The notes under the pieces are model-generated. The model was not told where the DNA came from, searched no databases, and saw nothing but the letters and a program-made list of their open reading frames with translations. Of a stretch of 64,000 nt of DNA, positions 1 to 64,000 are shown one piece after another. This DNA is from Roseateles hydrophilus. Lineage in GTDB: Bacteria; Pseudomonadota; Gammaproteobacteria; Burkholderiales; Burkholderiaceae_C. A program made the position numbers and the translations under genes. Location: NCBI RefSeq assembly GCF_026712245.1, contig NZ_JAPPUY010000005.1:186001-250000 (forward strand), read 5' to 3'. Numbering within the stretch: the stretch's first letter is position 1; each line of letters starts with the position of its first letter.

Positions 1-146
1 CCGCGGCGAAGGTCTGCTTGATGGCGGCGGTGCTGAGACACTGTGGCGCCGCGCAGGTGGCCGGCGGCCACGCGCCAAGCCTGCTGAAAAGCCGAGGCTG
101 GTGTGCCGCAAGCGCGCCAGCGCCACCCGCCAAGCCAAGGACCGCC

Positions 147-1367
147 TTGAACGCTGCTGACATTTCCGCCCCAGGGGCGTTGCCTGCTGCCATCCAGCGC
201 AGCAACATCGCCCGCCTGACGCTCGCCCAGGCGCTCGCCGGGGCCAATGCCGTGGTTGTGTATGCGATCGGCGCCATCGTTGGCCACACCCTGGCGCCCA
301 GCAAGATGCTGGCCACCTTGCCGATCTCGATCTTTGTCGTGGGCATGGCCGTCTGCATCTTGCCCAGCGGGGCCATCGCCAGGCGTTACGGGCGGCGCGC
401 GAGCTTCCTGGTGGGGGCGGGCTGCGGTGTGCTCATCGGGCTGCTGGCGGCGGCTGCCGTGGTGCTGCAGTCCTTCTGGCTGTTCTGTGTGGCCACGTTC
501 TTTGGCGGTGCGTATGCGGCCGTCGTGTTGTCGTTCAGGTTCGCCGCGGCCGATGGCGTGGCGCCGGCATTGCGCCCACGGGCCTTGTCTTTCGTGATGG
601 GCGGGGGCGTTGCGGCCGGCGTGTTCGGATCGCAGCTGATCAGTGGCACCGCCGATTGGTGGGCGCCGCACACCTTCGCCGCCACGTTTCTGGCGCAGTC
701 GGTGGCGGCGGCGTTGTCGGCGGTCGTGCTGTGGGGGGTGAAGCTGCCGATGCCCACGGCTGCCGAGACCGCACAGGGGCGTCCGCTTCGAGAGCTGGCG
801 GCACAGCCGGCGTTCATCACCGCCGTCATCTGCGGCGCGGTGTCTTACATGCTGATGAACTTCCTCATGACGGCGGCACCGCTGGCCATGCATCTGTGCG
901 GGCACACGCAGCAGTCATCCACCTTGGGCCTGCAATGGCATGTCATCGCGATGTATGCGCCGAGCTTTTTCACCGGCCGGCTGATCGACCGCTTCGGGGC
1001 GCGGCGCATCGTGCTGGTCGGGCTCGGGCTGATCGGCGCGGCGGTGGCCATCGGCCTGAGCGGCATTGAGGTGGCGCACTTCTGGCTGACGCTGATCCTG
1101 CTGGGCCTAGGCTGGAACTTCGGCTTCGTGGGCGCCTCGGCGCTGGTGCTGGAGTGCCATCGGCCCGAGGAGCGCACGCGGGTGCAGTCGCTGAACGACT
1201 TCCTCGTCTTCGGCACCATGACCGTCGGCTCGTTGGCCTCGGGGGGCTTGCTGGCTGCGTACGACTGGAACACGGTGCTGTGGGTGTCCTGCCTGCCCTT
1301 GGCGCTGGCACTGCTGGCGCTGTCACGCAGCAGTGCGATGCGCGGGGCGCGGTCGCCGGCCCGGTGA
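147..1367 (+). CDS. MFS transporter, UUG start proposed
   Basis: A multi-span inner-membrane permease of the major facilitator superfamily; the substrate cannot be told from sequence. Hydrophobic helices run through the whole protein. Two arginine-rich cytoplasmic loops of the MFS motif-A kind are visible (ARRYGRR after helix 2 and GRLIDRFGARR in the second half), so both six-helix halves are present. The frame is open from base 18, but the first 43 residues are low-complexity and unlike a transporter N-terminus. A TTG at 147 has an AAGGA Shine-Dalgarno at 137-141 and gives a normal 406-residue MFS protein. The gene converges on the next one with a 21-base gap. Family is secure; start is moderately supported. 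Confidence 0.82.
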   Translation: MNAADISAPGALPAAIQRSNIARLTLAQALAGANAVVVYAIGAIVGHTLAPSKMLATLPISIFVVGMAVCILPSGAIARRYGRRASFLVGAGCGVLIGLLAAAAVVLQSFWLFCVATFFGGAYAAVVLSFRFAAADGVAPALRPRALSFVMGGGVAAGVFGSQLISGTADWWAPHTFAATFLAQSVAAALSAVVLWGVKLPMPTAAETAQGRPLRELAAQPAFITAVICGAVSYMLMNFLMTAAPLAMHLCGHTQQSSTLGLQWHVIAMYAPSFFTGRLIDRFGARRIVLVGLGLIGAAVAIGLSGIEVAHFWLTLILLGLGWNFGFVGASALVLECHRPEERTRVQSLNDFLVFGTMTVGSLASGGLLAAYDWNTVLWVSCLPLALALLALSRSSAMRGARSPAR

Positions 1368-1388
1368 GCCCGGCGGCCGGCCGTCGGT

Positions 1389-2012
1389 TCACTTCACCCG
1401 CTGCGCGGCCAGTTCGGCGCGGAGCTTCTCGGCCTGATCCTCAAAGCGCACGGCGGTCAGTCCCAGGATGGGGTCGTCCAGCAGCGCGGTGTCCAGCGTG
1501 GAGCGGCCGGCGTAGCGCTGCACCAGCGCCTGGCCGAGGGCGTGCAGCTGGCGGTTCTTGGCCTCGGCGTCGGCCAGCGCCTGGGTGCTGCGCTCCAGCA
1601 ACTGCACCAGGGTCTGGTTGGCCTGCTGGCGGGCCTGGCTGTCCTGGCGGCTGGCGAGCAGCTGCTGTTGCAACGCCTGCTCGCGCTCGCCCGCCTGGGC
1701 CTGGCTTTGTTGCAGGGATTCCTTGGCAGCCTGCAGCTGGGCGCGCAGGGCGTCCAGCTCGGTGTCGCGGGCCTTGAGCTTCACGGCGTTGCCGGCGATG
1801 AGCGCGCGTGCGGCGGCTGCGTCCTGCCTGGCGCGGGCCCCCTCGGCTTCGGCCTTGGCCTTGTCGGCCTGCAGGCTGCTGTGCTGCTCCTGTGCGGCGC
1901 GCAGCGCGGCCTGGGCGCGGCGCAGGGCTTCGCGTTCCTTGGAGGGCTTGGCGTCCTGGGCCTGCGCGGTGAGGCTGGCAACGGCCAACAGGGCGATGGC
2001 AATGCGGCTCAC
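1389..2012 (-). CDS. Periplasmic coiled-coil protein, last gene of the TPS/Exb operon
   Basis: A 207-residue protein with a short signal peptide ending near AQAQ. Almost all the rest is an Ala/Gln/Glu/Lys/Arg-rich helix with heptad character (about residues 22-190), so it should form a long periplasmic coiled coil. I recognise no catalytic domain. It begins with GTG two bases after the porin stop codon, and a GAGG ribosome site lies inside the porin's last codons, so it is translationally coupled to the porin. By position it may be a structural or scaffolding partner of the porin/TonB assembly; that role is inference. Longer upstream extensions of this frame only shadow the porin gene. Confidence 0.75.
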   Translation of the reverse strand: MSRIAIALLAVASLTAQAQDAKPSKEREALRRAQAALRAAQEQHSSLQADKAKAEAEGARARQDAAAARALIAGNAVKLKARDTELDALRAQLQAAKESLQQSQAQAGEREQALQQQLLASRQDSQARQQANQTLVQLLERSTQALADAEAKNRQLHALGQALVQRYAGRSTLDTALLDDPILGLTAVRFEDQAEKLRAELAAQRVK

Positions 2013-2014
2013 GA

Positions 2015-3685
2015 TCAGAACCTCGCGTTGAGGTCGAGCTGGAAAACCTCGATGCGCAGCGGCGCACTGCTGAGGTTGCCGCTCAGGGACGAGGCGTCGC
2101 CCGGCACGGCCAGGAAGCGCACGCCGTCGTCGAGGTTGCGAGTGCTGGTCCAGCGGCCGCTGAGCCAGAAGTTGCGGTCCAGGCCGATGCTGCCGCCCAG
2201 GCTCCAGCCCTTGTAGTTGGTGCCGCCCAGGTGCCAGGTGGTGTCGGTGAAGCCGTCGATCCACGCGTCGCGCTGCACCAGGCGGTAGGCGGTGAAGGCC
2301 TGCCAGTCGCCGCGGCGCGCCAGTGTGGCCTTGCCGATCTGCAGGCGGCCCTGCAGCGCGGTGGTCTTCTCGCGCAGGTCGGCCAGCGGCGTGGTGACAC
2401 CGGTGCGGGCCTGGATGTCCTTCAGGTCGAAGCCGGTGTTCTTGATCCAGTCCAGCGTCAGGCTCGCGGGCACGGGCAGCACGTCGTCCAGCTGCAGGCT
2501 GGCGGTCAGGTTGACCGGGCGGAACTTCGCAGCCAGGCCCCAGGTGGGCGAGGCCGTGCTGGTGGGGTCGTTCAGGTTGATCAGCGTGTTGCCCTTCAGG
2601 CGCAGGCTGGACGGGTATTGCGACGCAAAGTAGTTGGTGGTGCCGTTCCTCGGGCCGCTGGGCGGCGGATTGGCCTCACGCTTGCCCTCCATGTGGCGGA
2701 AGTCGTAGGCCGCCAGGCCCAGCTTGAACTGCACACCGCGCGCGAGGTCGATCTCGCCGCCCACCTGGGCGCCGAGCAGCCACTTGTCCTGGCTGCTGAG
2801 GTTGAGTTCTTCCAGCGGGAACACGCCGGCCGTGGCGAACAGGCTGCGCTGCGGCGTGAACGCGTGGGTGAGCTTGGTGGCCACGCCGTCGAAGGCAAGG
2901 TCGTCGGCCCAGGCCAGGTCGGTGCTGAAGAAGGGGTTGGGCATGCGGCCGAAGTCGGCGGACAGGCCGTTGAAGAACAGCGGTGGCTGCCAGCGGAGGT
3001 AGGCGCGCTCCAGCCCCAGCGTGTAGCGGTTGAAGTTGCTGCCCAGCGTCTGCGAGGTGGAGGTGGCGCTGCTGCCGGTGTTGCCGGTGGCGATGCGCAG
3101 GCCGGCCAGCACCTGCTCGCTCAGCCGCACATCCACGCCCAGGCGGCCGCGCAGCGTGAGGCGCTGGCGGTCGGTGCCGGTGTTGCTGAGGTCGGGCGAC
3201 CAGGCGGGCGAGGCGGTCTGCGTGCGGTAAACCTCGGCGGGCAGGTTCTGGTCGTCGAAGAACTCGGCCTGGCCGCGCACGCGCAGGTCGCCGCTGAGCT
3301 TGATGCGGCCTACCCAGTCGGGCAGCGCGTCGGGCTGGCCCCAGCGCTCGCCCTTGGCCTGCGCCAGCACCTCGGCCTTGATCTCCTCGCGCATCTGCTG
3401 GCGCACGGTCTCGGGCACGTAGGGAATGCGCAGCACGTTGGGCTTGGCCGCGTCGGCCTGCGGCTGCGGCGCCGGGGCGGCGGCCGTGACCTGGGCTTGC
3501 TTCAGGATGGCCTCGGCCTTGTCGCGCGTCAGCAGGCCCTGGGCCACCAGAGCGTCGATGAGGGCCTGGGTCGTCGCGCGCAGGCGGGCGAGTTCTTCCT
3601 TGTCCGATGCCGCGGTGGTTTGCGCCTGGGCAGGCGCGGTGGCCGCGAGCAGGGCGGCGGTCAACAGGGTGAGGATGGGTTTCAT
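2015..3685 (-). CDS. Putative outer-membrane porin (Porin_5-like)
   Basis: A 556-residue exported protein. It has a signal peptide (residues 1-22, ending AQAQ), a short helical region (about 25-65), a conserved-looking linker (RIPYVPETVRQQMREEIK) and then a long stretch of alternating amphipathic segments ending in Phe (LNARF). That ending is typical of outer-membrane beta-barrels recognised by the Bam complex. Architecture and wording resemble the putative-porin family often annotated beside exbD/tonB genes. It lies 17 bases after the tonB-like gene in the same operon and could be the outer-membrane client of that energy-transducing set. Transport substrate is unknown. Confidence 0.85.
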   Translation of the reverse strand: MKPILTLLTAALLAATAPAQAQTTAASDKEELARLRATTQALIDALVAQGLLTRDKAEAILKQAQVTAAAPAPQPQADAAKPNVLRIPYVPETVRQQMREEIKAEVLAQAKGERWGQPDALPDWVGRIKLSGDLRVRGQAEFFDDQNLPAEVYRTQTASPAWSPDLSNTGTDRQRLTLRGRLGVDVRLSEQVLAGLRIATGNTGSSATSTSQTLGSNFNRYTLGLERAYLRWQPPLFFNGLSADFGRMPNPFFSTDLAWADDLAFDGVATKLTHAFTPQRSLFATAGVFPLEELNLSSQDKWLLGAQVGGEIDLARGVQFKLGLAAYDFRHMEGKREANPPPSGPRNGTTNYFASQYPSSLRLKGNTLINLNDPTSTASPTWGLAAKFRPVNLTASLQLDDVLPVPASLTLDWIKNTGFDLKDIQARTGVTTPLADLREKTTALQGRLQIGKATLARRGDWQAFTAYRLVQRDAWIDGFTDTTWHLGGTNYKGWSLGGSIGLDRNFWLSGRWTSTRNLDDGVRFLAVPGDASSLSGNLSSAPLRIEVFQLDLNARF

Positions 3686-3702
3686 GGGGCAGGGGAAGGC
3701 AA

Positions 3703-4380
3703 TCAGGCTTGGGGCCGCACGCTCAGGCGAAAGCGCATGGGCTGTGACAGGGCCAGCGCCGGCGGCGGCGGCAGCTTGAGCTGGCGGCGGGTTTCGTCGA
3801 GCGCGGTGCGCAGGGCGGTGTCGTTGCCGTCGTGGCCGCTGGGGCTCAGTTCGAAGCGCTGGATGGCGCCGTCCTTGTCGAGCCAGATGGCGAAGGTGGC
3901 GGTCAGCTGTTCGGCGTCGGCCTTGAGGTGGCGCTCGATCTCGCTTTGCAGCAGCTGGCGTGCGTTGTTGGCGTAGAAGCGCTCCTGCGCCCGATCCACG
4001 GCAGTGGCGGCCGAGCCGCCGCCGGGGCCCGTGGTCGGGGCGCCACCCGCGTAGTCGCGCGACACCGTGCCAGCCGAGAACGCGCTCGGCCCATCGCCCG
4101 CCGCGCCTTCCATCTTGAGGGACTCCGCCGGCTTGGGCGCCTCGGCCTGCTTGATCTGCTCCTCGCGCATCACCTGCTTGGGCTCGTCCTTGGGCGGCTC
4201 GGGCTTCTTCTCCTCCTTGGGCGGCGGCGGCGGGGGCGGCGGTGTGTCGGGCAAGATGGCGATCTTGGCCACCTGGCGCTTGGGCGCGTCGGGCTTGATG
4301 TTCTTGACGGCCCACCACACGGCCAGGCCCAGCAGCAGGCAGCCAGCGGCGACGAGGCCCTTGATGTGGCGCGCCTTCAT
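3703..4380 (-). CDS. tonB: TonB-like energy transducer
   Basis: A 225-residue protein with the TonB plan: a short cytoplasmic N-terminus, one transmembrane anchor (about residues 8-25), a periplasmic proline-rich spacer beginning with a run of eight prolines (about 47-54) and Lys/Pro/Glu-rich repeats, and a C-terminal domain (about 130-225) of roughly the size of a TonB C-terminal domain. It should link the ExbB/ExbD motor to an outer-membrane partner. Its ATG overlaps the stop of the preceding exbD gene by four bases. The C-terminal domain is divergent, so it may contact an unusual partner such as the neighbouring porin or TpsB rather than a classical siderophore receptor. Confidence 0.85.
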   Translation of the reverse strand: MKARHIKGLVAAGCLLLGLAVWWAVKNIKPDAPKRQVAKIAILPDTPPPPPPPPKEEKKPEPPKDEPKQVMREEQIKQAEAPKPAESLKMEGAAGDGPSAFSAGTVSRDYAGGAPTTGPGGGSAATAVDRAQERFYANNARQLLQSEIERHLKADAEQLTATFAIWLDKDGAIQRFELSPSGHDGNDTALRTALDETRRQLKLPPPPALALSQPMRFRLSVRPQA

Positions 4381-4778
4381 GTGCCTATCCTCGACGTGAC
4401 GAGGCCCATGTTCACGCCCAGCTTGTTGCACAGGTCGATGACGGCCACCACGCTGGCGTACTGCGCGCGTGCATCGCCCTTGATGGCGACGGACATCTGC
4501 GCGTCCTTCTGCTTGGCGGCCGTCAGCTGGCTTTCCAGCTCGGGCAGGCTCACGCCCACGCCGTTGATCAGCACGCCGCCGTCGGGCATCACCTGCACGA
4601 TCTTGAGGTCGTGCTTCTCGGCGCTGGGCTTATTGCTGGGCTTGGGCATGGTGATGCTCATGCCCTGCACCGAGGCGGTCGTCATCAGGATGAAGACGAC
4701 CAGCAGCACGTAGGCGAGGTCCAGCATCGGCGTGACGTTGATGCTGTCGTAGGGTTTGGCGTCCTGGTTGACCTGCAT
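4377..4778 (-). CDS. exbD: Biopolymer transport protein ExbD (second copy)
   Basis: A 133-residue ExbD/TolR-family protein. It has one N-terminal transmembrane helix following the motif INVTPMLDLAYVLLV. Asp20 in that helix corresponds to the proton-carrying aspartate of ExbD. A periplasmic domain of about 85 residues follows. It should form the proton-conducting stator with the ExbB-like protein encoded upstream. It starts one base after the stop of the other exbD and overlaps tonB by four bases at its end. Two unequal ExbD paralogues in one operon suggest a heterodimeric stator. Confidence 0.92.
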   Translation of the reverse strand: MQVNQDAKPYDSINVTPMLDLAYVLLVVFILMTTASVQGMSITMPKPSNKPSAEKHDLKIVQVMPDGGVLINGVGVSLPELESQLTAAKQKDAQMSVAIKGDARAQYASVVAVIDLCNKLGVNMGLVTSRIGT

Positions 4779-4779
4779 G

Positions 4780-5190
4780 TCAGCTCCCTGCCCGTTTGGT
4801 CACGAGGCCGATCTCGGTGATGTCCAGTTTCTTGGCCACCTCCAGCACCTGCATCACCTTGTCGTACTGCGCCGCCGCGTCCGCCTTCAGCACCACCGGC
4901 AGCGCCGGGTTGGCAGACTTGTACTGGGCGAGCGTGGACTGCAGCTGCGCCATGTCCACCGGGTAGGCGTCCAGGTACACGCCGCCGTCCGCGGTGATCG
5001 TGATCGCCCGCGTCTGCGGCTTGGCCAGGTTGTTGGCCGCCTGCGTCGTTGGTGAGTTCACCTTGACGCCCTGCACCGAGGCCGTCGTCAGGATGATGAA
5101 CACCACCAGCAGCACGTAGGCCAGGTCCAGCATCGGCGTGACGTTGATGTCGTCGTAGGGCTGGTTGTCGGACTTGACGTCACCCGCCAT
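4780..5190 (-). CDS. exbD: Biopolymer transport protein ExbD (first copy)
   Basis: A 136-residue ExbD/TolR-family protein with the same transmembrane motif as its downstream paralogue (DINVTPMLDLAYVLLVVF). Asp22 is the presumed proton-binding residue, and the periplasmic domain is short. The ATG at 5190 has a strong GGGAGG ribosome site; the frame stays open further upstream but without a comparable site. It lies about 145 bases after the exbB-like gene, the widest gap in the operon, and this gap holds several hairpins. The two ExbDs differ clearly outside the helix, so they are not a recent duplication. Confidence 0.92.
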   Translation of the reverse strand: MAGDVKSDNQPYDDINVTPMLDLAYVLLVVFIILTTASVQGVKVNSPTTQAANNLAKPQTRAITITADGGVYLDAYPVDMAQLQSTLAQYKSANPALPVVLKADAAAQYDKVMQVLEVAKKLDITEIGLVTKRAGS

Positions 5191-5254
5191 GGCAGCCTCC
5201 CGCGGTTGCGGGCCGAGCGCCGGGCCGCTCCCAAGCCGGCCCGTCATGGCGATG

Positions 5255-5318
5255 TGCATGCGGCTCAACGCCGCATGCATCGCCGCCCCCTCGGGGGGCC
5301 GGCCAACGTACGCGTTGG
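5255..5318. repeat. Cluster of three hairpins between exbB-like and exbD genes
   Basis: Three inverted repeats follow one another: a 10-bp stem around 5255-5264/5270-5279 (TGCATGCGGC and its complement), a GCCCCC/GGGGGC stem at 5285-5290/5294-5299, and a CCAACG/CGTTGG stem at 5303-5318 with loop TACG. None is followed by a T-run on either strand, so they look like REP-type or mRNA-processing structures rather than a terminator. In this place they could adjust the ExbB to ExbD ratio. Confidence 0.55.
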
Positions 5319-5334
5319 ACGAGGGGCTTCATGG

Positions 5335-7044
5335 TCACGGAGCCCCGTAGAGTTCAGCGACGCGAGTGATGAACTCGTCGATGAAGATCTGCATGTCCGA
5401 CGTCGCGTTCTTGATCTGCGACGCCAGCCAGTTGTAGCCAAACAGCGCGGGGATCGCGACGCCCAGGCCCGCCACCGTGGCCAGCAGCGCGGCCGCAATG
5501 CCCGGTGCGATCGCGTTCACGTTGACGTCGCCCGCGGCCGCGATGGCGGCAAAGGTGATCATCACGCCCACCACCGTGCCCAGCAGGCCCAGGAACGGGC
5601 CGCCCGAGATCGCGATGGTCAGCAGCACCATGCCGGAGTTCAGCTGCGCGTTCTCGCGCACGTAGTCGGCATCCACCGACGCCTTCACCGCGTCCAGCGA
5701 GGCGCCCGACAGCGGCTTGGCGCCCGCCTCGCCGACCTTGCGCTTGGCCAGCTCGCGCACACCGGCCTGGTAGAGCCGGTAGATGGGCGAGTTCGGATGC
5801 GGGGCGTGGTCCTCCAGCTTCAGCAGCTCATCGCTGGCCTCGCGAAAGCGCAGCACGAAGCTGCGGTTGGCCTTGGCCACGCGGCTCATCAGCAGGCTCT
5901 TGGACACCATCACCCACGCCGCGATCGCGAACATCACCGCCAGGATGATGATGACCACCCAGGCGTCCACCGTCAGGTTCTTGACGAGGATGCCCATGTA
6001 GCCATGCTCGCCGCCGCCCTCGGCTTCGGCGCTGTCCTTGGCCTCGCGGGTGGAGGCGACGAGCTTGCTCTCCGCGCCCTGCGCGCCGGCCGCCACGGCG
6101 AGCCAGTCGGCGCTGCGCAGCGTGGCCGCCACCTGCACCTCATCCATCAGGCCGCGCGCGCCTTCGCCCAGGCGCAGGCTGTTGCCCAGCGCCGGCGTGG
6201 CCAGGTCGCCCTGGGCCGCTTGGGCGCCATTGACGAACAGCGTCGCCTTGCCCAGGCCCAGCCGCAGCGCCACCTGCGTCCAGCGTGCGGCCGGCACCTC
6301 ACCGCCCGACACCTCGGCCCGGTCGGCGCGGGCCACCAGCTTGCCGCCGTTCAGGCTCAGCGTCAGCCCGCCCCAGTTCAGCAGCGTCGCGCGCTGCACG
6401 TCGTCCAGCTTCACCCACAGGCTCACTGTCAACTGGTTGCCGGCATCCACCACCGGCTTGTCGGACAGCGCATACACGATGGCCTCGCCGCCCAGCTTGG
6501 CGCTGGCGGCCAGCAGGCCGTTGGGCTCGGTCGCCAGTGCGCCCTGCGGCTTGACGGCGCCCAGCTGGTCGGCGCCGGCCGGCTTGTCGCTGAAGTGCAG
6601 CGCGATGAGGGTGGCCGCATCGAAGCCGCCTGCCACGCTCCCGTCGCTCTCGGCGGCCGCCTTGGGATTGCCGCCGTAGACGTAGAACTGGTTCTTGTCG
6701 CTGCCCGGCATCACGCTGGGCAACTGCACCCACAGCACGGCCAGCTCGTTGATGCCGTCGAAGCGCTCGATGCTGAACTTCAGCGGCGTCTTGTCGTCAC
6801 CGGCCACCACGCGCAGGTCGCTGCCGTCTTCCTTGGCGGCGGTGAAGTCGAAGTTGCCGCTGTGCAGGCGCACGGCCACGGCCACGCCGCTGGCGGTCTC
6901 CTTCGTTTCCAGCCCCTGGGCCGAGGTGTTCAGCGTGATCTTGGCGCGCTCGCTCCAGTCGGCGTTCCACCAAGCGTGGGCGGTAGCCGGCAGCAGTGCG
7001 GCCAGGGCGAGGGCGGTGAGTGCTTTGCGCATCGTCATGGTCAT
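5335..7044 (-). CDS. ExbB/TolQ/MotA-family proton channel fused to an exported DUF2341/LamG-like domain
   Basis: A 569-residue protein. A signal peptide (about 1-24) leads into a large beta-rich extracytoplasmic region: a DUF2341-like part starting WWNADWSERAKITL (about 25-150), then a concanavalin/LamG-like part (about 165-320). After a charged linker come three transmembrane segments (about 361-381, 470-502 and 514-540). The last two carry the ExbB signature GPFLGLLGTVVGVMITF. So the channel subunit of the TonB motor carries a built-in periplasmic ligand- or wall-binding domain. Three in-frame ATGs (7044, 7038, 7032) follow a GAAAG site; the second has the best spacing. The gene begins 10 bases after the giant tpsA stop, implying coupling. 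Confidence 0.88.
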   Translation of the reverse strand: MTMTMRKALTALALAALLPATAHAWWNADWSERAKITLNTSAQGLETKETASGVAVAVRLHSGNFDFTAAKEDGSDLRVVAGDDKTPLKFSIERFDGINELAVLWVQLPSVMPGSDKNQFYVYGGNPKAAAESDGSVAGGFDAATLIALHFSDKPAGADQLGAVKPQGALATEPNGLLAASAKLGGEAIVYALSDKPVVDAGNQLTVSLWVKLDDVQRATLLNWGGLTLSLNGGKLVARADRAEVSGGEVPAARWTQVALRLGLGKATLFVNGAQAAQGDLATPALGNSLRLGEGARGLMDEVQVAATLRSADWLAVAAGAQGAESKLVASTREAKDSAEAEGGGEHGYMGILVKNLTVDAWVVIIILAVMFAIAAWVMVSKSLLMSRVAKANRSFVLRFREASDELLKLEDHAPHPNSPIYRLYQAGVRELAKRKVGEAGAKPLSGASLDAVKASVDADYVRENAQLNSGMVLLTIAISGGPFLGLLGTVVGVMITFAAIAAAGDVNVNAIAPGIAAALLATVAGLGVAIPALFGYNWLASQIKNATSDMQIFIDEFITRVAELYGAP

Positions 7045-7054
7045 CTTTCGGGAA

Positions 7055-10000
7055 TCAGGAGGAGCCGAAGCCCAGGAACTCCAGCAGCAGGTTGCGCCGG
7101 CGGCGGCGGCGCTCGTCCTTGTCCTTGTCGGCGTCGGCCGGGCCGGCGGCCGTGGCGGCGGTGGGCTGGGTCACGGGCACGGCGATGGGCGGGGTGACCA
7201 CCGTCTCGGCCATCGTGCCGGTGCGGGCGCCGGTCACCTGGATGTCGTTCGCGTTCACCAGCCGCTCCGCGCCCAGGAAGGCATTGCCCTTGGAGCGGAT
7301 GCCGGCCTCGCCGGCATTGATCTCGCCGGTGGGGGCCTGCAGGTCCAGGTCGTTGCCGGCGGACAGCACGGCGATGCCGGAGCCGCTGAACGAGCCCGAG
7401 GTGTCGAACACCAGGTTGCCGTTGGCGTCCAGGCGCAGCACGGGCGCCGGGGCGCCGGTCACCGTCTTGGCGCCGCGGCCCGCGTCGATGTTGCCGGCCG
7501 ACGACCACATCAGCAGGTTGCCCTGCCCGATGGTGAACACGCGCGACTGGTTCACGTCGAAGTTCTGCGCCACCACGGCCGACACGTCGCCGCCGTTGAC
7601 GGTGACGATGCCCAGCTCCGTGGCCGCTTTGCTGCCCGCGCTCACCTCGCCGGCGTTCACGCCGCCGCCCGGGTTGAGCAGCGTGATGTCGGCGCTTTGC
7701 AGCGTCTTGATCTGGCTGGTGGGCATGCGCACCTGGGCGGCCGGGCGGGCCGCCAGCGTGCCGGCGTCCGCCACCGGGAACAGCAGGTTGATCGCCTGAT
7801 AGCCACTCGCATAGGCCGCCCAGCGTTCGTCACCCGCCAGCACCGCGGCGGCGCGGCCGGCGCGCTTGAGTTCGCCCATCAGCACGCGGTTCAGCCACGG
7901 GATCTGGCGCTCCAGCGGCAGCGCCTCGAAGCGGCGCAGCGTGTCAGCGGCGTCACTGCCGCGCTGGCCGCTCATCAAGGCCACGTAGTCGCCCAGCTTG
8001 GCCAGGTCGGCCGTGGCGGCCAGTTGCGCCAGCGCGGAGCTGCGCTGTGCAAGCGGCTGCGTGGCGAGCGTGGCCATCAGCACGCGGCTGACCAGCAACG
8101 ACTGCTGCGCGCTGCTCAAGGCCGGGGCCTGGGCCAGCGCCGCCGCATCACTGAGGGCCGACCACGCCGGGGCCAACCGGCTGGTCTGCTTGGCGAGTGC
8201 CTCGGTGACCTTGGCATCGTCGATGGGCAGGCCCATCAGCGCGGCCTGGCGCAGGCGCTGCTCGGCCGCATCCGGCCGTGCCGGCTGCGCGCGCACCTGC
8301 GCTGCCACCAGCCGGTCCAGCGTTTCGTTACCCAGGCGCTGGCGCAGCAGCGCCAGCTGTTCGGCTGGTGTGGCGGCGTCGAACGCGGCCGCCGTGCCCG
8401 TGCCGCCCAGCAGCACCCAGGCCTGGCCCAGCTTGCCGGCCAGGCCCGACGCGCCCAGCACCTGGAAGCCGGCGGCGCTGGCGCGGGCGTAGTCCTCGCC
8501 CTCGGCGCTCAGGCCGGCCACCACGGTGATGCGCGCGCCGCCCTCGGGCAGCAGCGCGCTGTTGGACAGGTTGCCGCGCGACACGATGCCGGTGCTGGTG
8601 GACAGGTCCACATCGCGGCCGGCCAGCACCAGCAGGTCGCCCGGGCCGGCCACTTCCAGCCCCAGGCCATTGCCGAAGCGCAGGTCGCGGCCGGCCTGCA
8701 GCTGGCTCAGCTCGCTGCGCTGGCCGCTGGCCGCTGGCTGGTGCTGCACGCTGACGTTGGACACCCGCAGGTCGCGGCCGCCCGTGGCGGCCAGCGGGCG
8801 CGTCGTGGCGATGTTGCTCAAGTCCAGATCGCCTTGCTGCGCCAGCAGTTGCACCGGCGCGCGGTTGCTGGTGTCCAGCACGGCGCGGCCGGCGTCGTCG
8901 CGTGCCAGCAGCAGGCCTTGCTGCAGCGTCTCGGCCATGCGGTTGAGTGCCTGCGTCTGCACCTGCGTGTTGGCGGTCTGCGGTGCCGTCAGCGACTGCA
9001 CGGACAGGCTGCTCAGCGTGACGCTGTCGCCCGCGGCAACCCAGGTGCGGGCGGCGCTCGGGTCAGCCGCCAGGCTCCAGGTTTGCAGTCCGTTGGCGAC
9101 GACGCTGCCCTGCGGCGCCAGCAGGCGCAGGTCCACCGGCACCACCTGGGCGCCGGGCAGCTCGCGCACGCCCTGCCACAGTGGCTGGCTCGCGCCGGCG
9201 TACTGCACATCGCCGCCCGCGCTCTGCAGCAGCAGGCTGGCCCGGCGGTCCAGCATCGGCGTCACGACGTTCTGGCCCAGCGCCTCGTTGTTGTCGTAGG
9301 TGGGGCTGGCGAACGAGAAGTTGCGCGCGCTGGCAATCGCCAGGTCGCCCGCCGCCTGCACGCGCACAGCGCCGTCCAGGTAGAGCAGTTGCACACCGGC
9401 TTCGCGGCCGACCGGGATGCCCTCGGCGGCACGGATGGCGCCACCGGCGCGCAGGTCCAGACCGCGTGAGCCCATGAACTGGCCGCTGACGACATCGCCG
9501 CCCGCCTGCACGCTGAGGCCACCGCCGCCGAACTGCAGCAGCCCGGCAGGCAGGCCTGTGGCCGCGGCGCCGGTGGCGTCCAGCACCAGGCCCGAGCTGA
9601 TGGCGGCGGCCTGCAGCTGCTGCACCGTGCCGCCGGCCTGCACAAGGATGCTGCCGCCGCCCAGCGTGGCCAGGCCTTGCGAGAAGCGGTCCTCGCGGCC
9701 GAACCAGGCCGTCGTGCCGTTGTTGTTGGCGCGCCAGTACCAGTCGGTGATGTAGCGCTGATCCTGGCCCAGCGCGCTGCCCAGCACGTCGCCACCGGCC
9801 TGCACGCGGATGGCGCCGCCGCGCTCGGTGAAGGGCATCAGGCCCGAGCTGCCCAGCACCGGGCCCAGCGTCTCGGCCAGCGCGTCCAGTGCCGTGGCGG
9901 GCAGCGGGTCGGCCGGCGCCGGTTCGGGCGCAGGCGTCGGCGCGGGCGCGGGCGCAGGTTGAGGCGCCGGTGCTGGTGTCGGCGCGGGCGCTGGGGCGGG

Positions 10001-13000
10001 CGTCGGGGCCTGGCCTGGCACGGTGGGTGCGGCCGGCGGTTGGGCATTGCCGGTCGTGGCGCCATTGCCCGCGGCGGGCACGGTGGCGTCGGTTGTGGCG
10101 TCCAGGCGGCCCGCCGGCGCGGCCGTTGCCGTTGCCGTTGCAGCGGCCAGGCTGGCCACCGGCACGCCCAGCGTGGCGATGCTGGCCTTGCTGTTCAGCA
10201 GCTTCACGTCCTGGCCGGCGGCGAGGGTGATGCTGCCGGTGGTGCTGCGCAGCTGCACGGCCTGGCTGTCGTGGCCGACCTCGATCGAGCCGACGCCCGT
10301 GACGGTCGCCAGCGTGTGGGCGGCATTCAGGTCGGCGCCCGCCACGATGCGCAGGTCGCCGGCGCGGGCCGAGGTGCCTACCCAGGTGCCGGCGGTCACC
10401 GGCGACTCACGCAGGCCCGTGCTCAGGCTGGCCTGCAGCTGGACGTTGCCAGCGGCGCGCAGTGTCAGTGCGGCCTCGGCGGCATGGGGTGCGGCCGCCT
10501 GCTGGGCCGCGGTGAGCGTGGGCAGGCGCCAGTCGGCGCTCAGGCGCAGGTCATTGCTGGCGCGCACCTCCACGCCGGCACGCACGCGCAGCGTGGGCAG
10601 CAGGTCGGCCTGCTCGGCGCTCAGGCGCGTGGCGATGGCTTCGGCCGTCTGCTGGCCCGCGCCCATGAAGGCGTCGTTGTCCAGCAGCACGCGGCCCAGG
10701 CCGAGCTGGCCGGCCGGTGCCGGGGTGGGGGCTGGGGCCGGCGTGGGCGCAGGCGTGGGGCTGGGGGCCGGCGACGGCGCGGGTGCCGGGCCGTTGGGGC
10801 CGGTGGGCGCGGTGGGCGGCTGCGTGTTGCCGGTGGTGGGACCATTGCCGTCGGACACGGCGCTCGCATCAGCCGTGACGGCCAGTGCGAGTGCGCGGCT
10901 GCCTTGTGCGGAGGCCGGCTGCGGCGGGCTGGGCGGCTGCACGTTGCCGGTGGTCGGCCCGTTGCCGGCGGACGGGCCGGTGGGCGCCGGCGTTGGTGCG
11001 GGAGCGGGCGCCGGCAGCGGTGCCGGCGTCAGCGGTGGCAGCGGCGGCTGGGTGCCACCCGTGGTCGGGCCGTTGCCATCGGACGGTGCCGTTGGTGACG
11101 GCGCCGGGCTCGGGGGCACCGGCGCGGGTGTGGGGGCCGGTGTCGGCGCGGGCGTCGGAGCCGGCGAGGGCACGGGTGCCGGCGTTGGCGCCGGTGAGGG
11201 CACTGGCGCAGGTGTGGGTGCTGGCTCGGGCGCAGGCGCCGGTGACGGGACCGGGGCTGGTGCGGGTGACGGCACGGGGGCCGGCGCTGGCGCCGGTGAG
11301 GGCACTGGCGCAGGTGTGGGTGCTGGCTCGGGCGCAGGCGCTGGTGACGGGGCCGGCGCTGGTGCGGGCGAGGGCGAGGGCACGGGGGCCGGCGTTGGCG
11401 CCGGTGAGGGCGCTGGCGCAGGCGTGGGTGCTGGCTCGGGCGCAGGCGCTGGTGACGGGACCGGCGCTGGTGCGGGCGAGGGCACGGGCGCCGGCGTTGG
11501 CGCAGGTCCGGGTGCCGGTGCTGGTGCTGGTGCAGGCGTCGGCGCCACGGGCGGCGCGGGTGGCTGGGTGCCACCGGTGGTCGGGCCGTTGCCGTCGGCT
11601 GGCGGCGTGGGCGAGGGGGCAGGCGCAGGTGCCGGGCTGGGTGCGGGCACCGGCGAGGGTGCCGGCACCGGCGAGGGCGCCGGCACCGGTGCTGGCGCTG
11701 GTGCTGGTGCTGGTGCTGGTGCTGGTGCTGGAGCCGGTGCCGGTGCCGGCGCCGGCGCCGGCGCAGGGCCGGGCACCACCGGGGGCGCCGGCGGCTGGGT
11801 GTTGCCGGTCGTGGGGCCGTTGCCGTCGGCCGGTGTCGTGGGTGCCGGGCCGGGTGCAGGCGTTGGCGCGGGTGTCGGCGCCGGGCTGGGCGACGGCACC
11901 GGGGACGGTGTCGGGCTGGGCGACGGCACCGGGGACGGTGTCGGGCTGGGGGCCGGCGCGGGCGATGGCGCGGGCACGGGGGCCGGTGCCGGCGCTGGTT
12001 CGGGCGCAGGGGCAGGTACAGGCGCAGGTGCCGGTGCCGGTGATGGCGTGGGACTCGGTGTCGGTGCGGGCGCGGGTGCAGGCGTCGGCGCCGGGGCGGG
12101 CGTCGTGCCAGGCACCACGGGGGGCGCGGGCGGCTGGGTGTTGCCGGTGGTCGGGCCGTTGCCGTCAGCCGGCGTCGTGGGCACCGGCGCGGGCGCGGGC
12201 GGCAGCGGCGGTGCGGGCGGCTTGCTGGTGCCGGTGCTGGCGCCATTGCCGTCGGCCGGCGTGGTGGGCACCGGGCCGGGCGCCGGGGCGGGGCTGGGTG
12301 AAGGCGTCGGTGCTGGCGCCGGGGTCGGCGCGGGCGTTGGTGACGGCGTGGGCGCTGGGGTTGGCGCCGGTGCCGGTGTTGGCGCGGGTGCGGGTGCGGG
12401 TGTTGGGGCCGGTGAAGGCGCCGGCGCCGGCGATGGCGTGGGTGCCGGCGTTGGCGCGGGCACGGGCGCCGGGACAACGCCGTCCACCAGGTCGGTGATG
12501 TTGTCGTAGCGCTTGACGGCCTCGACGTCGATGGCCGCGGCCTGCTGAACGCGGGTGCGCAGCGGGTCGATGAGAACGTCCTGCGTGTCCTTGTCACGCT
12601 GGGCGCGCAGGGCCAGCGTGCCGCCGCCGGCGTCGATGCTGCCGCCTTGCAGGCTCAGCCGGCCGTCGGCGCTGTTGAGCGCGATGCGGGGCGCGTCCAG
12701 GTCGGTGGCGGTGCCGGCGCTCTGTGCCGTCAGCTGCGCGCCGTCGGTGATGACGAGGGCGTCACGGGCGCTGAGCTGCATCTGGCCGCCGCTGTCGGCG
12801 CTGGCCAGGGCCGTGAGCTGGCCGCTGAGGCTGAGCGCGCCCGCGTCGGCGCTGATGTCCAGCGTGCGGGCGCGCAGCGCGCTGCCGGCTGTCAGCACGA
12901 GGTCGCCGCGGCGCTGGCGCAGCGTGATCTGCTGCTGGAAGGCCTGCGGCCCGGCCGCAGCGATCAGCGTGCCCAGCTTGTCGGCGCTGGGCAGTGTGGC

Positions 13001-16000
13001 GGCGTCCAGGTGGAGGCTGGCGAGCGTGCTGCCCTGGCCGCCGGCCTTGAGCGTGCCGCCGAGCAGCAGTTCACCTTGTGGGGCGGCGAGGCTGAGCTGG
13101 CCCGCGTCGCCGCTGCCGGCGGCGCTGACATCCAGGGTGGCGCCGCTGCCCACCGTCAGCAGGCCGTTGGCCGTGCTGAGGCTGAGGCGGCCGGCGGCGA
13201 GGTCCACGGGCACGGCGTTGGCGCCGCTGCCCAGCGTCTGGCGGCTGCCGGCCACGCTGAGGGTGCCCGCGTTGATGCTGAGGTCGCCCTGGCTGGCCAG
13301 GCTCAGCTGGCCGGCGGGCAGCAGCAGGTCGGTGTTGACGGCCATGCTGGCAGCCGACAGCGCCAGCTTGGCGGCGGTGCCGGCCGTGATGCTGGCGCGG
13401 GTGGGCTCCGCGGCCGGGTTGAGCGCGAGTGCGCCGGCCACGGTCCAGCGGCTGTCGGCGGGTGCCGTCGCGCCCGCGCGGGCGCTGATGGCGGGTGTGT
13501 TGGCGCTGAGGCTGCCCTGAACCGTGAGCTGGCTGTTGCCGCTCAGTGCGATGCCTTGCGACGCCGTCAGCGTGGTGCTGGCGGCCTGCCAGGCCTGGCT
13601 GCCCTCGGCCAGGCGCAGCTGGCCGGCGGCGGTCAGTGCGAGCGTGCCGGCAGCGGGCGCAGCGGCGGCCGCGGCATCAGGGCCTCGGCCGGTGGTGTTG
13701 GTGAGCACCAGGGTCTGGGCGCTCACCGCGGCGGTGTCAGCCGCGGCCTGCACGCGCAGGGCAGGGGCATCCAGCGTCAGCTGCCGCAGCGTCGTGCTGC
13801 CCAGGCTGGCGTTGCCGGCGAAGTCGAGCGTGGCGTAGCTGCGCAGCAGCAGCTCATCGGCCGTGGCGAGCTGCTGGAGCAGCGGGCCGGCCAGCTGCAG
13901 GCTGCCGTCCGCAGCGCTGCCGCCCAGCTGCAGGCGCGGCGCACCCAGGCCGAGGGCGGCGGCGGTGAGCGTGGCCCCGTCGACAATCGCGGCGCTGCCG
14001 GTGGCGTCCAGCTGCACACGCCCGCTGCTCGCCTGCAGCGAGGCGTTGCCTGCGAGCTTCAGCGTGCCCGTCTTCAGCTCGGCGCCTTGGCGCGTCAGCC
14101 CGCTGCCGGCGTGGGCGCTGAGCAGCACGGCCGCGCCGTCGCCCTGCAGCGTCCACTGCGTGGCCGCCGTGGTGCCGGCGGCCTGCAGTGGTGCGCCGGC
14201 TTGGACCGCGACCGTCTCGCGCGCCGTGAGCAGCAGGTTGGCCGCGGTCAGGGCGCGCGGCGGCTTCGGTGTGCCGTCGGGCACGCTTGGGGGCGTCTCG
14301 TCGTAGACGTTCACCGTCTGCGCGCGCACGGCCAGTGCGCCGGGTTGGCGAAGGTCGGTCGGCACAGCGCCGAGCACGAGCTTGTCGACCCCCAGTGCGT
14401 TGAGCTGCGCCATGCTGAGCCGCAGGCCGGCGGCGCTGTCCGGCGCGTCGCCTACCAGGATGTCGCTGGCGGCGAAGTAGGCGCTGCCGCCATGGCCGCC
14501 GTTGCCGGCGGCGACGCGCAGCGCGCTGCGCAGGTCGGCCTGCTGCGCGGCCACCACCAGTGCACCGGCGTCGCGGTTCAGCGCCGGCGTGGCGCTGTCG
14601 TTGCGGGTGGCGAGATCGCTGAAAAAGCCGTCGGCCGAGGCGAGGCGGATTTCGCTGTAGCGGCGCGCCTGCTTGCTGGTGAGCAGCTGCCAGGTGCTGG
14701 GCAGTGCATCGGTGACGCTCGTGCCGGCGGTGCTGAGCCGTGCGCCGACGACGAGGCTGCCGTCATCGCGCACCTGACTCTGGCCTTGGGCCAGCACCAG
14801 CGCGCTGTCGTCGCTGCGCTTGAGCGCGATGGGGCGCACCAGTACGGCGCCGTCCAGCGCGGCATAGCGGGCGGGCAGCAGGGTGTAGGTGCCGGTCAGC
14901 TGCGTGCCGTCGGCCAGCGTGACGCCGGTGCTGCCGAAGTCGATGCTGCGGCCCAGCGCCGGCAGGTTGGGCAGGCTGTTGTCGGCGGCGCCGGTGCTGC
15001 GCACGCTGGGCACCAGCGCATAGCTGCCGTTGGCGGCGCTGAAGATGTCGGTCGAGCCGCCGGGGCCGGCGACGAACTGCCAGCCCAGCAGCTGGCCGCC
15101 GCCGCTGAGGTCCACGCTGGCGCCGGCGGCGCTGGTGACGGTGGGCGCCTGCAGCGTGATGGCCTTGGCCGGGGTGGCGCTGAGGGTGTCGCCGGGCTTG
15201 CTGCCGGGACCGCTCCAGTTCTCGCCGTTCCAGCTGCCGAACAACAGGCTGCGGCCGCCGGCGCTGACGGAGGTCTCGCTGCCGTCCAGCAGCGCGATGC
15301 TGTCGCGGGCGTCCAGCGTGAGGCTGCCCTCGGGCGCGCGCAGCCGGCCGCCCTGGCGGATGCTGGCGGCCTGCAGCGTCAGGCGGCCGCCGGCGCTGAA
15401 GGGCAGGTCGGGCGCTTTGCCGTCGGCGCTGGGCGGGCTGTCGATGCTGATCTGGCGGCCGGGCGCGGCGATGACGAAGCCGGTGTCGCTGGCCGGGAAG
15501 ACCTGCGCGGCGCTCAGGCGCAGATCGCCGGCCGTGGTGAGGCGGCCGTCGCCGACCACTTCGGCGCTGGGCTTTTGCAGCAGCAGGTCGCCGGCGCTGA
15601 GCAGGTTGAGCTGGCCCACGCCCTGGCTGAGCACCTGGCCGCTGACGTCCAGCCGCTGGCGGGCGGCCAGCGTGAGCGTGGCGCTGCCGGCGCTGGCAGT
15701 GAAGGCGTCCCGCTGAAGTTGGCCGAACTCCAGCGCTGTACGGCCGTTGATCCAGCTCAGGTAGGTGGCCGACAGCGTGCTGCTGCTGGGCAGTGCGCTG
15801 GGCTGCACGGCCAGCACGGGTGCGTCCAGGCGCAGCGCGCCCGCGATGTCCAGCGACGTGGCGGCGTCGATCAGCAGGCGCTCGCGCGACGCCAGCGACA
15901 GCTCGGTGACGCCCGAGCGTGTGATCCACGGCGCGTCCACGCGGGCCACGCCGCGCAAGGTACCGGCGCTGCCCAGCGTGTCGGGCGTCAGCGTGGTGCT

Positions 16001-19000
16001 GAGGGCGCCGTTGTCGGCAGCAAGCAGCAACTCGCGCACGGCCGGCAGGCGCACGGTGTCGGTGAGGCCGGCTTCCAGGTTGATGCTCAGTCGGCCGCCG
16101 GCCGCGCCGGTGCCGCCGCCGGCGGCCCGCAGCGTGCCTTCCAGCAGCAGGTCGCCGTTGGCGTTCACGCTCAGCGAGCCGGCGTTGCTGGCCAGGGTCT
16201 GGCGCGTGACGCGGTCGCCGGCCGACGTGGTTTCGCGCACGTCGACGCTGCCGCTCGTGCCGCGGATGTCGATCTCGGCGCCCTGCTGCACGATGAGGCT
16301 GGTGGCGTAGCTCTGCGCCGTGGCGCCGGTGTTCAGGCTGACGCTGCCGCCTGCGAGCACGCGGCCGTTCAGCAGGCCGTCGGTGCTGGGCAGGGTCTGG
16401 GTGATGCCGGCCACGTCGATGCGGCTGCTGGCGCCCAGCCACAGGTGGCGTTGCAGCGGGAAGTAGCGCGAGTCCTCGCCCGTGGCGAGACTCAGGCTGA
16501 CCTGGCCCGCCGGTGCGGTGATGCTGCCGTCCAGACGCAGCTGCTGGCGGGCCGACAGCTGCACCTTGGCGCCAGCGTCCAGCGACAGCGAGGCGCCCGC
16601 GCCGAACAGCAGCCGGCCGGCAGGCTGGTCTGCCGTGATGCCACTGGCGCTGAGCGTGATGTCGATGGGCTGCGGGTAGCTGCGCGGCGGCGTGGCCAGC
16701 GAGAACACCGTGTCCATGGCCGTGCCGGTGGCACGGTTGCGCGTGGCGCCATCGGCCTGCCACAGCTGCAGGCGCGGCGCCATCTGCGTGCCGGCTTCGA
16801 CGCTGAGCAGGTCGCGCCCGTCCAGCGCGTAGCTCTGGAAGCCGCCGCGGTTGAAGAAGTCAGCGGTCAGCATCAGCGCACCGCCGGCGTCGGCCGCGGG
16901 GCCGACGCGGATCTGCGGCGCGGCGAGCGTGAACTTGCCGCCCTGTGTCACGCCATGGCCGCGCAGGCTGACCTCGTCCAGCGCCGACACGGACGCGCCG
17001 CCGCGCAGCGTCAGCGCGCCGGCCGTGCCGCCGCACAGGGTATTGGCCTTGCAGCTGCCAATCGCCTGCGCGCCGGTCAGCAGCGCGCCGCTGGACACGT
17101 CCAGCACCGTGGCCGCGCCGAGCTGCAGGTCGCTGCCGGCCTGCAGCGTGATGCTGCCGCCGGCCGTCGCAGCGGGGCGGGCGGCGTCGGTCAGCGTGGC
17201 GTCCAGCGCGGCGTTGACCCAGCGGCCCGAGGCGTCCAGCCGCACGCCGTCGGCCACGCGCACATCGCCCGCGCCGCTGCGCAGCGTGATGCTGCCGGCG
17301 GTGCTGCGAATGTCGGCCTCTGCACTGACGGTGCCGCTGCTGGACTGCAGTTGCACCACGCCGCGCGTGCCGAGTTGCAGCGTGTCGGCCAGCACCACAT
17401 CGCCCACGGCGGTGACGCTGACATCGTTGAAGCCCGACGCGGCCAGGCCGGCCAGCGACAGCCCGGAGGCAAGGCCATCCAGCGCCGTGGCTGCCCCGGC
17501 GGTGTCGCCGCGCAGCAGCGACCAGCGGCTGTCGTCCAGCGCGTTGCCGCTGCTGCGCAGCCGGAAGTCGCGCAGCACCGGGCCGGCGTAGGTGGCGGTG
17601 CCGAACGCGTTGACGTGGGTGGCCGCGCCCAGTGCCAGTTTGGCTGCAGCAGCGGCAGCGTCCAGGCCGGCGAGCTGGCGCTCGCCCTGCGTGACGCTGC
17701 CGTTCACTTGACCGTCCAGCACCAGGCGGGGCGCGACGATGCTGAGGCTGCCGCCGCTCTGGCCGGTGACGTAGCCCGGCTCCAGGCGTGACGGGCTGAC
17801 TAGTCCGTAGCTAGGGCGCACGCCCCAGCGGTCGTAGCTTGCCTTGGCCGTGCCGGCGTTGACGATGCCGGTGTAGAGCAGGTCCTTGGGGGCGTCGTTC
17901 AGCGTGTAGGCGCGGCCGTTGCTGGCGTAGAGCTGTGTGGGCGCCACCTGGGCGGCCGTGTAGTTCACCTGCCCGCCCGAGACATCCAGGCGCGCGCTGG
18001 CATGCGTGACGATGGCCTCGCCGGCCACCAGCTTCAGCGAGCCGCCGCTGGCCAGCCGTTCGCTGGCGCTGCGCTGCTGGGCCGCGCGGTAGTTGGCGAG
18101 GTCGCCCAGGATGGGCGAGGCCTGGCGGATGTCCAGCGTGACCTTGTTGCGGAACAGCAGGCCGTCCTTCTGCAGCGGCGCGTCCTTCAGGTCGTTGCTG
18201 CCCAGCAGCTCGGTGGTGACGAACTCGCGCGCGACGCTGACCGTGGTGTCGGTCGTGCCGGCGACGTCGATGCGGGCGTTGGCGTCGATGACGATGCGCC
18301 CGCCCGTGGCCGTCAGCGGGTTGCTGGTGACCAGGCCGCCGAAGGGGTGGAGCGTGTCCAGCGCGCGCAACTCGGCCATGGCGCCAGGGGCCACGACGCG
18401 GGCGCCTTCGGCGAGCGTGATGCTGCCGCCGGCCAGGTCCAGCCGCGAGCGGGTGAAGGTGGCGTTGTCGTCGCTGGTCAGCGGCTTGCCGTCGGCACCG
18501 GCGTTGGCGGGGGTGATCTCGGTGACGCTGCCGGTGGTCAGCGTCAGCGTGCCGCTGCGCTGAGCTTGCTTGTAGGCACCTTTGTCGCCCTGCGGGATGA
18601 GCGCGCCGGTGTCCCGATAGGTCTCGCCCGCATCGCCCTGCGCCAACAGCAGGATGGAGCCGTTCTGCGACACGCTGGTCGTTGCGCTGACGCGGCCGGC
18701 CTGGTTGACGGCCAGGCCCACCAGCGTGGCGTTGCCGCGCGGCACGCTGATGCTGCCGGTGTTCTCCACCTTGCCGTCACCTGAGGCCAGGTCGCCCCGG
18801 CCCACTTCGACGAGCAGGCCGCGCAGCGCGGGCACGTTGGGGTTGGCCTCGGAGGCGTACAGCGGCTCGGTGGTCGGCAGCTTGTAGAAGACCTCGGCCC
18901 CCGCGCCCAACACGACCTGGCCGCCAGGGGCCGTCAGCGAGCCGGCGTTCTCCACGCGCTTGGCGTAGAGCTGGATGCGGCCGCCTTCGCCGGTGACGAT

Positions 19001-19609
19001 TTGCGCGCCCGGCTCGACGCGGATGAAGTTCTTCGCGTCGACGTAGTCGGCCGCCGCGCCGTCGTAGCGCAGCGCGGCGGCGGCGCCTGTGATGTTGCTG
19101 ACGAAGCCGTTGGCGTAGTCCGCGTCCTTGGGCGCGAGCGTGGTGGCCAGCAGCGCGCCCACGTCCACGCGGGCGTCCTTGCCGAACAGGATGCCGTTGC
19201 GGTTGTAGAGCAGGATCTCGCCGCCGTTCGTGGCCTTGAGCTGGCCCAGGATCAGGCTGGGGCTGACGCCGCCAATGCGGTTCAGCGCGCTGGAGCCCGG
19301 CAGCGCCATGTCGAAGGTGACCGAGCTGTCCGCGTCGATGTGGAAGCTGTTCCACTGGTAGATGGCGCGCTGGCTGGTCTGGCCGATCGTCATGTCCACG
19401 CCGCCACGCGCATTGGCCGTGTTCACCGGCGCGGCCGCGCCCGCGCCGTAGACGCGCCAGCCCACGGCCGGTTGCGGCACCTTGAACGGCGGCGGCGGTG
19501 GCGCCGCCACGGGCGCCTGAGCCAGGGCGACCAAGGGCAGGCTGGCGGCCAGGGCCGCCACGAGCGGGCTCAGCAGCAGGGCGGTCTTGGGCAAGGCGGG
19601 CTTGGACAT
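7055..19609 (-). CDS. Giant filamentous-haemagglutinin-like exoprotein (TpsA)
   Basis: A 4184-residue secreted adhesin of the two-partner secretion pathway. It has a signal peptide (about 1-32), then a TPS/haemagglutination-activity domain (about 45-300) with YQWNSFHID and the hallmark [16 protein letters not shown] (NRNG at 136-139). A very long beta-helical repeat region follows (to about 2375). Next is a Pro/Ala-rich region (about 2380-3240) broken by folded segments. More beta-helix comes after it, then a C-terminal part like the DUF3739 domain of FHA-family proteins ([25 protein letters not shown]). The end is basic (RRRRRR) then [11 protein letters not shown]. Start ATG 19609 is 7 bases after tpsB; an in-frame extension upstream only shadows tpsB. 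No toxin domain is recognised. Confidence 0.93.
11190..11505 (-). repeat. Three tandem copies of a 102-108 bp unit in tpsA
   Basis: Units begin at about 11190, 11292 and 11400 with the same opening GCCGGTGAGGGC. They share the order of Pro/Ala, Pro/Ser and Pro/Glu blocks (encoding [11 protein letters not shown]-type stretches). Copies differ at scattered positions and by one hexamer. This is a recent-looking tandem amplification inside the proline-rich region. Confidence 0.75.
11882..11941 (-). repeat. Perfect 30-bp tandem duplication in tpsA
   Basis: Two identical 30-base units (11882-11911 and 11912-11941) encode a repeated [10 protein letters not shown] decapeptide. Identity at every base suggests a very recent slippage or recombination event. 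Confidence 0.85.
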
Positions 19610-19616
19610 GGCGGGC

Positions 19617-21278
19617 TCAGAAACGCAGGGCGGCGCGCATGTGCACGCGCTCGGTGGGCAGGCTGCGGCCCGCAACATCACGGTGGCGGCGCGCCCAGTC
19701 CAGCGCCAGGCTCAGGCCCGGCTGCAGGCCCAGCCGCAGGCCCAGGCCGGTGCCCAGCAGCGTGCTGCGGTGCGGCTGGCCGGGCTCGGGGTCGATCAGC
19801 GTCACGCGGGCCACATCGCTGAAGCCGAAAACCACCAGCTCGGTGAAGGGCGGTAGCGGTGCGCCGTCGAACGCCTTCAGCAGCGCCGGTGCGAGGTTGC
19901 GGCTGCGCAGTTCCAGCGAGGCCAGCACACCGTAGTCCGCCGACGCGGCGGCTTCGCTGTAGCCGCGCACCGAGTCGGCGCCGCCCACGGCGAATTGCTC
20001 GGCGCTGACCAGCGGCTGGCTGGCGATCTGGCCCGCCACGCGCAGCGCCCATTCGGTGGGGCCGGCGCGCGTGCTGCCGCGCCAGTCGAGCTTGATCGTC
20101 GTGAAGCCACCGTCCGCGCCGCGGCGCTTGCAGGCGAATTGGTCGGCGATGCCGAAGCTGCCGTCGGCCAGCTGGCAGTCACGGCGCGTCTGCCGCCACA
20201 CCGGGCGCAGGCCGAAGGTGGCGCTGGCGCTCAGCTGCTGCTGCCCCCACGTGCCCCACCAGCTGCCGTTGTAGGCCGCCTGCAGCGGCGCATAGCGCAG
20301 TGGCGAGCCGATGGTGCCAGCGCTGGTGAGCACATCTTCGGTCAGGTCCTTCAGGTCAAAGCCCAGCGACAGCCCGTGCGCGGCGTTGCTGGCGACGCGG
20401 TTCAGCCCATAGCGCAGCCCCAGCGTCGTGCCCTTGCCCAGCACACGGGTGCCGCCCAGGCTGTCGATGTCGCTGCTGGAGTTGACGGCGCTGACGCTCA
20501 GCGAGTCGCCATCGCCCAGGGGCACGAGGTAGTTCAGTACCAGCACTTGCGACTGGCTGGGCTGCATGGGCGCGGTGAGGGCCGTCAGCGACAGCGAGTG
20601 CTCGCGTTGGAACAGGTTGTCGTAGTGCAGGTTGGCCGTGGCGCGCAGAGCCTCCGTGCCGGCGGCGGCCGCGTTGTTCAGTTCCACGCTGCCACCCAAC
20701 GGCAGCTTGTCGCTGACCTTGAGCTCGGCCTCCACGGTGCCGGGCTCGCGGCCTGGCCGCAGCACCGGCTGCACGCGGCGCTCGGGGGTTTGCGACAGCG
20801 CGGCGATCTGCTGCTGCACGACGTTGAAGTTGGGCACCGTGCCCTCGGCCAGTTCGGTGGCGACGGCGCGGATGCGGCCCTGGTCGAAGTAGCGCGAGCC
20901 GGTCACGTAGAGCTTGTCCACGCGCCCTTCCAGCACCACCAGGCGCACCACGCCGCCGTCGATGCGCTGCTCGGGCACATCGACGAACACGGTCAGGTAG
21001 CCCGCGCCTTGGTAGGCCTTCTCCAGCGCGCTGCGCGCGCCCTCGATGGCGGCCATGTCGCGCTTCTCGCCCATGAAGGGCATGACGGCCGCTTCCACCT
21101 GCGTGGGTTTGAGGCGCGTGTTGCCTTCGACCTCGAACTCCAGGATGTCGAACTGCAGGGCCTGCGGCTGCGGCTGTGCGAACGCTGGCAGCGCCTGGGC
21201 GAACAGCCAGCAGGCGAGGGCAGTCAGCAAAAGAAACCAGCGCGCCCGCAGCGGGGCGCGCGTCAGTCCGGCGTCCAT
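19617..21278 (-). CDS. TpsB outer-membrane transporter (ShlB/FhaC/HecB family)
   Basis: A 553-residue Omp85-superfamily protein that exports the neighbouring TpsA across the outer membrane. It has a signal peptide (about 1-34, ending PAFAQ), POTRA domains (about 45-200: [34 protein letters not shown]) and a 16-strand barrel ending in Phe (RAALRF). The family's plug motif is present as VRGY within [13 protein letters not shown], and the motif-4 region follows. It sits immediately upstream of tpsA with 7 bases between, the normal TPS order. Its ATG lies only 36 bases past the T-run of a terminator, leaving little room for its own promoter. Confidence 0.94.
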
Positions 21279-21314
21279 GGAATGAGTGTCCCGAGGGCGG
21301 GTGAAGCGGTCGTG

Positions 21315-21359
21315 AAAAAACAGCGGCCGTCAGCGGTGATGTGTCACCGCAGACGGCCG
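21315..21359 (-). terminator. Rho-independent terminator after the PEP-CTERM gene
   Basis: An almost perfect stem (21324-21339 with 21344-21359, one A/A mismatch, loop TGTG) is followed on the minus strand by six T residues (complement of 21315-21320). It lies 10 bases past the stop of the 21370 gene. It is the clearest intrinsic terminator on this strand. Confidence 0.88.
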
Positions 21360-21369
21360 GCTATGCCTC

Positions 21370-22482
21370 TCAGGCGCGGCGGCGAGCGCGGGCGGCCAGC
21401 ACGGCCAGGCCCAGGCCCATCAGGCCCCAGGTAGCGGGCTCCGGCACGGGGCTGATGCTGCTGCCCAGGCTCAGCGTGTCACCGGCTGGCACATCGATGA
21501 AGCGGATGGCGCCGTACTGGGCGGTGAAGTCGGTGCGCAGGCGCATGAGTTGACCTTCGGCGGTCAGCGCGGGCGTCAGCGACGGTGCCAATGTGTAGCT
21601 GAGGATGTACTTGCCGTTGCTGTCGACGCCCAGTCCCCAGTAGGCGTCGTTTCCGCCAGCGAGTGTGCCGTTGTCAAATTCATCGATGACGATTGGTGCA
21701 TCAGCGTTGCTGGGATCGGCATCTTGCGCAAGCGTGTAGAACCATGATGAGCTACCGATCGGGTTCAGCACGTTGGGGAGGGCTTGCTCCACAGTGAACG
21801 ATGCCTTGCTGACTTGGCCGAAGGTCGCGGTCATGAAGTTGCCGGCGTAGCCGATCTCGCCTTTGACGCGAAAGCTCGATGACTGCTGGTTGACCGCAGC
21901 GACGCAACTCGTGTTGTCCGCAAGGCCTGCGCACGCGCCGATGTTGCTTTCCCCGATGTAGATGTTGGGGAACGCCCCAGCCCACGACTTCAGCTGGTTG
22001 TTGCTCAGCTGCTTCATCGCCAGGTACTGCGGGTTCATGCCGTCAGAGCCGAGGGTGGTGGACTGCAACGTCGTGTAGGTGACGTACGCGCCGGGCGCAA
22101 AGTCGTCGTCGATGTTGACGCTAGCGCCAAAGATGCCCCACAGCTGATTAGCGCGGTTTGAGCCGTTCAGAAACGCCAGGAAGTTCTGGTCGTCGTTGAG
22201 CGGATCAAAGAACTTCTGGATACCGGTGTTCTGCTGCCCGTAGACAAAAAGGTTGTTGGCCGTGTCGCCGAGGGCGTCGTAGCGCATCGCGCCCACGTGC
22301 ACGCCGAGATCCTTGATGTAGGAGCGCTCGAGAATGGGATCCCAGACGATGAGGAAAAGCTCAGCCGTTCGATCGCCTTCGGCGCCGTTTTGCGAGTGCT
22401 GCCCCATCTGGATCGCGGCATGGGTCATCGTGCAGGTGGCAAGGGCAGTCAAGGCCAGAAGGCACTTCGATTGAAACGTCAT
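21370..22482 (-). CDS. PEP-CTERM sorted exported protein
   Basis: A 370-residue secreted protein with signal peptide (about 1-22, ending THA). The C-terminal sorting tag has VPEPATWGLMGLGLAVL followed by RARRRA, that is the PEP motif, a hydrophobic helix and an arginine cluster. Exosortase cuts such tags and passes the protein to the cell surface or exopolysaccharide matrix. The body (Asn/Asp/Gly-rich, few Cys) matches no domain I know. No exosortase lies in this window, so it must act from elsewhere. A strong terminator follows; a perfect palindrome lies about 100 bases upstream. Confidence 0.9.
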   Translation of the reverse strand: MTFQSKCLLALTALATCTMTHAAIQMGQHSQNGAEGDRTAELFLIVWDPILERSYIKDLGVHVGAMRYDALGDTANNLFVYGQQNTGIQKFFDPLNDDQNFLAFLNGSNRANQLWGIFGASVNIDDDFAPGAYVTYTTLQSTTLGSDGMNPQYLAMKQLSNNQLKSWAGAFPNIYIGESNIGACAGLADNTSCVAAVNQQSSSFRVKGEIGYAGNFMTATFGQVSKASFTVEQALPNVLNPIGSSSWFYTLAQDADPSNADAPIVIDEFDNGTLAGGNDAYWGLGVDSNGKYILSYTLAPSLTPALTAEGQLMRLRTDFTAQYGAIRFIDVPAGDTLSLGSSISPVPEPATWGLMGLGLAVLAARARRRA

Positions 22483-22564
22483 GATGGCTACAGCGAGTGT
22501 TGGATCGGATCAAGCAGGCGGGCCAGGCCGATACGTGAGGCCGCTTGCTTGGTGGCTCGGCATT

Positions 22565-22594
22565 CATTCATGGGCGACGAGTCGCCCATGAATG
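22565..22594. promoter_or_regulatory. Perfect 14-bp palindrome upstream of a PEP-CTERM gene
   Basis: CATTCATGGGCGAC and its exact complement are separated by two bases, centred about 97 bases upstream of the ATG at 22482. It could be a terminator for the upstream gene or an operator. Its half-site (TCATGGGC) resembles the palindrome upstream of epsA. No T-run follows on the minus strand, which favours an operator slightly. Confidence 0.5.
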
Positions 22595-22620
22595 AGCGTC
22601 GAACAGCATGAAACTGAAAC

Positions 22621-22675
22621 AGCACAAAGGGACGAATCCCTTTGTGCTGAAGGCAAGGCCAGCGAGTGGCCTTGC
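22621..22675 (-). terminator. Two tandem hairpins after the 22679 gene
   Basis: Reading from the stop codon on the minus strand, a 9-bp hairpin (22653-22675) is followed by a perfect 12-bp hairpin (AGCACAAAGGGA at 22621-22632, loop CGAA, complement 22637-22648). The sequence after it is only moderately T-rich (GTTTCAGTTTC). Probable terminator or 3-prime stabiliser. Confidence 0.6.
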
Positions 22676-22678
22676 GAG

Positions 22679-24112
22679 TTACTTGGTCATGCGGACCGGC
22701 GAGCAGCTGTTGCCCGTGGAACGGTTGGTGTGGGCGGTGAAGGCCTTGTCGGCGGCCGGCAGATCGGCCCACGAACCGGACAGGATGGTGGCCGGCGTGG
22801 CGACCAGGCCGTTCTGGAGGTCAGGGTCCAGCGTCGCCAGGACGGAGGCCTTGCCCATTTCCGTACGCATCTTGGTCAGCAGGGCGAGCATGTCGGCGCT
22901 GGGCGCGTTGGCGGCGCCCGTCTTGGCCCACTGGAAGCTGGACTCGACCACGAAGTCGTAGTCGCCGCTGATGACAGCAGCTCGCGTGGGGGCAGCGCCG
23001 CTGATCTTGACGAAGCGATAGAGCTTGTCTTGCTGCACACCGTTCACGACAGGACGTGGGTTGTTTTCGCGACCCAGCACGCCCATGGCGTAACCCTGAC
23101 CAGCCAAGTTATCGACGTCGGCGAGGCAGGTTTCCACCAGCTGCGAGCTGCTGCCTTGCTTGGTCGTTGCCGAGCCCGTCACGCTCAGGGTGGCATTTGT
23201 CGTGCCGGCGGTCGGCGCGTAGACAGACGAACCCGAAGCGCAGGGGTTGTTGGCGAAGTAGACGTTGGAGGCGGCTTGCGTGCCCGAGCCCGGCGTGCGA
23301 CGGCACACGTTGATGCGTTTGGTCAGGACGTCGGCATCAACCGAGGCGGGAATCAGCAGATTCCAACCCTTCTTCGAGCTGGAGTTGCCCAGCAGCTGGC
23401 CGGTCAGAGCGCCGGTGATGAAGGACTTCGGAATGCTGGGCGTTGCGGCGTCGGATTCATTGATCGCGCCGGCGCTGTCCAGCCCCTGAGCCTTTTGCAG
23501 GGCCAGATACAGCTTCTTGTTCACGGCGACGCCGAAGATGTTCTGCACGAAGCCCGCGGCGTCGAGTCCCGAAACATCCAGGCCGGTACCGTTGTTGATT
23601 GGTGCCTGCAGCAGCGCGGGTTCGACGTCGGAGATGCCTGCGTGGGCCTTGGCTTGCGTGGTGGTCGTGCAGGTGAAGCCGGCAGCCTGGATGTCGGTGG
23701 CGGGAGAAGCGCCGGTCTGGGTGCAGCTGCCGTTGACAAGCATATGGGCCTGGGTAGCGTCGCCACCATTCAGCAGGGGCGTCACGCCTTGGCCCGAGCC
23801 ACCAGCGTCGCGCTTGGTGATCAGGAAGTTGGTGCCGACAGGCCAGCTGCCGATGGCGACCTTGGACTTGAACGAGTAACCACGGTGGTCGGCGCCGTTG
23901 CCGAAGAAGAAGACGTCAAAGGTGCCGGCTTGAGCCAGATCTTCCTTGATGTAAGAAGCAATCAGCAGGCGCAGGGCCGATGCGCCGGAGAGGCGCACTT
24001 CGACAAGCGTGCCAGCGTCGCGGGCGGCGGCGACTTCGGTGGCCGTGAGGGCTTGGGCAGAGCCCAGCGAGGCCAGGCAAGCAAGGGCGACGAGTGTGGA
24101 GCGGAGTTTCAT
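22679..24112 (-). CDS. Exported protein of unknown function, possibly substrate-binding-like
   Basis: A 477-residue protein with a clear signal peptide (about 1-21, ending AQA). The N-terminal part (VEVRLSGASALRLLIASYI) recalls the start of phosphate-type periplasmic substrate-binding proteins. The C-terminal part (YDFVVESSFQW, DLQNGLVATPATIL) would fit a two-lobe secreted domain. There are six or more cysteines, some probably in disulphides. No PEP-CTERM tag is present. It sits between two PEP-CTERM genes, about 120 bases after the upstream one, and is probably co-transcribed with it. The binding-protein idea is weak; function unknown. Confidence 0.75.
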   Translation of the reverse strand: MKLRSTLVALACLASLGSAQALTATEVAAARDAGTLVEVRLSGASALRLLIASYIKEDLAQAGTFDVFFFGNGADHRGYSFKSKVAIGSWPVGTNFLITKRDAGGSGQGVTPLLNGGDATQAHMLVNGSCTQTGASPATDIQAAGFTCTTTTQAKAHAGISDVEPALLQAPINNGTGLDVSGLDAAGFVQNIFGVAVNKKLYLALQKAQGLDSAGAINESDAATPSIPKSFITGALTGQLLGNSSSKKGWNLLIPASVDADVLTKRINVCRRTPGSGTQAASNVYFANNPCASGSSVYAPTAGTTNATLSVTGSATTKQGSSSQLVETCLADVDNLAGQGYAMGVLGRENNPRPVVNGVQQDKLYRFVKISGAAPTRAAVISGDYDFVVESSFQWAKTGAANAPSADMLALLTKMRTEMGKASVLATLDPDLQNGLVATPATILSGSWADLPAADKAFTAHTNRSTGNSCSPVRMTK

Positions 24113-24193
24113 GGGAGGTCCGTGTACTGGGTGTTTGGCACAGCTCCGCCCACACGACCTGCACTTGGGCGTGTCGCGGGCGGATCAGGGAGC

Positions 24194-24227
24194 GGGGGGG
24201 GGGCGGCGCCGGCGGCTGCCCCCCCCG
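24194..24227. other. Homopolymeric G10/C8 hairpin after a PEP-CTERM gene
   Basis: A run of ten G (24194-24203) and a run of eight C (24219-24226) form a very stable stem, with G-T wobbles and a GC loop, 5 bases beyond the stop of the 24232 gene. It lacks a downstream T-run. The homopolymers are slippage-prone, but they lie outside coding sequence. Confidence 0.5.
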
Positions 24228-24231
24228 AAAA

Positions 24232-25005
24232 TCAGGCTTGCTTGCGACGGCGTGCAACAAAGCCAACGGCCATCAGGCCGGCGGCCAGCATGGCGTAGGT
24301 GCTCGGCTCCGGCACGGGGGCAGTGACACCCGTGATGCTGATCGTGCTGCCGTCGAAGTTGACGGTGTAGGCGCCGTAGGCGTTGCCGACGAAAGACTGC
24401 AGCGTGGGGGCATCGCTGACTTCGTTGGCATGGGTCGTGTACACCAGGGCGCTGGCAACACCGATGTCGTTGCGCTGGTTGAAGTACTGGTTGTAACCCG
24501 TGTGGTCAGCGGTCGAGTACGTGTTGGTGCCGAAAGCAGAAGCCAGCCGGTTGTTCTCTTGACCGATGCCCGTGTTGTTAGCGCGGTTGTCGATATCCTT
24601 GAAGTGGGTGAGCAGGCCGCCGACGGCATCGCCGAATTGGGCGTTCTGAAGCACGCCGAACGACTGGTTGATGTTCATCGTGGTCCAACCGTTGATTTCG
24701 CCCGGGCCAAAGCCAGCGTCGATCGGGTTGATGGCTGCGATGGTCCACTGCGTGCCCGTGCCGCCGAAGGCCAGGAAAGCGTCGTACTGGGTGCCCAGCA
24801 CAGACTGGCTCCAGGTGCCGCCATTGGCCAGCACGGCGTTGAGCTGGTTCAGCGAGATGCCGAGGTCCTGGGCATAGGAACCCTTGCTGTTGGTGGCCAG
24901 CAGCACGAATTCGCCGGTGCCGATCTCGCCATCGACGGTGACAGCGGCGAAGGAGGGGGCTGCAACAGCGGCCAGCACGGCCAGGGCAAGAGACTTGAGC
25001 TTCAT
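24232..25005 (-). CDS. PEP-CTERM sorted exported protein
   Basis: A 257-residue protein with signal peptide (about 1-20, ending SFA). The C-terminal tag is VPEPSTYAMLAAGLMAVGF plus RRRKQA, a textbook PEP-CTERM sorting signal. The central region is Asn/Gly/Thr-rich and predicted beta, without a known domain. The ATG has a GGAG site 7 bases upstream. It is first of the group after the epsA terminus, and its 308-base upstream region carries repeated CATGRGCCGTTCG motifs. It is likely a matrix or surface component under EpsA-type control; that regulation is inference. Confidence 0.9.
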   Translation of the reverse strand: MKLKSLALAVLAAVAAPSFAAVTVDGEIGTGEFVLLATNSKGSYAQDLGISLNQLNAVLANGGTWSQSVLGTQYDAFLAFGGTGTQWTIAAINPIDAGFGPGEINGWTTMNINQSFGVLQNAQFGDAVGGLLTHFKDIDNRANNTGIGQENNRLASAFGTNTYSTADHTGYNQYFNQRNDIGVASALVYTTHANEVSDAPTLQSFVGNAYGAYTVNFDGSTISITGVTAPVPEPSTYAMLAAGLMAVGFVARRRKQA

Positions 25006-25313
25006 GGAAATACTCCGTAGACAGTGGTGTTAAGACCTCCCCGCCGGCATGGCTGGGGGCCGTCACGCCTGGCTGCCTCCCCTGGATTGCATGCGTGCAA
25101 TCGGCGGTGGCCTTGGGCGCCTGGGTCGAGAGACCCGCGTTCAAAGAGCGGTGATCTGTAGGATCGAATCAGCGCGCATTCTTGTGAGGGCAAGTGACAT
25201 GCGCACCGGGGTCGTGATTTCGTTCGCAGTCCGTTCGGACTAGGGCCAAACCCATGAGCCGTTCGGACATGGGCCGTTCGCGCCAGCCCGCTTGCCCGCG
25301 CGGCGACCGACGT
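25006..25313. promoter_or_regulatory. Intergenic region with 13-bp direct repeats (candidate operator)
   Basis: This 308-base gap lies between the epsA stop and the PEP-CTERM gene start. It contains CATGAGCCGTTCG (25253-25265) and CATGGGCCGTTCG (25268-25280) as near-identical direct repeats 15 bases apart, plus AGTCCGTTCGGACT just before them. No ORF or RNA gene is evident. The promoter of the 25005 gene should lie here, but I cannot place its -35 and -10 with confidence. Confidence 0.45.
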
Positions 25314-26156
25314 TCAGCCTGCGTGGTGCGAGCGCGGCAGGCTGCTCAGCGCCGGGCGGTCCAGCAGTTGCAGCGACATGGCCTGAGCCACGGCCTGCGC
25401 GCGGTTGGCGGCATTGAGTTTGCGCAGGATCTTCTGCACGTGGTTCTTCACCGTCAGTGCGCTGATGCCCAGCTCCTCGGCGATCTGCTGGTTGCTCTTG
25501 CCCTCGCGCAGCCAGCTGAGGATCTCGCGCTCGCGCTGCGTGACGCCGCCTACGCGCACGGCGCTGGGCTGGGGTGCGCTGATGCCCACCACATCTCGCT
25601 CCACGGCCTGCACGCGCTGCCAGGTGCCGTGGATGTGCGGGATCAGCAGCTCCATGCGGCTCACGAGTGCGGCGAGCGTGGCGCTGTCCTGCGACGCGAA
25701 GACGAAGAAGCTCTCGATCTCTTGCGGGCGCTGCGGGCGAGACACGCCGTGCACCAGCACGCTGTCGAAGCCGGCGGCCAACAAGGCGTCGCGCGCCGTG
25801 CCCAGTGACGCGAACGCCAGGTCGGCGGTGGTGATGACGGCTGGGCGGCCGCGCGCCTCCAGCCAGCGGGCCTGCCAGTGCTGCATGAGCAGGCTGCGGT
25901 TGTCGCCGAGCGCGTCCATCAGCGCGGCGTCCAGGCTGACGCTGTTGAACACGTCGAACAGCAGTTCGCGGGCACCGCGGTCGTAGCTGCCACACACGGC
26001 CAGTTGGTGCGGCAGCAGGCGGCTGAGGTAGCTCTGCGTCCAGACGAAGAACTGGTAGCGGCGGCGCACCGTCAGGGCGGACTCGGCCGCGCGCACGATG
26101 GCTTCGACGGGGTCGTCCTGGGAGGTCGTTGCGGCCGGGTTGTTGTTGGTCGTCAT
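25314..26156 (-). CDS. epsA: LuxR-type transcriptional regulator, EpsA family
   Basis: A 280-residue DNA-binding regulator. The N-terminal two thirds (YQFFVWTQSYLSRLLPH, then a long alpha/beta region) match the EpsA family associated with XrtB exosortase, PEP-CTERM and exopolysaccharide loci. The C-terminal domain (about 215-270) is a LuxR helix-turn-helix: TQREREILSWLREGKSN, then QQIAEELGISALTVKNHVQK. The ATG at 26156 (MTTNNN) gives the usual family length; the frame is open 45 codons further up without good support. It lies between the PEP-CTERM group and the secretion operon on the same strand, so it may control either. Confidence 0.87.
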   Translation of the reverse strand: MTTNNNPAATTSQDDPVEAIVRAAESALTVRRRYQFFVWTQSYLSRLLPHQLAVCGSYDRGARELLFDVFNSVSLDAALMDALGDNRSLLMQHWQARWLEARGRPAVITTADLAFASLGTARDALLAAGFDSVLVHGVSRPQRPQEIESFFVFASQDSATLAALVSRMELLIPHIHGTWQRVQAVERDVVGISAPQPSAVRVGGVTQREREILSWLREGKSNQQIAEELGISALTVKNHVQKILRKLNAANRAQAVAQAMSLQLLDRPALSSLPRSHHAG

Positions 26157-26273
26157 GGGCAGCGGTTCTGCGTCTCGGGGAGCGCGGTGGGCCAGGGGGT
26201 GTCTGGCGACGAACTCAGGAGTGATGGACTCTAGGAAGCCCACATGACCGGCCGTTGAAGGCTTATGGGGGTC

Positions 26274-26291
26274 ATGGGCCGATCGGCTCAT
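26274..26291. promoter_or_regulatory. 18-bp near-palindrome upstream of epsA
   Basis: ATGGGCCGATCGGCTCAT is symmetrical except for one pair. It overlaps the stop codon of the last pseudopilin gene and lies about 120 bases upstream of the epsA ATG. Symmetry and half-site resemble the motifs near the PEP-CTERM genes, so it could bind a dimeric regulator such as EpsA. Confidence 0.4.
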
Positions 26292-26875
26292 TCGCTGGGT
26301 TCTGAAGGGGTGGCGACGTCCGCGGGCGCAGCGCTGAACACCCAGTCGTGGGCGGTGCTGCGCCCGCCCGCGGTGGCGAGCAGGGCGCGCGACGAGCGGC
26401 TGCGCACGCCGACGATGCCGGTGCCGGTCGCCGTGTCAGGGCTGGCCCGGGCCGTGGCGGCGTTGGCGGCGTCAGCGGCGGGGCTGCCGCTGGCATCGGC
26501 GACGACAGCGGCCTGGCCCATCACGGGTTCCCAGTCGGGTTTGCCGGTGAAGGGGTCGGCGTAGAGCTGGCGCAGGTGGCGCTGCGGCTTGGGGAAACGC
26601 CGGTCGGCCAGCAGCTCGTCCAGCGTCTGCGGCAGCGGCAGGTGGCCCAGCGGCGTGGCCCGCGCGTAGCGCCCGAGCGCGGCGGCGATGGCCTCGCCGC
26701 GAAAGCGCAGCTCGGCCTCGCGCTCGCGCTGCTGGCGCGTCTGCTCGCGCTCGCCCAGGGCGGCCAGGCCCACGCCACCCAGGGTGAGCACAAACAGCAG
26801 CCACAGGTAGGTGAAGCCGCGCTCGCGGCGCCTGCCGGTCCACCGGTGGGCCAGCGCCGGCTCACCAGTCCGCAT
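26288..26875 (-). CDS. Type II secretion pseudopilin lacking Glu5
   Basis: A 195-residue pseudopilin-like protein: basic leader (RRRERG), then the prepilin peptidase site and hydrophobic helix GFTYLWLLFVLTLGG. Position +5 of the mature protein is Trp instead of the almost universal Glu, a feature otherwise typical of the tip pseudopilin GspK. A pseudopilin globular part with PKPQRHLRQLYADPFTG follows, then an Ala/Thr-rich region. The ATG has a GGGAG site and overlaps the preceding pseudopilin by 14 bases. Last gene of the secretion operon; possible pseudopilus tip component (inference). Confidence 0.82.
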   Translation of the reverse strand: MRTGEPALAHRWTGRRRERGFTYLWLLFVLTLGGVGLAALGEREQTRQQREREAELRFRGEAIAAALGRYARATPLGHLPLPQTLDELLADRRFPKPQRHLRQLYADPFTGKPDWEPVMGQAAVVADASGSPAADAANAATARASPDTATGTGIVGVRSRSSRALLATAGGRSTAHDWVFSAAPADVATPSEPSE

Positions 26876-27245
26876 ACAGGCTCCCGTCCGGCGCGCGGCC
26901 GGCGGCGCCGCTGCGCACATCGGCCACCTGGCCGGGCAGGTCGGTGCCGGCCGCAGGCGGCAGCGTGATCCAGCTGTCGGCGCTGCCGGTCAGCGGGTCC
27001 TCGGGCACGCGGCGCAGATAGCGGTCCTGCACCAGCTGGGCCAGCGTGTCGGGGTGGCGGCCCTTGTCGGCGGCGTACTTGTCCAGCGCGTCGCGCATGA
27101 CGGCCAGCGAGCTGCGCAGGCTGGCCGCCTTGGCGCGCTCCAGCGAGGCGAAGTAGCGCGGCGCGGTGATGCCGGCCAGCAGCGCAACGATGGCCATGAC
27201 CACGATCAACTCGATGAGGGTGAACCCATGGGCCGTGCGTGCCAT
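26862..27245 (-). CDS. Type II secretion pseudopilin (GspG-like)
   Basis: A 127-residue pseudopilin with the cleavage and methylation motif HGFTLIELIVVMAIVALLAG, Glu5 present, and a short globular domain with the major-pseudopilin features RHPDTLAQLV, then LRRVPEDPLTG. Its ATG overlaps the stop of the upstream pseudopilin in a TGATG, so the pair is coupled; a GTG one codon earlier is also possible. Confidence 0.88.
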   Translation of the reverse strand: MARTAHGFTLIELIVVMAIVALLAGITAPRYFASLERAKAASLRSSLAVMRDALDKYAADKGRHPDTLAQLVQDRYLRRVPEDPLTGSADSWITLPPAAGTDLPGQVADVRSGAAGRAPDGSLYADW

Positions 27246-27751
27246 CACCAGTCCCTGTAGCGCGTGCCGTCGATGGCCGTGCCCTCGGCGCGCGAGTGCA
27301 CGTCGAACACATCGCGGCCTGGCGCGGGCGCCTCGGGCGGGCTGTCGTGGCTGCGCAGCGCCCAGGTCTGGGCGGCGGGCAGGCCGGGGTCGGCGAAGGG
27401 GTCGCGCGGCAGGCGGCGCAGGAAGTACAGGCGCTTGGCGTTCTGCGGGTCCCGGGCGTCGGGCACGCCGCGCACCAGGGCGTCCAGGTCGGGCGGGTAG
27501 CCGCTGTCGTCGGCCTTGACCGCGATGCGACCTTCACGGGCGGCGCGGTGGTAGGCGTCCAGCCCGTCGCGCAGCGTGCGCAGGGCGTGGCGCAGCTCGG
27601 CCTCGCGCTGGCGCTTGTGCACCCACACGCCCAGCGGCTGGGCGGCGGCGGCCAGGATACCCACCAGCGTCACCACCACCAGCATCTCGACCAGCGTGAA
27701 GCCGCGTTGCCGTTGCAGGCGAGGCGAGGGGGCGTCACTGCACGTCGACAT
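27245..27751 (-). CDS. Type II secretion pseudopilin (GspG/GspH-like)
   Basis: A 168-residue pseudopilin. The leader ends QRQRG, then FTLVEMLVVVTLVG with Glu5 present. The globular domain contains LRDGLDAYHRAAREG, YPPDLDALVRGV and LRRLPRDPFADP. The ATG at 27751 has a GGAGG site at good spacing and overlaps the end of gspD by 17 bases. It should assemble with the neighbouring pseudopilins into the periplasmic pseudopilus. Confidence 0.87.
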   Translation of the reverse strand: MSTCSDAPSPRLQRQRGFTLVEMLVVVTLVGILAAAAQPLGVWVHKRQREAELRHALRTLRDGLDAYHRAAREGRIAVKADDSGYPPDLDALVRGVPDARDPQNAKRLYFLRRLPRDPFADPGLPAAQTWALRSHDSPPEAPAPGRDVFDVHSRAEGTAIDGTRYRDW

Positions 27752-29882
27752 GCCCTTCACCCTCCACACGCACCGTCACCTGCTCGCCCTTGAGGCCCTT
27801 GGCGGCGCTGTTGACGAACTCGATGAGGCCCGACTGCCCCGCCGAGCCAGGCCGCGCGCGCAGCACGATCACCTTCTGCGCCTGCGGGCCCAGCGTGATG
27901 TCAACGCTGCCGCTGGCGGCCTCGGCACCGCCGATGTCCGCGCGCAGGAACATGGCCACGTCGTAGGTCAGCGTGCCGGTGACCGTGTACGCGGAGGTGT
28001 TGCTCAGGCCGACGGACAGCGTGTCGCCGACGGCGGTGCTGCCGCTGGTCTGCAACTCCACCACGGCCTCGGGGCCGCTCGGTGTGGCGGGCGCGCCGGC
28101 CGCCGGCAGGCCAGCGCCGGCCAGCGGTGCCGCCACGCTGCCGCGCGAGCGCAGCCGCGCCCCTTCGGCGCCGGGGTTGGCGTCGAAGCCCGAGGGCAGC
28201 ACGGTCAGGCTGGCGTCGGGCAGGCTGACGTTGCGCAGCACGTGCGGCGTGATCAGCAGCACGATCTCGGTCTTCTTGCGGCTGTCGCCGTGCACGCCGA
28301 ACAGCCGCCCCAGCAGCGGTGTCTCCGACACATAGGGCACGCCGCTGATGCTCTTGCGGTCCTCGTCGTTGATGAGGCCGCCCAGCACCTGCGTCTCGCC
28401 ATCGCGCAGCCGCAGTGACGTGGACGCGTTGCGCGTGCCGATGCGGTAGGCGCTGGTGGGCTGCGTGCCGCCGGAGCTTTCTTTCGGGCCCAGGCTGCTG
28501 ACCTCCAGGTTCACCTTCATGATGACCTCGTTGTCCAGCTGCACGGTGGGTTCCACCTCCAGCTTGATGCCCACGTCGATGTAGCTCACCGCGGTGGACA
28601 CGCCGACGTTGGCGGTGGAGGTGCTGGTGAACACGGGCACCTTGTCGCCGATCTGGATCTTGGCCTTCTCCTTGTTGCGCGCGCGCAGCTTGGGGTTGGC
28701 CAGCAGGTTGCTGGCGCCCGCGCCGCCCTTGAGCCGGGCGGTGATGACCGGGTTGGCCACCAGCGTGCGAAAGCTGCCGCGCGTGGCCCAGGGCACCAGC
28801 GCGGCCGCGGTGTCAGTGGCGCCGTAGCTGGCATCGGTGGTCCAGTTCAGGCCGGCCTCGGCGCTGCGGTCGGAGGCCAGCTCCAGCACCTCCACGTCCA
28901 GCATCACCTCGGGCTCGGGCAGGTCCAGCCCGGCGATGAGGCGCTCGATCATCGCGATGACCTCGGGCGTGTCGCGCGCCACCAGCAGGTTCAGGCGCTC
29001 GTCGATGAAGAGGTCGCGCGTCTTGGCCATCATGCGCACCAGCGCCTGCGCCTGCTTGGCATCGGCGTTGTTCAGGTAGAAGCTGCGCGTCACCAGCTCC
29101 TGGTGCTCGCGCTGCTTCTGCTGCGTGTTGGGGTAGATCAGCACCGAGTTGTCGTTCAGCAGCTTGCGCTCCAGCTGCTGCGTGCTGAGCACCACGCGCA
29201 TGGCCTCGTCGACGCTGACGTCCTTCAGGTAGAGGCTGACGCGGGCGTCGGCCTTCACGTCCTTGTCGAACACGAAGTTCACGCCCGCGCCGCGGCCCAG
29301 CGCCTCGAACACGGTGCGCAGCGGCGCATCGCGGAACTCCAGGCTCACGGGCTTCTGGTAGGCCGCCGCCAGCACGGTGGGCACGGGCGGCGGCGCCAGG
29401 CGCTGGCGCAGCTTGTGTTGCAGGGCCAGGGCTTGCGGCTGCCCGGGGTCTTCGGCCAGCACGGCCGTGACGGCCTCGCGCGCGGCGTCGGCCTCGCCGG
29501 CCTGCAACTGCTTCGCGGCGCGGGCGACGCGGGCCTGGTGGTCGCGGGCGCGGCGCAGTGCGGTGGCCAGCGCCCTTGTGCGCGGGGCCTGCGCGTCCAG
29601 CGCCTGCATGCGCATCAGCAGTTCGGCCGCCGCGTCCAGCTGGCCGGTGGCGCGCGCCGTCTCGGCCTGGGTGGCCAGGGCCAGCAGGGCCAGCTCGCGC
29701 TCGCGCTGCAGCGCGGAGCGCAGGGCGTCGTCCTGCGGCGCGGCGGCCGCGGCATCGCGCAGCAGGCGCCAGGCGCCTTCGTGCTCGCCGCGGCGGGCCA
29801 GCGTGTCGGCCTCGCGCAGCGCGGGGTTGCCGGCACAGGCGGCGAGCAGCAGGGCGAGGGCGAGGGCGGAGAGGCGCTTCAT
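27735..29882 (-). CDS. gspD: Type II secretion secretin GspD with cohesin-like tail
   Basis: A 715-residue outer-membrane secretin, here a lipoprotein: signal peptide with lipobox LAAC (Cys16). A TPR-like helical region follows (about 25-165), then an STN/N0 domain (VSLEFRDAPLRTVFEAL), secretin N-domains, and the secretin core with VPVFTSTST, SYIDVGIKLEVEPTV and the C-terminal VPYVSETPLLGRLF and TEIVLLITPHVL. About 115 more residues resemble a cohesin-type beta-sandwich (AVVELQTSGSTAVGDTLSV). That tail and the TPR-like start are not found in classical GspD. The ATG overlaps the upstream gene by four bases. Confidence 0.92.
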   Translation of the reverse strand: MKRLSALALALLLAACAGNPALREADTLARRGEHEGAWRLLRDAAAAAPQDDALRSALQRERELALLALATQAETARATGQLDAAAELLMRMQALDAQAPRTRALATALRRARDHQARVARAAKQLQAGEADAAREAVTAVLAEDPGQPQALALQHKLRQRLAPPPVPTVLAAAYQKPVSLEFRDAPLRTVFEALGRGAGVNFVFDKDVKADARVSLYLKDVSVDEAMRVVLSTQQLERKLLNDNSVLIYPNTQQKQREHQELVTRSFYLNNADAKQAQALVRMMAKTRDLFIDERLNLLVARDTPEVIAMIERLIAGLDLPEPEVMLDVEVLELASDRSAEAGLNWTTDASYGATDTAAALVPWATRGSFRTLVANPVITARLKGGAGASNLLANPKLRARNKEKAKIQIGDKVPVFTSTSTANVGVSTAVSYIDVGIKLEVEPTVQLDNEVIMKVNLEVSSLGPKESSGGTQPTSAYRIGTRNASTSLRLRDGETQVLGGLINDEDRKSISGVPYVSETPLLGRLFGVHGDSRKKTEIVLLITPHVLRNVSLPDASLTVLPSGFDANPGAEGARLRSRGSVAAPLAGAGLPAAGAPATPSGPEAVVELQTSGSTAVGDTLSVGLSNTSAYTVTGTLTYDVAMFLRADIGGAEAASGSVDITLGPQAQKVIVLRARPGSAGQSGLIEFVNSAAKGLKGEQVTVRVEGEGHVDVQ

Positions 29883-30400
29883 GCGGGTGAGGGAGCGAAG
29901 GGAACGAGCTGGGCTTGGCCCAGCGGCAGGTAGGTCAGGCGCAGGCCGGCGGGCTCCACGGCGTCGACACGCCACTGCCCGTCCACCACCTCGCCCACGC
30001 CGACGACAGCGCTGCGCTGCGCGTTGTTCAGCACGGCGCGCGAGGCGCCGTCGGTCAAGCGGCCGACGAGTTGGTAAGGGAAGGGCGGCGCACGGGGCGG
30101 CGCGGGCGGTTCGGGGCTCGCATCCGCGCTGGCTTGCGGCGGCGTGGGCGTGGCGGCCACGGGCGCAGCCTCGCCCCAGGCAGCGCGGGCCTGCGCGTCG
30201 ACCTCGGGCCACGCGGCACGTGCGCTGGCGGCGGGGCCGGGCCAGGCGGTGGGCGCCGTGCTGGCAGGCGCGGCGCGGCGTGGTGAGGCGGCCACGGGCG
30301 CGGGGGTGTCGCCGTCGTCCTGCGACACCCAGGCCGTGGCCGCGAGGCTCAGGGCGAGGGTGCCGAACAGGGCGAGTTGGCGCGGGGCGGGCTTCTTCAT
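29879..30400 (-). CDS. GspC/PilP-like periplasmic secretion component
   Basis: A 173-residue bitopic protein: short cytoplasmic end, one transmembrane helix (about 8-25), a long Pro/Ala-rich linker (about 30-108) and a small beta domain (about 108-165: YQLVGRLTDGASRAVLNN, then VVGVGEVVDGQWRV). That domain resembles the homology region of GspC/PilP that touches the secretin. It overlaps gspD and the pilO-like gene by four bases on each side. Assignment rests on architecture and position. Confidence 0.75.
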   Translation of the reverse strand: MKKPAPRQLALFGTLALSLAATAWVSQDDGDTPAPVAASPRRAAPASTAPTAWPGPAASARAAWPEVDAQARAAWGEAAPVAATPTPPQASADASPEPPAPPRAPPFPYQLVGRLTDGASRAVLNNAQRSAVVGVGEVVDGQWRVDAVEPAGLRLTYLPLGQAQLVPFAPSPA

Positions 30401-30909
30401 TTCGCGGCCTGCATGTGCAGCACCCAGGCCAACTCGGCCTTCAGCGTGCCGTCGGCCTCGCGGCGCAGGCGCACGCTGTCCAGCGCGAGCGCGGGGTCGC
30501 GTTGCAGCGCCTCGGCGACAAAGCCGCGCAGCGCGCCATAGCCGCCGCTGAGCTGCATGGCCACGCGGTACTGGGCGATGCCCAGTTCGCGGTCCACCTG
30601 GTAGCGGAAATCGCTGCGCGGCCAGGGCAGGCCCAGCTCGCCGGTCAGCGCCAGCAGCGCCGCGGTGCGGGCCTGGCGTGCGCTGTCGGGGGGCAGGCTG
30701 GCGGCGAGTGCGCGGCTGTCGGTCTTGGCGGCGGCCGCGGGCGCCTTGGCCAGCGCGGCGCGGCGCGCCATCAGGGCCTGGCGTTGCTCATCCAACTGGG
30801 CCTGCCGTGCCGGCAGCCATGCGGCGCCGGCGATGGCGGTCAGCGTCAGCAGTGCTGCCAGTGCGGCCGGCCAGCCGAGGCGGCGGGCGTGGGTGAGCCA
30901 GCGCCTCAT
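30397..30909 (-). CDS. PilO/GspM-like inner-membrane assembly protein
   Basis: A 170-residue protein with one N-terminal transmembrane helix (about 14-32), a short coiled coil (about 35-55) and a periplasmic ferredoxin-like domain containing YRVAMQLSGGYGALRGFVAEAL, a typical PilO feature. It should pair with the GspL-like protein encoded just before it (four-base overlap) in the inner-membrane platform. PilO-type sequence in a GspE/GspF/GspG operon shows the mosaic nature of this secretion system. Confidence 0.83.
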   Translation of the reverse strand: MRRWLTHARRLGWPAALAALLTLTAIAGAAWLPARQAQLDEQRQALMARRAALAKAPAAAAKTDSRALAASLPPDSARQARTAALLALTGELGLPWPRSDFRYQVDRELGIAQYRVAMQLSGGYGALRGFVAEALQRDPALALDSVRLRREADGTLKAELAWVLHMQAAK

Positions 30910-31970
30910 CGCGCGCCTCCGCTGCGGCGTTGCACCTCGAAGCGCAGGCCGCCTGCGTCGGCGGCCGCGTCAGGCCGCTGCAGGCGCGTCAGCACGACGT
31001 CCTGGCCGGCGCTTGCCGTCAGCGTCAGGCGATCGACGAGGCGCGTCACCCCGTCTGCGTCGGCGGCCTGGCCCTCCACGCGCAGCCCCTGGCGGTCCAG
31101 GTCCAGCGCGGTGAGCTGCAGGCCGGGCGGCAGCGCGCGTTCCACGCCCACCCACAGTGCGGCCCAGTCGGTGTCCAGCTGCTGCGCGGCGGCCCAGGCG
31201 CGGTTGCGGGCCGCGGGGTTGGGCGGTAGAGCGGGGGCGGCTGCCGTGGGGCGGGCGATGCGGTCCAGCACGGCAGCCTGTTCGCGCAGGCGCCGGGCTT
31301 CGTCCTGCTGGCCTTGGGCCTGCAGCGCCACCAGCACGCAGGCTGCCGCCGCCGTCGCCGCCCAGGCCCAGATCAGCGGCCGCGCGCGTGACGGCTGCGC
31401 GATGAAATCAGGCGCCTCGTCGTTGCCGGCGCCGGCCAGCAGCGTGTCGGCCCGCACGAGGCGCGTGCCCGGCAGCTGCTGCAGCAGCTCGTCGTCGGCG
31501 TGGCGCTGCTGCAGCTCGACGAGCCGGCCGTCGCGGCGGCGCAGCCAGGTCAGGAGCTCGCCGTCAAGCAGCCCGGCATCGCCGTCGCCGGCGGGCAGCA
31601 GTGCCCAGCTGGGCCGCAGCGATGTGAGGCGCACGCGGTGGGCTGCCGCCGTCGCCTGCAACGCGGCAAGGTCGCCGTCGGCCAGCGCGCACACACCTTG
31701 CGACCACGCGGCCAGCGGCCACTGCTGCGCCGCGGCGCCGAAGTAGTGCGTGAACTGCAGCCGGGCGTAGGCCAGGCGCTCGGCATCGCCCGGCAGCGGC
31801 AGGTCGTCGGGCACGCGCAGGCTGTGCATGCGGTCTGGCCCGGCGAGCAGCGCCACGCGCGCGCCGGGGTGGGCGGCACACCAGGCGGCGAAGGCGGGCC
31901 AGGTCTTGCCCTGTGCGTCGACCGCGCCGTCGGCGGTGAGCAGGAGGCGCTCAGTCCGCGAGCGTGACAC
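30906..31970 (-). CDS. GspL/PilMN-like inner-membrane platform protein
   Basis: A 354-residue protein with a cytoplasmic domain (about 1-200, degenerate actin-like of the GspL/PilM kind), one transmembrane helix (about 211-230) and a periplasmic PilN-like domain (LPPGLQLTALDLDRQGLRVEG). It should recruit the GspE ATPase. GTG at 31970 is the best start: GGAGGA lies 9 bases upstream and the resulting 20-base overlap with gspE is typical of this operon. The same frame runs open further upstream only as a shadow of gspE. Confidence 0.8.
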   Translation of the reverse strand: MSRSRTERLLLTADGAVDAQGKTWPAFAAWCAAHPGARVALLAGPDRMHSLRVPDDLPLPGDAERLAYARLQFTHYFGAAAQQWPLAAWSQGVCALADGDLAALQATAAAHRVRLTSLRPSWALLPAGDGDAGLLDGELLTWLRRRDGRLVELQQRHADDELLQQLPGTRLVRADTLLAGAGNDEAPDFIAQPSRARPLIWAWAATAAAACVLVALQAQGQQDEARRLREQAAVLDRIARPTAAAPALPPNPAARNRAWAAAQQLDTDWAALWVGVERALPPGLQLTALDLDRQGLRVEGQAADADGVTRLVDRLTLTASAGQDVVLTRLQRPDAAADAGGLRFEVQRRSGGAR

Positions 31971-33489
31971 GGTCCAGTTCCTCCAGCGTCGATTCGCCGC
32001 GCAGCACCAGCGCCACGGCCGCGTCGCGCAGCGAGCGCATGCCGCGGCCGCGTGCGGCCTCCTTGATGCGCGACAGCGGCGCGCGGCTGGCGATGAGGTC
32101 GCGCAGCTCGTCGTCCAGCCACAGCAGTTCGCTGACGGCGCGGCGGCCGCGGTAGCCCGTGCCGCGGCAGTGCGTGCAGCCGGTGCCATGCAGCAGCTGG
32201 GCGTCCTCTGGCAGTCCCATCCCGCGCAGCTGCTCGGCCGTGGCCGGCAGCGGCGCGCGGCAGTGCGTGCAGTTGATGCGCATCAGCCGCTGCGCCAGCA
32301 CGCCGTTCAGCGCGGAGACGACGTTGTAGAGGTCCAACCCCATGTGCATGAAGCGGCCCACCACGTCGAACGCGTTGTTCGCATGCACGGTGCTGAAGAC
32401 GAGGTGGCCGGTCAGCGCGGCCTGCACGGCGATCTGCGCGGTCTCGGCGTCGCGGATCTCACCCACCATCACGCGGTCGGGGTCGTGCCGCAGCACCGAG
32501 CGCAGGCCGCGTGCGAACGTCAGCCCCTTCTTCTCGTTGACGGGGATCTGCACGACGCCGGGCAGCTGGTACTCCACCGGGTCTTCGATGGTGATGATCT
32601 TGTCGCGGCCGGTGTTGACCTCGCTGATGGCGGCGTACAGCGTCGTCGTCTTGCCCGAGCCGGTGGGGCCGGTGACGAGCAGCAGGCCGTGCGGCTGTTT
32701 CGCCAGCGCGCGGATCTGCGCGCGCGCCTCGGGCTCGAAGCCCAGCGCGTCCAGCGTCAGCGCGCCCTGCGCCTCCACCTGCGCGCGGTCCAGCACGCGG
32801 ATGACGGCGTCCTCGCCGAACACGCTGGGCATGATGGACAGGCGGAAGTCCACCTCGCGGCCCTGCACGCGCAGCTTGAAGCGGCCGTCCTGCGGCAGGC
32901 GGCGCTCGCCGATGTCCAGTTCCGCCATGACCTTCAGTCGCGACACGAGCTGTTCGGCGGCCTGCACGCCGTCGATGCTCTTCACGTCCAGCATCACGCC
33001 GTCGACGCGGCTGCGGATCTTCATGCCGCGCAGCTGGCACTCGAAGTGGATGTCGCTGGCGCCGTCCTGCAGCGCGTCGTAGAGCGTCGCGTCCAGCAGG
33101 CGCACGACGGGGCTGGCCTGTTCGGCGAGGTGCAGCGCGGAGAGTTCCTGCGCGGTGTCTGTTTCGGCGCTGTGGGCGAAGTGCTCGGTGAGTTCACCGA
33201 GGGCGCGGTAGTCGGCCTCGCCGGTGGCCAGCAGTGTGTCGATGTCGGCGGGATCGCAGGGCCACCAGAGCACGGGCTTCTTCAGGCGCTGCTCGACGCG
33301 CAGGCGCAGCAGCGGCTCCAGCGGCCGGTCGGCCAGCAGCGCGAAGCGGCCACTGGCCGACGTGGCCATCACCGCGCGCCAGCGCTGGGCGTCGGCGTGG
33401 GGCCAGGGGGCGAACGTGAGCGACCAGGGGGCGTCGGACGCGGGGAGGGCCGCCAGCGGGTCTTGCGGCGGTTGCAGGATGGCGTTCAT
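31951..33489 (-). CDS. gspE: Type II secretion ATPase GspE
   Basis: A 512-residue traffic ATPase that powers pseudopilus assembly from the cytoplasmic side. It contains an N-terminal domain, then the PilB/GspE core: SDIHFE, Walker A GPTGSGKTTTLY, Asp box ITIEDPVEYQ, Walker B VMVGEIRDAETA and the His box TGHLVFSTVHANNA. A zinc-binding four-cysteine module (CTHC and CTHC, about 34 residues apart) marks it as GspE/PilB type rather than retraction type. It is separated from gspF by a palindromic repeat element of about 544 bp, although the genes belong to one set. Confidence 0.95.
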   Translation of the reverse strand: MNAILQPPQDPLAALPASDAPWSLTFAPWPHADAQRWRAVMATSASGRFALLADRPLEPLLRLRVEQRLKKPVLWWPCDPADIDTLLATGEADYRALGELTEHFAHSAETDTAQELSALHLAEQASPVVRLLDATLYDALQDGASDIHFECQLRGMKIRSRVDGVMLDVKSIDGVQAAEQLVSRLKVMAELDIGERRLPQDGRFKLRVQGREVDFRLSIMPSVFGEDAVIRVLDRAQVEAQGALTLDALGFEPEARAQIRALAKQPHGLLLVTGPTGSGKTTTLYAAISEVNTGRDKIITIEDPVEYQLPGVVQIPVNEKKGLTFARGLRSVLRHDPDRVMVGEIRDAETAQIAVQAALTGHLVFSTVHANNAFDVVGRFMHMGLDLYNVVSALNGVLAQRLMRINCTHCRAPLPATAEQLRGMGLPEDAQLLHGTGCTHCRGTGYRGRRAVSELLWLDDELRDLIASRAPLSRIKEAARGRGMRSLRDAAVALVLRGESTLEELDRVTLAD

Positions 33490-33522
33490 GTCTGCGAGCT
33501 TTTGTTTGCGCGCCACGAGTCG

Positions 33523-34066
33523 TGCCGGGATTTCGCCCCGGCGGGCGACCTACTTTTTGGGCCGCCAAAAAGTAGGCAAAAAGCTCGCCCCGACCGCACC
33601 GCCCGCAGCAAAGCTGCGGGTCCCCTGCGGTACTCAGGCCTTGAAGCCCCGCGCAAAACTCGCGCCGCTACGCTCTGCTCAAACAGTTGCGCGGAGTCAG
33701 TTCTTGAGGCGAGCTTCGCTCGCGGCTTCAAGACCTTCCGTTCCTCGGCGGTGCTAAAGGGGCCATACCGAACAGCCGGCGCCAGCTGGCTGGCGGGTTT
33801 GGCTTTTGGCTGTTGGGGTTGGCTGTTTCGGGGTTCCCCTTCAAAACCGCTGAGAAGCGCAGGAACCCAGGGCGTGCGCGAAGCGCACTTCAAGAACTGA
33901 CTCGCGGCGCCTGTTTGAGCAGAGCGCAGCGGAGCGAGTTCGCCGCGGCCCTGGGTTCCGAGCATCGCAAGGCAGCCCGCAGGGCCGGTTTTGCAGGGGC
34001 GGTTTCTTTGCCTACTTTCTTGTCCGCACAAGAAAGTAGGTCGCCCGCCGGGGCGAACTCCCGGCA
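33523..34066. repeat. Palindromic intergenic repeat element between gspF and gspE
   Basis: This fills the 616-base gap between the two genes. The ends are imperfect inverted repeats of about 58-60 bp (33523-33580 and 34007-34066). Each carries its own hairpin (CCTACTTTTTGG.../CCAAAAAGTAGG at the left, CTACTTTCTTG.../CAAGAAAGTAG at the right). A second inner pair of arms (about 33659-33720 and 33876-33939, sharing GCTCTGCTCAAACAG and GAGTCAGTTCTTGA) makes the whole a giant imperfect palindrome. No transposase gene is inside. It looks like a non-autonomous, MITE-like repeat, of a kind I believe occurs between genes in many Burkholderiales. Confidence 0.8.
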
Positions 34067-34105
34067 TGGGCCTGTGCGGAAAGGCAAAGCAGCGCGAAGC
34101 CTTCA

Positions 34106-35293
34106 TCACTGCACCTGCTCCACCAACTGAAAGATCGGCAGGTACATCAGCACCACCACCGTGCCGATCACCAGCCCCATCAACAGCATCAGCACCGGAT
34201 TGACCAGCCGCGTCACCAGGTCCGACAACCGCGACAGCTCCTCGTCGTAGAAGCCCGCCGCCTGCGCCAGCATCGCGCCCAGCTCGCCGCTGTGCTCGCC
34301 CACCTTCAGCATGCGCAGCGATACCGGCGTCGCCAGCCCCTCGCGCTGCAGACAGGCCGAGAGCCGCTCGCCCAGCCGCACGGCCTCGGTCGCGCGGTCC
34401 AGCGCCGCGCGCAGGTGCGATGCCGCCACGCCCCGCGCGTTCACCAGCGCCGGCACGATGGGCACGCCGGCCAGCAGCAGCATCGCCAGGCACCGGTACA
34501 ACTGCGCCAGTGCCAGCAGGTGCAGCTTCGGGCCGACCAAGGGCAGCCGCCATAGCCGCGCCTGCAGCGCCTCCTTCAACCCGCGTTGCCAGGCCAGCAC
34601 CGGCAGCGCCACCAGCCCCGCCGCTATCAGCAGCAGCGCCACCGGATGCGCGCCGCTGAACGCGCCGACGGCGATCAGCAGGCGCGATGCGAACGGCAGC
34701 TCGCCGCCCACGCCGTCCAGCAGGCCCGCGAAGCGCGGCACGACGAACACCAGCAGGAACAGCACCACCACCGTGCCCGCCGTGATCAGCATGGCCGGGT
34801 AGATGGCCGCGGCCACCAGCTTGCTGCGCAGTTGCTCCACCCAGGCCAGGTAGCTCGCCTGCTCGGCCAGCGCCTGCTCCACCTGGCCGCTGCGCTCGCT
34901 GGCCTCCACGACGGCGACGAACAGCGCGTCGAAGGCCTGCGGCTGCGATGCCAGCGCGGTGGAGAACGACTCACCCAGCTGCACGCGCTCGACGACGCCG
35001 GCCAGCGCCGCTGTGACGGCGGGCGGGTTGTCCTGCGACTGCAGCGTCTGCAGCGCCTCCAGCAGCGGGATGCCGGCACGCAGCAGCACGGCCAGCTGCT
35101 GCGCGAACTGCCGGCGCGGGAAGCGCCCGCCGCGCGCGGCCTTCAGCGGCGAGGCCTGCACCGGCTCCACCGCCAGCAAGGCGGCCGGCGCGAGGCCCAG
35201 TGCCGCCGCCACGCCGCCCGCGTCCGCCGCCCGCACGCGCGCCTGCGCCGGCTGGCGCTGCGCGTCGAGGTAGCGGACGTCGAATTCGTTCAC
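34106..35293 (-). CDS. gspF: Type II secretion inner-membrane protein GspF
   Basis: A 395-residue polytopic platform protein with two T2SSF domains (about 65-190 and 265-390). Motifs include FPRRQFAQQLAVLLRAGIPLLEAL and VSLRMLKVGEHSGELGAML, and three transmembrane segments (about 165-190, 215-235, 365-385). It connects the ATPase to the pseudopilus base. GTG at 35293, five bases after the gspG stop, gives a normal family length; longer frames run into gspG shadow. Confidence 0.93.
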   Translation of the reverse strand: MNEFDVRYLDAQRQPAQARVRAADAGGVAAALGLAPAALLAVEPVQASPLKAARGGRFPRRQFAQQLAVLLRAGIPLLEALQTLQSQDNPPAVTAALAGVVERVQLGESFSTALASQPQAFDALFVAVVEASERSGQVEQALAEQASYLAWVEQLRSKLVAAAIYPAMLITAGTVVVLFLLVFVVPRFAGLLDGVGGELPFASRLLIAVGAFSGAHPVALLLIAAGLVALPVLAWQRGLKEALQARLWRLPLVGPKLHLLALAQLYRCLAMLLLAGVPIVPALVNARGVAASHLRAALDRATEAVRLGERLSACLQREGLATPVSLRMLKVGEHSGELGAMLAQAAGFYDEELSRLSDLVTRLVNPVLMLLMGLVIGTVVVLMYLPIFQLVEQVQ

Positions 35294-35298
35294 GGCGC

Positions 35299-35724
35299 TT
35301 ACCAGGACGTGAGGTCCGCGTCCTCGCCCTCGCCGCCGGCGCGACCGTCCTTGCCCCATGACAGCAGGTCGTACTCGCCATGCTCGCCCGGCGCACGGTA
35401 CTGGTAGTCGTGGCCCCAGGGGTCCTTGGGCAGCGCTTTGGCGAGGTACGGCCCGGCCCACTTGGGCTCGTCGGCGGGCTTGGCGACGAGCACGGCCAGG
35501 CCCTGCTCGGTGCTCGGGTAGCGGCCCACGTCCAGGCGGTACTGGTCCAGCGACTTCTGCAGCGCATCGATCTGCGCCCGCGCCGCCTTGACCTCGCTCT
35601 TGCCGATCTGGCCGAAGAACTTGGGGCCGACGTAGCCCGCCAGCAGGCCGATGATGACCATGACGACGAGCAATTCCAGCAGCGTGAAGCCGCGGTGGCG
35701 ATGGCGTGAGGTGGGCTGGGTCAT
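35299..35724 (-). CDS. gspG: Major type II secretion pseudopilin GspG
   Basis: A 141-residue pseudopilin: leader HRHRG, then FTLLELLVVMVIIGLLAG with Glu5, and a globular domain with the GspG signatures YRLDVGRYPSTEQGLAVL, ALPKDPWGHDYQY and EYDLLSWGKDGRAGGEGEDADLTSW-type calcium-binding loop near the C-terminus. It is the first gene of the secretion operon, divergent from the protease gene. The length matches canonical GspG. Confidence 0.96.
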   Translation of the reverse strand: MTQPTSRHRHRGFTLLELLVVMVIIGLLAGYVGPKFFGQIGKSEVKAARAQIDALQKSLDQYRLDVGRYPSTEQGLAVLVAKPADEPKWAGPYLAKALPKDPWGHDYQYRAPGEHGEYDLLSWGKDGRAGGEGEDADLTSW

Positions 35725-35786
35725 GGGCCGCGCAGCTTAGGAAGGCGCAATGACCGTGACATGAATGACGGCCGCATGACGGCGTC

Positions 35787-35799
35787 CATGAGCCGTCGG
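35787..35799. promoter_or_regulatory. CATGAGCCGTCGG motif between gspG and the protease gene
   Basis: One copy of the CATGRGCCG-type motif seen near epsA lies in this 122-base divergent promoter region. The region also has several ATGAC/GTCAT repeats (35751-35812). It could coordinate the secretion operon with its likely substrate, but this is a short motif and may be chance. Confidence 0.25.
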
Positions 35800-35846
35800 C
35801 GTCATGTCATGGCTCCTTCACCGCAGCTGCCTAAGGTGCCGGCCTG

Positions 35847-37751
35847 ATGAAGACACTGCCCGCCCTGACCCCGCCGCCCCGTCCCCTGTCGCGGGCCTTC
35901 CGTTTCAACCAGCTGATGGCGGCCGCCACCGTGGCCGGCGTCGCCGTGTCGGCGGTGGCCCTGGCGCACCGGCTCGCGCCTGCGGCCAACGCGAGCCCCA
36001 CGGCCGCCACCACGCTCATCGTCAAACTGGCCGATGACCGCCAGGCCGATGCGCAGCAGCAGGCCCAGCTCGCGCACCTGCTGGCCGAGTCGGGCCTGCC
36101 CTTGCAGGAGCATCGGCCGCTGGGTTCGGGCTGGTGGCGGCTGCAGGGGCGTGGCGATGCGACGCAGGCCCAGGCCTGGCTGGCGCGGCTGCGTGCCGAC
36201 CGCCGCATCGCCCATGCCATGCCTGACTTGCACGAGCAGCGCGCGGCTGTGCCCACGGACACGCTGTTCCGGGCCACCAACCCAGCCAATGCGCAGTGGT
36301 GGCTGGACGATCAGAGCGACAGCAGCAACCCCGCTGCCGCCAACTTCACCAAGGCTTGGGACACCACCAAGGGCTCGACGGCGCCGGTCATCGCTGTGCT
36401 GGACACCGGCATCACCTCGCATGCCGACCTGAACGCCAACGTGCTGGCCGGCTACAACTTCATCAGCAAGCCCGAGTACGCCAACAACGGCGGCACGGGG
36501 CGCAGCGCCGGCGCGCTGGACCCGGGTGATGCGCTGACCCAGGCCGAGTTCAACGCCAACCCGGCGCTGTGGGATGGCTGCGTCGTGCGTCCGCGCAGCA
36601 GCTGGCACGGCACCGTTGTGGCCGGCCAGCTGGGCGCGGTGACCAACAACGCCAACGGCGTGGCCGGCATCAACTGGAATGCGCGCATCCTGCCGGTGCG
36701 CGTGGCCGGCAAGTGCGGCGCCTCGGTCGCCGACATGGTGGACGGCATGCGCTGGGCCGCCGGCCTGCCGGTGACCGGGGTGCCGACGAATGCCAACCCG
36801 GCCAAGGTGCTGGTGATCGGCTTCGCCAGCGTGCAGGCCACGTCGTGCAACCTGGCCGATGCCAAGCCCGAGGTGGCGGCTGCCGCGCGGCTGTATACCG
36901 ACGCGATCACCGAGCTGCGCAACCTGGGCGTGCTGGTGGTGGCCGCTGCCGGCAACGAAGGCGCGGCCGTGGCCCGCCCGGCCAACTGCGCGGGCGTGTT
37001 CGCCGTGGCCGCCACCAACCGCCAGGGCTTCAAGGCCATCTACTCCAACTACGGCGCGCAGGTGCAGTTGTCGGCACCCGGCGGCGACGCCAACAACGGC
37101 GCTGACTGCGACACCGACCTGGCCGACACCGGCATCGTCTCCACGGTCAACACCGGCACCACCGGGCCGTCGACAGCCGGCTACGGCGCCGTCAGCGGCA
37201 CCAGCTTCGCGGCGCCGCAGGTGGCGGGTGCGGCCGCGCTGATGTGGGCGGCCAACCCGGCGCTGTCGCTGGCGCAGGTGGAGGCCGGCCTTCGGGCCAG
37301 CGCCCGGCCGCATGTGATGGCCTACGCGTTGGGCTACTGCCCGGCCAGCAGCCTGAAAGCGCGGCGCTGCACGCTGGACAACGGCACGGGCGGTGTCGGC
37401 CTGCTGGATGCCGCCGAGGCCGTGCGGTATGCGCTGACGCCCACCACCTACACCGCGCCGGTGCGCACGGCGCTGGGCCTGCAGAGCACCGCCCTGAACC
37501 GCTGCGGCCAGTTGCAGGGCAGCACGGCCATCCCGTTGCCCGCGCCGACGCCGTCCCCGGCGCCGGCCCCGACGCCCGCACCAACACCGGCGCCGGAACC
37601 CGCCCCGACACCCGCGCCCACCCCGGCACCCACGCCCGCACCGACGCCTGCCCCCGCGCCCGCGGGTGGTGGCGGAGGCGGCGGTGGCTCGTCGGCGTGG
37701 TGGTTGCTGGGCCTGCTCGGCGCGGCAGGCGGCCTGCGCCGCCGGCGCTGA
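35847..37751 (+). CDS. Subtilisin-like S8 protease with GlyGly-CTERM tail
   Basis: A 634-residue exported serine protease. It has an N-terminal signal/anchor (about 25-48), an inhibitor-like propeptide (about 52-130) and the catalytic domain with Asp186 (AVLDTGI), His254 (SSWHGTVVAGQ), oxyanion Asn370 (AAAGNEG) and Ser453 (GTSFAAPQVAG). After a Pro/Ala/Thr linker comes a run of glycines, SSAWWLLGLLG and a final RRRR. That is a GlyGly-CTERM sorting signal, recognised by rhombosortase in known systems and typical of type II secretion substrates. The gene is divergent from gspG, which strengthens the link. AAGGTG lies 8 bases before the ATG. Confidence 0.93.
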   Translation: MKTLPALTPPPRPLSRAFRFNQLMAAATVAGVAVSAVALAHRLAPAANASPTAATTLIVKLADDRQADAQQQAQLAHLLAESGLPLQEHRPLGSGWWRLQGRGDATQAQAWLARLRADRRIAHAMPDLHEQRAAVPTDTLFRATNPANAQWWLDDQSDSSNPAAANFTKAWDTTKGSTAPVIAVLDTGITSHADLNANVLAGYNFISKPEYANNGGTGRSAGALDPGDALTQAEFNANPALWDGCVVRPRSSWHGTVVAGQLGAVTNNANGVAGINWNARILPVRVAGKCGASVADMVDGMRWAAGLPVTGVPTNANPAKVLVIGFASVQATSCNLADAKPEVAAAARLYTDAITELRNLGVLVVAAAGNEGAAVARPANCAGVFAVAATNRQGFKAIYSNYGAQVQLSAPGGDANNGADCDTDLADTGIVSTVNTGTTGPSTAGYGAVSGTSFAAPQVAGAAALMWAANPALSLAQVEAGLRASARPHVMAYALGYCPASSLKARRCTLDNGTGGVGLLDAAEAVRYALTPTTYTAPVRTALGLQSTALNRCGQLQGSTAIPLPAPTPSPAPAPTPAPTPAPEPAPTPAPTPAPTPAPTPAPAPAGGGGGGGGSSAWWLLGLLGAAGGLRRRR

Positions 37752-37815
37752 GAGGCATCGTCATCGAATTGACACGCAGCCCGCCGAGCATGCCGGGTTT
37801 GACCCGGAGTTCGGC

Positions 37816-38310
37816 ATGCGTCTGCGTACCCTGCTGCCGGCGTGGGCGGTCGTGGGCGGCCTGGCGATGCCAGCGTTTGCCCAGCCGCTGACGCTGGGCT
37901 TTCACGAGTTCTTTGCCCAGCCCATCGGCCCGCGCGGGCTGGCGCCCAGTGCGGCGTTGCAGGCTGCCGTGGGCCGCGAGGTGCGGCTGACCGGCTTCAT
38001 GGTGCGCCGGGAACGGCCGCTGGCGGGACAGTTCCTGCTCACGCCGCGGCCGGTCAGCATGGCCGAGCATGCCGACGGCGAGGCGGACGACCTGCCCGCC
38101 ACCGCCGTCACGGTGGTGCTGGACGAGACCCAGCGCGACCGGCTGGTGGCCTTTCAGCCCGGCCCGCTGACGCTGACCGGCCGGCTCGCCTTCGGCCCGG
38201 TGGAAGACAGCACCGGCCGTATCTCCTGGGTCCGCCTGCACCTGGCCGAACGCGCGTTGGCCGCCCAGGCCTCGACGGCCGCGCCCGACCATCACCATCA
38301 CCCGCATTGA
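37816..38310 (+). CDS. Small exported protein of unknown function
   Basis: A 164-residue protein with signal peptide (about 1-23, ending PAFAQ) and a compact beta-rich domain (VGREVRLTGFMVRRERPLAGQ, then TAVTVVLDETQ, then LTLTGRLAFG). It reads like an OB-fold or DUF3299-type periplasmic protein. The C-terminus is His-rich (DHHHHPH), which may bind metal. The ATG at 37816 fits the signal peptide; the frame is open earlier inside the protease tail. The gene ends 9 bases before the alkaline phosphatase and is probably co-transcribed with it. Confidence 0.75.
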   Translation: MRLRTLLPAWAVVGGLAMPAFAQPLTLGFHEFFAQPIGPRGLAPSAALQAAVGREVRLTGFMVRRERPLAGQFLLTPRPVSMAEHADGEADDLPATAVTVVLDETQRDRLVAFQPGPLTLTGRLAFGPVEDSTGRISWVRLHLAERALAAQASTAAPDHHHHPH

Positions 38311-38319
38311 GAGCCTGAC

Positions 38320-40341
38320 ATGAAGTCCTTCCTCGTTCTTGCCGCGCTGGCCGCAGGCGCCGCCACGGCCGCGCCCACCGTCACGCGCCTCACGCCGCCC
38401 AGCGAGCTGTTCACCAGCGGCCGGCCCGAGCCGGTCATTGCGCGCTTTCTGCCCGGCCAGCGCTTCGACCTGCAGGCCACGGTGAGGCCCGACGCGGGCC
38501 AGAAGATCACGGCGGCCCGCTTCCTGATCGACGGCAAGCCGGTGGCGGCCGGCGTGGCGCTGCGCGACTGCACCAGCGGCTGCACGAAGGAGCAGCCCAA
38601 GGATGCGGCCATCGTGACGGCACGCGCCCTCAGCGTGGCGGCCGCCGGCCGTCATGAGTTCAGCATCGAAGCCACACAGGCCGATGGCCAGAAGGTGATG
38701 GCCAAGGGCAACTTCGACATCGTGCCCTTCACGGCCGCGATGGGCCCGAAGGTGAAGAACATCATCATCCTGCTGGGCGACGGCATGGGCGCCTCGCAGC
38801 GCACGGCCGCACGCTTGGTGCATGGCTACGCGCAAGGCAAGGCGTTGCAGCCGCTGGCGATGGACACGTTCAGCGCCACGGCGCTGGTCAAGACGGCATC
38901 GCTGAATTCCATCGTCACCGACTCGTCGCCGGGCATGACGGCCTATGTGAGCGGCAACAAGAACAACAACAATGAGGAAGGCGTCTTCCCCGACGACACG
39001 CTTGACGCCTTTGACAACCCGCGCATCGAGTACCTCAGCGAATACCTGCACCGCACGCAAGGCAAGCAGCTCGGCATCGTGACCACGGCCGATGTGTTCG
39101 ATGCCACGCCCGCCGGCAACGCGGTGCACACCAGCAACCGCGGCGCCGGCACCGGCATCGTCGATCAGTTCCTCGACGATCGCGCCCACACGGGCCTGAC
39201 CGTGCTGATGGGCGGCGGCCGCAAGTGGTTCCTGCCGGCCGGCACGCCCGGCTCGGCGCGCACCGACAGCAACGACTACGCGTTCTCGGCCACCGATGCG
39301 CACACGGCCGACATCGTCAAGCGCTGGGGTGCCGCGCCCGGCAGCCTTGACAAGGGCCGTGACCTGATCGCCGACTTCCAGCGTGCCGGCTTCGGCTACG
39401 CCGCCACCAAGGCCGATCTGGATCGCGCCGACCTCAGCAAACCCTTGCTGGGCCTGTTCGCGTTCTCCAACATGAACGTGGCACTGGACAAGATCAACGG
39501 CCGCCGCGGCACCGACAAGAACGGTCTGGGCGGCGGCAGCGTCGTCGATGACTTCGGCCTGCCTGACCAGCCCATGCTGGACGAGATGGCGGTCAAGGCG
39601 CTGCAAGTGCTGAAGCAGTCGCCCAAGGGCTTTGTGCTGATGATCGAGGGCGCATCCATCGACAAGCAGGCCCACGCCATGGACACCGAGCGCTGGATGC
39701 TGGACACGCTGGAGTTCGACCGCGCGGTGCGCGTGGCGCAGGACTTTGCGGCGGAGCACGGCGACACGCTGGTCATCGTGACGGCCGACCATGAATGCTC
39801 GGGTGCGGCGCTGATCGGCGGCTCCATGGTGACCGACCAGGCGCTGCAGGCGCTGGCGGCCAAGAAGGGCGTGGCCAACCTGCGCAATGCGGTGGTGGGG
39901 CGCTACGAGAGCGCTGGCTTCCCGCGCTACAAGCTCGCCGCCGATGGGTATCCCGAGACCACCGACATCGACTACCGCCTGCTGGTGGGCTACGGCGCCA
40001 ACGCCGACCGCTACGAGGACTGGCGCACCAAGCGCACGCCGCAGCGCGACAGCCAGCAACCCCTGGGCAACCAGCCACCGCTGAAGTGGTACCCCGCCAA
40101 CGCGCTGGAGCGCGATGACGCGGTGGGCGAGTACCTCGTCACCGGCCAGGTGCCGGGCGAGTCGGCCGTGCACACGGCCACCGACATCCCGCTGTCCGCC
40201 TATGGCCCCGGCGCGCTGGCGTTCACGGGTGTCATCGACAACACCGACGTGTTCTTCAAGCTCGCGCAAGCTGCCGTGAAAGGGGTTGTTGCGCCCGCCG
40301 ACAGCAGCGGCGCCAAGCGGCCGCCCAAGCCCAAGCGCTGA
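38320..40341 (+). CDS. Alkaline phosphatase (PhoA superfamily) with N-terminal extension
   Basis: A 673-residue exported phosphomonoesterase. It has a signal peptide (about 1-18), an extra beta domain (about 20-135) and a catalytic domain from about 145. Visible motifs are the metal-binding Asp154 in IIILLGDGMG, the nucleophile region VTDSSPGMTAY (Ser202), LVIVTADHECSG and the metal-ligand block IEGASIDKQAHAMD. It should release phosphate from organic phosphates in the periplasm or outside. The N-terminal extension and long loops are not in E. coli PhoA. Together with the preceding small exported gene it forms an exported-enzyme pair beside the secretion locus. Confidence 0.93.
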   Translation: MKSFLVLAALAAGAATAAPTVTRLTPPSELFTSGRPEPVIARFLPGQRFDLQATVRPDAGQKITAARFLIDGKPVAAGVALRDCTSGCTKEQPKDAAIVTARALSVAAAGRHEFSIEATQADGQKVMAKGNFDIVPFTAAMGPKVKNIIILLGDGMGASQRTAARLVHGYAQGKALQPLAMDTFSATALVKTASLNSIVTDSSPGMTAYVSGNKNNNNEEGVFPDDTLDAFDNPRIEYLSEYLHRTQGKQLGIVTTADVFDATPAGNAVHTSNRGAGTGIVDQFLDDRAHTGLTVLMGGGRKWFLPAGTPGSARTDSNDYAFSATDAHTADIVKRWGAAPGSLDKGRDLIADFQRAGFGYAATKADLDRADLSKPLLGLFAFSNMNVALDKINGRRGTDKNGLGGGSVVDDFGLPDQPMLDEMAVKALQVLKQSPKGFVLMIEGASIDKQAHAMDTERWMLDTLEFDRAVRVAQDFAAEHGDTLVIVTADHECSGAALIGGSMVTDQALQALAAKKGVANLRNAVVGRYESAGFPRYKLAADGYPETTDIDYRLLVGYGANADRYEDWRTKRTPQRDSQQPLGNQPPLKWYPANALERDDAVGEYLVTGQVPGESAVHTATDIPLSAYGPGALAFTGVIDNTDVFFKLAQAAVKGVVAPADSSGAKRPPKPKR

Positions 40342-40403
40342 CCTTCGTCAGGGGCTTTCGCGCGGCCGGATACTGGCCGCCCCGATCAAGGAGACCCCTG
40401 CCC

Positions 40404-41204
40404 ATGAAGACCTGGTTCATCGCTTCGTTCGCCATCGCCGCCCTCGGCGCCCAGGCCCAGGCGGCCGACCCGCTGAAGGCCGCCGTGGCGGCCGATCACC
40501 GCAGTGTCGGCAACGTCGCGCGCGATGTGTGGCGCCACCCGTACGAGACGCTGAGCTTCTTCGGCATCAAGCCCACCGACACGGTGGTGGAACTGGCTCC
40601 GGGCGGCGGCGGCTGGTACACCGAGATCCTGGCGCCCTACCTGCGTGACGCCGGTCAGCTGATTGCCGCGGCCGATGACCCGGCCTCCAGCTCCCAATAT
40701 GCCCAGCGCAGTGCCGCGCGCTTCAAGGCCAAGATGGACTCGCTGGGCGTCTACAGCAAGGTGCGCATCACGGCGTTTGACGTCGCCGCCGGCAAGCTGG
40801 ACATCGCCCCGGCCGGCAGCGCCGACGCCGTGCTGACCTTCCGCAACGTGCACAACTGGATGCCGCAGGGCGCCGACAAGACGCAGGCGGTCTTCAACGC
40901 AGCGTTCAAGGCGCTCAAGCCGGGCGGCGTGCTGGGCGTCGTGGAGCACCGCCTGCCGGCCACGCGCACGCAGGACCCCAAGGCCGCCAGCGGCTATGTG
41001 CAGGAGGCTGTCGTCATCAAGTTCGCCGAGGCCGCCGGCTTCAAGCTGGCCGCGCGCAGCGAGATCAATGCCAACCCCAAGGACACGGCCGACCACGAGA
41101 ACGGCGTGTGGACGCTGCCGCCGGTCAACAACAACAAAGACCGCGCCAAGTACGCCGCCATTGGCGAGAGCGACCGCATGACGCTGAAGTTCGTCAAGCC
41201 CTGA
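40404..41204 (+). CDS. SAM-dependent methyltransferase-like protein with signal peptide
   Basis: A 266-residue class I methyltransferase fold: motif I VVELAPGGGGWYTEIL, motif II-like ITAFDVAAGKLD, and ALKPGGVLGVVEHR. Unusually it starts with an apparent cleavable signal peptide (about 1-21, ending AQA), so it may act in the periplasm where SAM is not expected; the COG4798-like family shares this oddity. An AAGGAG site precedes the ATG. Its stop overlaps the next start (TGATG). Substrate unknown. Confidence 0.87.
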   Translation: MKTWFIASFAIAALGAQAQAADPLKAAVAADHRSVGNVARDVWRHPYETLSFFGIKPTDTVVELAPGGGGWYTEILAPYLRDAGQLIAAADDPASSSQYAQRSAARFKAKMDSLGVYSKVRITAFDVAAGKLDIAPAGSADAVLTFRNVHNWMPQGADKTQAVFNAAFKALKPGGVLGVVEHRLPATRTQDPKAASGYVQEAVVIKFAEAAGFKLAARSEINANPKDTADHENGVWTLPPVNNNKDRAKYAAIGESDRMTLKFVKP

Positions 41205-42022
41205 TGGCGATGGCGCCCGTGCAGCACGCCGTCATCGGCCTGGGCCGGCTGGCGCGCGCGCTGGTGCCGGCGCTGCGCGCGGCCGGCGAGTCGGTCGTCG
41301 TCGGCCGGCGCCAGCCCGGCGACGGCGAGTTCACGCATGCGCAGGCGGCGGCGCAGGCCGACTGGGTCTGGTTGACCGTGCCGGACGACCACCTCCAGGC
41401 CATCGCAGCCAGCCTGCCGTGGCGGCCTGGCCAGCTGGGCCTGCATTGCAGCGGCGCCACGCCACTGGCCGCCCTGGCGGCTGCGCCGGCGGCGGCGGGC
41501 TTCCATCCGCTGAAGCTGCTGGCCGGCGATGCCGGGTTGGGTGGCGTGCATGTGGCCATCGAGGCCGGCGCCACCCACGCGCCCGCCTTGCAGGCGCTGG
41601 CGCGGCGGCTGGGCCTGCAGCCCCTGCGCCTGCCCCAGCCGATGACGGCGGAGGCTCGCGCGGCCTATCACGCGGCCGCCAACTTGGCGGCCAGCGGCGT
41701 GCTGGCCGTGCTGGCCGAGGCGCAGTCGCTGTGGTCGGCGGCGGGCCTGCCGCCTGGCGATGCGCTGGCGGCGCTGCTGCCCTTGACGCGCGGCGCGCTG
41801 GACACCGCGGCGGTGCGCGGGCTGCCGGGCGCGGTGTCCGGCCCCATCGCCCGGGGGGACGTCGCCGTGCTGTCCCGCCACATCGGCGCACTGGGTGCGG
41901 CGGGGCTGCCGGCTGATTTGCTGCTGGCACTGGGCCGGCGCCAGCTGGCCTTGGCCGAGGCGGCCGGGCGGCTCGATGCGGCCCAGGCGGCCGCGCTGTG
42001 TGACTTGTTGACGCCGCGCTGA
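41204..42022 (+). CDS. DUF2520 Rossmann-fold protein
   Basis: A 272-residue protein with an N-terminal NAD(P)-binding Rossmann domain (HAVIGLGRLARALVPALRAAG) and a C-terminal helical DUF2520 domain (YHAAANLAASGVLAVLAEAQ, LTRGALDTAAVRG, SGPIARGD). The fold is like ketopantoate or pyrroline-carboxylate reductases, but the family's reaction is not known to me. The ATG overlaps the previous stop (TGATG), and a second ATG two codons later is possible. Cytoplasmic. Confidence 0.88.
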   Translation: MAMAPVQHAVIGLGRLARALVPALRAAGESVVVGRRQPGDGEFTHAQAAAQADWVWLTVPDDHLQAIAASLPWRPGQLGLHCSGATPLAALAAAPAAAGFHPLKLLAGDAGLGGVHVAIEAGATHAPALQALARRLGLQPLRLPQPMTAEARAAYHAAANLAASGVLAVLAEAQSLWSAAGLPPGDALAALLPLTRGALDTAAVRGLPGAVSGPIARGDVAVLSRHIGALGAAGLPADLLLALGRRQLALAEAAGRLDAAQAAALCDLLTPR

Positions 42023-42147
42023 AATCGGGACCTTGTCCCGTGACAAAGGCCGCGTTCGACATTCAGGGAATCCACCTGCTTGCGGGGGGGCGGTCCTAAA
42101 CTGCGCCGCGGTTCGCTGCTGTCGGCGGCCGCAGCTTGGGAGTTCAC

Positions 42148-42702
42148 ATGTCCGACGCCTCCATCCAGACCCTGATCCGCGCTGATGCGGCCCAGATCCT
42201 GCACAACGTGGTGGAGGAGCTGCCCGACGCGCGCGAGCGGCTGGCCTATGTGCGCAGCATGACCGAGCAGGCTGCCACCAAGGTGCTCAACCTCGTGGAG
42301 GCCGCGCAGGAAGACGCCGAGGCCGTGCGCAAGAAGGGCCGCGAGCTGTCCGACGCCCTGAACCGGCTGGCGCTGTCCACCAACATCAGCCAGGACCGCG
42401 CGCGCCACCTGATGCGCCTGTGCGCGGCCTACGCGGCCGATGCAGCCAGCTTCGCCGCCCGCGAGAAGTCGCTGCACACCGAGATCATGATGTCGCAGGA
42501 CTTCCAGGATCTCTCCGGCCAGGTGATCAACAAGGTCAGCAAGATGCTGGAGCGCGTCGAGCCGCCGCTGAAGGATCTGATCTCGTCGATGCCCGCGCCC
42601 GTCGAGGCGGCGATGCCCGAGGAGCTGGGTGGCGTGCAGACGCCGGACAAGGCGCTCAAGCAGGACGACGTGGACGACCTGCTCGCCAGCCTGGGCTTCT
42701 GA
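42148..42702 (+). CDS. cheZ: Chemotaxis phosphatase CheZ
   Basis: A 184-residue, mostly helical protein that dephosphorylates CheY-P and ends tumbling signals. It carries the catalytic motif IMMSQDFQDLSGQVI with the conserved Asp/Gln pair, and ends in the CheY-binding peptide DVDDLLASLGF. GGGAG lies just before the ATG at 42148; a TTG four codons earlier is less likely. It stands alone here, with no che genes adjacent; a chemoreceptor gene follows some 4.5 kb away. Confidence 0.94.
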   Translation: MSDASIQTLIRADAAQILHNVVEELPDARERLAYVRSMTEQAATKVLNLVEAAQEDAEAVRKKGRELSDALNRLALSTNISQDRARHLMRLCAAYAADAASFAAREKSLHTEIMMSQDFQDLSGQVINKVSKMLERVEPPLKDLISSMPAPVEAAMPEELGGVQTPDKALKQDDVDDLLASLGF

Positions 42703-42768
42703 CCTTTCCCCAGACCTGCAGCCCCGCGGCCGCGCGCAGTGCCTGCGCGTGACGCGGGGTTCGCCATT

Positions 42769-43584
42769 TCAGCGCCAGCCCGCTGGGTCCAGCCGGTAGT
42801 AGCCGCGCAGCTCGGCGTACAGCGCCGGGTGCAAGGCCGCCAGCTCGGCCGGCCGCTCGAAGAACAGTTCGCTGATGACGGCGAAGAATTCGGCGGGGTC
42901 GGTCGCCGCATAGGCGTCGATGAGGCCGGACTCGCCCTGCGCGAGTCGCCACTGGAGGGCGTCGAACTCGCGCTGCATCACCGTGGACCAGCGCTGATAG
43001 TCCTGCGCCGTGGCCAGCGCCGGCGCGCCGTTGGCGGGGCCGCCGGCCTGGTCCAGCTGGTGGGCGAACTCGTGGATGACGACGTTGTGCCCGTCGTCGG
43101 GCGTGGCCGCGCCGCGCTTCACCTCATCCCAGGCCAGCAGCACCTGGCCCTGGCTCCAGCTCTCGCCGGCCAGCACACGGCGTTCGTCATGCTGCACGCC
43201 GTGCTGGGTGATGGGGCGGTCCACGACGAAGGCGCTGGGGTAGACCAGCACCTGGCGCAGCTCCGGATAGATGCCGCGTGCGGCGCCCAGCAGGGGCAGG
43301 CAGGCCAGCGCGGCGATGGTCACGCGCACCTCGTCCGTCACGCGCAGGCCGCGGCAGCCCAGGATGGGCTTCTCGGCCAGGAACACCTGCATCAGCGCCT
43401 TCAGGCGCAGCTGCTGGCGCGCCGGCAGGCGCGACACCAGCGGCACATGGCGGCGCAGCAGGCCACGCCAGTGCGCAGGGAAAGGCCGCCCGGCGATGCG
43501 CTGGCGGCGCCACCGCACCCACAGCGGCCACGCAGCGATGGCGGCCGCGAGCAGCACGAGGGCGAGGCAGGTGGCGATCAGCAT
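42769..43584 (-). CDS. mtfA: MtfA-type M90 zinc peptidase
   Basis: A 271-residue metallopeptidase of the MtfA family. In E. coli MtfA binds Mlc and affects glucose phosphotransferase control. The zinc motif is VVIHEFAHQLD, and a downstream EFFAVISELFF holds the third-ligand glutamate. Unlike E. coli MtfA it has a hydrophobic N-terminal helix (about 3-20), so it is probably membrane-anchored. ATG 43584 was chosen; a GTG at 43632 would add 16 residues. Divergent from the MFS gene. Confidence 0.9.
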   Translation of the reverse strand: MLIATCLALVLLAAAIAAWPLWVRWRRQRIAGRPFPAHWRGLLRRHVPLVSRLPARQQLRLKALMQVFLAEKPILGCRGLRVTDEVRVTIAALACLPLLGAARGIYPELRQVLVYPSAFVVDRPITQHGVQHDERRVLAGESWSQGQVLLAWDEVKRGAATPDDGHNVVIHEFAHQLDQAGGPANGAPALATAQDYQRWSTVMQREFDALQWRLAQGESGLIDAYAATDPAEFFAVISELFFERPAELAALHPALYAELRGYYRLDPAGWR

Positions 43585-43664
43585 GCTCCGCCAACTGGGC
43601 CCGCCGCCGCGCTTTGCAAGGGCCTGCGCCACCCGGGCTTGCCCGCGTCGCTTACGCTGCGGGC

Positions 43665-44837
43665 ATGTCCCCAGCCACCGTGCCCACCCGTCTGCAGGCT
43701 TGGCAGGTGTTGCTGGGCGGCATCTGCGCGCTGGTGGTGACGGTGGGTCTCGCGCGCTTTGCGTTCACGCCGCTGCTGCCGCCCATGCAGGCGCAGGCTG
43801 GCCTGGGTGTCGCCGACGGCGGGCTGCTGGCGGCGATCAACTACGCGGGCTACATGAGCGGCGCGTTGCTCGCGGCTTGGATAGAAAGCCCGGTGTGGCG
43901 CCGGCGCCTGTATGTGTGGGCGCTGCCGCTGGCGCTGGGCATCACGGCGCTGATGAGCTGCAGCACTGCGTTCGGCGTCTGGGCGCTGTCGCGCTACGTG
44001 GGCGGCCTGTGCGGTGCGGCCGGCATGCTGCTGGGGTCGGGCCTGGTGCAGGGCTGGTTGATCCGCGCCGGTCGGCGGCCGGAGCTGGGCCTGTATTTCA
44101 TCGGCCTGGGGCTGGGCATCGCCGTGTCGGCCGTGGGCGCGATGGGCATGGGGGCGCTGTCGCTGGGCTGGGCGGCGCAGTGGCAGGGCTTCGCGCTGGT
44201 GGGCCTGCTGTTCGTGCTGCCTGCCTGGGCTTGGCGGCCGCCGGTGCCACCGCCCGCCGCCCGGGCCGAGGCCGGCGTGGTGCCCGCGCGGCGCTGGATG
44301 GCGCTGATGCTGGCCGCCTACTTTTGCGCCGGCTGGGGCTTCGTCATCAACGCGACCTTCACGGTCGCCATCGTCGAGAAGCAGCCGCTGCTCGCGGGCC
44401 AGGGGGCGTGGGCCTGGCTGTTGGTGGGCATGGCAGCCACGCCGGCGGTGTTCATCTGGGACCGCATCGCGCGGCGGCTGGGCGATGTGCAGGCGCTGCT
44501 GTTGGCCTTTGCGGTGCAGATCGTGGGTGTGCTGTTGCCGGCGCTGTCGGCCAGCCTGGCGGCGGCGATGCTGGGGGCCGTGCTGTACGGGGCGACCTTC
44601 ATCGGCATCGTCAGCCTGACGCTGGCCTTGGTGGGGCGCCACTCGCCCGCCAACCCGGGCAAGGCGATGGCGCGGTTGACGCTGGCCTACGGGGCCGCGC
44701 AGATGGCTGCGCCGGCGCTGACCGGGCGCATGGTGGAGGCCAGCGGCAGCTTTGACGCCGCGTTGTGGCTCACGGCCGGTGTGCTGGCGCTGGGCATGGC
44801 GGCGCTGGCTGGCGTGCTGCGGCTGCCGCCGCGCTGA
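43665..44837 (+). CDS. YbfB/YjiJ-family MFS transporter
   Basis: A 390-residue inner-membrane permease of the MFS_4 (YbfB/YjiJ) family, recognised from the first helix, VTVGLARFAFTPLLPPM, and the following NYAGYMSGALLAAW. About twelve hydrophobic segments are visible. The substrate is unknown, although the family is usually annotated as sugar or aromatic exporter. The frame is open far upstream on a shadow of mtfA, but ATG 43665 starts the conserved family sequence. It abuts a convergent small lipoprotein gene. Confidence 0.9.
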   Translation: MSPATVPTRLQAWQVLLGGICALVVTVGLARFAFTPLLPPMQAQAGLGVADGGLLAAINYAGYMSGALLAAWIESPVWRRRLYVWALPLALGITALMSCSTAFGVWALSRYVGGLCGAAGMLLGSGLVQGWLIRAGRRPELGLYFIGLGLGIAVSAVGAMGMGALSLGWAAQWQGFALVGLLFVLPAWAWRPPVPPPAARAEAGVVPARRWMALMLAAYFCAGWGFVINATFTVAIVEKQPLLAGQGAWAWLLVGMAATPAVFIWDRIARRLGDVQALLLAFAVQIVGVLLPALSASLAAAMLGAVLYGATFIGIVSLTLALVGRHSPANPGKAMARLTLAYGAAQMAAPALTGRMVEASGSFDAALWLTAGVLALGMAALAGVLRLPPR

Positions 44838-45074
44838 TCAGGAGCCGCCGCGGATGGTCGAGGCGGCGCCCGGCTTGATGTTCTCGCCGATGGCTTCGGC
44901 CCGGCGGCGGTCTTCCTCGCGCTGAGCAGCGGAGCGGCAGCGCGTGGTGGGCAGGTTGCTGCCGATGCGCGTCTCGCGCTCGCAGGTGGTGTCGGCGGTG
45001 AGGGTGTCGCCCGTTTGGGGCGCTGCGGCACAGGCAACCAGACCGACCGCGAGCAGGGGGAGCAGCAGTTTCAT
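44838..45074 (-). CDS. Small lipoprotein, conserved hypothetical
   Basis: A 78-residue protein with signal peptide and lipobox GLVAC (Cys15 after LLPLLAV). A short mature part has two cysteines in the pattern CERETRIGSNLPTTRC and ends in a charged helix (REEDRRRAEAIGENI). This short cysteine-framed domain occurs in small uncharacterised proteobacterial proteins. Its stop abuts the stop of the MFS gene. Confidence 0.75.
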   Translation of the reverse strand: MKLLLPLLAVGLVACAAAPQTGDTLTADTTCERETRIGSNLPTTRCRSAAQREEDRRRAEAIGENIKPGAASTIRGGS

Positions 45075-45238
45075 GGGGCAGATGAATGGGTTGGGCGCGC
45101 AGCATAACGCGCCGATCACTGGGGTGCGCCGCCGTCAGCAGGCGTATCGGCGGTAACTCTCTGTGAGGCCGTCATCCGCCGCGGTGCTGGCGCGGTTAAG
45201 GGGCTGCGGCTGCAATCCCGCAGCCTCGGAGCCCCCCC

Positions 45239-45406
45239 ATGAAGCGACTGTCCCTGGCCATTGCCCTGATCACGTCTGCCGCGCTGCTGTCCGGCTGCAT
45301 CATCGTGCCGCACCGGCATGGGCACCACCGTGGCCACCATCACTACAGCCAGTCGTCGTCCTACGGCGCCATGCCGGCGCCTGCGTACCCGGCGCCGCGC
45401 TACTGA
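45239..45406 (+). CDS. Histidine-rich 55-residue lipoprotein
   Basis: A very small gene: MKRLSLAIALI, then the lipobox LLSGC (Cys20), then IIVPHRHGHHRGHHHYSQ with eight histidines, and a Ser/Tyr/Pro/Ala tail. CGGAG precedes the ATG. Its stop directly abuts the stop of ylqF on the other strand. Signal, lipobox and ribosome site argue that it is real. Histidines suggest metal binding in the envelope; function unknown. Confidence 0.65.
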   Translation: MKRLSLAIALITSAALLSGCIIVPHRHGHHRGHHHYSQSSSYGAMPAPAYPAPRY

Positions 45407-46345
45407 TCAGGCGTTGCGCTTGCCGCTGCGCTTGGCCTTCTCAGCCGCCTTGTCGGCCTCGCGTGCGGCAGCTTTGCGGGCATCGGCCTCGGCAGCGGCG
45501 TGGCGCCACGCCGCCATCTCGTCGGGCGTCTCCAGCGTGATGCGGCCCAGCAGCCCGCCGCGGAAGTCCATCAGCACGGCCTCGGCGGCCTTGTGCATCT
45601 GCACCGCGCCGCCACGGATCTTGGCGCCACGCTTCACGCCGATGGCTTCCAGCACGGCGTCGTCCTCGCCCAGCTCGGCCAGGCCGTAGCGCTGCTGCAG
45701 CCGGTCGGCGTAGCGGCGCTTGAGCGTCGCGATGAGTTCCAGCGCCACCTCCTCCTCGTCGAAGGCATTGCGCCCGATGGCGCCGCTGGCGGCGAGGTTG
45801 TAGCCGCTTTGCTCGACGGCGATGCGCGGCCACAGCATGCCGGGCGTGTCGAACAGGTAGAAGCCGTTCTCCAGCACGAACTTCTGTTCGAGCTTGGTGA
45901 TGCCGGGCTCGTCGCCGGTCTTGGCCGCCTTCTTGCCGACGAGGGTGTTGATGAGCGTGCTCTTGCCGACGTTGGGAATGCCGCAGATCAGCACGCGCAG
46001 CGGCTTGTGCATGTCGCCCCGCAGCGGCGCCAGTTCGCGGCAGGCCTTGATGAGGGCGCGTGCCGGTGCCTTGTCGCCGGCGTCCAGCGGGATGGCGCGG
46101 GTGTGCGGCTGGGCGTTGTAGAAATCCAGCCAGGCCTCGGTTTGGGCCGGGTCGGCCAAGTCCTGCTTGTTCAGCACCTTCAGCGACGGCCGCCCGGTGG
46201 TGAGTGCGGCCAGCAGCGGGTTGCTGCTGGAGCCCGGCAGCCGTGCGTCCAGCAGCTCGATGACCACGTCCAGCCCCGCCTGCACGCGATCCTTGATCGC
46301 CTGGCGGGTGGAGTTCATGTGGCCGGGGAACCAGTGGATGGGCAT
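45407..46345 (-). CDS. ylqF: Ribosome biogenesis GTPase YlqF/RbgA
   Basis: A 312-residue circularly permuted GTPase. The G4 motif (NKQD) precedes G1 (GIPNVGKST) and G3 (DTPG), as in the YlqF/YawG family. N-terminal WFPGHMNSTRQAI is the family signature. In Bacillus RbgA assembles the 50S subunit; a similar role is expected here. The C-terminal extension is Ala/Lys-rich. Confidence 0.94.
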   Translation of the reverse strand: MPIHWFPGHMNSTRQAIKDRVQAGLDVVIELLDARLPGSSSNPLLAALTTGRPSLKVLNKQDLADPAQTEAWLDFYNAQPHTRAIPLDAGDKAPARALIKACRELAPLRGDMHKPLRVLICGIPNVGKSTLINTLVGKKAAKTGDEPGITKLEQKFVLENGFYLFDTPGMLWPRIAVEQSGYNLAASGAIGRNAFDEEEVALELIATLKRRYADRLQQRYGLAELGEDDAVLEAIGVKRGAKIRGGAVQMHKAAEAVLMDFRGGLLGRITLETPDEMAAWRHAAAEADARKAAAREADKAAEKAKRSGKRNA

Positions 46346-46451
46346 GCGGAGTCGTTCAGGCGATGAAAGCCGTGATTGTCGGTGCCTTACATCCGGTTGC
46401 CGCGCTCTGGCCCTGCACCCTCAGCATCAAGGCTTCATGCAAGAGGCAGTG

Positions 46452-46853
46452 ATGAGATTCCAAGGTCTGCTGAGCGAGTGGAACCCGGATGCCGGCTGTG
46501 GCCGCATTCGCCCGCTGGGCGGCGGCGAGGAGGTGCCGGTCGCGCTTGCCGCGTTCCCGACCGATGGCGACGGTCCGCGCCTGGACGAGCCTTTGAGCTT
46601 TGAGGTCGTGACGGGCCGCGACGGCCGCAAGCGTGCGGTGCACCTGGCCCGGCTGGCACCCCTGCATCCGGCGTTGCGCGAGGCGAAAGGGGGCGGCCAG
46701 CTGCGCGCGCGGCACGCCCAGAAAAAACGGCGCCTGGGCCTGGTGGCCGGCGCCGTGATCACGGTGTTGCTTGTGGCGGGGGCTGCGTTGCTGTGGCCCT
46801 CCGGGCGGTCTGACGAGCGACCGGCCGACGTGCCGGCCGCACTGCGGCGCTGA
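46452..46853 (+). CDS. Cold-shock-like domain fused to a transmembrane helix
   Basis: A 133-residue protein. Residues 1-70 resemble a degenerate cold-shock/OB domain (MRFQGLLSEWNPDAGCGRI, then EEVPVALAAF and LSFEVVTGRDGRKRAVHL). A basic linker (RHAQKKRRLG) and one transmembrane helix (about 100-118) follow, so the nucleic-acid-binding-like domain would be membrane-tethered. AGAGG lies 5 bases before the ATG at 46452; an ATG five codons earlier is possible. Function unknown. Confidence 0.75.
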   Translation: MRFQGLLSEWNPDAGCGRIRPLGGGEEVPVALAAFPTDGDGPRLDEPLSFEVVTGRDGRKRAVHLARLAPLHPALREAKGGGQLRARHAQKKRRLGLVAGAVITVLLVAGAALLWPSGRSDERPADVPAALRR

Positions 46854-46884
46854 GCCGGCGCGCGGCCGGCTGTGCGCCGCGCGG

Positions 46885-47202
46885 TCAGTCCTCGTTCTTG
46901 AAGACCAGCTTGACCTCGTGCGTGGTCTTCTCGCCGGCTTCGAACTTCCACTCCATCAGCGCTGCCTTCACGGCGCGGTCGAACACGCGCTTGGGCTCTG
47001 CCTCAATGATCTCCACATCGCTGACCTTGCCGTCGGCCTCGATGATGAGCTTGGCTTTGACCGAGCCTGCGGAGATGCCCTTCTTGGCCGCTTCGGCCGG
47101 GAACTCGGGCGGCACCTTCTTGATGACCTTGGGAGCCGCCTGGGCGGCCAGGGCCAGCATCAGGCCGGCGGTGAAGATGGAGGCGGAGCGAAGAAAGGAC
47201 AT
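46885..47202 (-). CDS. Periplasmic TonB C-terminal-domain protein
   Basis: A 105-residue protein: signal peptide (about 1-22, ending AQA) and then a TonB C-terminal fold (VIKKVPPEFPAEAAKKGI, then VSDVEIIEAEPKRVFDRAVK, then WKF). It has no proline-rich spacer and the N-terminal helix looks cleavable. It is therefore not a normal energy transducer and may be a soluble partner of TonB-dependent or TPS-type machinery. AAGG lies 6 bases before the ATG. It lies 34 bases after the chemoreceptor gene on the same strand. Confidence 0.82.
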   Translation of the reverse strand: MSFLRSASIFTAGLMLALAAQAAPKVIKKVPPEFPAEAAKKGISAGSVKAKLIIEADGKVSDVEIIEAEPKRVFDRAVKAALMEWKFEAGEKTTHEVKLVFKNED

Positions 47203-47235
47203 GGTGAGCCTTTGCAACAAGTAAGGGTGTGAGGA

Positions 47236-48783
47236 TCAGGCCGCTCGGAAGAAGCCCACGGCCTCGATCAGGCGGGTAGAACTATCGCGCAGCGCATCGG
47301 CTGAGCGGCTGAGTTCGCCCACCAGGCTGGTGTTTTGCTGGGTGGCCTTGTCCAGTTCGTTCATCGCACCGTTGACGACGCCGACGCCGGTCGCCTGTTC
47401 CTGGGCCGAGTGCGAGATTTCCTCGATCAGCTGCCCCATGTTGTTGACCTCGTCCACCACCGAGCGGATGGTGACGCCGGCGTTGTTGACCAGCGTCGTG
47501 CCGTTCTCGACCTTGACGGTGGATTCTTGGATCAGCACCTTGATTTCCTTGGCCGCGCCGGCCGAGCGCTGGGCCAGCGCGCGGACTTCGGCGGCCACCA
47601 CGGCGAAGCCGCGGCCATGTTCGCCGGCACGGGCGGCTTCCACGGCGGCGTTCAGCGCCAGGATGTTGGTCTGGAAAGCGATGCCGTCGATGACGCCGAT
47701 GATGTCGCCGATCTTCTTGGAGCTGGCGCTGATCTCTTCCATGGTCTCGACGACCTTGGACACCACCGAGCCCCCGTTGCTGGCGGCCTGGCGGGCCGTC
47801 ACGGCAATGCCGGCGGCGCGGCGCGTCAGATCGCTGGCGCCCTTGAGCGTGGAGGCAATCTCTTCCACCGAGGCGGCGGTGTTTTGCAGGCTGGCCGCGG
47901 AGCGGTTGGTGCGGTCGGCCAGGTTGGTATTGCTGTCAGCGATGGTGCCGGAGTTCTCGGCGACTTCGCTGGCTGCGGTCGACACGTCGCGCACAACGCT
48001 GGACAGGGCGGTCTGCATGTCCTTCATGGCTTGCAGCATCTGGCTCAGCTCGTCACGGCCTTCGACCGTGATGTCCTGCGTCAGGTCGCCGGAGGCGATG
48101 GCCTCGGCAGCGAGCTGGGCCTTGCGGGCCGGGCCGACGATGGAGCGGGAGATCAGCAGGAAGGCACCGAAGCCCAGCACGACGGCTGCCACGACCAGCG
48201 CGACCGTCACGGCCACGGAGAACTTGGCCAGTTCCACGCCCGAGGTGGCCAGCTGCTTGCCGTTCTCGAACTGCATGTCCACCAGCTTCTTCAGGCCGTC
48301 CTGCAGGGCGGTCTGCGCGGGGCGCAGATCGGTGATGAGGCTCTCGCGGGCTTCGTCGGGGCTGCCGTCGGTCTGGATCTTCTGGAACTTCTCCAGCGCA
48401 GCCAGGAACTTGACCTTGTGCTCGCTCACCTCAGCGACGACAGCCTTCTCCTGCTCGTCGGCCACGCTGGCGGCCAGACCCTTGAGTTGCTTGTCGGACT
48501 CTTCCACCGCATCGGCGATCGCCTTCTTCTGCTTCTTGATGGCGCCGGCGGTGTCCAGCAGCAGCAGGTCGCGCACGGCGCGGGCGATCACGTTGACCTG
48601 GCTTTCCAGCGCGTTGGCCGCGCCGATCTTGACGAGGCTGGAGTTGGCCGTGCGATCCAGGTCCTTGGCCAGGCGGCTGGCATTGGTTGCGCCATAGACG
48701 CCAATGCCGATCAGCAGCAGGATCAGCAGGCCGAAGCTCACGAGCAGGCGTGGGCCGATGCGCAATTGCGTCAGAAAGTTCAT
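47236..48783 (-). CDS. Methyl-accepting chemotaxis protein
   Basis: A 515-residue transmembrane chemoreceptor: TM1 (about 11-31), a four-helix-bundle periplasmic sensor (about 32-188), TM2 (about 190-212), HAMP (about 213-265) and a signalling domain with the hairpin core [21 protein letters not shown]. The four-helix sensor usually detects amino acids or small organic ligands. No C-terminal CheR-binding pentapeptide is seen. It feeds CheA/CheW encoded elsewhere. Confidence 0.95.
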
Positions 48784-48995
48784 TCGGTTCTAGTCCTTGT
48801 CGTCTTCAGATAGCTGCGGCAACCAGCCGCTGTGGCGTCCAGATGCAATGTAGGCCCGCGCGTCCGTGTTCGGACTGCCCCAACGACGGGCCGCTGCGCA
48901 GTGTGTCGCGGCCTGTGACGATTTGAATCAGAGCCTTGATGGGTCGCGTGAAGTCGTTCACGACGGGTCGTCGCACTGCAGCGACGCGGTGTGGC

Positions 48996-50276
48996 TCAGC
49001 GCGCGACAGCGGCCGCGCGCAGGCGCAGCACCTCGACGTCGTCGACCTCGCCGGCCGTGTGGCCGTAGCTGTGGCGCAGGTGGCTGGCCAGTGCGGCCAG
49101 CTCGGCCGCGCTGAGCTGGCCGGCGAAGGGCGGCATGCCGTAGGGACGGGGATGGCCTGGCGTGGCGGGGGCGAAACCGCCGCGTTCGATCAGCCGCAGC
49201 AGGTTGGCCGGGCTGGCCTGAGTGACGAGGCGGCTGCCGGCCAGGGCCGGGTAGGCGAGTGCGCCGCTGGCGTCGCGCCGGCCCTCACCGGCGTCGCCGT
49301 GGCAACTGGCGCAATGGGTTTCGTACAGGCGGGCGCCCAGCGCCCGACGGCGCGGGTCGGGTGCGGCGGCCGGCATGCGCTCGACGGCCTGCATCGGCAG
49401 GGCGCGCAGGTAGGTGGCCATGGCGGCGAGGTCGGCATCGTCCAGCGCGGCCGTGCTGCCCAGCACCACCTCGGCCATTGGGCCCTGCGCAATCTGGTCA
49501 TGGGCCTGGCCGTCGCGCAGCAGGCGCTCCACGGCCTCTTGCGGCCAGCGCTGCACGCCGGCCTCGGCCGGGTCCAGCAGCGAGGGCGCGTGCCAGCCCA
49601 GGCCCGTCAGCAAGCCGCCGCGGAAGTCGGCTGCGCCGCGGTCGCCGCCCAGCACGTCGCGCCCGGCATGGCAGGCGCTGCAGTGCGCGAGGCCCTGGCT
49701 CAGGTAGGCGCCGCGGTTCCAGGCCGGGCTCTGGCGCGGGTCGGCCTCGTAGACCCCCGGGCGGAAATACAGCGCCCGCCACGCGGCGATGGCGAGCTGG
49801 CTGCCGTACAGCCCGCGCAGTTCGTGCGGACGGCGCGGCGCGTCCACGGCGGGCTGGGCCTGCAGCCAGGCGTGCAGCGCGTCGGCGTCGTCGCGCGTGA
49901 TCTGGGTGGTGTTGGTGATGGGATGGGCCGGCAGCAGCAGCCGCCCATCGCGGCTCTGACCCAGGTGCAGCGCGCGCCAGAAGTCGTCTCGCGTCCAACC
50001 GCCCAGCCCGCTGGCATGCGGCGTCAGGTTGGTGGAGAACGCCGTGCCGAAAGGGGTGGGCAATGGCCGTCCGCCGGCCAGGCGTTCGCCGCCGCGGGCG
50101 GTGTGGCAGCCGGCGCAGTTGCCCACGGCGGCCAGGTAGGCGCCGCGCGTCAGGTTCACCGGGGCCGTCGACGGGGGCGTGTCGTCGGGCAGGTGGCGCT
50201 GCCAAGCCAGCAGCGCGAAGGGCGTGGCCAGCGCCAACAGCACAGCCGTGGCGGCGAGGGCGAGTGCGCGCCTCAT
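48996..50276 (-). CDS. Triheme c-type cytochrome
   Basis: A 426-residue exported cytochrome with three haem-binding sites: CAGCH (about 54-58), CSACH (about 199-203) and CASCH (about 335). The layout matches membrane-anchored cytochrome subunits of periplasmic alcohol or aldose dehydrogenases, which pass electrons to ubiquinone. An N-terminal hydrophobic segment (about 5-25) would be signal or anchor. No dehydrogenase gene is adjacent; instead a diheme cytochrome precedes it with a four-base overlap, suggesting an electron-transfer pair. Confidence 0.92.
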   Translation of the reverse strand: MRRALALAATAVLLALATPFALLAWQRHLPDDTPPSTAPVNLTRGAYLAAVGNCAGCHTARGGERLAGGRPLPTPFGTAFSTNLTPHASGLGGWTRDDFWRALHLGQSRDGRLLLPAHPITNTTQITRDDADALHAWLQAQPAVDAPRRPHELRGLYGSQLAIAAWRALYFRPGVYEADPRQSPAWNRGAYLSQGLAHCSACHAGRDVLGGDRGAADFRGGLLTGLGWHAPSLLDPAEAGVQRWPQEAVERLLRDGQAHDQIAQGPMAEVVLGSTAALDDADLAAMATYLRALPMQAVERMPAAAPDPRRRALGARLYETHCASCHGDAGEGRRDASGALAYPALAGSRLVTQASPANLLRLIERGGFAPATPGHPRPYGMPPFAGQLSAAELAALASHLRHSYGHTAGEVDDVEVLRLRAAAVAR

Positions 50277-50968
50277 GGCATGCCCGCGCAGCGCATGGGC
50301 GCCGGGGCCGGCAGCGCGGCGGCGGGGTGGGCGTCAGCCGGCACGGCGCGGCCGGCGAGGTATTGCGTGATGGCGTTGATCTCGGTGGTGGTCAGCGTCT
50401 TGGCGATGTGGGCCATGCAGTCCGGCGCCTGGGCGCGGCGCTGGCCGCTGCGCCAGGCACCGAGCTGGCCGTTCAGGTAGTCGCGCGACAGGCCCAACAG
50501 GCCCGGCACGGCGGGCTGCACGCCGGTCAGCCGCTCGCCATGGCAGCTGGTGCAGGCGGGCAGGCGCCGGGCCGGGTCGCCCTGGCGGATCAGCACCTCC
50601 GCGCGCGCCAACTCGGCGGGCGGCAGTGTGGGCGGCTGCGGCGCGGGGTAGGGCAGGTCCAGCGCGGCGAAGTGGTCGGCAAGCTCGCGCAGGTAGGCGT
50701 CGGACAGCGGGGTGATGAGCTCGCTCATGAGCCCGTAGTCGCGTCGCCCGTCGCGGAAGTTCAGCAGCTGGTTGTACAGATAACCGGTTGGCTTGCCGGC
50801 CAGGCGCGGGTAATAGCCGTCGGGCGCAGCGCGGCCCTGCTTGCCGTGGCAGACGGTGCAGGCCAGCGCGCGCTGCGCGAGGGTGTCGGGCACCGGCGTG
50901 GCCGTGCCGGTGGCGCACAGCAGCGCCAGCAGCGTGGCGGCCAGGGCGTGTAGCGGGCGCGTGGGCAT
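50273..50968 (-). CDS. Diheme cytochrome c4-like protein
   Basis: A 231-residue exported diheme cytochrome with CTVCH (about 37-41) and CTSCH (about 139-143) in two repeated cytochrome c domains, as in cytochrome c4. It has a signal peptide (about 1-24). Repeated blocks of the form GYYPRLAGKPTGYL(Y) and VPGLLGLSRDYLNGQL show the internal duplication. It should shuttle electrons in the periplasm, probably with the triheme protein encoded next. Confidence 0.92.
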   Translation of the reverse strand: MPTRPLHALAATLLALLCATGTATPVPDTLAQRALACTVCHGKQGRAAPDGYYPRLAGKPTGYLYNQLLNFRDGRRDYGLMSELITPLSDAYLRELADHFAALDLPYPAPQPPTLPPAELARAEVLIRQGDPARRLPACTSCHGERLTGVQPAVPGLLGLSRDYLNGQLGAWRSGQRRAQAPDCMAHIAKTLTTTEINAITQYLAGRAVPADAHPAAALPAPAPMRCAGMP

Positions 50969-50987
50969 GGGCGCTGTGTGCGGATGC

Positions 50988-51662
50988 TCAGCGGGCGCCG
51001 AAGATGGCCGAGCCCACGCGCACCATCGTCGAGCCGGCGTGGATGGCGTCTTCCAGGTCCGCGCTCATGCCCAGGGACAGCGTGTCCAGCGCCAGGCCCT
51101 CGGCCTGCAGCGCGGCGAACAGTGCCGCCATCGCCTGATGCTGGGCCAGTGCGCCGGGGCCGGGTTCGGGCACGGCCATCAGCCCGCGCAGCGCGAGCCG
51201 GGGCAGTGCGGCCACCTGGTGGGCCAGCGCGGCCGCTTCGGCGGGCAGCAGGCCGCTTTTGCTGGCCTCGCCGCTGATGTTGATTTGCAAGCAGATGTTC
51301 AGCGGCGGCAGCTGCGGCGGGCGCCGCTCGGACAGCCGCTGCGCGACCTTGAGCCGGTCCACCGAATGCACCCAGTCGAACTGCTCGGCCACCGGTCGCG
51401 TCTTGTTGGACTGCAGCGGGCCGATGAGGTGCCAGTCGAGCTGGCTGCGCAGGTCGCCAAGCGCCTCGATCTTGGCCAGGCCTTCCTGCACGTAGTTCTC
51501 GCCGAAGGCGCGGGCGCCGGCCTCGAAGGCTTCACGCACGGCGGCGGCAGGGAAGGTCTTGCTGACCACGAGCAGCCGCACGGCGTCCGGCGCGCGGCCG
51601 GCCGCGACACATGCCGCAGCGATACGAGTTTTGGTGACTTGGAGGGAATCTGAGATCGCCAT
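50988..51662 (-). CDS. yggS: PLP homeostasis protein YggS
   Basis: A 224-residue PLP-binding protein of the YggS/PROSC family. The cofactor lysine is Lys35 in LLVVSKTFP. Further family motifs are FGENYVQEGLAKI, WHLIGPLQSNKT and LSLGMSADLEDAI. It buffers pyridoxal phosphate and has no known enzymatic turnover. It is divergent from pilT, an arrangement common in proteobacteria. ATG 51662 is used; the upstream open frame shadows pilT. Confidence 0.95.
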   Translation of the reverse strand: MAISDSLQVTKTRIAAACVAAGRAPDAVRLLVVSKTFPAAAVREAFEAGARAFGENYVQEGLAKIEALGDLRSQLDWHLIGPLQSNKTRPVAEQFDWVHSVDRLKVAQRLSERRPPQLPPLNICLQINISGEASKSGLLPAEAAALAHQVAALPRLALRGLMAVPEPGPGALAQHQAMAALFAALQAEGLALDTLSLGMSADLEDAIHAGSTMVRVGSAIFGAR

Positions 51663-51666
51663 AATC
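51639..51666 (+). promoter_or_regulatory. Possible sigma-70 promoter of pilT
   Basis: TTGGAG (51639-51644) and ATAATC/CATAAT (51660-51666) are spaced 15-16 bases and would start transcription about 18 bases before the pilT ATG. The -10 lies over the yggS start codon on the other strand. Weak match. Confidence 0.3.
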
Positions 51667-51689
51667 CGCCGAGCATTGACAGGGACATC

Positions 51690-52733
<1,044 letters not shown>

Positions 52734-52747
52734 GCCGGGACGTTTGA

Positions 52748-52780
52748 CGTCACTCAGATGGCGAAGCCATGTGAGTGACG
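52748..52780 (+). other. Hairpin in the pilT-pilU spacer
   Basis: CGTCACTCA pairs with TGAGTGACG, and ATGGC pairs inside with GCCAT. The stem has 14 pairs with one G/G mismatch and loop GAA. There is no T-run after it, so it is more likely an mRNA stability or attenuation element than a full terminator. Confidence 0.6.
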
Positions 52781-52812
52781 GCAGAACGCTCTACGAGAAA
52801 GACAGGACCTCC

Positions 52813-53949
52813 ATGGAACGCGACCAGGCCTCGAAATTCATCAATGACCTGCTGCGCCTGATGCTGTCGCGCAAGGGCTCCGACCTGTTCCTGACGGCGG
52901 AGTTCCCGCCCGCCATCAAGGTGGACGGCAAGATGACCAAGGTGTCGCCGCAGCCGCTGACCGGCCAGCACACGCTGCAGCTGGCGCGCGCCATCATGAA
53001 TGACAAGCAGGCCGCCGAGTTCGAGCGCACCAAGGAGTGCAATTTCGCGATCTCGCCGCACGGCATCGGGCGCTTCCGCGTGAACGCCTTCATCCAGCAG
53101 GGCCAGGTGGGCCTGGTATTGCGCACGATTCCGTCGACGCTGCCCACCATCGAGTCGCTGGACCTGCCGCCGGTGCTGCGCGAGGTGGTGCAGCACAAGC
53201 GCGGCCTGGTCATCGTGGTCGGCGCCACCGGCTCGGGCAAGAGCACGTCGCTGGCCGCGATGATCGACGAGCGCAACCAGACGACCTACGGCCACATCGT
53301 GACCATCGAGGACCCGATCGAGTTCGTGCACCCGCACAAGAACTGCATCGTCACGCAGCGCGAACTGGGCATCGACACCGACAGCTGGGAGGCCGCGCTG
53401 AAGAACTCGCTGCGCCAGGCGCCCGACGTCATCCTGATGGGCGAGCTGCGCGACCGCGAGACCATGGACCACGCCATCGCCTTCGCCGAGACCGGCCACC
53501 TGTGCATGGCCACGCTGCACGCCAACAGCGCCAACCAGGCGCTGGACCGCATCATCAACTTCTTCCCCGAAGACCGCCGCCAGCAGCTGCTGATGGACAT
53601 CTCGCTGAACCTGCGCGCGCTCATCAGCCAGCGCCTGCTGCCGCGCCGCGAGGGCAAGGGACGCGTGGCGGCCGTCGAGATCCTGCTGAACACGCCGCTG
53701 ATCTCCGACCTCATCTTCAAGGGCGAGATCAGCGAGATCAAGGAGCTGATGAAGCGCTCGCGCGAGCAGGGCATGCAGACCTTCGACCAGGCGCTGTTCG
53801 ACCTCTACGAGGCCGGCAAGGTCACCTACGAAGACGCGCTGCGCAACGCGGACTCCGTCAACGACCTGCGCCTGCAGATCAAGCTGAACAGCGAGCGCGC
53901 CCGCACCGGCGACCTGTCCAGCGGCACCGAGCACCTCACCATCGTTTGA
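52813..53949 (+). CDS. pilU: PilT-like ATPase PilU
   Basis: A 378-residue paralogue of PilT that assists force generation in pilus retraction. Motifs: SDLFLTAEFPPAIKV, Walker A GATGSGKSTS, TIEDPIEFVHPHKNC, Walker B VILMGELRDRETM, and a C-terminal extension after AAVEILLNTPLISDLIFKG. It follows pilT by about 80 bases. ATG 52813 fits the family N-terminus (MERDQASKFI). Confidence 0.96.
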   Translation: MERDQASKFINDLLRLMLSRKGSDLFLTAEFPPAIKVDGKMTKVSPQPLTGQHTLQLARAIMNDKQAAEFERTKECNFAISPHGIGRFRVNAFIQQGQVGLVLRTIPSTLPTIESLDLPPVLREVVQHKRGLVIVVGATGSGKSTSLAAMIDERNQTTYGHIVTIEDPIEFVHPHKNCIVTQRELGIDTDSWEAALKNSLRQAPDVILMGELRDRETMDHAIAFAETGHLCMATLHANSANQALDRIINFFPEDRRQQLLMDISLNLRALISQRLLPRREGKGRVAAVEILLNTPLISDLIFKGEISEIKELMKRSREQGMQTFDQALFDLYEAGKVTYEDALRNADSVNDLRLQIKLNSERARTGDLSSGTEHLTIV

Positions 53950-54040
53950 CCACCGCTGCCGGCGTCGCCGGCCGCTTCGACGGGCGACGTCAGCCGCCTT
54001 CCGCGCCGCGGCAGCGCCGCGCTTCAGGAGACACCCCCAC

Positions 54041-54931
54041 ATGAGCAACCGCAGCTACGACCCCATCGCACCCCGCCGCGTGGCCTTCCTGGGCCTGGGC
54101 GTCATGGGTCACCCCATGGCCGGCCACCTGGCGCAGGCCGGGCATCAGGTCACGGTCTACAACCGCACGACGGCCAAGGCCGAGGCCTGGGCGCAGACCT
54201 ATGGCGGCCGCTTTGCCGCCACGCCTGCTGAGGCCGTTGGCGACGCCGAGTTCGTGTTCTGCTGCGTCGGCAACGACGACGACCTGCGCGCCGTGGTGCT
54301 GGGGCCGCAGGGGGCCTTCGCCGGCATGGCGGCGGGCGCGGTGTTTGTCGATCACACGACGGCCTCGGCCGCCGTGGCGCGCGAGCTGCATGCCGCCGCG
54401 GCCGCTGCCGGGCTGGGCTTTGTCGACGCGCCGGTTTCGGGCGGGCAGGCAGGCGCAGTCAATGGCCAGCTCACCGTGATGTGCGGCGGTGATGCGCCGG
54501 CCTTCGATGCGATGAAGCCGCTGGCGCTTTCCTTCGCGAAGGCCGTGACGCTGCTGGGCGGCCCGGGCTCGGGTCAGTTGGCCAAGATGGTCAACCAGAT
54601 CTGCATCGCCGGTGTCGTGCAGGGCCTGTCCGAGGCGGTGCGCTTCGGCCAGAACGCGGGCCTGGACATGCATCAGGTGCTGGACGTCATCGGCAAGGGC
54701 GCCGCGCAAAGCTGGCAGATGGACAACCGCGGCAAGACCATGGTCGACGACAAGTTCGACTTCGGCTTCGCGGTCGACTGGATGCGCAAGGACCTGGGCC
54801 TGGTGCTGGACGAGGCGCGCCGCAACGGCTCGCGCCTGCCGCTGACGGCGCTGGTGGACCAGTTCTATGCCGACGTGCAGGCGCTGGGCGGCAACCGCTG
54901 GGACACGTCCAGTCTCATCAAACGCCTCTGA
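54041..54931 (+). CDS. NAD(P)-dependent beta-hydroxyacid dehydrogenase
   Basis: A 296-residue enzyme of the 3-hydroxyisobutyrate / tartronate-semialdehyde / glyoxylate-succinic-semialdehyde reductase family. Visible motifs are the Rossmann motif AFLGLGVMGHPMAGHL, the substrate motif FVDAPVSGGQAGA, and the catalytic-lysine region GSGQLAKMVNQIC. The exact substrate cannot be chosen from motifs alone. It is transcribed alone after pilU and is closed by a hairpin. Confidence 0.92.
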   Translation: MSNRSYDPIAPRRVAFLGLGVMGHPMAGHLAQAGHQVTVYNRTTAKAEAWAQTYGGRFAATPAEAVGDAEFVFCCVGNDDDLRAVVLGPQGAFAGMAAGAVFVDHTTASAAVARELHAAAAAAGLGFVDAPVSGGQAGAVNGQLTVMCGGDAPAFDAMKPLALSFAKAVTLLGGPGSGQLAKMVNQICIAGVVQGLSEAVRFGQNAGLDMHQVLDVIGKGAAQSWQMDNRGKTMVDDKFDFGFAVDWMRKDLGLVLDEARRNGSRLPLTALVDQFYADVQALGGNRWDTSSLIKRL

Positions 54932-54942
54932 GTTGGGCTTGA

Positions 54943-54980
54943 GCCGATGTTCTCGTGGGCCCTCGCCCGCGAGCATCGGC
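54943..54980. terminator. Stem-loop between convergent genes
   Basis: GCCGATG with CATCGGC closes a long stem including CTCG/CGAG and GGGC/GCCC around loop CCTC, 12 bases after the dehydrogenase stop. There is no T-run; probably a bidirectional, Rho-assisted end. Confidence 0.5.
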
Positions 54981-55000
54981 GTCCTCTCGTTGGGGGGGGG

Positions 55001-55025
55001 CGCCCAGCGCCTTCAGCGCTGGGCG
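55001..55025 (-). terminator. Perfect 10-bp hairpin after dolP-like gene
   Basis: CGCCCAGCGC, loop CTTCA and its exact complement lie 6 bases past the stop of the minus-strand lipoprotein gene, next to a run of nine G on the plus strand. Terminator-like, but followed by C-rich rather than T-rich sequence. Confidence 0.5.
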
Positions 55026-55031
55026 AGGGGC

Positions 55032-55643
55032 TCACTGCTTCTTCGGCGCGTACCGGGCCAACTCGTCCTCGCTGATGATCTCGAAGGCGCGCACCACCTT
55101 CTTGACGCCGCTGACCTGGCGCGCGATCTCGGTGGCGCGGTTGGCTTCGCGCTCGGTGACGCGGCCCATCAGGAACACCTCGCCGCGCTCCACTACCACG
55201 TAGAACGCGTTGCTGATCAGGTCGCGCGCGTCGATGAACTGCGCCTTGACGCGGCTCTTGATCAGCACGTCGTTGGAGCGGCCGCTCAGAGAGCTGTGCA
55301 TGGTCACGGCAGCTTCATTGAGCACCTTGCTGACGTTCTCGACGCCTGCCACCGCGCGCTCGACGGCGGCGTGGTCGGCCTCGTTGCGGGCCTCGCCGGT
55401 GATCAGCACGACGCGGTTGTAGCTGTTCACGTTGATGTGCACGCGGTCGCCCAGCTGTTCGCGGATGCGGCTCGCGGCCTTGACCTCGATGGTCTCGTCC
55501 TCCAGCTGCATGCCCGAGGTACGGCGGTCGGTGGCGACCGTGACGCCGCCCACCATCGCGCCGCCGATCAGCAGCGGCGCGCAGCCGGTGGTCAGCGCGC
55601 TGGCCAGCAGGGCGGCCGTGAGGGTCAGGGAGAGCTTCTTCAT
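55032..55643 (-). CDS. dolP: BON-domain outer-membrane lipoprotein (DolP/YraP-like)
   Basis: A 203-residue lipoprotein with lipobox LTTGC (Cys21) and two BON domains (about 50-115 and 125-195: VHINVNSYNRVVLITGEARN and NAFYVVVERGEVFLMGRVTE). DolP supports outer-membrane integrity and BAM function in E. coli. The gene order yraN-diaA-dolP is conserved from E. coli, which supports the name. Confidence 0.92.
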   Translation of the reverse strand: MKKLSLTLTAALLASALTTGCAPLLIGGAMVGGVTVATDRRTSGMQLEDETIEVKAASRIREQLGDRVHINVNSYNRVVLITGEARNEADHAAVERAVAGVENVSKVLNEAAVTMHSSLSGRSNDVLIKSRVKAQFIDARDLISNAFYVVVERGEVFLMGRVTEREANRATEIARQVSGVKKVVRAFEIISEDELARYAPKKQ

Positions 55644-55664
55644 CGGGAATCCATCGGGAAAAGG

Positions 55665-56243
55665 TTATTCATCGCTGCCGAGCAGTTGCAGGTCGACGGC
55701 GTCGGCCAGCGCATGCAGCAGCACGCGCTGGGCTTCCACAACGCGCGGCTCGCGTGCGTGGCTGACGCGGATCTGGATGTCGGTGTCCTGCAGCACGCCG
55801 CGCCACTCGTCGGCCGCGCCCTGCGGCTGGGCCGTCAACGCGATGATGCTCATCTCCTGCGCATGGGCCACGGCCAGCGCGGGCTGCCAGGCGTCGCGCT
55901 GTTCGCGCAGCGGCTCGATCATGATGAGCACATCGCCAGGGTGGCCGTGGGCCTGCAGCAGCCGCGCCAGATCCAGCCCGGCGGCGTCGCGGGCCTGGGC
56001 GGCCAGGCTCCATGCGGCCAGGCCCGGGCGCTCCTGCTCGAATCGGCCGGCCAGGCGGGCGGCGAGGTAGTCGGCCTCCATGCTGGCCAGGCCATGCGCG
56101 GCGCACAGGATGCGGTTGCCGCCGGTGATGGCGTCCACCACCATCTGCGCCGCCATCGCGAGGGGCCGGGCCAGTTGCTCGGCCGCCTGGTAGAGCAGGT
56201 CGGCGCTCTCGAAGAACTGTTGCTGTATACGTTGCTCAATCAT
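55665..56243 (-). CDS. diaA: SIS-domain protein DiaA-like
   Basis: A 192-residue single SIS-domain protein related to GmhA phosphoheptose isomerase and DiaA. In E. coli DiaA binds DnaA and times replication starts. Start MIEQRIQQQFFES and GNRILCAAHGLASMEADYLAARL match the family. The position between yraN and dolP favours DiaA over GmhA. Confidence 0.88.
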   Translation of the reverse strand: MIEQRIQQQFFESADLLYQAAEQLARPLAMAAQMVVDAITGGNRILCAAHGLASMEADYLAARLAGRFEQERPGLAAWSLAAQARDAAGLDLARLLQAHGHPGDVLIMIEPLREQRDAWQPALAVAHAQEMSIIALTAQPQGAADEWRGVLQDTDIQIRVSHAREPRVVEAQRVLLHALADAVDLQLLGSDE

Positions 56244-56281
56244 GCGGCGCGAATGATAGGGTCAACCCGCAGGGGGCTGGT

Positions 56282-56674
56282 TCAGCCTGCATCGAAGGCA
56301 GCTTGCAGCCAGGTCAGCGTTTCGCCATCGATGGCCACAACGTCGAAGCGGCAGGGCGGCGGCGTGGCGTGGCGCAGCAGGTAGTGCTGGGCGGCGTAGA
56401 TGAGGCGCTGCTGCTTGCGCGCGGTGACGCTGGCGGCCGCGCCGCCGTGCGTGGTGTCGGCCCGCGCGCGCACCTCCACGAACACCAGCGTGCCGTCGCG
56501 GTCCTGCATGATCAGGTCCACCTCGCCGGCATGGCGGCTGGGGCCGGCGGCGACTCGATAATTGCGCTCCAGCAGGCGCAGGCCGGCGCGCACCAGGTGC
56601 GCCAGCGCGGCGTCTTCCGCCGCGTCGCCGCGCGCCTTCGTCGCCGGTTTTGATCGAGAGCCCCAGTTGAACAT
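56282..56674 (-). CDS. yraN: YraN-family (UPF0102) nuclease-fold protein
   Basis: A 130-residue protein with the restriction-endonuclease-like pattern of UPF0102: GDAAEDAALAHLVRAGL, then AGEVDLIMQDRDGTLVFVEVRAR (the E-vDLI...vFVEVK core) and the ARKQQRLIYAAQHYL helix. Function is still undefined. Its start overlaps the proposed TTG start of rsmI on the other strand by 8 bases. Confidence 0.92.
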   Translation of the reverse strand: MFNWGSRSKPATKARGDAAEDAALAHLVRAGLRLLERNYRVAAGPSRHAGEVDLIMQDRDGTLVFVEVRARADTTHGGAAASVTARKQQRLIYAAQHYLLRHATPPPCRFDVVAIDGETLTWLQAAFDAG

Positions 56675-57587
56675 TGACGCCTCCCTGCTTCGCCAGGCCG
56701 CCCAGGCCGCGGCCGGCGGCCAGCAGTATCCGGCCGCGACGCTCTATCTCGTCGCCACACCCATCGGCAACCTGGCCGACCTGAGCCTGCGCGCCATCCA
56801 CCTGCTGGGCCTGGCCGACGCGCTGGCCTGCGAGGACACGCGCCAGGGCGGCGGTCTGCTGCGCCACCTGGGCCTGCACAAGCCGCTGATTGCGCTGCAC
56901 CAGCACAACGAGCGCGAGGGCAGCGCGGCCGTCATCGCACGGCTGGCGGCGGGCGAGCGCGTGGCCTATGCGTCCGATGCCGGCACGCCGGCCATCTCCG
57001 ACCCCGGCGCCGTGCTGGTGCAGGAAGTGGTGGCCGCGGGCTACCGCGTGCTGCCGCTGCCGGGCCCCAGCAGCACGGTGACGGCCTTGTCTGTCGCGGG
57101 CGACACGGCGGCGACGAGCTTCGCCTTCGCCGGCTTTCTGCCCACCAAGGCCGGCGAGCGCCGCACGGCGCTGCAGGCGGTGCTGGCGGTGGAGGGCCAG
57201 AGCCAGGTCGTCTTCGAGGCGCCGCATCGCATCGTCGAGCTGGCGGCCTTGCTCGCCGAGCTGGCGCCGGCGCGCCGCGTGACGGTGTGCCGCGAGCTGA
57301 CCAAGCAGTTCGAAAGCATCCACACCGCCGAGGCGGCCACGTTGCCGGCCTGGCTGGCGGCCGACACGCAGCGTCAGCGTGGCGAGTTCGTGCTGGTGCT
57401 GCACGCGCTCGCTGCCCAGGTGTCGGCGGAGGACGAGCTGCCAGCCGAGGCTCAGCGCACGCTGGCGCTGCTGGCGGCCGAGCTGCCGCTGAAGCAGGCC
57501 GTCGCGCTGGCCGCGCAGATCACTGGCGCGCCGCGCAACCGGCTCTACGACGCCGGGCTGAAGCTCAAGCGCGGCGGCGACGAGTAG
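56667..57587 (+). CDS. rsmI: 16S rRNA 2-prime-O-ribose C1402 methyltransferase RsmI
   Basis: A 306-residue SAM-dependent tetrapyrrole-methylase-fold enzyme that methylates C1402 of 16S rRNA with RsmH. Motifs: TLYLVATPIGNLADLSLRA, EDTRQGGGLLRHLG, YASDAGTPAISDPGAVLV and GPSSTVTALSVAG. There is no in-frame ATG before the conserved start; TTG at 56667 (LNIDASLL) is proposed, overlapping divergent yraN by 8 bases. The wider open frame is yraN shadow. Confidence 0.92.
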   Translation: MNIDASLLRQAAQAAAGGQQYPAATLYLVATPIGNLADLSLRAIHLLGLADALACEDTRQGGGLLRHLGLHKPLIALHQHNEREGSAAVIARLAAGERVAYASDAGTPAISDPGAVLVQEVVAAGYRVLPLPGPSSTVTALSVAGDTAATSFAFAGFLPTKAGERRTALQAVLAVEGQSQVVFEAPHRIVELAALLAELAPARRVTVCRELTKQFESIHTAEAATLPAWLAADTQRQRGEFVLVLHALAAQVSAEDELPAEAQRTLALLAAELPLKQAVALAAQITGAPRNRLYDAGLKLKRGGDE

Positions 57588-57606
57588 CCGCGATTGGCGC
57601 CTGGCC

Positions 57607-57939
57607 TCACTGGCCGGCCGTACGCTCGTTGTGCTTCTTGCGGCGGATGTCGCGGCTGGCGCCGTCCTGCATTGCGTGCAGGCGGCGGCGCTCCTTGGCG
57701 GTCACGGTGCCGTCGGCCTTGGCCCTGGCCTCGGCGTTGTCGATGCGGGCCTGCTCCTTCTCCAGGCGCTGGGTTTCCTGTGCCGTCAGGCTGCCGTTGG
57801 CGGCGCCCTGGGCGATGCGGGCTTCCTGTTGGGCTTCGCGCTGGTCCACGCGCGGCGTGTTGGTGCCGGGCGTCTGGGCGAAGGCGTTGGCGCCGGCCAG
57901 GGCCAGCAGGGCAATCAGGGTCTTGGGCGAGGTCTTCAT
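57607..57939 (-). CDS. Exported basic helical protein with two similar halves
   Basis: A 110-residue protein with signal peptide (about 1-21, ending AFA). The mature part is a charged helical domain with two similar stretches, ANGSLTAQETQRLEKEQ and ADGTVTAKERRRLHAMQ. They resemble paired EF-hand-like loops of an uncharacterised family. It ends RRKKHNERTAGQ. The ATG at 57939 fits the signal peptide; an upstream extension is not supported. Function unknown. Confidence 0.8.
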   Translation of the reverse strand: MKTSPKTLIALLALAGANAFAQTPGTNTPRVDQREAQQEARIAQGAANGSLTAQETQRLEKEQARIDNAEARAKADGTVTAKERRRLHAMQDGASRDIRRKKHNERTAGQ

Positions 57940-58037
57940 CGAGTGCTCCTGGGGAGGGTGGGGTGGCAATGCCCCACCACAACGGCGACTGTGCTGCGCC
58001 GGTCGACCCCGGCGGCGTAACCAGGCATGCCCATGTC

Positions 58038-58068
58038 TTGCAAGGTCTGACAGCCAGCTTTCTAGAAT
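58038..58068 (+). promoter_or_regulatory. Possible tldD promoter, near-leaderless
   Basis: TTGCAA (58038-58043) and TAGAAT (58063-58068) are 19 bases apart. The predicted start point falls on or next to the tldD ATG at 58075, and no Shine-Dalgarno is present. Confidence 0.4.
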
Positions 58069-58074
58069 CGCCGC

Positions 58075-59538
58075 ATGATCGCCGTCGAACCCACCCTGGC
58101 CCGCCTGGCCACCGCCCGCTCGCAACTGCTGGAGCCCTTCGGCCTGACCGAAGCGTCCCTGTCGCAGGCGCTGCGCCTCATCACCGAGCACCGGGTCGAC
58201 GATGCCGACCTGTATTTCCAGACCACGCGCGCCGAGGGATGGAGCCTGGAGGAGGGCATCGTCAAGAGCGGCAGCTTCAGCATCGACCAGGGCGTGGGCG
58301 TGCGCGCCGTGGCCGGCGAGAAGACGGCGTTTGCCTATTCGGACGACATCTCGCTGGACTCGCTGCTGGACGCCGCCCGCACCGTGCGCACCATCGCCGC
58401 CGCCGGCCAGAGCCGCCGCGTGAAGGTGCCTGCCCAGGGCCGCGTGGCGGGCAGCCGCGAGCTATACGGCGTGGCTGACCCCATCGCCAGCCTCGACAGC
58501 GCCGCCAAGGTCGCGCTGCTGGAGCGCGCCGAGAAGATGGCCCGCGCCAAGGACCCGCGCGTTGCGCAGGTCATGGCCGGCCTGGCCGCCGAGCACGAGG
58601 TCGTGCTGATCGCCCGCGCCGACGGCACCCTGGCCGCGGACGTGCGCCCGCTGGTGCGCTTGTCCATCACCGTCATCGCTGAGAGCAATGGCCGCCGCGA
58701 GATCGGTTCGGGCGGCGGCGGCGGCCGCTTCGGGCTGGCCTATTTCACCGACGACATGATCGCCACCTACGTGGACCATGCGGTGCATGCGGCGCTGACG
58801 AACCTGGAAAGCCGCCCCGCGCCGGCCGGCGAGATGACCGTCGTCGTCGGCCCGGGCTGGCCCGGCGTGCTGCTGCACGAGGCCGTGGGCCACGGGCTGG
58901 AAGGCGACTTCAACCGCAAGGGGTCGAGTGCCTTCTCGGGCCGCATCGGCCAGCGCGTCGCCGCCAAGGGCGTGACGGTGCTGGACGACGGCACGCTGCC
59001 CGACCGCCGCGGCTCGCTGAACGTCGACGACGAAGGCTGCGCCAGCCAGCGCAACGTGCTGATCGAGGACGGCATCCTGAAGGGCTACATCCAGGACGCG
59101 ATGAACGCGCGCCTGATGAAGACCGCCCCCACCGGCAACGGCCGACGCGAGAGCTACGCCCACGTGCCCATGCCGCGCATGACCAACACCTACATGCTGG
59201 GCGGCAAGGACGACCCGCAGGAGATCGTCGCCTCCATCAAGAAGGGCCTGTACGCGACCAACTTCGGCGGCGGCCAGGTCGACATCACCAGCGGCAAGTT
59301 CGTGTTCTCGGCCAGCGAGGCCTACTGGGTGGAGAACGGCAAGATCCAGTACCCCGTGAAGGGCGCCACCATCATCGGCAACGGCCCGGACGCGCTGACC
59401 CGCGTCAGCATGATCGGCAACGACATGGCGCTGGACACCGGTGTCGGCGTCTGCGGCAAGGAAGGCCAGAGCGTGCCGGTGGGGGTGGGGCAGCCGACGC
59501 TGCGCATCGACGGGTTGACGGTGGGCGGCACGGCCTGA
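58075..59538 (+). CDS. tldD: Metalloprotease TldD
   Basis: A 487-residue zinc peptidase that acts with TldE/PmbA on unfolded peptides, including microcin and CcdA-type substrates in E. coli. The zinc motif is [12 protein letters not shown]. Further family blocks are [17 protein letters not shown] and [20 protein letters not shown]. TldE is not in the window. Confidence 0.96.
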
Positions 59539-59540
59539 CG

Positions 59541-59741
59541 ATGACTCGGGCCGGGCAGGTGCGTTACGAGCTTTGGGAAGACCAGGACGCGCTGAGCTTC
59601 TTTCCGGAGCACGGTGAGGAGTGGCGCAAGCTGCTGTCGCCAGCGGCCCGGCTGATCTGGGCGTGCAATGCCCAAAGCTGGGATGAGGCCCAAGCCCTGA
59701 AGCACGAGCACCTGGGCTGGGCGCCATACAAGCCGCTCTGA
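59541..59741 (+). CDS. Small conserved hypothetical protein
   Basis: A 66-residue acidic, Trp-rich protein (YELWEDQDALSFFPEHGEEW, then ARLIWACNAQSWDEAQALKHEHLGW). It starts two bases after the tldD stop, so it is coupled to it. The composition is that of a real small domain, and I recall similar short proteins in other proteobacteria. Function unknown. Confidence 0.75.
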   Translation: MTRAGQVRYELWEDQDALSFFPEHGEEWRKLLSPAARLIWACNAQSWDEAQALKHEHLGWAPYKPL

Positions 59742-59808
59742 TCGCCCGCTGCCGTCGTGCCACACGATGGCAGCTTTGTTGCGCGCCGAACCCGCATCGC
59801 CGACAGCG

Positions 59809-59817
59809 TGCTAGATT
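59809..59817 (+). promoter_or_regulatory. Extended -10 promoter of the aroG leader
   Basis: TGCTAGATT is an extended -10 element (TG-N-TAGATT). No convincing -35 is seen, which extended -10 promoters tolerate. The start point would be about 59824, one or two bases before the leader-peptide ATG. Confidence 0.5.
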
Positions 59818-59825
59818 CCGCTCCC

Positions 59826-59888
59826 ATGTCCCGCGCTGCTTACTTTCGCTTTTGGTTTTTTCCCCGCCCCGGCGGTGGAGAGTCCTGA
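59826..59888 (+). CDS. Aromatic-residue leader peptide of aroG
   Basis: A 20-codon ORF, MSRAAYFRFWFFPRPGGGES, with one Tyr, four Phe and one Trp packed between codons 6 and 12. It is followed by a terminator and then aroG. This is the classical layout of ribosome-mediated attenuation: scarce aromatic aminoacyl-tRNA would stall the ribosome in the YFRFWFF stretch. No Shine-Dalgarno is present, consistent with a near-leaderless message from the promoter just upstream. Confidence 0.8.
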   Translation: MSRAAYFRFWFFPRPGGGES

Positions 59889-59917
59889 GCGCGCGCGCTG
59901 AACACAGAAACTCCCCA

Positions 59918-59951
59918 AAACCGCCGAGGCCGCCAAGCCCGGCGGTTTTTT
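59918..59951 (+). terminator. Attenuator terminator before aroG
   Basis: The 5-prime arm AAACCGCCG (59918-59926) pairs with CGGCGGTTT (59940-59948), with an inner GGC/GCC pair in the loop, and runs into six T (59946-59951). The segment CGGCGGT (59870-59876), inside the end of the leader peptide, is complementary to ACCGCCG of the 5-prime arm and could form the competing antiterminator. Confidence 0.85.
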
Positions 59952-59969
59952 CATTTCAGAGGTGCCCCG

Positions 59970-61094
59970 ATGAATGCCAAAGTCTCTTCCGTCCAGCCCG
60001 AAGCCCAGCGCTGGTACTCCCAGGACGACAAGACCAGCGCCACCGATGACGAGCGCATCGTCGACGTGACGCCGCTGCCGCCGCCGGAGCACCTGATCCG
60101 CTTCTTCCCCATCAGCGGCACGCCGGTCGAGACGCTGATCGGCCAGACCCGCCAGCGCATCCGCAACATCATGGCCGGCAAGGACGACCGGCTGCTGGTC
60201 ATCATCGGCCCCTGCTCCATCCACGACCCCCAGGCCGCCATCGAGTACGCCCGCCGGCTGAAGGTGGAGCGCGAGAAGTACGCCGACACGCTGGAAATCG
60301 TCATGCGCGTCTACTTCGAGAAGCCGCGCACGACGGTGGGCTGGAAGGGCCTCATCAACGACCCCTACCTCGACGAGAGCTACCGCATCGACGAGGGCCT
60401 GCGCATCGCGCGCCAGCTGCTGCTGGAGATCAACCGCCTGGGCATGCCGGCGGGCTCCGAGTTCCTGGACGTGATCTCGCCGCAGTACATCGGCGACCTG
60501 ATCTCCTGGGGCGCCATCGGCGCGCGCACCACCGAGAGCCAGGTGCACCGCGAGCTGGCCTCGGGCCTCTCTGCCCCCATCGGGTTCAAGAACGGCACCG
60601 ACGGCAACATCAAGATTGCGACCGACGCCATTCAGGCGGCGGCGCGCGGCCACCACTTCCTGTCGGTTCACAAGAACGGCCAGGTCGCCATTGTCGAGAC
60701 GCGTGGCAACGCCGACTGCCACGTCATCCTGCGCGGTGGCAAGGCGCCCAACTACGACGCCAAGAGCGTGGCCGAGGCCTGTGCCGACCTGGCCAAGGCC
60801 AAGCTGCCCGAGCGCCTGATGGTGGACTGCTCGCACGCCAACTCCAGCAAGCAGCACAGCCGCCAGCTGGACGTGGCGCGCGACATCGCCGGGCAGATGC
60901 GCGAGGGCAGCCAGCAGATCTTCGGTGTCATGGTGGAAAGCCACCTGAACGACGGCGCCCAGAAGTTCACGCCGGGCAAGGACGACCCGGCCCAGCTGGC
61001 CTACGGCCAGAGCATCACCGACGCCTGCCTGGGTTGGGATGACTCGCTGGCGGTGCTGGACGTGCTGTCGGCCGCCGTGAAGTCTCGCCGTTGA
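59970..61094 (+). CDS. aroG: 3-deoxy-7-phosphoheptulonate synthase (DAHP synthase, AroG type)
   Basis: A 374-residue class I-alpha DAHP synthase, condensing phosphoenolpyruvate with erythrose 4-phosphate as the first step of the shikimate pathway. Motifs: VIIGPCSIHDPQAAIEYA, MRVYFEKPRTTVGWKG, IGARTTESQVHRELASG, and metal/substrate-binding MVDCSHANSSK. Length matches E. coli AroF/G/H. Which amino acid inhibits it is not clear from sequence; the upstream leader reads Phe, Tyr and Trp together. Confidence 0.96.
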   Translation: MNAKVSSVQPEAQRWYSQDDKTSATDDERIVDVTPLPPPEHLIRFFPISGTPVETLIGQTRQRIRNIMAGKDDRLLVIIGPCSIHDPQAAIEYARRLKVEREKYADTLEIVMRVYFEKPRTTVGWKGLINDPYLDESYRIDEGLRIARQLLLEINRLGMPAGSEFLDVISPQYIGDLISWGAIGARTTESQVHRELASGLSAPIGFKNGTDGNIKIATDAIQAAARGHHFLSVHKNGQVAIVETRGNADCHVILRGGKAPNYDAKSVAEACADLAKAKLPERLMVDCSHANSSKQHSRQLDVARDIAGQMREGSQQIFGVMVESHLNDGAQKFTPGKDDPAQLAYGQSITDACLGWDDSLAVLDVLSAAVKSRR

Positions 61095-61107
61095 AATAAT
61101 CCTGGCT

Positions 61108-61133
61108 CTTGAACCCGCGTGACGCGGCCCCAT
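61108..61133 (+). promoter_or_regulatory. Sigma-32 (RpoH) heat-shock promoter of htpG
   Basis: CTTGAA (61108-61113), a 14-base spacer and CCCCAT (61128-61133) match the sigma-32 consensus (CTTGAA, 13-17 bases, CCCCAT-T) almost exactly. Transcription would start near 61140, about 30 bases before the htpG ATG. Confidence 0.8.
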
Positions 61134-61154
61134 CTGGGCCGCGTTTCGCTTTTC
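61122..61154 (+). terminator. aroG terminator overlapping the htpG promoter
   Basis: ACGCGGCCC (61122-61130), loop CATCT and GGGCCGCGT (61136-61144) form a perfect 9-bp stem followed by TTTCGCTTTT. Its 5-prime arm and loop contain the CCCCAT -10 element of the heat-shock promoter. Confidence 0.8.
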
Positions 61155-61171
61155 AGCTCTTCATTCCAGCC

Positions 61172-63052
<1,881 letters not shown>

Positions 63053-63062
63053 TGCCCGCTTG

Positions 63063-63084
63063 CCGCCGCCCGGGAGGGCGGCGG
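63063..63084 (+). terminator. Hairpin after htpG
   Basis: CCGCCGCCC, loop GGGA and GGGCGGCGG form a perfect 9-bp stem 10 bases beyond the htpG stop. There is no T-run, so terminator strength is uncertain. Confidence 0.55.
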
Positions 63085-63211
63085 TCTCCGGTCGGTCGGG
63101 GCCCGCATTTGTGTGCTTTTGTGACAGCAATGCGACAACCCCGCTTGCCGGGGCTTCCGGTCAGATTCACGAGTGGCTAATCTCCTAGGGTTTCCACCGT
63201 ATTCCGACGAG

Positions 63212-63823
63212 ATGCTCCCGATTGAGTCTGCCGAGCCCATCGCCGCCGCCGTGCCGGCCGCCATGGTGACCCGCCGTCTGGTGCTGCGTCCCCCCAAGGA
63301 CAGCGATCTCGACACCCTGCTCGCCCTGCATGCCGACCCGGCCGTGAGCCGTTTTTGCGCCGCCGCCACGCCCAACGGCCGTGAGGCCACCGAGGCGCAA
63401 TTGCAGAGCTGGCTGTCGCATTGGCAGACGCACGGTTTCGGCCACTGGGCCATTGCCGAACGCGAGCAGCCCGATCAGCTCATCGGGTTCGGCGGCCTGA
63501 TGAACCGGCGCGTCGCCGGCCATGCCGGGCTGTACCTGTACTACCGCATCACGCCCCAGGCCTGGGGCCGCGGCCTGGCGTCCGAGATGGCGCTGCATGG
63601 CATCACGCAGGCCTTCGAGCAGCGCCAGGAAGGCGCCGTGGTGGCCGCCGTGCTGCCGAACAACATGCCCACGCGCAAGACGCTGGAGGGCCTGGGACTG
63701 CGGGCCAAGGGGACGCTGTCCTTCGGCCCGGGCAATGCCGCCGCGCTGCTGTACGAGCTGGGCGCCGACCGCTGGGCCAGCCTGCCCCGGTGCGAGCCCG
63801 AGCCGGTCGCCTTCGCCGCCTGA
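63212..63823 (+). CDS. GNAT-family N-acetyltransferase (RimJ/RimL-like)
   Basis: A 203-residue acetyltransferase: RRLVLRPPKDSDLDTLLALHADP is the usual RimJ/RimL-type beginning, and the acetyl-CoA loop region reads YYRITPQAWGRGLASEMAL. The C-terminal PTRKTLEGLGLRAKG is the standard last helix. Acceptor unknown. ATG 63212 was chosen; a GTG at 63173 would add 13 residues. Confidence 0.87.
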   Translation: MLPIESAEPIAAAVPAAMVTRRLVLRPPKDSDLDTLLALHADPAVSRFCAAATPNGREATEAQLQSWLSHWQTHGFGHWAIAEREQPDQLIGFGGLMNRRVAGHAGLYLYYRITPQAWGRGLASEMALHGITQAFEQRQEGAVVAAVLPNNMPTRKTLEGLGLRAKGTLSFGPGNAAALLYELGADRWASLPRCEPEPVAFAA

Positions 63824-63841
63824 GCGGCCCAGCGCGCCGCC

Positions 63842-64000
63842 ATGACCGACGGCTGGGACATCACCCCGCCCTTCAACGCCGAGGCGTCGCTGCAGACGCT
63901 CAAGCGCTTTCTGCGTGACCAGCGCGTGCTGGTCGAGCGCGCTGAGGCCTGGCAGCTGGCCGGCCAGCCCGTGCTCAAACTGGCGATCGAGGCCGGTGCG
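63842..64000 (+). CDS. Conserved hypothetical protein, truncated by the window end
   Basis: The first 53 residues of an ORF still open at the edge: MTDGWDITPPFNAEASLQ, then TLKRFLRDQRVLVERAEAW and QLAGQPVLKLAIEAGA. It resembles short uncharacterised proteobacterial proteins that begin with W(D)I-PPF. It lies 18 bases after the acetyltransferase stop. No function can be given. Confidence 0.6.
   Translation, partial: MTDGWDITPPFNAEASLQTLKRFLRDQRVLVERAEAWQLAGQPVLKLAIEAGA

What the first reader, a model, noticed from the sequence alone, without database searches (positions are those of the whole stretch)
1389..21278. One operon joins two-partner secretion to its own ExbB/ExbD/TonB motor and porin
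Eight minus-strand genes (tpsB, tpsA, exbB-like, exbD, exbD, tonB-like, porin, coiled coil) are packed with gaps of -4 to +17 bases, except one of about 145. Classical two-partner secretion needs only TpsB and no energy source. A dedicated proton motor with an outer-membrane porin in the same transcript suggests an energised step in export, folding, release or retraction of the 4184-residue exoprotein, or a surface filament that gates the porin. The arrangement is seen directly; the mechanism is inference. I believe similar neighbourhoods are annotated piecemeal in other proteobacterial genomes, but I know of no described function.
Basis: partly seen in the sequence, partly recalled or inferred. 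Interest (0 to 1): 0.82.

Follow-up and report, generated by a model that had tools for sequence, protein, structure and literature searches.

The report
Giant surface protein with own motor
One operon makes a giant exported surface protein together with a proton-driven envelope motor and an outer-membrane porin; the same set recurs in many bacteria, including the Pseudomonas Pdt locus, and what the motor does there has not been shown.

Summary
In 369 class genomes the DUF2341-LamG-ExbB fusion (22 genomes), DUF3739-type TpsA (23) and full-length Porin_5 (24) fall in the same 24 genomes; 21 have all three. Of 17 other TPS loci from these genomes none shows the motor in the stretch fetched. The TpsBs form one supported group. 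[quoted passage not shown] that it defines a class of two-partner secretion I did not find in print. New details: TpsAs end in a disordered tail with a conserved ΦxVEΦLGFG motif, the porin has a conserved N-terminal VPYVPE-like motif, and secretion (GspD/E/F-like), phosphatase and phosphate-binding-like genes recur nearby. I favour the motor acting on a retained TpsA tail (0.4) over energised import through the porin (0.3); neither is shown.

The parts
19617..21278 (-). tpsB, outer-membrane TPS transporter (POTRA_2 + ShlB), 553 aa; member of the motor-linked TpsB group
7055..19609 (-). tpsA, 4184-aa exoprotein: TPS domain (18644-19414), proline-rich repeats, DUF3739 (7214-7522)
7064..7090 (-). 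conserved C-terminal tail motif LLLEFLGFG of TpsA, in a region predicted disordered
5335..7044 (-). DUF2341-LamG-ExbB fusion: signal peptide (by eye), DUF2341 (6634-6828) and ConA-like LamG (6103-6468), then TolQ-like ExbB (5389-5781)
4780..5190 (-). exbD, first copy, with the PMLDLAYV motif that holds the Asp (5113-5136)
4377..4778 (-). exbD, second copy, same motif kept (4707-4730); tandem copies are seen in the Roseateles/Aquabacterium-like loci, not in the other class genomes fetched
3703..4380 (-). TonB/TolA-like protein: N-terminal hydrophobic helix and proline-rich linker (by eye), Gly-rich stretch, TonB_2 C-terminal domain
2015..3685 (-). Porin_5 (PF16930) outer-membrane protein; conserved LRIPYVPE motif at 3410-3433 before the barrel
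1389..2012 (-). 207-aa coiled-coil protein (GTG start); counterpart of PA0697 by position
21370..22482 (-). PEP-CTERM protein directly upstream of tpsB; PEP/VPLPA-CTERM proteins recur beside the cassette, but this one resembles them mainly at the sorting tail
   Evidence: tblastn with it found no other
22679..24112 (-). PBP-like protein (family distantly related to PBP_like_2 through P0012); terminator-like stem at 22620-22649 follows it
24232..25005 (-). second PEP-CTERM protein
26862..35724 (-). type II secretion genes: pseudopilin-type 26862-27769, GspD-like secretin 27735-30212, PilN-like 30906-32189, GspE-like 31951-33516, GspF-like 34106-35461, GspG-like 35299-35724
   Evidence: the GspG reading is by eye
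38320..40341 (+). alkaline phosphatase (PF00245); relatives beside the cassette in G111 and beside a TPS-less motor in Methylomagnum

Best explanation
Identity (shown by sequence comparison): a conserved class of two-partner secretion in which a DUF3739-type giant exoprotein and its own TpsB group come with a dedicated ExbB(DUF2341-LamG)/ExbD/TonB motor, a Porin_5 protein and a coiled-coil protein; by its published gene table the P. aeruginosa Pdt locus is a member. Mechanism (inferred): TpsA is threaded out by TpsB without help, but its C-terminal end, the DUF3739 beta-solenoid followed by a flexible tail with the ΦxVEΦLGFG motif, is held back at or under the outer membrane. There the tail docks as an extra beta strand on the periplasmic domain of the dedicated TonB (or on the porin), and the proton motor pulls on it, so that the surface filament is anchored and can be tensioned, retracted or let go. 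Porin, LamG and coiled-coil parts hold the complex in the envelope. Purpose (inferred from neighbours and from Pseudomonas regulation): surface scavenging or attachment when phosphate is short.
For: Within 369 genomes DUF3739, rather than the TPS domain as such, tracks the motor: 21 genomes with both against 22 and 23 in all, hypergeometric 6e-31; 17 other TPS loci from these genomes show none of the motor, porin or coiled-coil genes in their stretches. Second sample of 249 genomes: the same 6 genomes for both. TpsA tail motif: strict pattern in 43 of 53, relaxed in 55 of 58 (misses: one cut by a contig end, and both TpsAs of G526, one with a variant by eye), against 30 of 2332 background frames; 6 of 6 further TpsA ends on plasmids; 0 of 6 control TpsAs that were labelled by my profile and have a stop. 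Many of these TpsAs are close relatives, so the counts are not independent. The AF2 model leaves the tail (283-330, nearly all under pLDDT 50) outside the folded DUF3739 part, as for a docking peptide. G570 has three DUF3739 places but one fusion, and Llamas 2009 describes three tpsA loci with one tpsB-exbBD-PA0696 set in other genomes (passages): the motor goes with the shared export machinery rather than with one particular TpsA. The ExbB part is TolQ-like (8vlw TM-score 0.87 by target length); T490 and T523 are invariant in 26 of 26 and both ExbDs keep the PMLD motif.
Against: No experiment or complex model shows the tail binding TonB, and the tail was not tested against a TonB-box consensus. 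Porin_5 is as obligate as the motor (24 of 24 genomes) and has its own conserved N-terminal motif (62 of 63), which fits rival 1 at least as well. Three class genomes and Methylomagnum have fusion-ExbD-TonB sets without TPS of their own, and G374 has a DUF2341-type gene cut off by a contig end in a genome without DUF3739, so the motor core may serve another client. In the fusions the Glu found in three of five other ExbB/TolQ-type proteins of this genome is Ala or Ser, so motor activity is likely, not certain. One of 31 long control frames also matched the relaxed tail pattern. P. aeruginosa mutants in tonB (PA0695), PA0696, tpsA and tpsB were as virulent as wild type in zebrafish (passages).
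Confidence: 0.4

Rival explanations
1. Energised import: TpsA is a surface captor (as HxuA is for haem), Porin_5 is the outer-membrane gate, and the dedicated TonB opens or drives it through the porin's conserved N-terminal motif; the cargo is a phosphorus compound.
For: Full-length Porin_5 occurs in exactly the 24 genomes that have the fusion or DUF3739. Its N-terminal VPYVPE-like motif is in 62 of 63. PBP-like proteins lie beside the cassette in 16 of the 24 class genomes, window included, and DING-type phosphate-binding proteins in G294, G502 and two Burkholderia plasmids. Alkaline phosphatases lie near it in the window and G111, and beside a TPS-less motor in Methylomagnum. In P. aeruginosa PA0690 and PA0696 rise under phosphate limitation (passages).
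Against: Porin_5 is not a plugged TonB-dependent receptor by Pfam. G570 has three TpsA places for one fusion. No PhoB-box-like site upstream of the window's cassette beats background. Import of any substrate is undemonstrated.
Confidence: 0.3
2. The motor energises TpsB-dependent export or surface folding of the very large TpsA.
For: Motor-linked TpsBs form one group, support 100/99, apart from 14 other TpsBs; tpsB lies directly beside the fusion gene in many loci; PpiC-type isomerases recur nearby.
Against: Type V translocation is reported to need no hydrolysable energy source or gradient (passages of PMC5422565); control TPS frames of 3098 to 3750 residues lie wholly in their stretches with no motor there (L099, L108, L111); TpsB shows no extra domain in Pfam.
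Confidence: 0.15
3. Ton and TPS are co-regulated but mechanically independent: the Ton set serves unrelated outer-membrane receptors under the same stress.
For: TPS-less motor sets exist; regulation is shared in P. aeruginosa (passages).
Against: Near-perfect co-occurrence in 369 and 249 genomes with several gene orders, one TpsB group, and a tail motif shared by the motor-linked TpsAs.
Confidence: 0.07
4. A signalling device: the motor and TonB sense tension or cargo on TpsA and feed a VreA/VreR/VreI-type sigma system.
For: ECF sigma and FecR-type genes lie beside the cassette in G294, G526, G570, a Klebsiella plasmid and a Methylosinus plasmid; VreA has a TolA/TonB-like domain (passages).
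Against: No ECF/FecR pair among the window genes scanned; among the flanking proteins compared only three genomes showed the pair.
Confidence: 0.05

Closest known systems
P. aeruginosa pdtA/pdtB-exbB2-exbD2-tonB4-PA0696..PA0701 (PUMA3/VreI regulon)
   Same: Same gene set by the published table: TpsA, TpsB, ExbB, ExbD, TonB, putative porin, PA0697, then YbjN, PpiC, LysR. T2SS and phosphatase genes are near in both.
   Different: In the window tpsB-tpsA lead the operon, whereas pdtA has its own promoter in P. aeruginosa; exbD is doubled; no vreAIR-like genes were seen among the genes scanned; tpsA carries proline-rich repeats. I could not read the PAO1 proteins, so DUF2341 in ExbB2 and DUF3739 in PdtA were not checked there.
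Two-partner secretion (type Vb), e.g. FhaC/FhaB
   Same: TPS domain at the TpsA N-terminus and ShlB-type TpsB with POTRA domain.
   Different: A dedicated proton motor, porin and coiled-coil protein; a conserved C-terminal DUF3739 plus tail; own TpsB group.
TonB-ExbB-ExbD and TolQ-TolR-TolA motors
   Same: ExbB with TolQ-like fold, ExbD with Asp motif, TonB_2/TolA-like protein.
   Different: ExbB carries an N-terminal DUF2341-LamG domain; no TonB-dependent receptor in the operon.
HxuCBA of Haemophilus influenzae
   Same: TPS captor genes joined with a TonB-linked outer-membrane uptake step (PMC5422565, passages).
   Different: HxuC is a TonB-dependent transporter; here there is a Porin_5 protein and a dedicated motor.
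GIT motors with DUF2341 appendage (PMC12505986)
   Same: The paper notes DUF2341 N-terminal appendages on A-subunits, function unknown (passages).
   Different: It draws no link to TPS in the passages read.

Membership tests
Two-partner secretion (type Vb) | TpsA N-terminal TPS domain (PF05860) | tested here: met
   E 1.9e-21
Two-partner secretion (type Vb) | TpsB with POTRA and ShlB barrel | tested here: met
   PF08479 and PF03865
Two-partner secretion (type Vb) | export without an energy source | not testable with these tools
   no experiment here
TonB-ExbB-ExbD/TolQRA motor | MotA_ExbB domain and TolQ-like fold | tested here: met
   PF01618 6.9e-28; 8vlw TM 0.87 by target length
TonB-ExbB-ExbD/TolQRA motor | ExbD helix Asp and ExbB TM Thr residues | tested here: met
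   both ExbDs have PMLD; T490 and T523 invariant in 26; residue roles recalled
TonB-ExbB-ExbD/TolQRA motor | Glu in the third TM helix of ExbB | tested here: not met
   Ala in the window; of 64 fusions an unaligned pattern gave 41 Ala, 13 Ser, 1 Gly, 9 unmatched; Glu in 3 of 5 other ExbB/TolQ-type proteins of the genome; its importance is recalled
TonB-dependent transporter operon | receptor with plug and barrel | tested here: not met
   of the operon's proteins only Porin_5 is an outer-membrane channel candidate besides TpsB
P. aeruginosa Pdt/PUMA3-type locus | TpsA, TpsB, ExbB, ExbD, TonB, porin, small periplasmic protein together | tested here: met
   against the table in PMC7035377
P. aeruginosa Pdt/PUMA3-type locus | VreI-type sigma factor genes beside it | tested here: not met
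   no ECF/FecR pair among the window genes scanned; rest of the genome not searched for them
P. aeruginosa Pdt/PUMA3-type locus | phosphate-starvation control | tested here: inconclusive
   no Pho box upstream of the cassette; one 2-mismatch site before the T2SS genes, expected 0.16 per window

The most novel reading that the evidence does not exclude
A proton-powered type V system: the conserved C-terminal tail of TpsA is the client strand of its own TonB, so that a filament thousands of residues long can be reeled, tensioned or released from the cell surface, carrying captured phosphorus cargo to the Porin_5 gate.
Probability: 0.25. Interest if true: 0.87.

Novelty: new variant of a known kind. 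Interest (0 to 1): 0.64.

Why it matters
Two-partner secretion is the standard case of export without an energy source. Here one of its classes, recognisable by DUF3739 and its own TpsB group, is tied to a dedicated proton motor and porin in alpha-, beta- and gammaproteobacteria and Verrucomicrobiota. That gives three families of unknown role (DUF3739, PF16930, DUF2341-ExbB) a shared context, makes a published but unexplained Pseudomonas locus testable, and offers a short conserved tail as the first thing to remove.

Tried and rejected
PhoB control of the window's cassette: best sites upstream had 6-7 mismatches, no better than background. Fold search of the TpsA C-terminal model: nothing below E 0.3. 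ConA-like matches of the fusion's N-terminal part include receptor-binding domains of clostridial neurotoxins; I read these as jelly-roll fold only. PBP-like P0011 has no Pfam hit and no convincing solved relative; its link to PBP_like_2 runs through P0012. TPS-less motors: no neighbour with the tail motif was seen by eye among the tails printed. One search held 106 of the 186 flanking proteins found; one search compared all 186 plus P0008. Alignment A1 used 25 of the 41 loci plus the window, A3 20 loci plus the window. The first porin-motif pattern matched 43 of 63; I widened it after seeing the misses, and the background rose from 1 to 35 of 3516. The relaxed tail pattern was likewise drawn up after seeing the strict misses. 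The tree counts G030 twice (identical rows), so 32 different motor TpsBs; several control rows are long branches and the root is by midpoint only. The control TPS stretches are limited: 5 of 17 are 8 kb or shorter, and most reach only about 4 kb on the N-terminal side of tpsA.
Full report
WHAT IS THERE. Pfam gives TpsB POTRA_2 and ShlB, TpsA a TPS domain and a C-terminal DUF3739 (PF12545), the third gene DUF2341, Laminin_G_3 and MotA_ExbB in one chain, two ExbDs, a weak TonB_2 domain, and Porin_5 over nearly its whole profile; the last gene has no family. The window lies in a 4.77-Mb genome whose nearest named relatives by the fusion protein are Pelomonas, Roseateles and unclassified Burkholderiales. 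The fusion occurs once in it; five other ExbB-type matches lack the DUF2341-LamG part.

IT IS CONSERVED. One scan of named genomes with the fusion gave 41 loci. With iterated profiles of the window's proteins, 39 of 41 hold a TPS gene, 41 ExbD, 41 TonB, 38 the porin and 37 the coiled coil in the stretch fetched; the two without TPS (L025, L043) begin inside the fusion gene at a contig edge, and of those without porin two (L039, L041) are short contigs while L040 has room and shows none. The loci include beta- and gammaproteobacteria and Verrucomicrobiota (Opitutae, Methylacidiphilales), and gene order varies: tpsB-tpsA-motor-porin-coiled coil, or tpsB-motor-porin-coiled coil-tpsA, among others. 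In plasmid records 10 of 11 stretches round the matches hold a tpsB. Aquabacterium olei pTB101 has the window's order including two exbDs, preceded by a PEP-CTERM gene and a PBP-like relative.

CO-OCCURRENCE. In one set of 369 genomes of the class, the DUF2341-LamG-TM part matched over its length in 22 genomes (25 places), DUF3739 in 23, and Porin_5 at more than 460 bits in 24. Dropped before the count: 13 genomes with only partial or weak rows, most of them in other large proteins, and 20 genomes with Porin_5 rows of at most 118 bits. All 24 porin genomes are those with the fusion or DUF3739, and 21 have all three; the chance of such overlaps is 6e-31, 2e-33 and 1e-35 by the hypergeometric law, which ignores relatedness. 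The misses look like broken contigs: in G124 the fusion, in G121 and G220 DUF3739 lies at a contig end; a further look found the end of an ExbB, then ExbD, TonB, porin and coiled coil on another contig of G121, and TonB, porin and coiled-coil pieces in G220. One dropped row is undecided: G374 has a DUF2341-type frame cut by a contig end and neither DUF3739 nor full Porin_5. On the same contig as a fusion lie 20 of the 23 DUF3739 genomes; G330 has them on two contigs. In a second set of 249 genomes of the phylum, fusion (E up to 1e-30) and DUF3739 each occur in the same six genomes. As a control, 39 TPS-domain places in the 24 genomes include 18 without DUF3739; 17 were fetched, and none shows an ExbB, ExbD, TonB, porin or coiled-coil match in its stretch, though 5 of the stretches are 8 kb or shorter. 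The eighteenth is a short frame beside the TPS-less motor of G139.

EXCEPTIONS. G139, G156 and G170 each have a second fusion-ExbD-TonB set without porin, coiled coil or its own tpsA/tpsB; that of G139 lies among type II secretion genes about 10 kb from the first cassette. Methylomagnum has a set with a coiled-coil match but no TPS, near two alkaline phosphatases. The motor core may thus serve something else.

A GROUP OF ITS OWN. In a maximum-likelihood tree the 33 motor-linked TpsB rows (32 different) stand on one side of a branch with support 100/99 from 14 other TpsBs taken from genomes that carry the cassette. This fits a class inherited together rather than assembled anew in each place; the root is not known.

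THE TAIL. Aligned TpsA ends show DUF3739, then a variable low-complexity linker, then a short motif such as [18 protein letters not shown] or ISVEILGFG. A strict pattern finds it in 43 of 53; nine of the other ten show a variant by eye and one is cut by a contig end. With five more TpsAs a relaxed pattern finds 55 of 58, the misses being that cut one and both TpsAs of G526, and 6 of 6 on plasmids. Background is 3 of 3514 (strict, last 60 residues) and 30 of 2332 (relaxed, last 130); 1 of 31 long control frames matched the relaxed form. Many of the TpsAs are close Roseateles-type relatives. The AF2 model of the last 330 residues has a helical part (2-89), a well-predicted beta part (DUF3739) and a disordered end from 283 that holds the motif. 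A conserved strand-like motif in a disordered end is what a docking peptide looks like; that it docks on TonB is my inference.

THE MOTOR AND THE PORIN. The fusion model has mean pLDDT 81; its C-terminal part matches TolQ and ExbB structures, and its N-terminal part ConA-like folds. T490 and T523 are invariant in 26 of 26 fusions; where three of five other ExbB/TolQ-type proteins of this genome have Glu, the fusions have Ala or Ser. The TonB-like proteins aligned share a proline-rich linker and mostly a Gly-rich stretch before the C-terminal domain. The porins carry a VPYVPE-like motif before the barrel in 62 of 63 by the widened pattern, and the 63rd has RHVTYVPE by eye.

NEIGHBOURS AND PURPOSE. 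Upstream on the same strand lie a PEP-CTERM gene, a PBP-like gene, a second PEP-CTERM gene, a LuxR-type regulator and type II secretion genes; an alkaline phosphatase follows on the other strand. The PBP-like family recurs beside the cassette in 16 of the 24 class genomes, window included (two queries together), DING-type phosphate-binding proteins in G294, G502 and two Burkholderia plasmids. GspD-, GspE- or GspF-like genes, in some cases a single gene that could also belong to a pilus system, lie near it in G041, G127, G139, G297, G502, L021, L040, L047, a Cupriavidus plasmid (annotated gsp genes) and two Burkholderia plasmids. A Pho-box-like site with 2 mismatches lies just before the window's T2SS genes; 0.16 such sites are expected per window. 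This is suggestive only.

WHAT IS KNOWN. Passages of PMC2729926, PMC4971064, PMC7035377 and PMC9769906 describe in P. aeruginosa pdtA, pdtB, exbB2, exbD2, tonB4, PA0696 (putative porin), PA0697, PA0698 and PA0699 as part of one VreI- and PhoB-controlled region, with phdA to PA0701 transcribed from one promoter and pdtA from another, next to the Hxc T2SS and its phosphatases; the Ton set is called still uncharacterized and PA0696-PA0700 of unknown function. Llamas 2009 noted the link of TPS, ExbBD and PA0696 in a few genera. G502, with a DUF6124 gene before tpsB and PpiC and LysR genes behind, shows most of that order, as does a Klebsiella plasmid. In the library searched, DUF3739 is named in no paper and DUF2341 in six, of which by title none concerns TPS; searches for TPS with Ton motor terms listed no paper that by title treats motor-linked TPS as a class. 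I read passages only, and most subscription papers, Faure 2014 among them, are not held.

VERDICT. I hold the tail-client model at 0.4, energised import through the porin at 0.3 and energised export at 0.15; the mending of counts in this version did not change these odds.

Noticed in passing
window 9911-12472 (within tpsA): Proline-rich tandem repeats: 714 of 4218 residues of the open frame lie in 30-residue windows with at least 9 Pro. Similar stretches (112-713 residues) occur in 20 Roseateles-type loci, against 0-37 residues in the TpsAs of the other class and phylum genomes fetched.
   Followed up: partly
L092 with L075 (G139 C3:154119): A second DUF2341-ExbB/ExbD/TonB set sits among type II secretion genes.
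   Followed up: partly
L129 11602-22293 (Methylomagnum plasmid): A TPS-less fusion-ExbD-TonB set near two alkaline phosphatase genes, one 58% identical to the window's.
   Followed up: partly
window 35765-35782, minus strand: Pho-box-like CCGTCATGCGGCCGTCAT just before a GspG-like gene, the only one with at most 2 mismatches in 64 kb.
   Followed up: partly
L126 (Klebsiella quasipneumoniae pKqq_SB98_1): The whole cassette with sigma factor and DUF4880 (FecR-type) genes on a plasmid typed conjugative, so the system may travel.
   Followed up: no
L116-L118 (G570 C105): Three DUF3739 places in one genome with a single fusion; the two TpsAs read carry a second strand-like QVxGAG motif after the LGFG motif, as do Klebsiella and Variovorax TpsAs.
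   Followed up: partly
window 22620-22649, minus strand: 13-pair terminator-like stem between the PBP-like and PEP-CTERM genes, suggesting that the PBP-like gene is a separate transcript.
   Followed up: no
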